From positions 1 to 36,772 of IMG/VR virus record IMGVR_UViG_3300045747_000108: a DNA stretch of 36,772 nucleotides. One strand, written 5' to 3'. Shown here piece after piece: positions 1 through 36,772 of the stretch (the stretch's first letter is position 1; every line of letters begins with the position of its first letter). Both the position numbers and the translations under genes were made by a program. This DNA is from a virus. The notes under the pieces are model-generated. The model worked only from the letters and a program-made list of their open reading frames with translations, had not been told where the DNA came from and did no database searches.

Positions 1-99
1 GATCAGGACAAGCAGGTAACTGTGTGGTGTGGCGAGTGGGACTGCACTAACCCGATCGACGAAGTTAAAGACGACGGCGACGAAGTAATCATATTCTAA
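1..99 (+). CDS. C-terminal end of an unidentified early protein (partial)
   Basis: The window opens inside a reading frame that stays open from base 1 to a TAA at 97-99 and gives 32 residues. The visible tail is very acidic (many D and E) and ends in EVIIF. It is followed after 12 nt by the next gene, whose ribosome-binding site (AAGGA) overlaps this stop region, so the two are probably co-transcribed. The start is outside the window and no family can be recognised from this fragment. Confidence 0.6.
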   Translation, partial: DQDKQVTVWCGEWDCTNPIDEVKDDGDEVIIF

Positions 100-111
100 G
101 GAAGCAATAAC

Positions 112-357
112 ATGAAACACAAAGAGAAACTCATCCGGGCTAAGATCGCCCTGCAGTTCCTGCAACAAGGAATAGCCGCTATGGAAAGCAACACTGGCGA
201 TCCTGACTACGACCTGTGGAGAGCATGGGAGGAGCTCAACCTGATCAAGCTGTCCGACGAAGCTGAACAAGAGGATGAGCCTGTCATACATCCAATCGAC
301 AACGCAGATCTTCCTGATCCCAAGACTGGATTCAGCCTGTTTGGTGATCTACGATAG
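112..357 (+). CDS. Small hypothetical early protein, 81 aa
   Basis: The ATG at 112 is preceded by an AAGGA ribosome-binding site about 10 nt upstream and lies 12 nt after the preceding frame. The product starts with a basic helix-forming segment (MKHKEKLIRAKIALQFLQQG), then becomes acidic with E/D-rich linkers and ends DLR. No catalytic motif or membrane segment is visible. Size and position in a run of small early genes suggest a host-takeover or accessory protein, but that is only inference. An opposite-strand frame across it is a shadow. Confidence 0.7.
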   Translation: MKHKEKLIRAKIALQFLQQGIAAMESNTGDPDYDLWRAWEELNLIKLSDEAEQEDEPVIHPIDNADLPDPKTGFSLFGDLR

Positions 358-360
358 GGA

Positions 361-389
361 TTGACAAACTTGATCGAAGGTGTTACAAT
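361..389 (+). promoter_or_regulatory. Early sigma70-type promoter 1
   Basis: TTGACA at 361-366 and TACAAT at 384-389 are separated by exactly 17 bp, followed by ACATACTT, which resembles the ACATACAT after the -10 of the other early promoters. No normal gene follows: the only candidate is a 6-codon frame at 412-432 (MDGDCA) with a purine-rich site upstream, before the next promoter at 464. It may be the remnant of a cassette that lost its gene, or drive a leader peptide or short RNA. Confidence 0.75.
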
Positions 390-443
390 ACATACTTCGA
401 ACAAGGCGGGGATGGACGGCGATTGTGCCTAACACAATAAAGC

Positions 444-460
444 CCCTACGGTGCATAGGG
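444..460. repeat. Inverted repeat CCCTA-N7-TAGGG upstream of early promoter 2
   Basis: CCCTA (444-448) and TAGGG (456-460) pair across a 7-nt loop and end 3 nt before the -35 box. The same element occurs before the promoters at 750 and 1451. It could be a weak transcript-ending hairpin for the previous gene or an operator for a dimeric repressor. Confidence 0.7.
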
Positions 461-463
461 TTG

Positions 464-492
464 TTGACAGTTCTGCAGTTTGAGAGTATAAT
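464..492 (+). promoter_or_regulatory. Early sigma70-type promoter 2
   Basis: TTGACA 464-469, 17-bp spacer, TATAAT 487-492, followed by ACATACAT. Both hexamers match consensus exactly. Transcription should start near 499-500, which places the first in-frame ATG (499) at the transcript's 5' end and favours the downstream ATG at 517 for the next gene. Confidence 0.9.
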
Positions 493-516
493 ACATACAT
501 GCAAACAAAGGACTAT

Positions 517-726
517 ATGATTACACTACGCGACGTAAAGGTGGGAAGCATCGTTTGGGTTGCCACAAACTTCGGCAGCGGCATGGGCGTCCGCGCTATT
601 GTCGACGAAGTGGATGCAGACATAAAGAACGGCATTCCCGGCATTGGCTACACGTTGGCAAGCGGCGATGACAAGAACGGCAGCTGGGCTTACTTGCATC
701 AGATCATCCGCGTACAGAAATACTAA
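517..726 (+). CDS. Small hypothetical early protein, 69 aa
   Basis: The frame is open from an ATG at 499, but that ATG coincides with the predicted transcription start. The ATG at 517 has an AAAGGA ribosome-binding site (507-512) at normal spacing and is chosen. The 69-residue product begins MITLRDVKVGSIVWVATNFG. It looks like a small all-beta fold (VKVGSIVWV followed by a G-rich turn and a second V-rich strand), reminiscent of SH3-like barrels, but no family is recognised. It is a single-gene unit between two early promoters. Confidence 0.75.
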   Translation: MITLRDVKVGSIVWVATNFGSGMGVRAIVDEVDADIKNGIPGIGYTLASGDDKNGSWAYLHQIIRVQKY

Positions 727-728
727 TA

Positions 729-747
729 ACCCTACAGTGCATAGGGT
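729..747. repeat. Inverted repeat ACCCTA-N7-TAGGGT upstream of early promoter 3
   Basis: ACCCTA 729-734 and TAGGGT 742-747 form a 6-bp stem with a 7-nt loop (CAGTGCA). It begins 2 nt after the stop codon of the 69-aa gene and ends 2 nt before the -35. It is the same element as at 444 and 1430. Confidence 0.75.
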
Positions 748-749
748 AG

Positions 750-778
750 TTGACAGTAAAGCAAAACGGCGTTATAAT
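750..778 (+). promoter_or_regulatory. Early sigma70-type promoter 3
   Basis: TTGACA 750-755, 17-bp spacer, TATAAT 773-778, followed by ACATACAT. It drives the 89-aa gene, whose AGGAG ribosome-binding site lies at about 801-805. Confidence 0.9.
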
Positions 779-810
779 ACATACATACACAAACACACTA
801 GGAGTTAAAA

Positions 811-1080
811 ATGGCAAAAGACATTAACACAAACACTTTTACTTTCGTCGGCGTTTCCAAGCAAAACGGCGTGTTTGCTGTGCGCTATGCTAACAGCAAA
901 GGCCGTAAGGGTGTGCTGGAGCGTAACGGTCACACTGACGTGCGCTTTATTGAGTTGGCGCAAGCAGAGCGACAAGAAGATTGCGTAGACGCTTTGCTTA
1001 ACAGCGATTGGGTTTGCGACGATTTGGATGTTGCGCAAGCTGTCGCTGAAGAAGGCCAGCGTTTGGGCTTTGTACTGTAA
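811..1080 (+). CDS. Small hypothetical early protein, 89 aa
   Basis: It starts at the ATG at 811, just after a clear AGGAG site, in a transcript that begins near 785. The product starts MAKDINTNTFTFVGVSKQNG. The N-terminal half is likely beta (VGVSKQNGVFAVRYANSKGR) and the C-terminal half is acidic and helical (ALLNSDWVCDDLDVAQAVAE). No known family is recognised. A hairpin with a GAAA loop follows 9 nt after the stop. Confidence 0.8.
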   Translation: MAKDINTNTFTFVGVSKQNGVFAVRYANSKGRKGVLERNGHTDVRFIELAQAERQEDCVDALLNSDWVCDDLDVAQAVAEEGQRLGFVL

Positions 1081-1430
1081 GTAGGTACAGCACTGTAGGA
1101 AACTACAGTGCCCTTATTGTAATGTGTTTAGGTTTGAACGTTCACCCGATCTAGTGATTGGCAATGGGCCAGTATTCCCCGAGCATGTTACAATAAGGTA
1201 GTGGGGCCGGTGCCATACAGCGCATCGAAAGACGGAGTCACTTCAGTCGCAAGACAGTGTAAAATCTTCCATCGCTCGAAACGCCTTAACTAACTAGTCG
1301 TCCTGATCAGGCGAGAAGTAAACAGTAGGACTAAGCTGTCTATGTCCTTTGCGGTGATCAACCGCGCCGGTTAGCCATATCGGGAAACACTGTGGTAAGA
1401 GTCCAAACGAACAGCACCTATTCACAATAA
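1081..1430. other. Non-coding interval with several inverted repeats; possible structured RNA or long 3' UTR
   Basis: No convincing gene lies between the stop at 1080 and the next promoter at 1451. The interval holds a perfect 9-bp hairpin closed by a GAAA loop (1090-1111), an 11-bp inverted repeat (CCTTATTGTAA at 1112-1122 with TTACAATAAGG at 1188-1198), a palindrome CCTGATCAGG (1301-1310), and further short stems around 1350. The first hairpin has no T-run, so it is not a standard terminator. No tRNA-like T-arm was found. It is probably transcribed from the 750 promoter. Confidence 0.55.
1090..1111 (+). other. 9-bp RNA hairpin with GAAA tetraloop
   Basis: GCACTGTAG, GAAA, CTACAGTGC: nine perfect pairs closed by a GNRA-type tetraloop, starting 9 nt after the 89-aa gene's stop. 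It lacks a following U-run, so it is more likely a transcript-stabilising or processing element, or part of a small RNA, than an intrinsic terminator. Confidence 0.7.
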
Positions 1431-1448
1431 CCCTATGGATCATAGGGT
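1430..1448. repeat. Inverted repeat ACCCTA-N7-TAGGGT upstream of early promoter 4
   Basis: ACCCTA 1430-1435 and TAGGGT 1443-1448 with a 7-nt loop, ending 2 nt before the -35. It is the third copy of this element. The AATAACCCTA lead-in is shared with the copies at 729, 1710 and 2685. Confidence 0.75.
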
Positions 1449-1450
1449 TG

Positions 1451-1479
1451 TTGACAGTTCCGTTGAATGAGACTATAAT
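1451..1479 (+). promoter_or_regulatory. Early sigma70-type promoter 4
   Basis: TTGACA 1451-1456, 17-bp spacer, TATAAT 1474-1479, followed by ACATACAT. It drives the 67-aa gene. Confidence 0.9.
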
Positions 1480-1505
1480 ACATACATCGCAACAAGGAGT
1501 ACAGC

Positions 1506-1709
1506 ATGGCAACAGTCAAAGTCGCAGCGCAGCACAATCGAACAGTCAAAGCACTTGTGTTCGCATACGCCGATGCGCTAGTAGCGTACCACGTAGCAAA
1601 CAACAGCGAGAAAGCATCTAACGCCACAGTAGCCCGCGCAACGGCCACACTGTATGATGCGCAAAACGCATTGAATGCTGCGACGCTAGCCAAAGCACTT
1701 TCTTACTAA
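1506..1709 (+). CDS. Small alanine-rich hypothetical early protein, 67 aa
   Basis: The ATG at 1506 follows an AAGGAG ribosome-binding site (1494-1499). The product is very alanine-rich and almost certainly helical throughout: VKALVFAYADALVAYHVANN, then a second A/T-rich helix ending ALSY. It looks like a helical hairpin or coiled coil, with no cysteine and no obvious charged active site. No family is recognised. The opposite strand carries a long A/V-rich frame that is a composition shadow. Confidence 0.75.
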   Translation: MATVKVAAQHNRTVKALVFAYADALVAYHVANNSEKASNATVARATATLYDAQNALNAATLAKALSY

Positions 1710-1731
1710 TAACCCTACAAGTTGGCGGGAC

Positions 1732-1760
1732 TTGACTGTTCTGCACAATGAGACTATAAT
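1732..1760 (+). promoter_or_regulatory. Early sigma70-type promoter 5
   Basis: TTGACT 1732-1737 (one mismatch), 17-bp spacer, TATAAT 1755-1760, then ACATACAT. Upstream the AACCCTACA lead-in is kept, but the TAGGG arm is replaced by GGCGGGAC, as in promoter 6. Transcription should start at about 1767. Confidence 0.88.
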
Positions 1761-1796
1761 ACATACATGTTAAACGAAGCAGTAAAAGGAAACGAA

Positions 1797-2684
1797 ATGC
1801 AAGCTAAAATTGTTTATGCAGACGGCAACTGGATTGGCATGTACATGGGAAAGAAAGTCGTTAAGTCCTACGACCAGACTCGCGTTGTGAAGATGATGGC
1901 TAAGGCGGGACACAAGGTCACTGTGCCTGCAAGCGAAGATGTCACTGCTCCGCAAGACGGCGAAGACACTAAATGGCCAATCAATCAGCGCTTCGAGTTT
2001 GTGACGCAGCTCGTTAACATGATTGCACAAGGCAACGCGACTAGCGTACTGATCACTGGTCCCGGCGGATTGGGCAAGACGCACACTGTGAAGGAAGCAC
2101 TCGCTGCAAACGGACTTGAGGATGTGTCTAGCTTCGAAAGCGACGCCCCGTCTAAAGCATACAAGATGATCAAAGGCTATAGCACTGCTAAGGGCTTGTA
2201 TCGCGAGCTGTACATGAATCGCGACAGTGTGCTAGTGTTTGATGACTGCGACGATGTGCTCAAAGATGCTACTGCATTGAACCTGCTGAAGGGCGCTTTG
2301 GACAGCTACGACAAGCGAGTGATTAGCTGGAACGCAGACATGAAAGACGACGACCTGCCGCGTAGCTTTGTATTCCAAGGACGCATCATCTTCATCTCTA
2401 ACATGCGCCGCGAGCAAGTAGCCAACGCACTGTTGACTCGTGCTTACTGCATTGACTTGAAGATGACAAGCGATCAGAAAGTGGAACGCATGCAGCATAT
2501 GACAAGCAGTGCAACTTTCATGCCGCAGTACAGCCAAAAGCATAAAGACGACGCGATGGCACTTATCCGCTCCGTGCAAGGCGAAGTGAAAGAGCTTAGC
2601 CTGCGCACACTGCAAGCAGTGACAAAGCTTCGGGCAGCAGGCGGCAATTGGAAAGCCATTGCGCAGTACGTACTGACTAACTGA
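1797..2684 (+). CDS. AAA+ family ATPase, 295 aa
   Basis: A P-loop ATPase with a Walker A motif GPGGLGKT (residues 88-95), Walker B VLVFDDCDD (145-153), sensor-1 strand IIFISN (197-202) and a nearby LLTR (212-215) that could supply the arginine finger. An N-terminal extension of about 60 residues precedes the ATPase core. The frame also has an ATG at 1767, but this coincides with the predicted transcription start. The ATG at 1797 has an AAAAGGA site (1784-1790) and is preferred. It sits alone behind early promoter 5 and just before a SprT-like protease, so it may remodel or unload a protein-DNA complex early in infection. The exact substrate is unknown. Confidence 0.88.
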   Translation: MQAKIVYADGNWIGMYMGKKVVKSYDQTRVVKMMAKAGHKVTVPASEDVTAPQDGEDTKWPINQRFEFVTQLVNMIAQGNATSVLITGPGGLGKTHTVKEALAANGLEDVSSFESDAPSKAYKMIKGYSTAKGLYRELYMNRDSVLVFDDCDDVLKDATALNLLKGALDSYDKRVISWNADMKDDDLPRSFVFQGRIIFISNMRREQVANALLTRAYCIDLKMTSDQKVERMQHMTSSATFMPQYSQKHKDDAMALIRSVQGEVKELSLRTLQAVTKLRAAGGNWKAIAQYVLTN

Positions 2685-2706
2685 TAACCCTACAGGGCGG
2701 CGGGAC

Positions 2707-2735
2707 TTGACAGTCTCGTCGTTCTTTGTTATAAT
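2707..2735 (+). promoter_or_regulatory. Early sigma70-type promoter 6
   Basis: TTGACA 2707-2712, 17-bp spacer, TATAAT 2730-2735, followed by ACACACAT. The upstream AACCCTACAGGGCGGCGGGA resembles promoter 5. It drives the SprT-like gene. Confidence 0.9.
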
Positions 2736-2767
2736 ACACACATAGCAAACAAACAGTAGGACATAAC

Positions 2768-3580
2768 ATGCAAGCAAAAGTCGAAGCAGTCAAAGCCAAA
2801 GTTGCACAGTGTATCGCCCTTGCAGAAAGCAAGTTTGGCATTAAGATGCCCGCAATCCAAATCCGCTTCGACCTTACTGGCCGTGCTGCTGGTATGGCAG
2901 GCTGCAAGCTTGATCGCTTTGAGCGTACTGCACATGACATGTACCTGCGCTTCAACACTGTGCATATGCGCCTTGGTGGCCAGAGCTGGGAACACATCCT
3001 AAACGACACAGTGCCGCATGAAGTCGCGCACAGTGTATGCCAAGCGTTTCCACAGTTTGGACGCAATCATGATGCAGGCTGGAAGCGTGTATGTGTAGCA
3101 CTAGGCGGCAATGGCTCACGCTGCTACAAACAAGAAGACGCACCCGAAGCAGTGGCTAAGGCTAAGCCGTATGCATACACTACATCCACTGGCCACATTG
3201 TTGCCGTTAGCCCTGTCATACATCGCAAGATACAGACACGCGGCGCATCCTACATGTTCCGCGGCAAGGGTCGCGTAAGCAAGGCACAGCCGTACACAAT
3301 GACTAACGCATCCATGCTGACTGCACCCACAGTGACTAAGGTGGCAGCACCCATTGCTCCTGCTAAGGCTGTAGACATCATGGCGCGTATGCGTATGCCT
3401 GTAGTAGCACAGCACAGTGGCAGCAGCAATGCAGAGCGCATCCGTGCATACATTACTATAGCTAAAGCAGACAGCGGCAGCGAAGCGTTTGAGAAGGCTG
3501 TGCAGTACGGCATCGTGGCACTAGGCATGAAGGCTGCACTGGCACGCACCTATGTGAAGAACAACTGGGACCGCTGCTAA
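2768..3580 (+). CDS. SprT-like zinc metalloprotease, 270 aa
   Basis: The N-terminal 120 residues match the SprT/Spartan-like metalloprotease pattern: HEVAH at 84-88 provides two zinc-binding histidines and the catalytic glutamate, and H101 in NHDAGWKRVC is the probable third ligand. The rest (about 125-270) is basic and A/T/P-rich, then ends in a helical segment, and may bind DNA. Cellular relatives (Spartan, Wss1) degrade proteins crosslinked to DNA, so a role in clearing proteins from DNA is plausible but inferred. The start has a TAGGACAT ribosome-binding site. It is expressed from its own early promoter, next to the AAA+ ATPase. Confidence 0.85.
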   Translation: MQAKVEAVKAKVAQCIALAESKFGIKMPAIQIRFDLTGRAAGMAGCKLDRFERTAHDMYLRFNTVHMRLGGQSWEHILNDTVPHEVAHSVCQAFPQFGRNHDAGWKRVCVALGGNGSRCYKQEDAPEAVAKAKPYAYTTSTGHIVAVSPVIHRKIQTRGASYMFRGKGRVSKAQPYTMTNASMLTAPTVTKVAAPIAPAKAVDIMARMRMPVVAQHSGSSNAERIRAYITIAKADSGSEAFEKAVQYGIVALGMKAALARTYVKNNWDRC

Positions 3581-3581
3581 T

Positions 3582-3603
3582 AATGCGCAGGATGCTGCGC
3601 TTT
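3582..3603 (+). terminator. Probable terminator hairpin after the early region
   Basis: GCGCA, GGATGC, TGCGC followed by TTTAT: a short GC-rich stem starting 5 nt after the stop of the SprT-like gene. The U-run is short, so termination may be partial. Confidence 0.5.
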
Positions 3604-3620
3604 ATAAGTTGATTGGGGAG

Positions 3621-3644
3621 CAATGCGCAGGATGATGCGCATTG
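3621..3644. repeat. 9-bp perfect hairpin repeating the unit at 3582
   Basis: CAATGCGCA (3621-3629), a 6-nt loop GGATGA, and TGCGCATTG (3636-3644). The unit AATGCGCAGGATG occurs here and at 3582-3594 as a direct repeat. It may be a second terminator-like element or a protein-binding site. Confidence 0.65.
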
Positions 3645-3927
3645 CCGAGGTGGTGGGGGGTTCTATCCCACAAGCAGCATGCAGTAGCAGCAGCATGCAT
3701 GCAAATTTTTGAGCCATGGGGTTAGCAAATCACCATGGGTACAGATCTCCAACTCTCTTTATTTTTGCAAGCACATTTTTTTACAACGTGTTTTACCGGT
3801 TTTAAAACTTCCCCTCGGTTTTAAATCGAAGATCTAAAAATTTTACGCAGGAAAATTTTGAGGGCAAGGACCCGGTCTGGGCTCGTACTCTTTGGAAATG
3901 TGCTAACACTTTAGTACGGGAATTCAC
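3645..3927. other. Non-coding transition interval
   Basis: No gene is supported here. It begins with G-rich and GCAGCATGCA-type short repeats (about 3677-3710), then turns sharply AT-rich, with CGGTTTTAAA repeated near 3797 and 3817. The composition changes from the G+C-richer early region to the AT-richer remainder of the window. It probably separates the early and late transcription domains. Confidence 0.5.
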
Positions 3928-3935
3928 TTTAAATA
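3928..3935 (+). promoter_or_regulatory. Late promoter box TTTAAATA (leaderless class)
   Basis: TTTAAATA ends 5 nt before the ATG at 3941. With T4-type late initiation about 6 nt after the box, transcription would begin on the A of the start codon. It matches the spacing at 10214, 16129, 18165, 21794 and 34179. Confidence 0.6.
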
Positions 3936-3940
3936 CTTGT

Positions 3941-4228
3941 ATGACTTCAACTCCCGTACAAATACCGTATTCCTACTTTGATCAATGTAAGTGGTTCCTC
4001 ACTCAGAACTATTGCACAGCAGGAATCGAATATGTCTTCACTCTACGGGATACTGTTATTACTTTGCGATTTAAGCAACAGAGTCACTATGAACTATTCA
4101 TTCATCATTGGTCACATATTGTTCTACCGTGTAAAACATGTAAGTGCTTCAATTGTCGCAGTGAAATCAGCGTCGATCCCACCGTCATTCCTGTAATACC
4201 TTGTATTGTGTGCACCACTTGTGTTTAG
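3941..4228 (+). CDS. Small cysteine-rich hypothetical protein, 95 aa
   Basis: The ATG at 3941 has no Shine-Dalgarno sequence but sits exactly 5 nt after a late-type box, which supports both the gene and the start. The N-terminal part has a YVFTLRDTVITLRFKQQSHY beta segment followed by ELFIHHWSHI, a pattern of small phage proteins in which paired strands are followed by an LF-x-x-x-W helix. The C-terminus holds C-x2-C-x-C-x2-C and a second C-x2-C (CIVCTTC), a likely zinc knuckle. Its 3' end overlaps the opposed 86-aa frame by 44 bp. Function is unknown. Confidence 0.6.
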   Translation: MTSTPVQIPYSYFDQCKWFLTQNYCTAGIEYVFTLRDTVITLRFKQQSHYELFIHHWSHIVLPCKTCKCFNCRSEISVDPTVIPVIPCIVCTTCV

Positions 4229-4445
4229 AAGTCCAAGTCATTACGAACAGTAGAACGGCCTTATCGCTGGGAAATGTTACTACTGTTGTATTTGTATCAC
4301 TATTGTATTCTAACTTGAGTAAATGATTTTCAATGTTTCTAGCGTGTGTCCATTTACGGATTTCGTGGGTGAATTCATTGTGGAAGATAATGTTCGGGCC
4401 CGTGAATTCACCGCGGGGAAATTGGAACCGGATTTTAAGGGACAT
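4185..4445 (-). CDS. Small hypothetical protein, 86 aa, opposed to the 95-aa gene
   Basis: The leftward frame starts at 4445 (MSLKIRFQFPRGEFTGPNII). Its middle (NTTVVTFPSDKAVLLFVMTW) has the same strand-turn-LF-x-x-x-W pattern as the 95-aa protein on the other strand, so the two may be distant paralogues. No Shine-Dalgarno sequence is visible. A TATACT sequence lies about 5 nt upstream of the ATG. The 44-bp tail-to-tail overlap means one C-terminus could be over-called. Function is unknown. Confidence 0.5.
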   Translation of the reverse strand: MSLKIRFQFPRGEFTGPNIIFHNEFTHEIRKWTHARNIENHLLKLEYNSDTNTTVVTFPSDKAVLLFVMTWTSKHKWCTQYKVLQE

Positions 4446-4498
4446 AGTTTAGTATAGGTTATATATGTACTTAACGCAAGTAAAAAATTTTCCGCTCG

Positions 4499-4517
4499 CT
4501 GCTTCGCAGTCGCTGCG
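4499..4517. repeat. Short GC-rich inverted repeats
   Basis: CTGC-TTC-GCAG and the overlapping CGCAG-TCG-CTGCG offer alternative small hairpins in an otherwise AT-rich 170-bp gap between divergent genes. Function is unknown. Confidence 0.4.
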
Positions 4518-4589
4518 CTCTCTATTTTGGCTGATGTGACGCCTGGTTTTACCAAATAGTCAGTATTATTAAGTAGGGGCTGGCGAATA

Positions 4590-4597
4590 TTTAAATA
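4590..4597 (+). promoter_or_regulatory. Late promoter box TTTAAATA with normal leader
   Basis: The box lies 20 nt before the glycosyltransferase ATG. The predicted transcript would have a leader of about 15 nt that contains AAAGGA (4607-4612), so this is the conventional late arrangement. Confidence 0.65.
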
Positions 4598-4617
4598 TGT
4601 GAACATAAAGGATCTGT

Positions 4618-5283
4618 ATGAACTGTGCACTAATTACAATGCAAGACGAAGGGTATCGTTGGTTAAGCGACATGACTTGGGAACAAAATCAACGGTTGTA
4701 TTGTGAGAAACACGATTATCAATATCATGTTATTGATTATCAACAAGGAGACTTGAGTCCGGGGTTTGCAAAGATACGTGACTTACTGGAACTGGGGAAA
4801 TTGAATCCCGATATTGATTGGTTTTTATGGATCGATACAGATGCGTTAATTACTAACTTTGATGTTCGCATAGAAGATAGAGTAGATGATAGGTTTCACT
4901 TTATTATTGCCACGTATTTTAACGATATTAATGCCGGGGTTATGATGGTGCGGAATAGTCCACAGGGGCGGGATTACTTACAATTTATTCTGGACCAGTA
5001 TCCACAATATGCTCATAGAGATTGGAAAGAACAACAAGTAATCATCGATAGCTTTTACAGGTTTAAGGATATTATTAAGATTGTGCCACAACGTGAATTA
5101 AATGCGGCATGCTATAGTGACGGGGCACATCAACCTATTGAGAGTACGTTAGACAGAATAGGAACCGACGGACAGTGGCATTCCGGCGATTGGATCATGC
5201 ATTGGCCCGGGCAAAGTAGAGAAATGCGAACTAAGTTAGCGCAGAAATATATTCCGTTGGTTCAAAATAATACTACGGTCTGA
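4618..5283 (+). CDS. GT-A fold glycosyltransferase (GT34/galactosyltransferase-like), 221 aa
   Basis: It starts at 4618 after an AAAGGA site. The centre carries WFLWIDTDALITN (68-80), with the DTD triad (73-75) matching the metal- and nucleotide-sugar-binding DxD motif of GT-A enzymes. It is followed by NAGVMMVRNS (106-115) and, near the end, MHWPGQS (194-200), typical of the GMA12/MNN10-type family. The probable role is sugar transfer to a virion protein or host surface, or phage-directed modification of another acceptor. Lying directly upstream of the tail fibre suggests the fibre as a possible acceptor, which is inference. No signal peptide or membrane helix is present. Confidence 0.8.
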   Translation: MNCALITMQDEGYRWLSDMTWEQNQRLYCEKHDYQYHVIDYQQGDLSPGFAKIRDLLELGKLNPDIDWFLWIDTDALITNFDVRIEDRVDDRFHFIIATYFNDINAGVMMVRNSPQGRDYLQFILDQYPQYAHRDWKEQQVIIDSFYRFKDIIKIVPQRELNAACYSDGAHQPIESTLDRIGTDGQWHSGDWIMHWPGQSREMRTKLAQKYIPLVQNNTTV

Positions 5284-5290
5284 TTTCGCT

Positions 5291-5327
5291 AGTGGGTTCG
5301 GTATAAATATACTAAACTGAGCCCACT
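5291..5327. repeat. Inverted repeat flanking the fibre late promoter
   Basis: AGTGGGTTC (5291-5299) and GAGCCCACT (5319-5327) pair at 8 of 9 positions and enclose the TATAAATA box. It could be an operator or form a 5' structure, or be coincidental. Confidence 0.4.
5302..5309 (+). promoter_or_regulatory. Late promoter box TATAAATA (perfect T4 consensus)
   Basis: The exact T4 late-promoter octamer lies 21 nt before the fibre ATG and 19 nt after the glycosyltransferase stop. It is the best match in the window. Confidence 0.8.
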
Positions 5328-5330
5328 CCT

Positions 5331-7124
5331 ATGATAACATTTCCCCTAAATCCTTATGATCAACAGACCGTTACTATAGGTACGGTAATTTATATATGGA
5401 GTTTTGCTGCGCAGTCCTGGACCGCAGTAAGGGGGTTTACAAATACAGACTATGTAACTGATCACCGTTTCATTATCCGTAATACATCCACAGCAGTTAG
5501 CACAGTTACAGGGTCGATTACTATTGCAGGTGGGGCGGGAATCTCGGGTAGTTTGTATGTTGGGAATACTGTATTTGCTCCTAAAATAGTTGGTAATTTA
5601 GTTGGAGTCGCTGATTTTGCCACTACCAGCGGATATACGTTATCGTTTAATACTGGTACATTAGTTGCACATTCGGTACTCGCAGATCAAGCAACTACAT
5701 CAACAAACGCGAGCATTGCTACTACTGCAACATTTGCGTATCAAGCTACTACATCGACTAATGCAAGTTTTGCAACTACATCAACTAATGCAAGTTTCGC
5801 CACTACATCGACTAATGCAAGTTTTGCCACTACTGCAACATTTGCGTTTCAGGCAACTACTGCAACAAACGCGAGCATTGCTACTACTGCAACATTTGCA
5901 TATCAGGCAACAACTTCGTCATTTGCCTTTCAAGCTACTACCTCAACTGATGCAAGTTTCGCCACTACTGCAACATTTGCGTTTCAGGCAACTACATCAA
6001 CAAGTGCCTCGGTTGCCTACTCGCTTGCAAGTACTTCAACCACACAAGTAGGTTATGCAAACACTGCAACTAGTGCAGCAGTTGCTTATTCGTTGGCTAG
6101 TACATCGACTACACAAGTTGGTTATGCCAATACTGCATCATACGCATTTACTGCTACCTCTGCCGCTGTTGCTTATTCATTGGCCAGCACATCAACTACA
6201 CAAGTTGGTTATGCCAATACTGCAACTACTGCAACAAACGCGAGCATTGCAACTACTGCAACATTTGCGTTTCAAGCAACTACATCGACTAATGCAAGTT
6301 TTGCAACTACTGCAACATTTGCGTATCAAGCAACAACTTCGTCCTTTGCGTATCAGGCAACCACCTCAACATATGCAAGTATTGCTAATACTGCTACGTT
6401 ATCAGCATTTGCATCCACCCTCGTTAATACATCAACTACACAAGTAGGGTATGCAACTACTGCGTCTGTTGCATTCACACTTGTTAATACTTCTACTACG
6501 TTTGTTGGTCTTGCTGCTGTTGCTAATACTGCAACTAATGCGTACTTTGCATCGACTTCAAGTTATGCCGATGTTGCAGGAACATCTACATACGCCAATA
6601 TTGCATTCACTGCGACAAATGCATACTTTGCATCAACTTCGAGTATTGCAAAATTTGCACAGTCATTTACCACAGGTACGTTAGTTTCGTTAGCAGTTAA
6701 TTCAGTTAGCTCGCTAAACTTAACATCAGGCGGTCGAGTTACTGGAGCTACATCGTTTACAAATACATTAACTGTAGCATCGGTAGTTTCAACAGGCACT
6801 GTAATACAGGGAACTGCTAGTACAACATCAAACATTACTATAACCCCTAACAGCAGTGTTGGACAATATTCAGTGCTAGCACTATCGACTGATACGACGA
6901 TTGCGGCACCGGTTGGGTTAAAGAATGATGGTCAACGATTAATGATCCGTATTAAGGATGATGGAATTTCTCATGTGTTATCGTGGACAACTTCAACCGG
7001 CGGATTCCGTGCGTTTAGCACTGCACCGTTATCAACATCTACCGTGGCGGGGAAGGTTATGTACTTTTCAACAATTTATAATTCGCAAGACTTATTTTGG
7101 GATGTGATAACAGTTACCGTATAA
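5331..7124 (+). CDS. Repeat-rich tail fibre protein, 597 aa
   Basis: The N-terminal region (to about residue 115) is globular, with an early tryptophan-bearing motif (YIWSFAAQSWTAV) and a G-rich stretch. Residues from about 117 to 445 are tandem repeats rich in A, T and S, built from units such as ATTSTNASFATTATFAFQ plus three copies of VAYSLASTSTTQVGYANTA. This periodic pattern is typical of fibrous shafts in T4-like marine phage fibres. The C-terminal 80-100 residues are globular (GQRLMIRIKDDG, ending WDVITVTV), a likely receptor-binding or trimer-cap domain. It is under a perfect late box. Its stop overlaps the opposed Nudix gene by 11 bp. No Shine-Dalgarno sequence is obvious. Confidence 0.82.
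   Translation: MITFPLNPYDQQTVTIGTVIYIWSFAAQSWTAVRGFTNTDYVTDHRFIIRNTSTAVSTVTGSITIAGGAGISGSLYVGNTVFAPKIVGNLVGVADFATTSGYTLSFNTGTLVAHSVLADQATTSTNASIATTATFAYQATTSTNASFATTSTNASFATTSTNASFATTATFAFQATTATNASIATTATFAYQATTSSFAFQATTSTDASFATTATFAFQATTSTSASVAYSLASTSTTQVGYANTATSAAVAYSLASTSTTQVGYANTASYAFTATSAAVAYSLASTSTTQVGYANTATTATNASIATTATFAFQATTSTNASFATTATFAYQATTSSFAYQATTSTYASIANTATLSAFASTLVNTSTTQVGYATTASVAFTLVNTSTTFVGLAAVANTATNAYFASTSSYADVAGTSTYANIAFTATNAYFASTSSIAKFAQSFTTGTLVSLAVNSVSSLNLTSGGRVTGATSFTNTLTVASVVSTGTVIQGTASTTSNITITPNSSVGQYSVLALSTDTTIAAPVGLKNDGQRLMIRIKDDGISHVLSWTTSTGGFRAFSTAPLSTSTVAGKVMYFSTIYNSQDLFWDVITVTV
5688..6660 (+). repeat. Coding tandem repeats of the fibre shaft
   Basis: About 1 kb of imperfect tandem repeats at DNA level. 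A core of ACTACTGCAACATTTGC recurs many times, and ACATCAACTACACAAGT-type units recur four times. The units are about 54 bp or subdivisions of it and keep frame. Such tracts can change copy number by recombination. Confidence 0.8.
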
Positions 7125-7542
7125 CATCTAGAATAGTTTGAATTTTACCTTTAGTAGTTCTACTAATAAGGGTATTTCTTACTCCGGAGTGTAACGGGCG
7201 TGGCCAATCATTTATTCCAACCCAACAGTATCCTGTATGCTCTTCGTTTAGAAGAGGAATAAACTCATGCTCCACAATCATTACATAGGTATGATACGAG
7301 AACATATCATCTCTACTAGAATACCATTCTAACGGTACTGGCTTAACGTTATTTGGTACTGAACCAATTTCTTCCTGGATTTCTCTAAGCAATGCATCGT
7401 ATGCAGTGATGTCAGACGGCTCTTTCTTCCCGCCTACAAGTCCCCAAGTACCCGCGGTTTTACCTTGTGCACGAAGCAGAAATAGAAATCGTTGTGTATC
7501 TTTTGCCAGGAACAATCCGCCCGAGCAGGTTATATTTGTCAT
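7114..7542 (-). CDS. Nudix hydrolase, 142 aa
   Basis: The start is set at 7542, where ATG overlaps the TGA of the upstream gp15-like gene (ATGA), indicating translational coupling; a longer in-frame extension would run into that gene. The Nudix box begins at GGKK (37-40) and ends with an intact REIQEEIG (53-60). The spacing between its first glycine and the RE pair is one residue longer than the usual G-x5-E-x7-RE, and the usual first E is D. The fold starts with a beta strand ITCSGGLFLA. Nudix enzymes hydrolyse nucleoside diphosphates linked to another group. The substrate here is unknown, with nucleotide clean-up or mRNA decapping-type roles possible. Confidence 0.85.
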   Translation of the reverse strand: MTNITCSGGLFLAKDTQRFLFLLRAQGKTAGTWGLVGGKKEPSDITAYDALLREIQEEIGSVPNNVKPVPLEWYSSRDDMFSYHTYVMIVEHEFIPLLNEEHTGYCWVGINDWPRPLHSGVRNTLISRTTKGKIQTILDVIR

Positions 7543-8987
7543 AGAACTAACCGCCATTTTCCCGCGGTATAGATGCCTTCGTAACTCTTCATCCAACTCG
7601 CACCGTCCCAAGCATACTGCACACCAGTTCGTGCATTAGTTATATATGTTAATGCACTAACTACTCGACTATTGAACAGTACATTCCATTGAGATCCGTC
7701 CCACTGGATTATGTCGTTAGCATGGGCAACAAAGTCCGAGTTATTTAGATTCTTCCAAGCAGTCGGTCCGGAGTAATTTGGAGTGCCTATATTTGGATTA
7801 ATATCTTCAAGTATTAAGTAACGAGCATCAATAGTTGCATTACCTAGCACTCCGTTTATTAGTGGTCGAGGGTTAAATGTTTGTGGATCTACGATTGCAT
7901 CAACAGTTCCTCTCGAATGTGTATTCAGAGCATCAGTTAGGATAGTATTCATTGGAACAGTATCAGTATCGAAGCTAATGTGCATTGTTTGATCATCTAG
8001 CGGATCTAAACTAATGTGTCCTACAATTTCATTACCGTCGGGCTTAGTTAATCGTAGTTGACTCAGGCCTGCTGTAAACTTCCCGGGATACAAATCTAAT
8101 ATCCTAACCCAATTTATGCCGGATCCAAATATTTGAGGAATATCAATATTGTTCGGAGCCTTAATTACTTCATTTGAAGGAGTTAACTTTGCAGTGTTAT
8201 TGAGCACTAGTAATTCTAAGTTACCTAATGTAATATAATCAACACTTACTGGATTTCTAGTATCGAAGAAATTAGTATCAGCCGAATCTGCATATACTCC
8301 AGATTCAATAGTTCCGACTGGATCTACAAACATGCTTGTAATAATTTGTGTAATAATTCCTAGTTTCTTAACTTTCGCAGGAGTTGTAATCCAAATAGGT
8401 GCAGTGAAGTTTAGCGTTGCAATATCAATATCTTGTTCAAGCCCTTGAGGTACTTGCCTACTAGAGAATGTCATATTCGTAAGTTCGATTACACTTAATC
8501 TTGTCCAATCTAAATAATTACTACTAGACTGTACTTCCATAGACGGATTAAACAACACTAGTATTTGTTCTAGTAATTGAAACTTTTGATCAGTATTAGT
8601 GGTCCAAATATCTGCGGTGAACTGCAAAGTAAAAGGAGTTGGCATTAATCGTTCTACTGTATAATTCTCACCTTGTGTATTTAGGTATTCGCGACCTTGT
8701 GCATCATATGCACGTTCACGGATATTCACTTTACTAACATACGTAGGGTCTTGCAGTCTATCTCTAGCAAAATCTAGACTTTTTATATAGCAAGCAATAA
8801 ACGGAGCACTTTGAACAACATTCTCGCTGTTCTTTCTCATGATCTGCGCAACTTGTCTATTCATATCTCCGTACCGTACAGGAATCTGTGTGAGTTTTCC
8901 CTTTGCATCTTTATATGCAAAGTTGCTCATAAGTCGCATAAACTGTGTTAGGTAACGTTTTATTTGCGCGTCGTAAAAATGTTCCAT
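7539..8987 (-). CDS. 15: Tail-completion/sheath-stabiliser protein, gp15-like, 482 aa
   Basis: The N-terminal half resembles T4 gp15: it opens FYDAQIKRYLTQFMRLMSNF, has an early PVRYGD strand, and continues with FTADIWTTNTDQKFQLLEQI and a LFNPSMEVQ segment matching the T4 FQIVEQILPYFQP region. T4 gp15 is 272 aa. This protein has about 200 extra C-terminal residues containing two W-DG-x-x-W motifs (QWDGSQW about 428-434, AWDGASW 459-465). gp15 forms the terminal ring that caps the tube and sheath and joins tail to neck. Its ATG overlaps the stop of the upstream gene (TAATG). Confidence 0.75.
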   Translation of the reverse strand: MEHFYDAQIKRYLTQFMRLMSNFAYKDAKGKLTQIPVRYGDMNRQVAQIMRKNSENVVQSAPFIACYIKSLDFARDRLQDPTYVSKVNIRERAYDAQGREYLNTQGENYTVERLMPTPFTLQFTADIWTTNTDQKFQLLEQILVLFNPSMEVQSSSNYLDWTRLSVIELTNMTFSSRQVPQGLEQDIDIATLNFTAPIWITTPAKVKKLGIITQIITSMFVDPVGTIESGVYADSADTNFFDTRNPVSVDYITLGNLELLVLNNTAKLTPSNEVIKAPNNIDIPQIFGSGINWVRILDLYPGKFTAGLSQLRLTKPDGNEIVGHISLDPLDDQTMHISFDTDTVPMNTILTDALNTHSRGTVDAIVDPQTFNPRPLINGVLGNATIDARYLILEDINPNIGTPNYSGPTAWKNLNNSDFVAHANDIIQWDGSQWNVLFNSRVVSALTYITNARTGVQYAWDGASWMKSYEGIYTAGKWRLVL

Positions 8988-10198
8988 TAATTATCTGCCT
9001 TCGGTTTAAGTGCTTTAGAAAGTGCTTGACGCTCTTGAACAATATTTCCTGCAATAGTTGCAGTATTGTTATTGTTAATAAAGCCCGAACGCTGTGTTTC
9101 TCTAATAGCTGTACTGTATGTAGTCGTTGTAGAGCTTTGATTTGGCACATTTGGATCGTAACTATTTGTCAATGTCATTCTTACATTATCCTCAAATTTA
9201 ACCCAAAATGTTCCATTCCAGCGAAATAATCTATTCGGGAAATAATCGGTGCGTAGATGGAATTGTCCTGCAACTGATGCCGACGGAAATGTTGTTCCAA
9301 AAGTATACGGAGCACCGTTTGGTGGTTTGCCGTCGCCCGTCCCGTATCCAACATAATAATTATGATCAGGCGACTGTAATACTATGCTTGCATCAGTAAT
9401 GTTATCATCTGCATTAAGGGTATCGCTAGATGCATCAATATCTTGAGATAGTAAGTCTCCATTCTCTGGTATAACATATAAGTTGTTTGTACTTGCACCA
9501 CTAAGAGGTGCATCTTCTTCTGCTTGGGCAATAATTGCATTGTTAACTTCGATACTCTTATTGTAAGTACTAAGAATGTCACGTAATGTTTGATTAGACC
9601 CGTCACCTGCACTTGCATCAAGAATCTCTTTATATTCTTGACTGTCAACTAACGGTACACACTTAACTCTAAGTAAGTGTGGATACCACGTTTGACTAAA
9701 CCCACTCGCTGCACGAGTGACATCTTGTACAACGTAGAATCTCTTTAATGCAACCATTGCATCATCTAATGCATACTCGTCCTTTAAGTGAGGCAACTCT
9801 ATAACATCGCCTGCCATTATTTTTCTAGTTAAAGTGTTAACACAATTGCTTAGATGCAAGTGAATAAAAATATTATCGTTGTTTAGAAAAATACCGAACT
9901 GGCTTAGGTTAAAATCTAAATCTTGTAATGTATAAATGGCACGCATTACATATACATTAGGATCATAATGTCTATCTCTGTTTTCCATTAAGATAACATC
10001 TTGGATGCCTAACTCACTAATCGGATTAGTTTGTGTCGGAACGCCGGGACTTGCTTCCCCCGCAGCAGGATTTACTGGCCCTAAGTACCTATGGACAAAT
10101 AAGTCAGTTCCGCCCACTTGAAATTGTTCACCGATAACCCGGTCTAGGAATCGAAAGTCGTTGCCCTTTTCGGGTTTATAAAGTGATAGTCTTGGCAT
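8987..10198 (-). CDS. Neck protein, gp14-like, 403 aa
   Basis: The start is MPRLSLYKPE at 10198. A longer open frame (to 10279) would cross the divergent promoter and gene. Near residue 100 are FNLSQFGIFLNNDNIFIHLH and IMAGDVIELPHL followed by KRFYVVQD, a pattern like the strand-rich core of T4 gp14 (a FGL-type strand, a G-D-x-I-x-x-P turn and a FYxxxD strand). The gene lies directly upstream of a gp15-like gene, as gene 14 does in T4. Near the C-terminus is RLFRWNGTFWVKFED (323-337), a W-x-G-x-x-W motif also found in the sheath and gp15-like proteins. The role would be part of the connector between head and tail. Confidence 0.6.
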   Translation of the reverse strand: MPRLSLYKPEKGNDFRFLDRVIGEQFQVGGTDLFVHRYLGPVNPAAGEASPGVPTQTNPISELGIQDVILMENRDRHYDPNVYVMRAIYTLQDLDFNLSQFGIFLNNDNIFIHLHLSNCVNTLTRKIMAGDVIELPHLKDEYALDDAMVALKRFYVVQDVTRAASGFSQTWYPHLLRVKCVPLVDSQEYKEILDASAGDGSNQTLRDILSTYNKSIEVNNAIIAQAEEDAPLSGASTNNLYVIPENGDLLSQDIDASSDTLNADDNITDASIVLQSPDHNYYVGYGTGDGKPPNGAPYTFGTTFPSASVAGQFHLRTDYFPNRLFRWNGTFWVKFEDNVRMTLTNSYDPNVPNQSSTTTTYSTAIRETQRSGFINNNNTATIAGNIVQERQALSKALKPKADN

Positions 10199-10205
10199 AG
10201 TAGTA

Positions 10206-10213
10206 TATTTATT
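10206..10213 (-). promoter_or_regulatory. Late promoter box AATAAATA, leftward
   Basis: On the minus strand AATAAATA ends 7 nt before the gp14-like ATG at 10198. It abuts the rightward box at 10214-10221 with no base between them. Confidence 0.6.
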
Positions 10214-10221
10214 GATAAATA
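10214..10221 (+). promoter_or_regulatory. Late promoter box GATAAATA, rightward (leaderless class)
   Basis: GATAAATA ends 5 nt before the ATG at 10227, so the predicted transcription start is the A of the start codon. No Shine-Dalgarno sequence is present. Confidence 0.7.
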
Positions 10222-10226
10222 TTGAC

Positions 10227-10985
10227 ATGAGCACATTAGAAAACCCCCGCCAACAAGTAGTTGAATACATTAAAACCATGCTTGGTGATGGTATGATTGA
10301 TATTGAACTCGATCCAAAGCATTACAACACCGCTATTGACCGAGCATTTGCAAAGTTCCGACAGAAGTCTAGTAATAGCGTAGAAGAAAGCTTTTCATTT
10401 ATGACATTGGAACAAGATGTTAATGAATACACATTAAGCAGCGAAGTGATCGAAGTTAGACAGTTATACCGTAGAAGTGTCGGGTCTAGAACTGGTGGCG
10501 GCGATACAGGTAGCTTATTTGAACCGTTTAACCTTGCATACTCAAATACATATCTAATGAATTCTAGTAATATGGGCGGGCTTGCTACATACTATGCATT
10601 TGCATCCTACCAAAAGATGGTTGGTAAAATGTTCGGTAGTGAGATTAATTTTACATGGAATCCTGCAACTAAGAAGCTTACTATTATGCAGCGGCCTCGT
10701 GGTGAAGAAACAATCCTATTGTGGATGTACAATCATAAACCGGACTTTGTTTTATTAGAAGATCCGTACGCCGGAATTTGGCTTAAAGATTATGCACTAG
10801 CACAAGCCAAGGTTATTTTAGGTGAAGCTCGTAGCAAGTTTGCAACAATTGCCGGACCACAAGGCGGTACTAATTTAAATGGCGATGCCCTAAAACAAGA
10901 AGGGCTCACTTCACTTAAAGAACTAGAAGTGGAAATAATGTCATACAGCGCCGGTGAGAAGCCAATGTGGTTTGTAGTTGGCTAA
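10227..10985 (+). CDS. Neck/head-completion protein, gp13-like candidate, 252 aa
   Basis: The chosen start is MSTLENPRQQ at 10227, in preference to a TTG 15 nt upstream that overlaps the promoter. The first third is helical (VVEYIKTMLGDG, then AIDRAFAKFRQKSSN). Then come strands EYTLSSEVIEVRQLYRRSVG and a central FTWNPATKKLTIMQRP. The end includes a G-rich AGPQGGTNLNGDALKQE. This resembles the gp13 neck-type proteins of marine T4-like phages. The divergent partner is gp14-like, which fits a neck protein. The family call is moderate: it could be another connector protein. Confidence 0.55.
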   Translation: MSTLENPRQQVVEYIKTMLGDGMIDIELDPKHYNTAIDRAFAKFRQKSSNSVEESFSFMTLEQDVNEYTLSSEVIEVRQLYRRSVGSRTGGGDTGSLFEPFNLAYSNTYLMNSSNMGGLATYYAFASYQKMVGKMFGSEINFTWNPATKKLTIMQRPRGEETILLWMYNHKPDFVLLEDPYAGIWLKDYALAQAKVILGEARSKFATIAGPQGGTNLNGDALKQEGLTSLKELEVEIMSYSAGEKPMWFVVG

Positions 10986-10992
10986 TAAATTA

Positions 10993-11021
10993 TTGACAAT
11001 TATATTAAATTATAGTAAATT
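10993..11021 (+). promoter_or_regulatory. Probable early/middle promoter for dNMP kinase
   Basis: A perfect TTGACA (10993-10998) is followed 17 bp later by TAAATT (11016-11021), a weak -10. The spacer contains a direct repeat AAATTATAGT (11007-11016 and 11017-11026). TATAGT at 11021-11026 is an alternative -10 at poor spacing. Confidence 0.5.
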
Positions 11022-11039
11022 ATAGTATCAGGAGATGCT

Positions 11040-11702
11040 ATGATTATAGGTGTATGTGGGTTTATTGGTGCAGGTAAAGATACTGTTGCGGACTATCTTG
11101 TAAACTTCCACGAATTTCGGCGTGATTCGTTTGCTGCAACTTTGAAAGATGCAGTTGCCGCAGTATTCGGTTGGGATAGAGAACTGCTTGAAGGCCGTAC
11201 AAAAGCTGCTCGAGAGTGGCGTGAGCAAATAGATACTTGGTGGGCTGCTCGATTAGGAATGCCACAACTTACTCCGCGATGGATTTTGCAACACTGGGGA
11301 ACCGAAGTTTGTCGAAACGGTTTTCATAATGATATGTGGATTGCAAGCTTAGAGAATAAACTTCGATCTAGTACAGATGATATTGTAATTAGCGACTGCC
11401 GATTTCCAAATGAGATAACCGCTATTAAAGCACAAGGCGGCCAAGTAGTTTGGGTACAGCGTGGCGCATTACCGGAATGGTATAATCTTGCAGTTGAATC
11501 AAATCGCAGTACCTTTAACCATATGCGTACAGCATTTCCCGAAGTTCATGCAAGTGAATGGGCATGGGTAGGAACACCGTTCGATGCAGTAATTGATAAT
11601 AACGGAAATATTGACGAGTTATACCAACAAGTTAAAAGTCTGGCGTCAGGTCTCCCCGTTTCCACGGTAATCGAAGCGCATGGAGAATACGTTGGCAATT
11701 AG
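11040..11702 (+). CDS. 1: Deoxynucleoside monophosphate kinase, gp1-like, 220 aa
   Basis: It opens with a P-loop, GFIGAGKDT (residues 7-15), in the form typical of T4 gp1 and other phage dNMP kinases. It continues with DSFAATLKDAVAAVFGWDRE, WILQHWGTEVCR and a VISDCRFPNE strand that matches the substrate-side motif of this family. Its length is close to T4 gp1 (241 aa). It phosphorylates dNMPs to dNDPs to feed phage DNA synthesis. An AGGAG site lies at about 11029-11034. The last 71 bp overlap the opposed zinc-ribbon gene, unusually long for converging genes. Confidence 0.85.
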   Translation: MIIGVCGFIGAGKDTVADYLVNFHEFRRDSFAATLKDAVAAVFGWDRELLEGRTKAAREWREQIDTWWAARLGMPQLTPRWILQHWGTEVCRNGFHNDMWIASLENKLRSSTDDIVISDCRFPNEITAIKAQGGQVVWVQRGALPEWYNLAVESNRSTFNHMRTAFPEVHASEWAWVGTPFDAVIDNNGNIDELYQQVKSLASGLPVSTVIEAHGEYVGN

Positions 11703-11967
11703 CACAGACACTTTTTAAATTTGTATGACGGCAATTTGTGGGGTTGCCGTCAATATAGAATACATCGAATTGCTCTTTGTATTTGCTTTCAAACCCACAC
11801 CTATCACATTTACACTTTAGTCGATAGCCCGAGATATACCACATCGGCTTTCCGATATTGCGTCCCTTTGCACAATGGTCGCACTGACTCCGATAGAAAA
11901 CCCTTTCTTCTTTTTTATAGTTGATTGCAACTGGTCTACTTCCACAGGTTTTACATAATCCTCTCAT
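11632..11967 (-). CDS. Zinc-ribbon/HNH-like small protein, 111 aa
   Basis: The product has three cysteine pairs: CKTC (5-8), CDHC and CKCDRC in the middle, and a terminal HTNLKSVCANCQ. The last is the N-x2-x-V-C-x-x-C form seen at the end of HNH-type nuclease domains. Basic residues between the pairs and the WYISGYRLKCKC stretch suggest nucleic-acid binding. Similar small proteins recur in T4-like phages of marine bacteria. Whether it cuts DNA is unknown, since a full H-N-H catalytic set cannot be confirmed by eye. A leftward late box (12000-12007) lies upstream. The C-terminus overlaps the kinase gene by 71 bp. Confidence 0.7.
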   Translation of the reverse strand: MRGLCKTCGSRPVAINYKKEERVFYRSQCDHCAKGRNIGKPMWYISGYRLKCKCDRCGFESKYKEQFDVFYIDGNPTNCRHTNLKSVCANCQRILHALRLPWKRGDLTPDF

Positions 11968-11999
11968 AACCCCGCCCTTTTTGGTGCCTTTTCACTATA

Positions 12000-12007
12000 T
12001 ATTTACC
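12000..12007 (-). promoter_or_regulatory. Late promoter box GGTAAATA, leftward
   Basis: On the minus strand GGTAAATA is followed by TATAGTG and a leader of about 27 nt that contains AAAAGGG, before the ATG at 11967. It is divergent from the sheath promoter, with 20 bp between the boxes. Confidence 0.55.
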
Positions 12008-12027
12008 CGGCGAAATTTGATTGCTGA

Positions 12028-12035
12028 ACTAAATA
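12028..12035 (+). promoter_or_regulatory. Late promoter box ACTAAATA for the sheath gene
   Basis: CTAAATA is the form reported for T4-like cyanophage late promoters. The ATG at 12068 follows after a leader of about 27 nt carrying TGGAGAG, a conventional late gene arrangement. Confidence 0.7.
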
Positions 12036-12067
12036 TACTAGATAAAACCATATTTGGAGAGCAATAA

Positions 12068-15000
12068 ATGGCCACACTAAATTCACCAGGCGTAGCAGTT
12101 AGCGTAGTTAACGAGAGTTTCTATACACAAGCTGCACCAGGGACAATTCCTTTAATCTTTGTTGCTTCAGCAAGTAACAAGAAGAATCCATCGGGTGTTA
12201 CTGCACCTGGAACACTTCCGTCAAACGCCGGAAAGATTTGGACAGTAACTGGCCAACGTGATTTGGCAGACACCTTTGGTGTTCCAGTATTCTACACTGA
12301 TGCATCAGGTAATCCTGTTCACGGTGGAGAACTTAACGAGTACGGTCTTCAAGCAGCTTACAGTTTGTTAGGCGTTAGCTCGCAGGCGTATGTTGTTAGA
12401 GCCGGAGTTGATCTTTCAGGTCTTACTCCGCAATCAAGTACTCCGTCTGGTGCCCCTAAAGATGGCGCATATTGGGTTGACACTTCGAACTCACAGTTTG
12501 GTATTTTCGAATGGGGATCTACTGGTGCATTTAAAGATGTTACTCCGCTTATTATCGACGATAGCAATGCCGCAACACAATTTGATTCAATTAATCAAAA
12601 GCCAAAAGCTAGCTTCGGCGTTGTAGGTTCTTATGCAGTTGCAGTTAATCAACCACTTGAACAAGTTCATACATTCTACAAGAACTTAAACGGTAATTGG
12701 GTTGAAGTTGGATCAAACATCGAAGCTAATTTTACCGGCGCATCAAATAATACATTCGTTAGCACATCATGGGCAACAAGTTGGCCAACTGCTACAGGTA
12801 AGATTCTTGCAGCTACATCCGTTGCAGGTACACTAATTATTAATGCTACTACAGTTACAGTTGCATCCGGATATGCAATGGCTGATATTGCCCTTGCAAT
12901 TAACCCATTACTTCAAACTAAGGGTGTTGGTGCAAAGGTAGTCGGCGGCGCATTGGCATTATTTGCTTCTTCAACTGCTAAGAGCAACGGAGTTACCGCA
13001 GATGGTAATATTGCTATCAGCGGCGATGCAACTTTACTTGCACAACTTGGATTGAGCGCAAAGACATATTTTGGCCCAACAGTATTTGTCGGACCTCACA
13101 CACAGTTTCCATCTTGGACAGGCTCATCTGCTCGTCCAGCAGGAAGCGTTTATGTTAAGACTACTATTCCAAATGGTGGTGCATACTGGTCAGTTAAACA
13201 ATATAATGCTACAAGTAATGCATTTAACTTAGTAAAATCTCCAATCTATGCTACAGGTGCAGAGGCAACTTACAGCTTAGATAAGGCAGGCGGGGGAGTG
13301 AATATTCCAGTTGGCACATTGTTTATTGAAAGCAATTATAATCACGGTAACGACTCTACTCCAGGACTTCCATCGTTTGCAAACTTCACAGTTCAACGCA
13401 GAGTTGGTATTAGCCCTACTACAATTACTAGCAATGTTTCAACAACAACTGTTGCATTAACTACCGGTTCTAGCTTACAGATTAGTGCATCCGTTGCAGG
13501 AGTTACTGGTTATGTTAACACAACTACTGTTACAATACAAGGAACTACTATTAGTGATTTCGTTGCAGCAGTTAATGCATCTGGAATTCCTAATATCAAT
13601 TCAACAATTAATGTAGATGGATCAGTTAGCATTGTTCACAACACTGGCGGAGAAATTCTATTTAAAGATACTACTAACATCTTAGGTACTGTTGGATTTA
13701 TTCCTTCTGTTTACAATAGTGTTACAGGTCAGTGGGATCATACTGCTAATTTTTATTCAGCAGGTGCTTATGAACCAACAGGTGCTACTGCTAAAGCAAG
13801 TAACTGGAGAACATTAGTATTTTCTGCTAGTGCAACTTCCCCAAGTTCTGCTCCTGCAAATGGTCAACTTTGGTATAGTTCAATAGTTGATCAAGTGGAT
13901 GTTATGGTTCACGACGGTCAAAAGTGGGCAGGTTATGCCACAGTATTCCCTAACGCAGACGTTAATGGGCCAATTGTAAGTGCTACTAAACCTCTTACAC
14001 AGAGCAAAGGTACTCCGCTTGCAGACGGTGATATCTGGATTAGCACCGCTGATATCGAACAATACGGCCAAGTAATTTATGTGTACGACGGTCTATATAC
14101 TTTATCTTGGATTCTTCAAGATCCTACAGATCAAACAAGCCCAACAGGATGGTTGTTTGCTGATGCACGTTGGGCAACAAGCGGCGACGCAGTAAATCCA
14201 AGTTCTATTGCAGATTTACGTTTTAGTAGTTTTGTTGATCCAGATGCACCGGATCCAGCCGAATATCCACGTGGTATGAGATTGTGGAATCTTCGTCGTT
14301 CAGGATTTAATGTTAAGCAATATGTTGCAGATTACATCAATGTACTTGCTAACAACGGTATTAACTTACGTATGAATCTTCCAATGGACGGTTCAGGTGG
14401 AACAGTTCGATACAATGCAAATCGTTGGATTAGCGTAAGTCCGAATCAAGATACAGGTGCAGGAAGTTTTGGACGTCATGCACAACGTGGCTTTGTTATT
14501 AAGGGACTTAAGAGCGCAATGGATGCAAATGTTTCGATTAGAGATACCGATACATTAACATACAATCTAATTGTTTGCCCAGGTTACCCAGAATTGATTC
14601 AGAATATGATTAGCTTAAATGCTGATCGTGCATTCTCTGGATTTGTTATTGGTGACACTCCGATGCGCTTAAAGGCAACGGGTACTGACTTGAAGGCATG
14701 GGGTCTTAACTCTAACGGAGCATTTGACAACAGCGATAAGGGCGGAGTTAGCTATAACGAATATATGGCAATGTACTATCCAAGCGGATATACAAACGAC
14801 TTAGCAGGCAACTATATTGTTGTTCCGCCAAGCCACATGGCATTGCGTATGATTGTTAATAGTGACGCAAAGAGCTATCCATGGTTTGCTCCAGCTGGTA
14901 TCCGTCGTGGTGGTATTGATAATGCTACTTCAGTCGGTTACTTAGAAAATGGTGAATTCAAGTCAACAGCATTGCCAACAGGCGTGCGTGATGTGATGGC

Positions 15001-15424
15001 AAGTGTTAAGATTAATCCAATCGCTACATTAACTGGTGCTGGCATTGTTGCAATGGGACAATACACTCGTGCTAATGGCTCAAGTGCGTTGGATCGTATT
15101 AATGTATCGAGATTAGTTGCATACTTACGTCGTCAGCTAGATGTTTTAAGCCGCCCATATTTGTTTGAACCAAATGACAAGATTACACGCAACGAAATTA
15201 AAAATGCTGTAACAAGTCTGTTGTTGGAACTTGTCGGTCAACGTGCATTGTATGACTTTATCGTAGTTTGCGATGAATCTAACAATACACCTGCAAGAAT
15301 TGACCGTTCAGAACTATGGTTAGACCTTGCTATTGAGCCAGTTAAGGCAGTTGAGTTCATTTACGTTCCATTACGTATTGTAAACACTGGTGCTATTAAG
15401 TCTGGAACATACACCCTAGCTTAA
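12068..15424 (+). CDS. 18: Tail sheath protein, gp18-like, 1118 aa
   Basis: The N-terminus (MATLNSPGVAVSVVNESF, then PGTIPLIFVASAS) and the C-terminal third (about 740-1110, with LIVCPGYPELIQNMI, PSHMALRMI, YPWFAPAGIRRGG, and ITRNEIKNAV near the end) are typical contractile sheath domains that form the rings around the tube. T4 gp18 is 659 aa. The excess lies in a central insertion (about 120-735) built of beta-rich modules. Two of these, about 243-330 and 470-545, resemble flagellin/hook IN-like repeats, and several W-containing motifs occur at about 126-150, 595-622 and 650-685. These inserts should face outwards on the sheath. The ATG follows a GGAGAG site. Confidence 0.92.
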   Translation: MATLNSPGVAVSVVNESFYTQAAPGTIPLIFVASASNKKNPSGVTAPGTLPSNAGKIWTVTGQRDLADTFGVPVFYTDASGNPVHGGELNEYGLQAAYSLLGVSSQAYVVRAGVDLSGLTPQSSTPSGAPKDGAYWVDTSNSQFGIFEWGSTGAFKDVTPLIIDDSNAATQFDSINQKPKASFGVVGSYAVAVNQPLEQVHTFYKNLNGNWVEVGSNIEANFTGASNNTFVSTSWATSWPTATGKILAATSVAGTLIINATTVTVASGYAMADIALAINPLLQTKGVGAKVVGGALALFASSTAKSNGVTADGNIAISGDATLLAQLGLSAKTYFGPTVFVGPHTQFPSWTGSSARPAGSVYVKTTIPNGGAYWSVKQYNATSNAFNLVKSPIYATGAEATYSLDKAGGGVNIPVGTLFIESNYNHGNDSTPGLPSFANFTVQRRVGISPTTITSNVSTTTVALTTGSSLQISASVAGVTGYVNTTTVTIQGTTISDFVAAVNASGIPNINSTINVDGSVSIVHNTGGEILFKDTTNILGTVGFIPSVYNSVTGQWDHTANFYSAGAYEPTGATAKASNWRTLVFSASATSPSSAPANGQLWYSSIVDQVDVMVHDGQKWAGYATVFPNADVNGPIVSATKPLTQSKGTPLADGDIWISTADIEQYGQVIYVYDGLYTLSWILQDPTDQTSPTGWLFADARWATSGDAVNPSSIADLRFSSFVDPDAPDPAEYPRGMRLWNLRRSGFNVKQYVADYINVLANNGINLRMNLPMDGSGGTVRYNANRWISVSPNQDTGAGSFGRHAQRGFVIKGLKSAMDANVSIRDTDTLTYNLIVCPGYPELIQNMISLNADRAFSGFVIGDTPMRLKATGTDLKAWGLNSNGAFDNSDKGGVSYNEYMAMYYPSGYTNDLAGNYIVVPPSHMALRMIVNSDAKSYPWFAPAGIRRGGIDNATSVGYLENGEFKSTALPTGVRDVMASVKINPIATLTGAGIVAMGQYTRANGSSALDRINVSRLVAYLRRQLDVLSRPYLFEPNDKITRNEIKNAVTSLLLELVGQRALYDFIVVCDESNNTPARIDRSELWLDLAIEPVKAVEFIYVPLRIVNTGAIKSGTYTLA

Positions 15425-15427
15425 CAC

Positions 15428-15435
15428 AATAAATA
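15428..15435 (+). promoter_or_regulatory. Late promoter box AATAAATA for the tube gene
   Basis: It begins just after the sheath stop. The predicted leader of about 14 nt contains AAGGAG before the ATG at 15455. Confidence 0.6.
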
Positions 15436-15454
15436 AAAGGACAAGGAGCATATT

Positions 15455-16084
15455 ATGGCCGTAGCAAGTTTAAACAAATTATCAGTACCGGTAGTAGGCG
15501 GTGCACAAAACGAAGGTATGTTGATGCCAAAGTTAAAGTATCGCTTCCGCGTTACTTTGGAAAACTTTGGTGTAACAACTCCTAGAACAGAACTGACAAA
15601 GCAGGTTGTAACTTGCTCACGTCCTGAAGTATCGTTTGAGACAATCACTCTCGACGTATATAACAGTAAGATTAAGTACGCTGGTAAGCCTAGCTGGGCT
15701 GATGCTACTCTTGTTGTGCGCGACGACGTTTCTAATGCAGTTAGCCGTTTAGTTTCTGAACAACTTCAGAAGCAGTTCGACTTCTTCGAACAAGCAAGTG
15801 CAGCATCTGGTATTGATTATAAGTTCTCAGCAGTCATCGAGTTACTCGACGGCGGCAACGGCGCATATACTCCTACTACGCTAGAAACATGGACACTTTA
15901 TGGATGCTACTTAAACAAAGTAACATACCAAGGTGGCGATTATAAGTCTAGTGATCCAATGGATATTACTATGATGTTAACATTTGATAATGCTGTTCAA
16001 ACTGCTGCTACTATTACAGGTGATACTGTTAAACGTGCTCCGTTTGATTCTGCTTCTGCTCAGGCAACTGGTCAAGGTAAGTAA
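15455..16084 (+). CDS. 19: Tail tube protein, gp19-like, 209 aa
   Basis: It lies immediately downstream of the sheath gene, as in T4. It has the tube-protein pattern: an early MPKLKYRFRVTLENFG strand, TKQVVTCSRPEVSFETITLD, then YAGKPSWADATLVVRDD, and a C-terminal GCYLNKVTYQGGDYKSSDPM with a final MDITMMLTFDN strand. T4 gp19 is 163 aa, so this version is a little longer. It polymerises into the inner tube that passes DNA. A strong AAGGAG site precedes the ATG and a rho-independent terminator follows. Confidence 0.9.
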   Translation: MAVASLNKLSVPVVGGAQNEGMLMPKLKYRFRVTLENFGVTTPRTELTKQVVTCSRPEVSFETITLDVYNSKIKYAGKPSWADATLVVRDDVSNAVSRLVSEQLQKQFDFFEQASAASGIDYKFSAVIELLDGGNGAYTPTTLETWTLYGCYLNKVTYQGGDYKSSDPMDITMMLTFDNAVQTAATITGDTVKRAPFDSASAQATGQGK

Positions 16085-16100
16085 TACTGTTTCAAATAGA

Positions 16101-16125
16101 AAGGCTCAGCAATGGGCCTTTTTTT
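16101..16125 (+). terminator. Rho-independent terminator after the tail tube gene
   Basis: AAGGCTC (16101-16107), loop AGCAAT, GGGCCTT (16114-16120), then more Ts to 16125. It ends the sheath/tube transcript 17 nt before the next ATG, so the next gene needs its own promoter. Confidence 0.85.
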
Positions 16126-16128
16126 ATG

Positions 16129-16136
16129 ACTAAATA
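16129..16136 (+). promoter_or_regulatory. Late promoter box ACTAAATA directly behind a terminator (leaderless class)
   Basis: It lies between the terminator T-run (ending 16125) and the ATG at 16142, with 5 nt from box to ATG. The position makes a leaderless transcript very likely. Confidence 0.75.
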
Positions 16137-16141
16137 TTATT

Positions 16142-17344
16142 ATGTCAAATATTAATGCCTATATTACTCCTAATATCCATACTGATGTTTTAGTAAAGGA
16201 CTATTCTCACGCAGCAAGACTCTACTTAGATTCTAGGGACGGGCTCCCTTATGCATTGGCTCCGAAAGTGAGCTGGATGTATTATGTGACATACGAGATA
16301 AATCAGGACGCAATAACAGATGCTAGTTGGTTAGCAAGAGATCAGTCGATAGTAGGTATGTTAGTAAAGACCGCCGACCTTCCTAAATTTACTCCACAGA
16401 CTGAAGTAATGCATCAGTATAATAGAAAAACTGTTATTCAGAAAGGAATAACATATAATCCTGTTAACATTACAATGCACGACGATCAAAGTAATGCTAC
16501 ACATAATTTATGGCTAAACTATTATAGATATTATTTTGCCGATGCAAATAATGGGCTAGGTACACAGTTATCCGGCGGTGCAGGGGCGCTAGCTAAGAAT
16601 GCAGTAGGTGGAGTACTCGGCGGCGGGTTACTCGGCGGCGTATTAGGTGGAATGGCAGGTAGTGCAGTTAGCAGTGCAATCGGTGGCATTGCCGGAGGCG
16701 GTAAAGGTGGCTTCGAACCTAGTTCTCAATATTCAAATCTAAACAATCTATACGGGGCAACAGATTACGGGTTAAATTCACCGGTAGTAAAATCCCCGTT
16801 CTTTAAAAACATTACAATATATCAGTTAAACAGACAATTGTTTACTAGTTTCCAGTTAGTCAATCCAATCATTTCCAACTGGGAACATGATAAATTAGAT
16901 CAAACTTCTGGTAATAAAATTGCAGAAAGTAGAATGTCAATTATGTACGAAACTGTATTCTACGGAAAAGGACAAGTGGTAGAAGATAATCCTACTGGAT
17001 TTGCTAAATTACAGTACGATCATACTGCAAGCCCGTTAGGCATCGGCGATCATATGAACGGAACTGTTAATGGCGCGTTAGACTTAATAGGGGACGTTAC
17101 TGGGCTAGGCAATACCGGTAAGAGTCCAATTAATCTGTTAAATGCTGCGGTAATGGGTGCGGGTGTATTATCAGGTGCACAGAGCTCGATACTCGGTGGC
17201 GGAGTGAGTCCTACTGGCGTGCTAGGAAATATTATTCAACAAAATGCCCCAGGGTTAGGAAACACACTTAGCGGATTAGGAATTAATCTAGGCGGCCGGC
17301 AAGCTGGCACTTTTCAAGGAACTCCTGTTAGTGTGACTAAGTAA
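16142..17344 (+). CDS. Tail-tube-fold baseplate protein (gp54/gp48-like candidate), 400 aa
   Basis: The N-terminal 135 residues resemble the tube-protein family: LVKTADLPKFTPQTEVMHQY, NRKTVIQKGITYNPVNITMH and NLWLNYYRYYF. The T4 baseplate-tube initiators gp48 and gp54 share the tube fold. A glycine-rich hydrophobic insert (about 145-190, with GGVLGGGLLGGVLGGMAG) interrupts the protein, and the C-terminal 100 residues are again G/A-rich. A middle segment, FFKNITIYQLNRQLFTSFQL, continues a beta domain. It follows the tube gene and precedes other tail genes, which supports a baseplate-tube role. It has no Shine-Dalgarno sequence and is predicted to be leaderless. Confidence 0.6.
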   Translation: MSNINAYITPNIHTDVLVKDYSHAARLYLDSRDGLPYALAPKVSWMYYVTYEINQDAITDASWLARDQSIVGMLVKTADLPKFTPQTEVMHQYNRKTVIQKGITYNPVNITMHDDQSNATHNLWLNYYRYYFADANNGLGTQLSGGAGALAKNAVGGVLGGGLLGGVLGGMAGSAVSSAIGGIAGGGKGGFEPSSQYSNLNNLYGATDYGLNSPVVKSPFFKNITIYQLNRQLFTSFQLVNPIISNWEHDKLDQTSGNKIAESRMSIMYETVFYGKGQVVEDNPTGFAKLQYDHTASPLGIGDHMNGTVNGALDLIGDVTGLGNTGKSPINLLNAAVMGAGVLSGAQSSILGGGVSPTGVLGNIIQQNAPGLGNTLSGLGINLGGRQAGTFQGTPVSVTK

Positions 17345-17351
17345 TATTACC

Positions 17352-17729
17352 ATGACATATATTAATAATACTCCCCAAACATCTAAACTTTCTGATAGTG
17401 CAGATTTTACTCTAAAAGTATTTGATGCATATACTAACACTCCTATTAGTATAGAAGGAACTACCTATGCAGCGATGATAGGATTCTTCGAAAGCAGAGG
17501 GTTCGAAAAAGATGCTGCAACTAGTATTGCATATATTATGCTTAAACAAAGCACAATCGATCAAGTGAATCCATTTGAACTAATTGAAACTCTTAAAAAT
17601 GTTTCAAACTTACAACTTAGCGCAATAGTTACACAGGTGCTAAACTACAATAGATATAAAACTAGTAGCTTAGGGGTCGGCAATGCATTTACAGTGTCTG
17701 AAGAAGTTGCTAGGAATATTGTTGCATGA
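17352..17729 (+). CDS. Conserved tail-module hypothetical protein, 125 aa
   Basis: It starts 7 nt after the preceding stop, with no Shine-Dalgarno sequence. The product is mostly helical after about residue 35: AAMIGFFESRGFEKDAATSI, AYIMLKQSTIDQVNPFELIE, then LSAIVTQVLNYNRYKTSSLG and a short tail EEVARNIVA. Similar small proteins lie beside tail and head-completion genes in marine T4-like phages, but no function is known to me. Its last codon overlaps the next ATG (ATGA), so the two are coupled. It may be a chaperone or minor baseplate component; this is inference only. Confidence 0.75.
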   Translation: MTYINNTPQTSKLSDSADFTLKVFDAYTNTPISIEGTTYAAMIGFFESRGFEKDAATSIAYIMLKQSTIDQVNPFELIETLKNVSNLQLSAIVTQVLNYNRYKTSSLGVGNAFTVSEEVARNIVA

Positions 17730-18169
17730 GCTTAAAATATGCACAAGGTTCCTTTCAACCTAAAAATTCTGAGAAATATATAGGTAACGGAGTTCCGAGA
17801 TATCGTTCAAGCTGGGAATTAGCAGTTATGAAAATGCTCGATGAAAATCCGGGCATACAACAATGGGCTAGTGAGAGTATTAAAATACCTTATAGAGATC
17901 CGTTAACTGGTAAAGCAACTGTTTATGTTCCAGACTTTCTTGTTGTGTATACTGACAAAGATCAAAAGAAACATGCTGAAATATGGGAAATTAAACCGCG
18001 TAATCAAGCATTTGCAGAGTCAGTAGGAAAGAATAAATTTAATCAAGCACACTATATCAAGAACATGGCTAAGTGGCAAGTTGCTAGGCAGTGGTGTGCA
18101 AAGCAAGGATTAATGTTTAGAGTTATCACAGAAGAAGATATTTTCCATATGGGCGGTAAGAAGCGTTAA
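17726..18169 (+). CDS. 4: Head-completion protein, gp4-like (TnsA-type nuclease fold), 147 aa
   Basis: It matches T4 gp4 (150 aa) in length and order of motifs: an early YRSSWELAVMKMLDENPGI, then WASESIKIPY, VPDFLV and AEIWEIKPR, with a final lysine-rich segment and FRVITEEDIF. The E, D and E-x-K residues along these strands correspond to the restriction-enzyme-like active site expected for this family. gp4 (with gp50/gp65 functions) acts at the portal end when the filled head is closed. Translation is coupled to the preceding gene by an ATGA overlap. Confidence 0.8.
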   Translation: MSLKYAQGSFQPKNSEKYIGNGVPRYRSSWELAVMKMLDENPGIQQWASESIKIPYRDPLTGKATVYVPDFLVVYTDKDQKKHAEIWEIKPRNQAFAESVGKNKFNQAHYIKNMAKWQVARQWCAKQGLMFRVITEEDIFHMGGKKR

Positions 18170-18172
18170 ATA
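18165..18172 (+). promoter_or_regulatory. Late promoter box GTTAAATA (leaderless class)
   Basis: It overlaps the gp4-like stop codon and ends 5 nt before the ATG at 18178, identical spacing to the other leaderless-class genes. Confidence 0.6.
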
Positions 18173-18177
18173 ATCAT

Positions 18178-18657
18178 ATGACAAAGAAACTTGAAACTTT
18201 ATTAAATCTTCCTTCCACGGAAGTGCCGCTAGTTAAACCTCGTAAAGAAGCGCCTGCCGCTGTTATAAATCTGCAGGATCGATTAGAAGAATTTGATAAA
18301 ATTAGTGCAGCACTACCTAAAGTAGAGGGATTGGGCTCGATGAGCGATACTGAGCTAGACGGTCTTGCTAAGAAAGCAGAAGATGCATTTGACGATTTAA
18401 TGGACTTAGGCATGAACGTTGAAGCAAGATACGGGAGCAGAATGTTTGAAGTAGCAGGTGCAATGCTAAAAACTGCGGTCGATGCAAAGAGTGCTAAGAT
18501 TGATAAAAAATTAAAAATGGTCGAGCTACAATTAAAGAAGCTTGCTATTGACAAAAAGACAGTCGGAGAAAACTCCGAAGATGCTGTAGAGGGCAAAGGA
18601 TTTATTATTACTGACCGCAATAGTCTCCTAGCAAAACTTAAAAATGTTGATAAATAA
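18178..18657 (+). CDS. 16: Small terminase subunit, gp16-like, 159 aa
   Basis: Length and layout match T4 gp16 (164 aa): a variable N-terminus, a central pair of long helices (YGSRMFEVAGAMLKTAVDAK, followed by KIDKKLKMVELQLKKLAIDK) and a C-terminal GKGFIITDRNSLLAKL strand-helix, like the T4 ATVFMGSPTELM region. gp16 forms a ring that recognises phage DNA and stimulates the gp17 motor at packaging initiation. It lies three genes upstream of the large subunit. It has no Shine-Dalgarno sequence and is predicted leaderless from the box at 18165. An opposite-strand open frame covers it and is a shadow. Confidence 0.75.
   Translation: MTKKLETLLNLPSTEVPLVKPRKEAPAAVINLQDRLEEFDKISAALPKVEGLGSMSDTELDGLAKKAEDAFDDLMDLGMNVEARYGSRMFEVAGAMLKTAVDAKSAKIDKKLKMVELQLKKLAIDKKTVGENSEDAVEGKGFIITDRNSLLAKLKNVDK
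18649..18656 (+). promoter_or_regulatory. Late promoter box GATAAATA with short leader
   Basis: It overlaps the gp16-like stop codon. Initiation about 6 nt downstream gives a leader of about 14 nt containing AGGAA, before the ATG at 18676. Confidence 0.6.
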
Positions 18658-18675
18658 CATACTAGGAACATACCA

Positions 18676-19245
18676 ATGAAGTCATTTAAAGAACACCTAA
18701 CAGAAAGCAAAAAGACCTATCCTTTTAAGGTTAAGATTGCAGGAGTAATCACTACCGAACAGGAAGCCACTCTTAAATCGCTGTTAGACAAGTATAAAGT
18801 TGTAGAATTTAAAAAGTCAGGAAGAACTCCAGTTCAATCACTACCTTTAGATTTTCCAAGACATCGTAATGTAGAAGTTAACATTTACGAAGTGACTGTT
18901 GACTATCCGGTTACAGGCCACGAATTAATGAGTTACTTAGGCAACGGTCTACAAATTAATGAACAGAATATCGTAGTTAGAAACCCCGGCGAACCTCAAG
19001 AAGAATATCAGAATGCTCCAGAAAAACGCGCAGGTGCGCTATTAAACGATAGCAATTATTCTGAACATCCAAAAGTTAATAGTGAAGAATACTACGGTGA
19101 CAAATATAATCTCAGCCTTGTAAAGGCGTTGAACGACGACTTAAAAGCAAAGAGAAAGGAACGTGGGGAAGTTATCCCTACAGAAGGCAAAGGACAAACA
19201 ACCAATGACTTGCCACAAAACACTAAAAGCCCTGTGGCAAAGTAA
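18676..19245 (+). CDS. Probable internal head protein with a capsid-targeting-like N-terminus, 189 aa
   Basis: The first ten residues, MKSFKEHLTE, closely follow the capsid-targeting sequence of T4 internal proteins (MKTYQEFIAE), which directs proteins into the prohead and is removed by the gp21 protease after glutamate. The body is charged: a basic YPFKVKIAGVITTEQEATL domain with ferredoxin-like strand-helix spacing (to about residue 95), then a disordered acidic/basic tail. The neighbours are small terminase and other structural genes. It could be an injected internal protein or a core protein. The AGGAA site supports this start. Confidence 0.65.
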   Translation: MKSFKEHLTESKKTYPFKVKIAGVITTEQEATLKSLLDKYKVVEFKKSGRTPVQSLPLDFPRHRNVEVNIYEVTVDYPVTGHELMSYLGNGLQINEQNIVVRNPGEPQEEYQNAPEKRAGALLNDSNYSEHPKVNSEEYYGDKYNLSLVKALNDDLKAKRKERGEVIPTEGKGQTTNDLPQNTKSPVAK

Positions 19246-19256
19246 AGGAAATTATT

Positions 19257-20165
19257 ATGCAAATGATCGATGTAATGAAACGTCTAGCTGAAATTGATGC
19301 TACAAACCCTAATGTTGCGAAGCCAACAATGTCTCAAGAAAAGAGCATGGGGACAATCTCTAATATTGCAGGTAAGTCAACTGTACAAGAATCGTCAGTT
19401 GCTGAATGCGGACCATTAGGGATGATGGGTGGTATGCAACCTCCACGTATGCCAGCAAGCTTTAGCATCAACGGAACTGCTGAAACTGGCGACGAAGTTG
19501 CAAACATGCTTGGTCAAATCTTATCGTTAGCAGGCATGAAGCCAGTTGGCGATACAATGGGAATGGAACCAGGAATGGAGCCACACGCAGAAGTTGAAAT
19601 TGAACCAGAAGCAGGGCACATGGAGCCAGTTGATGACATGGCAAACATGATCGGCATCGTTGATAAAATGAACGGTCCACAAGGTAGTGATGAGCCAATG
19701 GATGCACCGGGCCTAGGCGACGAAGATGAAAGCATCGGCGGTGCAGAAGAGCCAGCACAAGCAGCACATTTTAACGATATGGCGGATGATGTTCGTGATA
19801 TGACTGACGAGTTAACAAGCGACGGAGCACATTATGATAATTCTCCAGAGCCAAAAGTTAAAGATCACGATTACGGCGACGATCAAGTAACATCTAAGCC
19901 AAAAGAACCAGCAAAGAAAGACGGTGGCGGCAACCCATTTGCTGAAGCAGTTGAAACAGTTAAGACTCAATTATTGAAAGACTATAAGACATACATGGCA
20001 GAAGCAGAAGAATCGAGCAAAGCTAGACAACATTATAAACCAGAACCTGAAAAGAAGCAGGGAATTGTTAGTAAGATTGCAAAGAAAGTCGGCAAGGCAA
20101 TCACTGGTCCGAACGACGATGAGTTGTTAGATCGTTTACGCTCAGGTAAAGTTAGTAAGAAGTAA
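19257..20165 (+). CDS. Acidic, low-complexity virion structural protein, 302 aa
   Basis: It starts MQMIDVMKRLAEIDATNPNV after an AAAGGA site. The middle (about 75-220) is rich in M, E, D, P and G with repeated DMANMIG/EVANMLG-like units and looks disordered. The C-terminus is basic and helical (KKQGIVSKIAKKVGKAITGP). This acidic middle with short helical ends is common for core or scaffold-associated proteins in marine T4-like phages. Several x-x-E sites could be prohead-protease cleavage points. It is transcribed with the preceding gene and ends at a strong terminator. The exact role is unknown. Confidence 0.7.
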   Translation: MQMIDVMKRLAEIDATNPNVAKPTMSQEKSMGTISNIAGKSTVQESSVAECGPLGMMGGMQPPRMPASFSINGTAETGDEVANMLGQILSLAGMKPVGDTMGMEPGMEPHAEVEIEPEAGHMEPVDDMANMIGIVDKMNGPQGSDEPMDAPGLGDEDESIGGAEEPAQAAHFNDMADDVRDMTDELTSDGAHYDNSPEPKVKDHDYGDDQVTSKPKEPAKKDGGGNPFAEAVETVKTQLLKDYKTYMAEAEESSKARQHYKPEPEKKQGIVSKIAKKVGKAITGPNDDELLDRLRSGKVSKK

Positions 20166-20180
20166 TTCTTGCTTACATCA

Positions 20181-20207
20181 AATAGCTCCTTCGGGGGCTA
20201 TTTTTTT
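20181..20207 (+). terminator. Rho-independent terminator with UUCG loop
   Basis: AATAGCTCC (20181-20189), TTCG, GGGGCTATT (20194-20202), then Ts to 20207. The 9-bp stem with an extra-stable tetraloop and U-run closes the upstream operon 14 nt before the terminase ATG. Confidence 0.92.
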
Positions 20208-20208
20208 G

Positions 20209-20216
20209 AGTAAATA
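20209..20216 (+). promoter_or_regulatory. Late promoter box AGTAAATA directly behind a terminator (leaderless class)
   Basis: It lies entirely in the 13-nt gap between the terminator T-run and the large-terminase ATG, with 4 nt from box to ATG. No room exists for a leader with a ribosome-binding site. Confidence 0.75.
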
Positions 20217-20220
20217 CAGT

Positions 20221-21798
20221 ATGGCTAAAATACTCGAAGGCAATTTAATTAAAACTGCGCATAAGAAGCAGCGGTTTACGGAACAAGATGTTCAGGATAT
20301 TTCGTTATGTACTGATGATCCCCATTATTTTCTTGATCACTTCTTTCATATTCAGCATCCTACTAAAGGAAAGTTGCATTACACTGCATTCGATTACCAG
20401 CGTAGATTAATCGATAGTTATCACAACCATAGATTTAATGTAAACTTACTTCCGCGCCAGACTGGTAAAACTACAACCGCAGCCGGATATATTTTATGGT
20501 ATGCAATGTTTGTTCCGGATTCAACTATCCTAATTGCAGCACACAAATATACAGGTGCTATGGAAATTATGAATCGTATTCGTTATGCATACGAACTTTG
20601 TCCCGATCACATTCGTGCAGGAGTTACTAGTTATAACAAACAAAGTATGGAATTTGAAAACGGTAGTCGTATTGTAGCACAGACTACAACAGAAACTACT
20701 GGACGGGGTATGTCACTTTCGCTTCTATACTGCGACGAGTTTGCGTTCGTTCCGCCAAATATCGCTACAGAATTCTGGACTTCTATTTCACCTACACTTG
20801 CAACAGGTGGTAAAGCTATTATTACTAGCACTCCTAATAGTGACGAAGATCAGTTTGCACAAATTTGGAATGAAGCTAATAAAAAAGAAGACGAATTCGG
20901 AAATGAAACAATCCTCGGAAAGAACGGATTCTTTCCATTCCAAGCATTTTGGCAAGAACATCCAGATCGTAATCAAAAGTGGGCTGATGAAGAAAAAGCA
21001 CGTATCGGTGAAGAACGGTTCCGTCGAGAACACGAATGCGAATTCTTAATCTTTGACGAAACTCTTATCAATTCGATATCGTTGTTCGACCTTGTGGGCA
21101 AAGAGCCTATTATGAAAATGGGTCAAGTCCGATGGTATAAGAAAATTAACACAGATGCAACCTATATTATATCGTTAGACCCGTGTTTAGGCACCGGTGG
21201 AGACTTTGCAGGACTCGAAATTATTGAAATTCCTAGTTTAGAACAAGTTGGGGAGTGGCATCATAACACTACACCTATTCAAAAACAGGTTCGAATAATG
21301 CGGGATATTGCCAAACACATTGACGAGCAATTTACAGCAGATGGTAAGACCTCTAGCATTTACTATTCTGTAGAAAATAATACAATCGGTGAAGCTGCAC
21401 TAGTTGCAATTAGTGAACTTGGCGAAGAAACATACCCGGGATTGTTCCTAAGTGAGCCTATTAAGAAAGGGCACGCTCGTAGATTCCGCAAGGGATTTTT
21501 AACTACTCCTAAGTCTAAAATTGCAGCATGTGCAAAGCTAAAGCAATTAATCGAAAGTAAGACTTTTAAAATTTATAGCAAACCGCTAATTACGCAACTC
21601 AAAGCTTTTGTGGCAAAAGGGTTAAGTTTTGAAGCAAAAACTGGTGAACATGACGACTTAGTAGCAAGCGTACTACTTAACGTCCGTATGATTATGATGT
21701 TACAAGACTGGGATCCTGCTATATACGATAAGATGCACGAGCATGTAGGAGATGAATTGATCCTACCCTTGCCTATCTACATGTCTGGAATGGGATAA
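20221..21798 (+). CDS. 17: Large terminase subunit, gp17-like, 525 aa
   Basis: The N-terminal ATPase has Walker A LLPRQTGKT (76-84), GRGMSLS and Walker B LLYCDEF (168-174), and coupling motif ITSTPNS (201-207). The C-terminal RNase H-like nuclease has ISLDP (317-321) with D328 nearby, YYSVENN with E384, and GEHDDL with D478/D479. It pumps DNA into the prohead and cuts it. An alternative TTG start at 20206 lies inside the terminator T-run and is rejected in favour of ATG at 20221. There is no Shine-Dalgarno sequence, so translation is probably leaderless. Confidence 0.95.
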   Translation: MAKILEGNLIKTAHKKQRFTEQDVQDISLCTDDPHYFLDHFFHIQHPTKGKLHYTAFDYQRRLIDSYHNHRFNVNLLPRQTGKTTTAAGYILWYAMFVPDSTILIAAHKYTGAMEIMNRIRYAYELCPDHIRAGVTSYNKQSMEFENGSRIVAQTTTETTGRGMSLSLLYCDEFAFVPPNIATEFWTSISPTLATGGKAIITSTPNSDEDQFAQIWNEANKKEDEFGNETILGKNGFFPFQAFWQEHPDRNQKWADEEKARIGEERFRREHECEFLIFDETLINSISLFDLVGKEPIMKMGQVRWYKKINTDATYIISLDPCLGTGGDFAGLEIIEIPSLEQVGEWHHNTTPIQKQVRIMRDIAKHIDEQFTADGKTSSIYYSVENNTIGEAALVAISELGEETYPGLFLSEPIKKGHARRFRKGFLTTPKSKIAACAKLKQLIESKTFKIYSKPLITQLKAFVAKGLSFEAKTGEHDDLVASVLLNVRMIMMLQDWDPAIYDKMHEHVGDELILPLPIYMSGMG

Positions 21799-21801
21799 AT
21801 A
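21794..21801 (+). promoter_or_regulatory. Late promoter box GATAAATA (leaderless class)
   Basis: It overlaps the terminase stop (TAA at 21796-21798) and ends 5 nt before the ATG at 21807. Confidence 0.65.
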
Positions 21802-21806
21802 TAGTA

Positions 21807-23825
21807 ATGAAGCCTATAGAAATTATCGCCCAAGATTTATTCGACAAAGTACGCAGCCGTTTCTCCAACTTACAGATGGGTGATGACAATGGTGCTGTTA
21901 CAGCAAACCCTGCTGATGCAAGATTTTTTGATTTTGACTTTGTAATAGAAGGCAATAATCTAGGGCGAGTTAGCATTAGTATTAACGATACTGGTAACTT
22001 AAAAATCTTCTTTAGTCAAGGCATCACAGAAGATACCGACGAAACAACACAAGACATGTGGTTTGATTTCTTAAGAGAAATGCGCTTTTTTGCAAAACGT
22101 AGACTTATGAGATTTGACACACGCGATATTACTAAAGATAATTTGGATAAGACAGACTTCCAATATCTTGCGCAGAAACGAAGTAACGGCACACAGGAAG
22201 AAACTATGGCAGAATCTAAAATGTTTGGGAGCTCAAAGACTTCCAAAAGAAAAGTTGGCGAAACATTACTTATTGTTAGACATGATGGTAAAATCGACGA
22301 TTCAATTCCTGGCTCTCGCAGCCGTAAGATTAAGAACATCTTCATCCAGAACGCAGAAGGTGAGAGATTTAAGAGTCCGTTTGCTTGGTTGCCCTTAGGT
22401 CGTGCGTTGCAACGTCATGTATATCACGGCGGTATGCCGCATGACGATCACGGTAAAGACATCATTGAAACAGCCGCAAAGTGTTTACAGCTTGCTAGTT
22501 TTCAAAAGCATGTGCGCAACAAGACAAAGAGCATGAATCCAGATGCAATGAATATTTCAGAGCGCACAAATGCAAAACTAAAAAGTCTGCGTAATCATAT
22601 GGAATGCCTTAGTCAGCAAAAGTATTACGAATCCTGGAAAGAACAGTTCCAACCTAAGTCAGCAGATCCAGTAGTGTTAGATGATGCTACCATGGAAAGC
22701 TACAAAGATACATTTACCGTACGTGGCTTTGATGAAGGTCTTGCAGAAGCATTCCCGCTTATCCACTCGATCATGCAAGAAGAAAGCGAAATCGATCTTG
22801 AAGAATACGTGGGCGAAGCAAAAGATGAAGATATCTGCCCAGAGTGCAAAGAAAGCCCATGCGAATGTAATACTAGCGAAGGAATTAAAGAATTTGCTGC
22901 ATTTGAATCCTGGGCTCATCAGATTGCTGAAGGTACTTTGACACCCGATACAACTAACGGTCTTCAAGAATTATTAACTCAAGATTTACAATTAGGTGCG
23001 AGCGGTGAGCTCATTCAGTCATTACAAGGAATCGGTATTGATGCCGATGTTGGAGCCGAGTTGTTTGCTAGTTTAAATCAACTGGCTAAAATGAATCCGA
23101 ATGCTGATTCAGACTTAATTAAACATACGATTATGTCTTGGTTAGATCAAGCCGATCCACAAGCTGCACAAACAATTGCAGGTGCTGCTCCTGAACCGGA
23201 GCAACCACAAGAATTAGATCCTGCTCAACAACTACAGGCTGCACCTGCACCCGCACCCGAACAACCAGTTGCAGAAAGTGTTATTTCTGAACTTGCAGAC
23301 CCTGCACTTACATTAGAAATTAGAGAGCTAAGTGCGAAGATCAAACACTTAAATGATTTGTATATACAATCTAAGAAGTTTAATGATACTGGATCATTGC
23401 AAAAGATCAAGCAACTGATGGCAACGGTTGCTGCAAAGAAAGCTGCATTAATAGATAAAGTAAATGCACAAGAAAAAGATCCGGATAGTGTGTTCTTAGC
23501 TAGAGTTCGTAATCAGTTTTCCGATGAAGATACTATTGAGCCAGAAGTTAATCCAGCTGATCAAGTAATTGAGCCAGAAGAAGAGCCTGCTAAGAAAGCG
23601 ACTCCACAAGAAATTGCTAAAGCAATTGTTGGTTTTTTCGATAGAGATAAAGGCACTTGGACAAAAGGCCGACCTGGTATCGTTGCCGGCATTGTTCGTG
23701 AATTTGGTCCTGAAGCGGGCGAACTTGCTAAAAACTTTATTATGAAATTGAGCCAGGAAGCAAAAGTTGTCGGTCCAGAAGTTGCTGCTATTGCCGAAAT
23801 GAGAAAATTAGCCGGATTAAAATAA
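21807..23825 (+). CDS. Large virion structural protein, unidentified, 672 aa
   Basis: It is placed between terminase and gp32 and has its own late box. The N-terminal 100 residues are a beta/alpha domain (ARFFDFDFVIEGNNLGRVSI, then WFDFLREMRFFAKRRLMRFD). A second domain spans about 150-235 (GETLLIVRHDGKID, SPFAWLPLGRALQRHVYHGG). Then come a helical segment, a cysteine cluster CPECKESPCEC (about 348), a P/A/Q-rich linker and a C-terminal helical domain ending AEMRKLAGL. The A/P-rich linkers and multi-domain layout suit a head or core protein processed by the prohead protease, but I do not recognise the family. The TAA overlap with the box leaves no room for a Shine-Dalgarno sequence. Confidence 0.7.
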   Translation: MKPIEIIAQDLFDKVRSRFSNLQMGDDNGAVTANPADARFFDFDFVIEGNNLGRVSISINDTGNLKIFFSQGITEDTDETTQDMWFDFLREMRFFAKRRLMRFDTRDITKDNLDKTDFQYLAQKRSNGTQEETMAESKMFGSSKTSKRKVGETLLIVRHDGKIDDSIPGSRSRKIKNIFIQNAEGERFKSPFAWLPLGRALQRHVYHGGMPHDDHGKDIIETAAKCLQLASFQKHVRNKTKSMNPDAMNISERTNAKLKSLRNHMECLSQQKYYESWKEQFQPKSADPVVLDDATMESYKDTFTVRGFDEGLAEAFPLIHSIMQEESEIDLEEYVGEAKDEDICPECKESPCECNTSEGIKEFAAFESWAHQIAEGTLTPDTTNGLQELLTQDLQLGASGELIQSLQGIGIDADVGAELFASLNQLAKMNPNADSDLIKHTIMSWLDQADPQAAQTIAGAAPEPEQPQELDPAQQLQAAPAPAPEQPVAESVISELADPALTLEIRELSAKIKHLNDLYIQSKKFNDTGSLQKIKQLMATVAAKKAALIDKVNAQEKDPDSVFLARVRNQFSDEDTIEPEVNPADQVIEPEEEPAKKATPQEIAKAIVGFFDRDKGTWTKGRPGIVAGIVREFGPEAGELAKNFIMKLSQEAKVVGPEVAAIAEMRKLAGLK

Positions 23826-23855
23826 CCTAAAATAAACGCCGAATAGGCTTGCGAA

Positions 23856-23863
23856 GATAAATA
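23856..23863 (+). promoter_or_regulatory. GATAAATA box of uncertain use
   Basis: A good late-box match, but transcription from it would enter the terminator hairpin at 23863-23898 at once. It may be non-functional or produce short or antitermination-controlled transcripts into gp32. Confidence 0.3.
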
Positions 23864-23898
23864 ACTTAGCATACAATATAACGTATGCTAAGTTTTTT
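23863..23898 (+). terminator. Strong rho-independent terminator upstream of gp32
   Basis: AACTTAGCATAC (23863-23874), loop AATATAAC, GTATGCTAAGTT (23883-23894): twelve perfect pairs, then Ts to 23898. It isolates the late structural block from gp32 transcription. Confidence 0.9.
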
Positions 23899-23961
23899 CT
23901 TTATGTAGTTGCATAGAGAAAAGAGGCAAACACAAAGGCACATTTTTTAAGGAGTATTAAC

Positions 23962-24966
23962 ATGGCATCTTTGGCAGAAATTAGAGCAAAACTACAGGCA
24001 TCAAGTCAACAAAACACTGGCGGTCAAGCTGGTGGAGACAACGCGATTTTCGCACACTGGAACGCAGCAGAAGGTACAACGACTACAATTCGTTTCCTGC
24101 CTGATGCAGACCCAGCAAACACCTTCTTCTGGATTGAACGCGCAATGATTAAATTGCCATTCGCAGGAGTTAAGGGTGAAGCAAATTCCAAACCCGTAAC
24201 AGTTCAAGTACCTTGCATGGAAATGTGGGGCGAGACTTGTCCAATTCTTACCGAGGTGCGTCCTTGGTTTAAGGATAAGTCACTCGAAGAGTTGGGACGT
24301 AAGTACTGGAAGAAGCGCAGTTACTTGTTCCAAGGGTTTGTAACAGACAGTAAAATGCCTGAGGATAAGACACCAGAAAATCCAATTCGTCGATTCATTA
24401 TCGGCAGTCAGATTTTTAATCTGGTTAAGAACGCATTGATGGATAGCGAGATTGAAGAACTACCAACGGATTATGTTCGTGGGCTTGACTTCAAGATTAC
24501 TAAGACCAGCAAGGGCGGATATGCTGACTATTCTACATCAAGCTGGGCGCGTCGTGAACGTGCATTAGGCGATGCTGAAAAAGCAGCTATCGAACAATAT
24601 GGTTTGTTTGATTTGAAGAGCTTCCTACCTAAGAAGCCAGGCGAAGTTGAACTCAAGATCATGAAAGAAATGTTTGAAGCGTCGGTGGACGGTGAAGCAT
24701 TTGACATGGATCGTTGGGGCGCATACTTTAAGCCAGCTGGTATGGGTGGTAGTGGACAGTCGACAGGTTCAGCAACTCCGTCAGCAGCAAAGCCAGCAGC
24801 AAAGCCAGCAGCGCATGCAATTGACGAAGATGATGTAGCAGAAGCTGAAAAATCTTTTGCAGCACCAGTAGCTGAAGATGCTCCAAAAGCAGCCGGATCA
24901 GAAGCAAGCGATCGCGCAAAAGATATTCTACAAATGATTAAAAACCGTCAAAAGAAAGAAGGGTGA
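23962..24966 (+). CDS. 32: Single-stranded DNA-binding protein, gp32-like, 334 aa
   Basis: It has gp32 architecture: a basic N-terminal self-association segment (MASLAEIRAKLQASS), an OB-fold core with TTIRFLPDADPANTFFWIER and YWKKRSYLFQGFV, and a disordered acidic C-terminus rich in A, E and D that ends in a helical DILQMIKNRQKKEG. T4 gp32 binds zinc through H64, C77, C87 and C90. Only C85 and C93 are visible in the matching region here, so the full zinc site appears to be absent. It coats ssDNA in replication and recombination and recruits UvsY. A clear AAGGAG site precedes the ATG. The stop overlaps the GTG of the next gene. Confidence 0.92.
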   Translation: MASLAEIRAKLQASSQQNTGGQAGGDNAIFAHWNAAEGTTTTIRFLPDADPANTFFWIERAMIKLPFAGVKGEANSKPVTVQVPCMEMWGETCPILTEVRPWFKDKSLEELGRKYWKKRSYLFQGFVTDSKMPEDKTPENPIRRFIIGSQIFNLVKNALMDSEIEELPTDYVRGLDFKITKTSKGGYADYSTSSWARRERALGDAEKAAIEQYGLFDLKSFLPKKPGEVELKIMKEMFEASVDGEAFDMDRWGAYFKPAGMGGSGQSTGSATPSAAKPAAKPAAHAIDEDDVAEAEKSFAAPVAEDAPKAAGSEASDRAKDILQMIKNRQKKEG

Positions 24967-25649
24967 CTTTAGCATATCTGTATAAATGGACTCAACATAG
25001 CACACAAAAATGGTATGTTGGGTCCAGGACTGCAAAAGGTTGCTATCCTGATGATGGATATATTTGTTCTAGTTCTGTAGTTAAGCCAATGATATTATCT
25101 AATAAATCAGATTGGGTCCGAGAAGTGTTAGTCATAGGGACACCTGATTACATTGTTGAGCTCGAAACAAACTACTTAACTGCTATGGATGTTCGCAATA
25201 ACCCAATGAGTTATAACATGCACAATGGGGATTTGCGACCTAGCCCGGGCGAGTTAAATCCGATGAAAAATCCAATTATTGCAAAAAGAATGGCTGATAA
25301 ACATCGAGGAGACAAGCACTGGACACATAATTTACAGGGTAAAGACCATCCTCAAAAAGGACAGATAAGAAATTCTATTCGCGGAGACAATCATCCTAAC
25401 AAAAATCCTAAGAACGCAGAAAAAATTAGCGTGGCGTTAACTGGCATTAAACGACCTTATCAAGAGGGCGATAATAATCCAATGCGCAGACCAGAGATTG
25501 CAGCTAAGTTCAAAGGGATTAATCATTGGGTGAACAATTTAGAAAATAGAAAATCCTGTGAATATTGCGGAATAGTTGATATATCAAAGTCGAACTATAC
25601 CAGATGGCACGGGGAAAATTGTAAATTAAAAAAGGAATATCATGGGTAA
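24963..25649 (+). CDS. GIY-YIG/NUMOD-type homing endonuclease-like protein, 228 aa
   Basis: It starts with GTG overlapping the gp32 TGA. The N-terminus (LAYLYKWTQ, KWYVGSRT, then DDGYICSS) resembles the GIY-YIG strand pair and following residues of phage endonucleases. The ELETNYL helix could supply the catalytic glutamate. The middle has repeated NUMOD3-like DNA-binding motifs: GELNPMKNP (96), GDKHW (116), GKDHPQKG (126), GDNHPNKNP (141), GDNNPMRRP (169). A C-terminal zinc finger uses C199, C202, H216 and C220. Such genes are mobile and intron-free in T4-like phages. It sits between gp32 and uvsX and overlaps both. Whether it is active cannot be decided by eye. Confidence 0.75.
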   Translation: MTLAYLYKWTQHSTQKWYVGSRTAKGCYPDDGYICSSSVVKPMILSNKSDWVREVLVIGTPDYIVELETNYLTAMDVRNNPMSYNMHNGDLRPSPGELNPMKNPIIAKRMADKHRGDKHWTHNLQGKDHPQKGQIRNSIRGDNHPNKNPKNAEKISVALTGIKRPYQEGDNNPMRRPEIAAKFKGINHWVNNLENRKSCEYCGIVDISKSNYTRWHGENCKLKKEYHG

Positions 25650-26697
25650 AGCATTTGATATAAGTAAGTTTAGAAAAAGTATTACTAAATCAATTGATGG
25701 ATTAGGAATCGGCTTTAACGATCCTACTGACTGGATCTCAACTGGCAACTACGCACTAAATTATCTTATCTCGGGGGACTTCTTTAGGGGAGTTCCTCTT
25801 GGTAAGGTAACAGTGTTTGCTGGAGAGTCTGGTGCGGGCAAGTCTTATATTTGTTCAGGTAACATTATCAGACATGCACAAGAACAGGGAATTTTTGTTG
25901 TCTTAGTTGATAGCGAAAATGCACTTGACGAAAAGTGGCTAATTGATCTTGGCGTTGATACTTCAGCTGAAAAACTGTTGAAGTTGAACATGGCAATGAT
26001 TGACGATGTTGCAAAAACAATATCAGAATTCATGAAAGAATACAAAACTATGCCGCAGGACGAACGTCCAAAGGTATTATTTGTAGTTGACTCATTGGGG
26101 ATGTTGCTTACTCCGACTGATGTAAATCAATTCGAAGCAGGCGAAATGAAGGGTGATATGGGCCGTAAGCCCAAAGCACTAACTTCGCTAGTTCGCAACT
26201 GTGTAAATATGTTTGGAAGTTATAATGTAGGATTGGTATGTACTAATCACACATATGCAAGTCAGGATATGTTTGATCCAGATGATAAGATTAGCGGTGG
26301 CCAAGGATTTGTTTATGCAAGTTCAATTGTAGTTGCAATGAAAAAGTTAAAACTAAAGTTGGATGAAGATGGAAACAAAGTGACTGATGTTTTAGGTATT
26401 CGTGCAGCTTGCAAGATTATGAAAACACGTTACGCAAAGCCATTTGAAAGTGTACAGATTCAAATCCCATATTCAACAGGAATGGCGCCTACATCTGGGT
26501 TAGTTGACATGTTTGAAAAGATGAGTGTATTATCTAAGGTAGGCAACAAACTTGCTTATACTGATAAGGACACTGGAGAGATTATTGCAGAGTTTCGTAA
26601 GAATTGGACTGAAGAAAAGTTACAGTTAATTATGAAACAATGGGATGAAAAGTCGGTTCAATCGACAACTTCCGTAGAAGAACCTGAGGAGCCATGA
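25642..26697 (+). CDS. uvsX: RecA-like recombinase UvsX, 351 aa
   Basis: It has the RecA/UvsX core with Walker A GESGAGKS (61-68), the VLVDSENALDEKWL strand-helix, and Walker B VLFVVDSLGML (about 145-155). The downstream LVCTNHTYASQDMFDPDDKI and ISGGQGFVYASSIVVAM segments are diagnostic for UvsX. It forms filaments on ssDNA for strand exchange and recombination-dependent replication. An AAAAAGGAATA site lies inside the end of the endonuclease gene, which it overlaps by 8 nt. An ATGA overlap leads to the next gene. The acidic C-terminus (EEPEEP) is like other UvsX proteins. Confidence 0.95.
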   Translation: MGKAFDISKFRKSITKSIDGLGIGFNDPTDWISTGNYALNYLISGDFFRGVPLGKVTVFAGESGAGKSYICSGNIIRHAQEQGIFVVLVDSENALDEKWLIDLGVDTSAEKLLKLNMAMIDDVAKTISEFMKEYKTMPQDERPKVLFVVDSLGMLLTPTDVNQFEAGEMKGDMGRKPKALTSLVRNCVNMFGSYNVGLVCTNHTYASQDMFDPDDKISGGQGFVYASSIVVAMKKLKLKLDEDGNKVTDVLGIRAACKIMKTRYAKPFESVQIQIPYSTGMAPTSGLVDMFEKMSVLSKVGNKLAYTDKDTGEIIAEFRKNWTEEKLQLIMKQWDEKSVQSTTSVEEPEEP

Positions 26698-26930
26698 TGG
26701 ACGAGAGTTTAATTATGACAGTATGGGATATGTTCCGTGAATATATTCCCGAAAAGAATCGCGAAATGGCAGCAAATCAATACGTTGATTTTTTGCTAGG
26801 CAATGATATTAGTATCGACGACCTACAGTCGTTTACAGGGTATGATCCGCATCTTGATGATGCAATCAAAGCTGTTGCCGATGAAGATTTCGAAGACGAA
26901 GAAGACGATTACAACGAAGACGAGGATTAA
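26694..26930 (+). CDS. Small acidic hypothetical protein, 78 aa
   Basis: It starts at ATG 26694 overlapping the uvsX stop (ATGA); a second ATG at 26697 is equally possible. The N-terminal half is helical (WDMFREYIPEKNREMAANQY, VDFLLGNDISIDDLQSF). The C-terminal third is almost entirely D and E (DEDFEDEEDDYNEDED), the kind of tail that mimics DNA or contacts single-stranded-DNA-binding partners. It lies between uvsX and uvsY, so it may adjust recombination, but no family function is known to me. Confidence 0.8.
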   Translation: MMDESLIMTVWDMFREYIPEKNREMAANQYVDFLLGNDISIDDLQSFTGYDPHLDDAIKAVADEDFEDEEDDYNEDED

Positions 26931-27386
26931 ATGAGCTGGTACTCAAAAGTCAGTAGAGACATTAGTCATTTGCCTGACTGTATTGAGTACTTCTACGTCC
27001 AATTAGATGATGCTAGAAAAGAAGTCAAAGTATTTGGAAACTTAGAAAAAGCTTCTTCTCTTTTACCCGGCATTGTTGAACAGCGTTTTAACCAGCTTCA
27101 AGAAATTGAAGCTGTGTTAGAATATCTTAATATTGAGCTTAGAAGAACACGCTCAAAAGCATTCAAGAAATATCTAGAAAACTATCAACGTGCTCTCAGT
27201 TCGAGAGATTGTGAAAAGTATGTTGACGGTGAAGCTGATGTTGTTGACTTAGAAAAGATCATCAACGAATTTGCTTTACTAAGGAACCAATGGCTTGGAA
27301 TTATCAAGGCGTTGGATATTAAACAATGGCAGATGAGTAATATCATTAAATTGCGAACTGCCGGCATGGAAGATGTACATATCTAA
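26931..27386 (+). CDS. uvsY: Recombination mediator UvsY-like, 151 aa
   Basis: It directly follows the uvsX block with a GAGG site before the ATG. The size is close to T4 UvsY (137 aa) and the layout matches: an internal helix with R/K-rich ELRRTRSKAFKKYLENYQRA, a DGEADVVDLEKIINEF acidic helix, and a C-terminal helix WQMSNIIKLRTAGMED that parallels the T4 AIKHIQDMRAFEAG end. UvsY helps UvsX displace gp32 from ssDNA. Similarity is by pattern, so confidence is high but not absolute. Confidence 0.82.
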   Translation: MSWYSKVSRDISHLPDCIEYFYVQLDDARKEVKVFGNLEKASSLLPGIVEQRFNQLQEIEAVLEYLNIELRRTRSKAFKKYLENYQRALSSRDCEKYVDGEADVVDLEKIINEFALLRNQWLGIIKALDIKQWQMSNIIKLRTAGMEDVHI

Positions 27387-27391
27387 TACTC

Positions 27392-28615
27392 ATGTTTATC
27401 GAAGATTTAATAGAACTAGTAGCAGATGTTGTCCTAGTGTATACCGGTACGACTGTTCAGACAATAGATTGGTCAGGGCCCGATCGTACTATAATTGAGA
27501 GTATTGGTGTTCAGTTAACACACGGTCATGCTCTTACAGAAAAGCAAGCATACTTTGCATTAAGAACATTAACTGCAAACAAAGATAAGATTCGTCCGGT
27601 TGTTCCTAACATCAACGACGTATTAGAAAATCCGAAGTGGAAGAAACCCTTTAGAGTATTACCTAAAGTAAAAAGCATTCGTATCGAACAGCACGAGTCC
27701 CGAAAGAAAATCTTTGTTGAATTTCCGTATGATCAAGATATCATCGATTTACTTAAGAAGCGTAATAGTGACTTACATGAAATTCATCGAGGCCAATGGA
27801 GCACTGAACAGAAGCTGTGGATTTACGGTTTAACCGAACGTAATATTGCGTACATCGGGGATATATTAATTCCACGCGGATTTACAGTAACTGAAGAGTT
27901 TGCAGAGCTGTATAGTTCTGTTACTGAAATTGTTGCATCAGCTGAGAAATATTTACCAATGGTATCTTGGGTTGACGATAAGTTTGCAATTATAAATGCA
28001 CATAAGAATATTCCTCAACCAAAATCTGACGAATTAGCAGAAGTACTATTTCACGCAAAAAGCTACGGTATCGAAACATGGGATGACACTATTAGTGCAT
28101 TAATGGAAATTGCCGGGATATCTAAAGTAACTAAGCGAATCATAGCACACACAACAAGAACAAAACCGTTGTGGATAGATGATGCCGCTGTTCCTATTAA
28201 CGAGTTTTCAGATTTATTAAAATACGGCGGGCCTGCAATTGTAATTGTACCTGGGGGAAACGAACTTCCACTTTTGCAGCAATGGGTTACATTCGCAATA
28301 TCACTGGGTATAGATGTTGAGCAGATCAGTGTTATGTTTAGATTGCCCAGTGATAAAGCAGAATTTAATATGTTTGTAAAAGATGCAAGTTTAAATAATC
28401 CAGTCACAGAAAACACTCAACTTGCGTTTGTTAGTACCAAGATCACAAAGCCGTTAGTTAAGTCCGGAGTAAAATTTACCACAGTAATTAATTTAGGTTA
28501 TTACAATTATGTTCATTCTACGATGAATACAGTGGTTGATAATGCAACTAATTTAGTGTATTATAGTATGAAAGAACCAGCAAGGAACACCAGATGGCGA
28601 CAGCTAGAATTGTAA
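27392..28615 (+). CDS. Helicase-associated protein of unknown function upstream of UvsW, 407 aa
   Basis: It overlaps uvsW by 22 bp and starts 5 nt after uvsY. Residues about 94-160 (FVEFPYDQDIIDLLKK with W136 and W143, then LTERNIAYIGDIL) resemble the HARP-like substrate-recognition module found beside SNF2-type helicases. Residues about 280-390 (AIVIVPGGNELPLLQQW, then AFVSTKITK and VINLGYY) look like a RecA-like fold of a helicase C-terminal half. No Walker A or DExH motif is present, so it is not itself an ATPase of this kind. It could be an inactive helicase-like partner or loader for UvsW. This is inference. Confidence 0.7.
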   Translation: MFIEDLIELVADVVLVYTGTTVQTIDWSGPDRTIIESIGVQLTHGHALTEKQAYFALRTLTANKDKIRPVVPNINDVLENPKWKKPFRVLPKVKSIRIEQHESRKKIFVEFPYDQDIIDLLKKRNSDLHEIHRGQWSTEQKLWIYGLTERNIAYIGDILIPRGFTVTEEFAELYSSVTEIVASAEKYLPMVSWVDDKFAIINAHKNIPQPKSDELAEVLFHAKSYGIETWDDTISALMEIAGISKVTKRIIAHTTRTKPLWIDDAAVPINEFSDLLKYGGPAIVIVPGGNELPLLQQWVTFAISLGIDVEQISVMFRLPSDKAEFNMFVKDASLNNPVTENTQLAFVSTKITKPLVKSGVKFTTVINLGYYNYVHSTMNTVVDNATNLVYYSMKEPARNTRWRQLEL

Positions 28616-30051
28616 TTAAAGACGAGGTCAATGTCAAGATCGATGGATTGGATCTTGACACTCGTAAAAAGTTAGTTAAGAAGTTTAAGTATTTTCAACA
28701 AAGTGCAAAGTATCAACCCTCATATCGGTTAGGTAGGTGGGATGGGTGCGTTGGCTTTTTTGGATTAGGCGGCACCACATATGTTAGTTTACTAGATCAG
28801 GTATTGCCAATTATTGAAAGTGAAGGGTATTACATCGAAGTCGACGACGAACGCACATCTGTACCGTTAGAGTTCTCAAAAATTAAAGAAGATTTTTGGG
28901 GGAATCAATGCTGGCCAAAGGGACATCGATTTGAAGGCGAACCTATTAGATTGCGGGACGACCAAGTTGACACAGTTAATGTATTCTTAGAGAATCCACA
29001 AGCATTGCAAGAAATTGCAACAGGTGCAGGCAAGACTATCATGACTGCAACACTTAGCAAGATTTGCGAGAAGTACGGACGTACTATTACTGTAGTTCCT
29101 AACAAGAGTCTAGTTGAACAAACTGAAGAAGATTTTATTAACGTTGGGTTAGATGTTGGCGTTTATTACGGTGATCGAAAGGATCTTGATAAGACGCACA
29201 CAATCTGCACTTGGCAAAGTCTGAACGTACTTGATAAGAAAACTAAGAATGGTGAAGCTGATTTAATCACACTTGCAGAGTTCCTTGAAGGTGTTAGCAC
29301 TGTTATTATTGACGAAGTGCATCAAGCTAAAGCAGAAGTATTGAAGAATCTACTTACACAAAACTTGCGTAATGCTCCGATCCGTTGGGGACTTACCGGA
29401 ACTGTTCCCAAGGATTCACTTGAATTTGAAAGCATACGATGCAGCCTCGGTAATGTAGTAGGTCGCGTAAGTGCATACGAGCTACAACAGAAAGGTGTAT
29501 TAAGTACTTGTCATGTTAACATTGTGCAAACACAGGAGTGGAAAGAGTTCAAAAGTTATCCAGAAGAACTCAAATACCTTGTTACTGATAAAGATCGAGT
29601 AGAGTTCTTAGCAAAACGTATCAAGCAGATTGCAGAAACCGGCAATGCACTTGTGTTAGTTGACCGAATCGAAACCGGGAAGATGCTAAAAGAATACTTC
29701 GGCGACGAAGTTGCGTTCATATCTGGTGCAATGAAGACAACTGATCGAAAGGATGAATACGACGAAATTGCTACGTCAGATAATACTATTACTATTGCGA
29801 CGTATGGTGTTGCTGCTGTTGGTATTAACATTCCCCGTATTTTTAATCTTATATTACTTGAACCTGGAAAGTCATTTGTTAGAGTTATTCAATCTATTGG
29901 ACGAGGCATCCGAAAAGCCAAAGACAAAGATTTTGTAAACATCTGGGATTTTACCGCAAATACAAAATACGCAAAGAGACATTTAACTGAACGTAAAAAA
30001 TTCTATAAAGATGCTCAATATCCATTCACTATAGAAAAAGTAAAACAATAA
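28594..30051 (+). CDS. uvsW: UvsW-like DNA/RNA helicase, 485 aa
   Basis: SF2 helicase with Walker A ATGAGKT (142-148), DEVH box (240-243), RWGLTGTVPKD (motif III), and SIGRGIRK (motif VI). The N-terminal about 115 residues contain YRLGRWDGCVGFF, the UvsW-specific DNA-binding domain. T4 UvsW (503 aa) unwinds branched DNA and R-loops, shutting off origin initiation and promoting fork regression. An AAGGA site lies within the end of the preceding gene. The stop overlaps the next ATG (TAATG). Confidence 0.94.
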   Translation: MATARIVIKDEVNVKIDGLDLDTRKKLVKKFKYFQQSAKYQPSYRLGRWDGCVGFFGLGGTTYVSLLDQVLPIIESEGYYIEVDDERTSVPLEFSKIKEDFWGNQCWPKGHRFEGEPIRLRDDQVDTVNVFLENPQALQEIATGAGKTIMTATLSKICEKYGRTITVVPNKSLVEQTEEDFINVGLDVGVYYGDRKDLDKTHTICTWQSLNVLDKKTKNGEADLITLAEFLEGVSTVIIDEVHQAKAEVLKNLLTQNLRNAPIRWGLTGTVPKDSLEFESIRCSLGNVVGRVSAYELQQKGVLSTCHVNIVQTQEWKEFKSYPEELKYLVTDKDRVEFLAKRIKQIAETGNALVLVDRIETGKMLKEYFGDEVAFISGAMKTTDRKDEYDEIATSDNTITIATYGVAAVGINIPRIFNLILLEPGKSFVRVIQSIGRGIRKAKDKDFVNIWDFTANTKYAKRHLTERKKFYKDAQYPFTIEKVKQ

Positions 30052-30554
30052 TGCAAATATTAACACTAGAAAATAAAACATTTTATCTAAATGAATTACC
30101 TGAAGAAGTCGATGAAGACTTAAGGTATGCAGTAATGGATAATTCGGATAATTTAAATCCCGATTACTTTTATCTGCCATTAATCTTTTTGGAATCATTC
30201 ACTGGACCTGCCGCCGTCCTTAAAATCGGACCTTACGAAGTACCAATGCCCTTGGATTGGTGTTGTATTGTAGGAGATCCGGAAGGTCCAGATATGGAAG
30301 TTCTTCCATTAACAAGTTTAAATGATCGAGGTTTTAGAACCTTTACGTTTAACCCACTAAGTAGTTTTCGTCCTGAATTTTTTGATATCGATATCGTTAA
30401 TGTTTATCAAGACGTTAAATGGTATTTTCCAAAGATGAAACCTGGACAACTACTTTGCACTCCACTTCATGCAGGAGATAAACCCGTCTGCGCTTACTTT
30501 GTTAAAGAAGTTAGCCGCCAAAGTGAAATCGTTCACTATACTAAATGCTGGTAA
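30051..30554 (+). CDS. Conserved hypothetical protein after uvsW, 167 aa
   Basis: It is coupled to uvsW by a TAATG overlap. It is a compact, proline- and aromatic-rich protein: LESFTGPAAVLKIGPYEVPM, PLDWCCIVGDPEGPDMEVLP, LTSLNDRGFRTFTFNPLSSF, ending KWYFPKMKPGQLLCTP. The strands suggest a mixed beta fold. Proteins of this look are found near recombination genes in marine T4-like phages, but I know of no function. There is no metal or nucleotide motif. Confidence 0.8.
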   Translation: MQILTLENKTFYLNELPEEVDEDLRYAVMDNSDNLNPDYFYLPLIFLESFTGPAAVLKIGPYEVPMPLDWCCIVGDPEGPDMEVLPLTSLNDRGFRTFTFNPLSSFRPEFFDIDIVNVYQDVKWYFPKMKPGQLLCTPLHAGDKPVCAYFVKEVSRQSEIVHYTKCW

Positions 30555-30560
30555 CACTAT

Positions 30561-31232
30561 ATGACAACTATTACAGAATTTCTCTATTCAGATCACCCAA
30601 ATATTAAATTGATTCGCGATGCGTTTACGCTTGAAAGCAGCATCCCTCCAATTGCATTAACTATTCCGGGTATGAGCGGTTTGAAATACCGCCGATTTAT
30701 TAACAACTATATGCGATTGATCAGTGATCCTCGCTATTTAGAATTAGGGTCGTTTACTGGTTCGACCTTATGTGCAGCAGTTGGTGGTATTGATAACATC
30801 AAAGCATTAGCAGTTGATGATTTTTCATACGGTGGTAGCAGTTTAGCTCAATGTAGAGCAAATGTTGATTCTGTTAAAGGACTGAATACTGACATCAATG
30901 TTATTGACTTTAAATTCGAAAACTTTGATTTCTCAGCGCATGGCAAGTTTAATGTATATTTGTATGACGCAGGGCACGAGGAAGAAGAACATTTTAACGC
31001 AATTGTACGAGCAGTACCTGCATTAGATCCAGTGTCGCTAATCATTATCGATGATTGGAATGATCACGGTGGAGAAGTATCGCATGTTAAAACTGGTACA
31101 TACAACGGTTTTGCAAAAACCAATCTAGAAATCCTATATAAAGTAGAAATAGAAACGGGCGAAAATCCGGGGTTCCCTAGCGATTGGCATAACGGATCTG
31201 GAATTTTCTTAGTAAGAAATAACGGAGTATAA
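30561..31232 (+). CDS. Class I SAM-dependent methyltransferase, 223 aa
   Basis: The Rossmann-type motif I YLELGSFTGSTLCAAVG (about 75-91) binds S-adenosylmethionine. It is followed by an acidic ALAVDDFSYGG strand end (motif II), VYLYDAGHEEEEH and LIIIDDW, matching the Methyltransf_24-type layout. The IIDDWND and WHNGSGIF segments also fit small-molecule or sugar methyltransferases more than DNA methyltransferases; no DPPY or PC motif is visible. The substrate is unknown. It follows the previous gene by 6 nt without a clear Shine-Dalgarno sequence. Confidence 0.78.
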   Translation: MTTITEFLYSDHPNIKLIRDAFTLESSIPPIALTIPGMSGLKYRRFINNYMRLISDPRYLELGSFTGSTLCAAVGGIDNIKALAVDDFSYGGSSLAQCRANVDSVKGLNTDINVIDFKFENFDFSAHGKFNVYLYDAGHEEEEHFNAIVRAVPALDPVSLIIIDDWNDHGGEVSHVKTGTYNGFAKTNLEILYKVEIETGENPGFPSDWHNGSGIFLVRNNGV

Positions 31233-31234
31233 AA

Positions 31235-31516
31235 ATGGGATCACTTACTCCAGGTGTCACGCTCATTTACGAAAGCCCTGACGGAGGCGAAACTATTTTT
31301 GCCAGAGAAGAAGGTAGCAGTAAGCGAGTAATGGTTGGACAAAGTTTAAAGGCAATGTATCTAATGAACGAGTTAGAAGAAGATACTCTTTGGGGCAATA
31401 TTCGTCGAGCATCAAAGAGTAATATTACCTTGCAAAAAGCACTAGAACAGTGTATAATGATATATCACCTGTCGACGCAGCATGCGTCATATGTTCCACC
31501 TCATCATCCAGTATAA
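31235..31516 (+). CDS. Small conserved hypothetical protein, 93 aa
   Basis: A GGAG site precedes the ATG, 2 nt after the preceding stop. The N-terminal part is a beta meander (TPGVTLIYESPDGGETIFAR) followed by KRVMVGQSLK. The second half is helical (AMYLMNELEEDTLWGNIRRA, then TLQKALEQCIMIYHLS). Its stop overlaps the next start (TAATG). Small proteins with this Y-E-x-x-DG-x-x-x-x-AR pattern are common in T4-like phages. No function is known to me. Confidence 0.78.
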   Translation: MGSLTPGVTLIYESPDGGETIFAREEGSSKRVMVGQSLKAMYLMNELEEDTLWGNIRRASKSNITLQKALEQCIMIYHLSTQHASYVPPHHPV

Positions 31517-31980
31517 TGGCAACTGCACAACTTGACATCAAACGTGAACTCGCAGGCGTAGATCTCAGGAACTACGATTTCTACGATAAACTTACTCCCG
31601 AAGAGCAAAAAGTATTCAGCCCGTATATCCTAATGCGGTATGTTGCAAATGTTGAAGGCGATCGAGAAACACAAGAATGGTTTGTAGAACGAACTAACGA
31701 ACTTGTGAATAAAGATCATTGGACACTAAGTAAGAATCATAAAGCACTTCTGTGGAAGCTATTTGCTGGTACAGGTGCAGGTGTCAAGTTGTATCACCCA
31801 TATCTTAAAGCAGGATCGAAAGAAAAGGCAGTTAAGATTGAAAAATTGTTAGCTGACATCTATCCTGCTATGAAGATGGCCGATATTAAAATGCTTGCAA
31901 AGATGATGGACAAGAAAGATAAAGAAGAACTATTCGATAAGATGGGCTTTGATAAGAAGCAACGAAAGGATTACGAATGA
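31516..31980 (+). CDS. Possible clamp-loader small subunit (gp62-like), 154 aa
   Basis: The start is set at 31516 by the TAATG overlap; the open frame extends upstream only as a shadow within the previous gene. The product (YDFYDKLTPEEQKVFSPYIL, MRYVANVEGDRET, TNELVNKDHWTLSKNHKALL, GTGAGVKLYHPYL) has the pattern of a short helical protein. By order of N-V-N, K-H and G-x-G landmarks it resembles the phage clamp-loader A subunit (gp62), but alignment by eye is weak. The C-terminal 50 residues are lysine-rich helices. If correct, it would work with gp44 and the gp45 clamp, which are not in this window. Alternative: an unrelated replication accessory protein. Confidence 0.5.
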   Translation: MATAQLDIKRELAGVDLRNYDFYDKLTPEEQKVFSPYILMRYVANVEGDRETQEWFVERTNELVNKDHWTLSKNHKALLWKLFAGTGAGVKLYHPYLKAGSKEKAVKIEKLLADIYPAMKMADIKMLAKMMDKKDKEELFDKMGFDKKQRKDYE

Positions 31981-32207
31981 AGGATAAATTAGGGTTCTCA
32001 TTTCATGTTGGATGCAAGGTTATTCGAGCAGTAATGATTGGCAAGAGTCCCATGCTTGATATTTGTGAAGTAACAAAAATTGACGGTGACAACTTATATC
32101 TCGATGGTAGCAAAAAAGCAATGAATTTCCCAGAACGTCTTATCATATGGGAACAAGATCCGTTGTATAGAATGGTAAAAGAATACGATAACGCAAAGAG
32201 TGCATGA
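31977..32207 (+). CDS. Small hypothetical protein, 76 aa
   Basis: It starts in an ATGA overlap and has an AAAGGA site inside the preceding gene. The product is a probable small beta barrel: FSFHVGCKVIRAVMIG, ICEVTKIDGDNLYLDGSKKA, then a short helix ending DNAKSA. No catalytic residues are obvious. It is part of a tightly packed run with repeated 4-bp overlaps, so it is almost certainly translated. Confidence 0.75.
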   Translation: MKDKLGFSFHVGCKVIRAVMIGKSPMLDICEVTKIDGDNLYLDGSKKAMNFPERLIIWEQDPLYRMVKEYDNAKSA

Positions 32208-32899
32208 TTAATTTAGAAGAACAACCTTACAATTGTGTACATTGCAACAAGAGTTTCATGAAAGAAAAGACTCTTGTAGCGCACATGTGCGAGCAAAAAC
32301 GTAGGGCGCTACAACAAAGCGAAAAGCGAGTGCAAGCAGGGTTCTTCGCATTTAACAGATTCTTTAGACTTACCCAAAATGCCAAAAAAGATAAAACATA
32401 TGATGAGTTCTGTAAAACATCTTATTACAACGCCTTCGTTAAGTTTGGAAGTTTTGTTAATAATGTTAATCCTTTATATCCTGATAGATTTATTGACTAT
32501 GTGATTAAGAGTGGAGTTAAACTCGATCACTGGTGTAAGGACGCACTATACGAAACCTATCTATACGAGATGCTAAAAATTGAGCCAGTTGAGTCAGCAG
32601 TGCAGAGATCTATTACAACTATGATGGAATGGGCTGACGAAAATAAGGTTGAGTTTAACCATTACTTCTTATACGTCAACTTAAATCGTGCAGTGCATCA
32701 CATTAAGAATGGTAAGATTAGTTGTTGGGTAATGTTAAACTGTAAAGGCGGCACAGATATGCTTGCAAAGTTTAGCGATGAACAATTGGAGATGATTTCT
32801 CCTGTATTCGACTTAACATTTTGGCTGCGTAAGTTTAAAGAACAGAAAGAAGATGCTATAATGGTTAAAGAGATATGTAAGGAAGCAAAGATACTATGA
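32204..32899 (+). CDS. C2H2 zinc-finger phage protein, 231 aa
   Basis: It starts in an ATGA overlap. The N-terminus has a C2H2-type or C2HC zinc finger: YNCVHCNKSFMKEKTLVAHM with a following C-E-x-K-R-R, with ligands C11, C14, H27 and C29 by rough count. The rest is helical (FAFNRFFRLTQ, SYYNAFVKFGSFVNNVNPLY, YLYEMLKIEPVESAVQRSIT, ending FWLRKFKEQKEDA). Relatives occur in T4-like phages of marine bacteria without a known role. DNA binding or recruitment to replication or transcription complexes is plausible. Confidence 0.75.
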   Translation: MINLEEQPYNCVHCNKSFMKEKTLVAHMCEQKRRALQQSEKRVQAGFFAFNRFFRLTQNAKKDKTYDEFCKTSYYNAFVKFGSFVNNVNPLYPDRFIDYVIKSGVKLDHWCKDALYETYLYEMLKIEPVESAVQRSITTMMEWADENKVEFNHYFLYVNLNRAVHHIKNGKISCWVMLNCKGGTDMLAKFSDEQLEMISPVFDLTFWLRKFKEQKEDAIMVKEICKEAKIL

Positions 32900-33237
32900 A
32901 AGATTATTCTCAAAAATACAATAAATTCTGCGATCAATTTGATGCAAAAGTGACCGATAGTGAAATACGATTTGCTGTTCGACAACAGATCGATCCATAT
33001 ACATATACTACTTCTATGTCAACCTTATACCCAGAGTATACAGTTACAGATGTGAAAGCTATTGCATTTCATGTGCCCGAACCTCGCGTAAAAGACATGA
33101 TGCAAGTGTTTAACGAAGAATCTTTAGAGAACGTTGAGATTAGGCGCAGATATCCCGCAGTGCAAAAAGCATGGGATCAATATTTAAATGTGTTGGCACT
33201 ATGTGGAGGAGGCGTAAATGCCGGATATAGATATTGA
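32896..33237 (+). CDS. Small hypothetical protein overlapping the DnaE-like gene, 113 aa
   Basis: It starts in an ATGA overlap with the zinc-finger gene. Helical N-terminus (KYNKFCDQFDAKV), a YTYTTSMSTLYPEYT strand region, and C-terminal helices (AVQKAWDQYLNVLALCG). It ends 20 nt inside the following gene, and its codons for GGGVN hold that gene's AGGAGG ribosome-binding site. The overlap suggests co-translation and a partner role for the DnaE-like protein. No family is recognised. Confidence 0.75.
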   Translation: MKDYSQKYNKFCDQFDAKVTDSEIRFAVRQQIDPYTYTTSMSTLYPEYTVTDVKAIAFHVPEPRVKDMMQVFNEESLENVEIRRRYPAVQKAWDQYLNVLALCGGGVNAGYRY

Positions 33238-33811
33238 TTTCGCTGATAGAGACGAAGTGCTATCGAAAATTAAGCATATTTCTGCAATGCGACTTGACCA
33301 CGGTATTGCAAAGAAACATAATTCTGGAGTATATTGTCACTCTGTTCCGTTCAATCCATTAACCGGACTTTCTAGTATCGAGTATAAGTCTGCGGAAGAG
33401 CGCGGTTATTTTAAGATAGATTTCTTAAATGTATCTGCATATAAAGACGTTAAGAACGAAGAACATATTAGTAAGCTACTTGCCGTAGAACCATTATGGG
33501 AGTTGATTTACGAGAAAGATATATGCGATCAGTTGGTACATATTAATGGTTATCATTCGCTGTTAGAACAATTAAAGCCGACCAGTATACTAGAATTAGC
33601 AATAGTATTGGCATTAATTAGACCTGGTAAAAAGCATCTGTTGCCAATATGCAAGGAAGAAGGCTTCGAGGCGATTAAGAATGATATTTGGGTTAAAACT
33701 GACGAAGCGTATTACTTTAAAAAGAGTCATGCTGTTAGTTACGCACATCTTATTGTGATGCAATTAAATCTCATTTGCGAACAGATTAGCGAAGCTTCTT
33801 CGGGTTCTTAA
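33218..33811 (+). CDS. Miniature DNA polymerase III alpha (DnaE/PolC-like) protein, 197 aa
   Basis: It starts MPDIDIDF, the palm motif of family-C polymerases that holds two catalytic aspartates. At residue 66 it has KIDFLNV, matching the DnaE KFDFLGL strand that carries the third aspartate (D68). Then come a helix, LKPTSILELAIVLALIRPG (like the DnaE QPDCFEDMIALVALFRPG segment), and KKSHAVSYA (168-176), like DnaE NKSHSAAYA. Full DnaE is over 1100 aa; fingers, thumb, PHP and OB parts are missing. A very strong AGGAGG (33207-33212) precedes the ATG. It is probably not a polymerase alone; it may mimic or bind replisome parts. The tail overlaps the opposed gene. Confidence 0.78.
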   Translation: MPDIDIDFADRDEVLSKIKHISAMRLDHGIAKKHNSGVYCHSVPFNPLTGLSSIEYKSAEERGYFKIDFLNVSAYKDVKNEEHISKLLAVEPLWELIYEKDICDQLVHINGYHSLLEQLKPTSILELAIVLALIRPGKKHLLPICKEEGFEAIKNDIWVKTDEAYYFKKSHAVSYAHLIVMQLNLICEQISEASSGS

Positions 33812-34172
33812 CAAGCTGTATTGATTTACGCTTTACCCGCTTTTCTGCAATATCACTTAAATTTACCGTAGGCCCAAATACTACGGAAATATCTTTAGAA
33901 CTAAATGTCTTGATCATAGGGCGGAATGCAATCATATCTGCCTTTAAAAAGATATTAATAGGTATCTTCCTATTAGATTCCCACCACCAAATCTCACCTA
34001 GTTCTAAAAATTTCTGTTTGTCTCCGTCAGTTTTCAGTATGCTAAAATCATATATGCTAGTAACCTGCAAATCGAGGTTGATGATAATGCCGACGTACTC
34101 GTCGTCACAGCAGCGAATGCAGGTTATAAACGGAAAATTCTGTTGAAAATCGTTGCTTTTAATTGGTTTCAT
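33786..34172 (-). CDS. Hypothetical protein, leftward, 128 aa
   Basis: It opens MKPIKSNDFQQNFPFITCI, continues with a beta-rich core (EYVGIIINLDLQVTSIYDFS, LGEIWWWESNRKIPINIF, ISVVFGPTVNLSD) and ends with a basic tail VKRKSIQLVKNPKKLR. The W-W-W and alternating hydrophobic pattern suggest a small beta barrel or sandwich. It is divergent from the structural gene at 34192 and overlaps the DnaE-like gene's 3' end by 26 bp. No Shine-Dalgarno sequence is obvious. Function is unknown. Confidence 0.65.
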   Translation of the reverse strand: MKPIKSNDFQQNFPFITCIRCCDDEYVGIIINLDLQVTSIYDFSILKTDGDKQKFLELGEIWWWESNRKIPINIFLKADMIAFRPMIKTFSSKDISVVFGPTVNLSDIAEKRVKRKSIQLVKNPKKLR

Positions 34173-34178
34173 TTAATC

Positions 34179-34186
34179 GATAAATA
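34179..34186 (+). promoter_or_regulatory. Late promoter box GATAAATA (leaderless class)
   Basis: It ends 5 nt before the ATG at 34192. An in-frame ATG at 34186 lies inside the box and is rejected as the start. Confidence 0.65.
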
Positions 34187-34191
34187 TGCAT

Positions 34192-35091
34192 ATGAACAAG
34201 TTACCAGTCTATTTATACTCCAATTTACTTGACGTAATATTGGATTTGGATCAAACCAGGAGTATCCACCAGATCATGTATCAACGCAAGCTAAAAATTC
34301 AAAAAGGGTTTAAAGACTCCGTACAAATTCAATTTAAAAATTCAGATCAGAAACCAGTACCGCTATCTACTAGCACAAATTACTGGTTTGATATGATAGA
34401 TTCCTCTGGTCGTCAACGAGTATTAACAAAGCAATTAACGCTAATCGACGATCAAGTCACTACATCTACTCGAGGCCTTAGTTTAGCTACATTTAATCCC
34501 ATTGATACTATAAATCTATCTGCAGGTAGTTACCGATTCCTTGTGAAAAAAGATAATGGTGACGGAACATTCACTCCTGCATATGCTAATACTTACTATG
34601 AAATTACTGGCGAAATTGAAATAGTAGAAGACGGGTTCGCTTTAGGATTTCCTGTTCAAGTTGTTAATTCAATACAATTAGAACAAGGGCAAGAGTACAA
34701 TAGAGATCCGTTAAATATGGGATATATTTTCTTTACAGGATGGTATCGCCCATTTCCGAGTGCTATGACAATCTCTACCCCGCAAAGTGCAATGTTTTCA
34801 TTAAACAACTTTGTTGGAAAAATTACAATAGAAGGCACACTTGCTAACTCGCCGAGCCCACAAGGTTCTGCAAATGCACAAGCTTTTGAAATTGCAAGTT
34901 ATACATCTATTGCACCCACGACTAGTAATATCCAATTATCTTGGAACACTAATATTACAGCAGTTCGCTTTAAAGTAAAACCAGTTAACGATGCGTTTGG
35001 TGTTGACTACTACCCTACCGGCAATCCTATTGGAAGTAATATCAATAAGTTCCCGTCCGGTTTCATTGATAAAATTCAGTATTTCAGTTAA
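34192..35091 (+). CDS. Virion structural protein, 299 aa
   Basis: It starts MNKLPVYLYSNLLDVILDLD at 34192, chosen because the earlier ATG overlaps the late promoter box. A strong beta pattern follows: MYQRKLKIQKGFKDSVQIQF, a WFDMIDSSGR turn, YRFLVKKDNGDGTF, then a second domain with AMTISTPQSAMFSLNNFVG and IQLSWNTNITAVRFKVKP. Proteins with the VYLYSN...YQR...KGF...QIQFKN opening are known as structural proteins in T4-like phages of marine bacteria. It is isolated from other structural genes, between replication genes, yet carries a late-type promoter, which supports a virion role. Confidence 0.7.
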   Translation: MNKLPVYLYSNLLDVILDLDQTRSIHQIMYQRKLKIQKGFKDSVQIQFKNSDQKPVPLSTSTNYWFDMIDSSGRQRVLTKQLTLIDDQVTTSTRGLSLATFNPIDTINLSAGSYRFLVKKDNGDGTFTPAYANTYYEITGEIEIVEDGFALGFPVQVVNSIQLEQGQEYNRDPLNMGYIFFTGWYRPFPSAMTISTPQSAMFSLNNFVGKITIEGTLANSPSPQGSANAQAFEIASYTSIAPTTSNIQLSWNTNITAVRFKVKPVNDAFGVDYYPTGNPIGSNINKFPSGFIDKIQYFS

Positions 35092-35100
35092 ACTAGTAGT

Positions 35101-36093
35101 ATGAATACTATACAGGCAAGAGTGCAGTTAGCCTTGCCACCTAAAAGAAAGATAACTCCGTCGGGATGGGAAAGCTTTAATGCGCCCTGCTGTCATCATA
35201 ATGGCGAAAAGGTCGATACACGTAAACGCGGCGGCATAATGTTCAGCGGCGACGGATTTACTTATCACTGTTTTAATTGTAGTTTCAAAGCAGGTTGGCA
35301 ACCAGGGAAGCTACTATCGAAAAATACGCGAAGCCTGTTTAGCTGGCTAAGTATATCTGATAGCGAGATCCAGCAATTGGCATTTGATGCTATCAAACAG
35401 AAAGACGATCAACCGAAAGCAGTAAAACTTCCAAATTTTGAATTAGAGACAACAGAATTACCAGAAGATTGTTTACCCATACAACAATGGATTAACAAAG
35501 GATGCGAAGACAGCGACTTTTTAGAAGTAGTAGGGTACATACTTGATCGAGGCATGAGCTTAGATTGGTGTAACTGGCACTGGTGTTCAGCTAGCGGCTA
35601 TAGAGACCGAGTTATTATTCCGTATTATCACGAAGGTCGCATTACAGGATGGACCGGGCGTAAAATTAGAGATGGCAAACCTAAGTATCTTGCACACGGA
35701 CAACCTGGATATGTGTTTAATATTGACAATCAAAAAGATGATAGAAAATTTGTCATCGTAGTAGAAGGTCAGTTTGATGCAATTGCAGTAGACGGAGTAG
35801 CAATAGGCCATAACGATCCTAATGAAACACAAATATCTAGAATTAATCAGTTAGCGAGAGAAGTAATAGTAGTCCCCGATAATGATAAGGCAGGCATACA
35901 AATGCTCAAGGCAGCAGTAGCACACAATTGGTCAGTTAGTTTGCCTGATTGGGGGCCGGATGTTAAAGACGTTGCAGATGCTGTTAAGAAATTTGGTAGA
36001 ATTTACACACTTCTCACTATCCTCAAATATAGAGTGCACGGTGAGATTAAAATAACAATGTTAAAGAAAAGGATAGAGCATGGCGGAGAATAA
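35101..36093 (+). CDS. 61: DNA primase, gp61-like, 330 aa
   Basis: The N-terminal zinc-binding region uses C30/C31 and H32/H33 with C57 and C60 (YHCFNCSFKAGW). The TOPRIM core is seen in KFVIVVEGQFDAIAVDG with catalytic E222 and the VVPDNDKAG acidic pair (D260, D262), with DVKDVADA further on. It is close in size to T4 gp61 (342 aa). It makes RNA primers for lagging-strand synthesis with the gp41 helicase. It overlaps the gp41 start by 14 bp, which links the two products. No clear Shine-Dalgarno sequence is seen before the ATG. Confidence 0.92.
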   Translation: MNTIQARVQLALPPKRKITPSGWESFNAPCCHHNGEKVDTRKRGGIMFSGDGFTYHCFNCSFKAGWQPGKLLSKNTRSLFSWLSISDSEIQQLAFDAIKQKDDQPKAVKLPNFELETTELPEDCLPIQQWINKGCEDSDFLEVVGYILDRGMSLDWCNWHWCSASGYRDRVIIPYYHEGRITGWTGRKIRDGKPKYLAHGQPGYVFNIDNQKDDRKFVIVVEGQFDAIAVDGVAIGHNDPNETQISRINQLAREVIVVPDNDKAGIQMLKAAVAHNWSVSLPDWGPDVKDVADAVKKFGRIYTLLTILKYRVHGEIKITMLKKRIEHGGE

Positions 36094-36772
36094 ACAAGTA
36101 GCACCTAGTTATAGTCACGACATTCAGAAGTTATATATAGAAATGTTTATGAGCGATGCAGCGACATTTGTGCGTTGCCAGAACATTTTTGAGCCGTTGA
36201 ATTTTGATAGAAAGTTACAAGATGTAGCAACTTTCATTAACGATTATGTTAACGAATACAAGATCATGCCCGAGGCACAAATTGTTAATGCATCTTGCAA
36301 CACTGATCTAAACCCGGTTGAATTACCTAAAGAAAATTATGATTGGTTAATGAACGAGTTTGAAAACTTTTCTCGTCATAAGGGATTAGAGCGAGCAATT
36401 TTGCAGTCAGCAGACTTGCTTGAAAAGGGCGAATACGGTCCAGTTGAAAAGTTAATCAAAGATGCAATTCAGATTAGCTTGAACAAAGACATGGGTACTG
36501 ATTACTTTGAAGATCCTAGAGCACGATTGAGCAAGTTAAAAGACGGTAATGGTCAAATTAGCACAGGATGGCCGTCAATGGATCGTAAGCTGTACGGCGG
36601 ATTTAATCGCGGTGAACTGAACATCTTTTGTGCAGGATCAGGCGGTGGTAAATCTCTGTTCTTAGCGAATATGGGGGTTAATTGGGCATTGCAAGGATTA
36701 AATGTATTGTACCTAACGTTCGAATTGAGCGAAGGATTAGTTGCAATGCGGCTTGACAGTATGATGACAGGG
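36080..36772 (+). CDS. 41: Replicative helicase, gp41/DnaB-like (N-terminal 231 residues; runs off the window)
   Basis: The frame is open from ATG 36080 to the end of the window. It begins MAENKQVAPSYSHDIQKLYI. The N-terminal 150 residues are helical, as in gp41/DnaB, followed by STGWPSMDRKLYGGFNRGEL and Walker A AGSGGGKS (185-192), then VLYLTFELSEGLVAMRLDSM, the DnaB/RecA-like strand with its conserved E. It unwinds DNA at the fork as a hexamer with primase gp61. AAAGGATAG provides the ribosome-binding site inside the end of gp61. Only the first half is visible. Confidence 0.92.
   Translation, partial: MAENKQVAPSYSHDIQKLYIEMFMSDAATFVRCQNIFEPLNFDRKLQDVATFINDYVNEYKIMPEAQIVNASCNTDLNPVELPKENYDWLMNEFENFSRHKGLERAILQSADLLEKGEYGPVEKLIKDAIQISLNKDMGTDYFEDPRARLSKLKDGNGQISTGWPSMDRKLYGGFNRGELNIFCAGSGGGKSLFLANMGVNWALQGLNVLYLTFELSEGLVAMRLDSMMTG

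Follow-up and report, generated by a model that had tools for sequence, protein, structure and literature searches.

Probable leaderless late genes in a group of uncultured jumbo phages related to T4

To investigate if late genes of a phage can be placed so close to their promoters that the mRNA has no leader, we analyzed a stretch of 36,772 nucleotides of viral DNA (IMG/VR record IMGVR_UViG_3300045747_000108), referred to here as the window. The original prediction listed seven genes with a TAAATA late box ending 4 to 5 nt before the ATG, six of them at exactly 5 nt, and proposed leaderless late mRNAs beside a second class with Shine-Dalgarno (SD) leaders. This observation proved to be correct. 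TAAATA-N5-ATG is present at ATG 3941, 10227, 16142, 18178, 21807 and 34192 and TAAATA-N4-ATG at 20221, and all seven are open reading frames of 95 to 672 aa. An eighth box, located on the minus strand 7 nt before ATG 10198, had been missed. It lies back to back with the box at 10216. As this frame is open up to 10279, the ATG at 10198 is the likely, but not the only possible, start. The genes are given below together with the spacings found in their families (rows of family members with an ATG, or box-linked relatives).

3930..4228 (+), box 3930-3935, N5, ATG 3941, ORF of 95 aa; no PHROG or Pfam match and no relative in the box-linked set, the weakest member
8987..10211 (-), box 10211-10206, N7, ATG 10198, virion structural protein by PHROG (403 aa); family of 4 with spacing 7 twice, 8 once and 1 once
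10216..10985 (+), box 10216-10221, N5, ATG 10227, head-tail adaptor Ad2-like; 13 of 18 of the family at spacing 5-6
16100..16125 (+), terminator-like hairpin and T-run directly before the 16131 box
16131..17344 (+), box 16131-16136, N5, ATG 16142, second tail-tube-like protein (400 aa); 34 of 38 ATG rows at spacing 4-6
18167..18657 (+), box 18167-18172, whose TAA is the stop of the ORF 17726-18169, N5, ATG 18178, weak match to terminase small subunit; 11 of 16 ATG rows at spacing 4-7
20180..20207 (+), terminator-like hairpin and T-run directly before the 20211 box
20211..21798 (+), box 20211-20216, N4, ATG 20221, terminase large subunit (TerL); 63 of 76 box-linked relatives at spacing 4-7
21796..23825 (+), box 21796-21801, whose TAA is the TerL stop, N5, ATG 21807, virion structural protein (672 aa); 84 of 106 box-linked relatives at spacing 4-7
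34181..35091 (+), box 34181-34186, N5, ATG 34192, virion structural protein (299 aa); the homologue gp262 of phage PA5oct also has a box at spacing 5
4592..5283 (+), leadered class, box, 20 nt, SD-like motif, ATG 4618
12030..15424 (+), leadered class, box, 32 nt, SD-like motif, ATG 12068, tail sheath; 34 of 34 box-linked relatives leadered
15430..16084 (+), leadered class, box, 19 nt, SD-like motif, ATG 15455, main tail tube; 27 of 27 ATG rows leadered
18651..19245 (+), leadered class here, box, 19 nt with a weak SD-like motif, ATG 18676; near class in other relatives

The terminator hairpins end 16 and 13 nt before ATG 16142 and 20221, as had been described, with folds of -15.7 and -16.4 kcal/mol. 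Some details required correction. The favored spacing is 4 to 7 nt and not exactly 5. The gene at 21807 has a weak GGGA upstream of its box, although an SD sequence had been said to be missing from all seven genes. A second in-frame ATG at 34186 overlaps the box of 34192, and in-frame TTG codons are located just upstream of 20221 and 10227.

As AT-rich DNA may contain such boxes by chance, we first compared the window with shuffled sequences. Six N5 matches were found against a shuffle mean of 0.98, with 2 of 100 shuffles reaching 6, and for N4-7 eight matches against 3.6, with 3 of 100 shuffles reaching 8. In the window alone the excess is therefore only modest, and strong significance comes only from the rest of the source contig and from related phages. 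An enrichment of spacings near 5 nt in the whole genome and in relatives had been named in advance as the test of the idea, and this enrichment was observed. In G001 (a 158-kb contig containing the window) and in the related records G006, G008 and G003, 21, 31, 27 and 28 genes have the box 4 to 7 nt before the ATG, compared with means of 2.4, 5.6, 3.7 and 5.5 for permuted hexamers. In contrast, T4, Syn9, GAP32 and PA5oct have 0, 0, 0 and 2 (4.7 in the controls of PA5oct). Over families, 97 gene families have a near box against 15 to 53 for 14 permuted hexamers. TerL is near-boxed in 45 of 46 relatives at 70% identity or more, but in only 35 of 103 at 50-70% identity. At 8 to 13 nt the counts fall to background, although this zone is not empty (3, 2, 8 and 6 observed against 2.9, 7.5, 4.6 and 7.9, with 11 families each at spacing 8 and 9), and from about 17 nt the leadered class follows. 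The relative G009 shows a weaker excess (14/6/67), and raw pattern counts in G003 and G009 do not exceed a reversed-pattern control (43 v 49 and 46 v 58). A third to a half of the genes with a nearby box belong to the near class.

Chance, or wrongly chosen start codons, is a most unlikely explanation for these data. T4, PA5oct and GAP32 are all AT-richer than G001 and show no such excess. Within eight codons upstream of the start, an in-frame stop is present in 59 of 84 genes of the 21807 family and in 22 of 27 of the 18676 family, but in only 12 of 63 near genes of TerL, 17 of 40 of the second tail tube and 3 of 13 of the adaptor. SD-preceded in-frame starts within 40 codons downstream were found in only 12 of 402 near genes, against 64 of 438 leadered ones.

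The two classes were then compared for signals of translation initiation. In the four records an SD-like motif was found in 5 of 105 near genes and in 102 of 129 leadered genes, but the absence in the near class is partly forced, because the box fills the place of the SD site. The near genes use ATG almost exclusively: ATG/GTG/TTG are 107/3/2 in the near class and 139/21/23 in the leadered class (Fisher p 4e-6). A T precedes the ATG in 38 of 49 families at spacing 5, compared with 74 of 174 leadered families (p 2e-5), and in about two thirds at spacing 6. That TAAATA acts at this position as a translation element for non-SD ribosome binding, and not as a promoter, is very unlikely. Its distance from the ATG is about that of an SD site, but the same hexamer lies upstream of the SD leaders in the other class and is the known core of the T4 late promoter. 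Moreover, in Deinococcus an analogous motif could not be replaced by an RBS and bound the sigma factor (PMC12340547).

To address whether the phages encode the factors for T4-type late transcription, we searched for the late sigma and its coactivator. A gp55-type late sigma was found in six IMG/VR relatives and in PA5oct, but not in G001 or in the record G004, which may be fragments, so that for the contig with the window the presence of this sigma stays undecided. A query with T4 gp45 gave 0 of 9 records and the Pfam profile PF09116 matched only T4 of 9 records, with no T4-type gp45 detected in G001 or its relatives; as a diverged clamp is not excluded, this result speaks neither for nor against a sliding clamp as coactivator in these phages.

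A further possibility is that the box is a real late promoter, but that the genes are translated mainly from read-through mRNAs of upstream genes by translational coupling or weak SD sites. For 18178 and 21807 the TAA of the box is the stop codon of the upstream gene, and 21807 has the weak GGGA. Over the set, this arrangement holds for 60 of 401 near boxes, whereas 341 lack it, and leadered boxes have it almost as often (48 of 437). In addition, terminators precede 16142 and 20221, and 10227 and 10198 diverge from one short intergenic stretch. We consider this explanation unlikely.

Taken together, these data support the interpretation given in the original prediction, provided that a spacing of exactly 5 is relaxed to 4-7. 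The best explanation, to which we assign a probability of about 0.85, is that these are T4-type late promoters, recognized by a gp55-type sigma, that are placed so that transcription starts on, or within about 3 nt upstream of, the A of the start codon. The T4 late octamer is numbered from -13, and with -13 as its first base, which is our reading of a review, +1 falls on the A of the ATG at spacing 5. In this view the mRNA is leaderless or nearly so (0-1 nt at spacing 4-6 and possibly 5'-ACU-AUG at spacing 7) and is translated from its 5'-terminal AUG without an SD site, presumably by 70S ribosomes, whereas the same box about 17 to 35 nt upstream gives a gene with an ordinary SD leader. The antibiotic kasugamycin inhibits SD-led but not leaderless translation (PMC5230787). 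The boxes, the excess of near spacings, the two spacing classes, the differences in SD motifs and start codons, the conservation and the late sigma in relatives rest on direct evidence from the sequences; the 5' ends of the RNA, the late timing and the initiation by 70S ribosomes are deduced, since no RNA data were available and neither timing nor ribosome initiation was measured here. Placement is largely gene-specific and conserved, and appears as a lineage trait, absent from T4, of a broad group of uncultured T4-superfamily jumbo phages. A functionally close reading, which we regard as possible but tentative, is that transcription starts 2 to 5 nt before the ATG and the ribosome uses a very short leader. 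Families at spacing 7 have an A at position 5 after the box in 18 of 22 cases, which fits a start there and a 3-nt leader, and start sites of sigma-type promoters vary by a base or two. The T before the ATG at spacings 5 and 6, however, fits a start on the A of the ATG.

We also asked what determines the class of a gene. A dosage rule, with low-copy proteins leaderless and high-copy proteins leadered, fits only partly and is left as a weak idea. The sheath and the main tube are leadered throughout (34 of 34 and 27 of 27), and the major capsid genes of G003, G006, G008, G009 and PA5oct have no TAAATA within 60 nt of their first ATG and a GGAG-type stretch. The portal is at spacing 7 in G006 and G008, but has no box within 45 nt in G003, G009 and PA5oct. 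Against the rule, the head-tail adaptor is near-boxed here but leadered in G006. Of the box-linked proteins of G006 only 10 near and 10 leadered ones (of 31 and 31) were annotated. The stretch L087:5142-6722 was considered as a major capsid gene, but Pfam gives a tropism-determinant N-terminal domain and no PDB relative was found.

A link to ribosomal protein bS21 was examined as well. An apparent N5 box before bS21 in G006 and G008 lies, by our reading of the sequence, inside the end of the upstream reading frame and was dropped. A pattern search of genome contigs for a host by means of bS21 matched 190 stretches, none of which was confirmed. It is not excluded, but doubtful, that these phages run two parallel translation programs, leaderless and SD-led, from one late promoter type, set gene by gene by promoter placement, and that they may tilt the ribosome pool between them with their own translation parts (bS21 in G001, G006, G008, G009 and PA5oct and an initiator-like tRNA in G006).

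T4 late genes are the textbook case of phage late transcription, with boxes well upstream of SD sites. A related and widespread group of jumbo phages appears to have made a third to a half of its box-linked genes leaderless by moving the same box next to the ATG. This offers a natural paired experiment on what leaderless translation is for, with neighboring tail-tube paralogues of opposite class and one structural family that changed class at least five times on its tree, and a simple rule for setting start codons and finding late promoters in metagenomic phages.

Compared with the T4 late promoters (TATAAATA; gp55, gp33, gp45), the TAAATA core, the late sigma family in relatives and the position of boxes before tail and head genes are the same. 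However, in the T4 late region examined no box lies 4 to 7 nt before a listed gene, and most lie 14 to 28 nt or more away (9 and 12 nt for genes 6 and 26). PA5oct (Arenbergviridae) is the nearest named relative found by TerL (53%), and shares the gene order in this region, the late sigma, bS21 and two genes at spacing 5, one of them the homologue of 34192. Otherwise it shows no excess at spacing 4-7, and its adaptor, TerL and tube genes have leaders; among the papers found on PA5oct, none is by title a study of its transcription. Leaderless transcripts are reported for phiKZ; two giant-phage reviews do not contain the word leaderless. In Deinococcus-Thermus, a -10-type promoter element touching the ORF gives mRNA with little or no leader beside a classical RBS class (PMC12340547), but there the host sigma RpoD of a bacterium is used, and here a phage late sigma and the T4 late box. 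Single phage mRNAs such as lambda cI are translated from a 5'-terminal AUG (PMC9031893); there one regulatory gene is concerned, whereas here it would be a whole class of structural and packaging genes.

To verify the seven TAAATA boxes that the original prediction had placed 4 or 5 nt before an ATG, we first inspected these positions in the sequence. All seven boxes are at the predicted places, six with the spacing TAAATA-N5-ATG and one, at ATG 20221, with N4. An additional eighth box was identified on the minus strand. The genes with a box next to the start codon (near class) were assigned using PHROGs as follows, each listed by its ATG:
3941, no family
10198 (minus strand, box 10211-10206, N7), virion structural protein
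10227, head-tail adaptor
16142, tail-tube-like protein
18178, weak match to the terminase small subunit
20221, terminase large subunit (TerL)
21807, virion structural protein
34192, weak match to a virion structural protein

In the genes with the same box but a leader (leadered class) we found:
4618, unknown
12068, tail sheath
15455, tail tube
18676, virion structural protein

The box of 10198 is located back to back with the box at 10216. These two divergent late boxes are 4 nt apart and serve ATGs separated by only 28 nt (10198-10227), so the upstream DNA of each promoter is the coding sequence of the other gene. A second back-to-back pair is present at 12000-12035 (minus 12005, plus 12030); the minus box has a small ORF (11632-11967, minus strand) 32 nt downstream, which has no PHROG match and whose family is mostly leadered (17 of 20). 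The start of 3941 and its box lie between the arms of a perfect 8-bp inverted repeat (GTACGGGA / TCCCGTAC, 3896-3957) of unknown function. The tail sheath (12068-15424) comprises 1118 aa, compared with 659 aa for T4 gene 18. Within the window alone the excess of boxes is modest, as 2 of 100 shuffles reach 6 N5 sites and 3 of 100 reach 8 N4-7 sites.

The window is identical over 36,772 bases to a part of the 157,925-base IMG/VR contig G001. TerL relatives include contigs of 337-372 kb, so G001 is probably a fragment of a jumbo phage; neither a major capsid nor a portal gene was detected in it. The nearest named relatives by TerL are PA5oct and its kin (53%), which show the same gene order.

An enrichment of the short spacing in the whole genome and in related phages had been proposed in advance as a test of the prediction, and we therefore counted the distance d (in nt) between TAAATA and ATG in larger sets. 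Over the window and 79 relatives, TAAATA occurs 31, 133, 20 and 54 times at d4, d5, d6 and d7 before the ATG of an ORF of at least 80 aa (238 of 848 hexamers), and 5 times at d8-13. Fourteen permuted hexamers give 17-55 at d4-7, except for the two one-base shifts of the same sites (115 and 101); some have single peaks elsewhere caused by repeated families, for example 51 for TTAAAA at d3. Counts for whole records with ORFs of at least 70 aa (d4-7 / d8-13 / d14-35) were 21/3/20 for G001, and 31/2/33, 27/8/36 and 28/6/50 for the related records G006, G008 and G003, with permuted-hexamer means of 2.4/2.9/11.3, 5.6/7.5/22.1, 3.7/4.6/13.1 and 5.5/7.9/26.6, respectively. The zone d8-13 is thus at background rather than empty. 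In contrast, PA5oct shows 2/6/48, T4 0/7/36, Syn9 0/0/22 and GAP32 0/3/50, with d4-7 controls of 4.7, 2.4, 1.0 and 2.7. The 372-kb relative G009 is weaker (14/6/67; no control was run), and 80 contigs found with PA5oct TerL give 177/19/167, although one of them, L273, is the same contig as L011. Counted once per gene family, 97 families have a near box against 15-53 for the 14 permuted hexamers, the two at 53 being the shifted ones; at d8-13 TAAATA has 35 families and the others 28-53.

Raw pattern counts without an ORF filter were also compared.
Raw counts of TAAATA before ATG, N4-7 versus N9-12
G001, 25 v 9
G003, 43 v 14
G006, 38 v 11
G007, 17 v 2
G008, 39 v 11
G010, 25 v 6
G009, 46 v 47
PA5oct, 39 v 43
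T4, 16 v 19
GAP32, 15 v 25
Syn9, 10 v 9
Atu_ph07, 36 v 26
Phosso, 8 v 5
Vibrio 2.275.O, 13 v 16
KVP40, 7 v 6
PBECO4, 21 v 28
XaC1, 12 v 10
The reversed-pattern control is higher than the N4-7 count in G003 (49) and G009 (58), so the raw counts alone are not decisive.

A review on T4 gives a base at -13 for the late octamer (PMC2988020; PMC2984593 was consulted as well). We take it as the first base, so that the last base is -6 and the sixth base after the box is +1; at d5 this is the A of the ATG. Three signatures agree with this assignment. First, SD-like motifs were found in 1/21, 1/31, 2/27 and 1/26 near genes of G001, G006, G008 and G003, but in 12/20, 28/31, 32/36 and 30/42 leadered genes; for genes without a box, taken at their first ATG, the values were 91/185, 159/363, 131/330 and 159/372. 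The lack of SD motifs is partly forced, because the box fills the place of the SD. Second, the start codons ATG/GTG/TTG were 107/3/2 in the near class against 139/21/23 in the leadered class (Fisher p 4e-6), although the GTG and TTG counts may include false in-frame candidates. Third, a T directly precedes the ATG in 38 of 49 d5 families against 74 of 174 leadered families (p 2e-5), as for a start with a pyrimidine at -1 and a purine at +1. Otherwise the spacer varies, with 94 different spacers among 165 d5 sites. Families with a leader become common from about d17, which we infer to be about the shortest distance that holds a start site plus an SD and its spacer. The d7 families have an A at position 5 in 18 of 22 cases, so they may start three bases before the ATG.

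To analyze whether the placement of the box is conserved, 160 loci were given to a TerL test, of which 149 could be tabulated; the others were at contig edges, lacked the N-terminus or were not usable. A near box is present in 45 of 46 loci at 70% identity or more and in 35 of 103 at 50-70%; of the other 68, 55 have no TAAATA within 40 nt, 11 have a farther box and 2 a box at d8-13. In a separate comparison of box-linked relatives TerL was near in 63 of 76 and the sheath leadered in 34 of 34. The neighbouring tail-tube paralogues (15455-16084 and 16142-17344) belong to opposite classes and this is conserved in relatives: the main tail tube is leadered in 27 of 27 ATG rows, whereas the second tail-tube gene is near (d4-6) in 34 of 38. 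Among 89 members of the 18676 family, 27 are at d5-7, 4 at d8, 54 at d14 or more and 4 elsewhere, with at least five class changes on the protein tree if d8 is counted as near. Three radical SAM domain proteins in G001 (L084:12676-14037, L085:1642-2694 and L085:14343-15332, in stretches of this contig) are linked to late boxes of both classes. With respect to the choice of start codons, an in-frame stop lies within 8 codons upstream in 59 of 84 genes of the 21807 family, 22 of 27 of the 18676 family, 17 of 40 second tail-tube genes, 12 of 63 TerL genes and 3 of 13 adaptor genes. SD-preceded starts within 40 codons downstream occur in 12 of 402 near and 64 of 438 leadered genes.

Terminators are located directly before the boxes of 16142 and 20221. 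Over the set, 91 of 401 near and 35 of 437 leadered boxes have a terminator-like hairpin just upstream, against 1.6% of random places, but counted by family the difference is small (13 of 98 and 12 of 174). The TAA of the box is the stop codon of an upstream ORF in 60 of 401 near and 48 of 437 leadered boxes, so coupling to the upstream gene cannot explain most of the class.

Concerning the machinery, a gp55-type late sigma was found at E 1e-60 or better in six IMG/VR relatives and in PA5oct, whereas G001 shows none, and a T4-type gp45 was not detected, although a diverged clamp is not excluded. A phage-encoded ribosomal protein bS21 is present in 5 of 14 records searched, namely G001 (L088:2974-3132, equivalent to G001:142974-143132), G006, G008, G009 and PA5oct. 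G006 additionally contains a CAT-anticodon tRNA (331282-331355) that by our reading has initiator-like features (C1.A72 mismatch, G-C rich anticodon stem); increased initiator tRNA is reported to favour leaderless translation (PMC9031893).

Taken together, the genomic case is strong for a leaderless or near-leaderless late class that is set by promoter placement, exists in parallel with an SD class and represents a lineage trait of uncultured T4-superfamily jumbo phages, and the interpretation of the original prediction, probable leaderless late mRNAs, is supported. The spacing excess, the sequence signatures and the conservation were observed directly, whereas the position of the RNA 5' ends is inferred from the box position and the T4 numbering and was not mapped here.

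Literature searches showed no description of a leaderless late class in T4-like phages, but as they covered only open-licence papers and were judged by titles and the beginnings of abstracts, this is weak evidence of novelty. Related phenomena have been described: phage transcripts are stated to be often leaderless in the paper on AR9 (PMC5312081), and the AUG preference and 70S initiation are reviewed in PMC9031893. A -10 element touching the ORF together with leaderless mRNA is described in Deinococcus-Thermus (PMC12340547).
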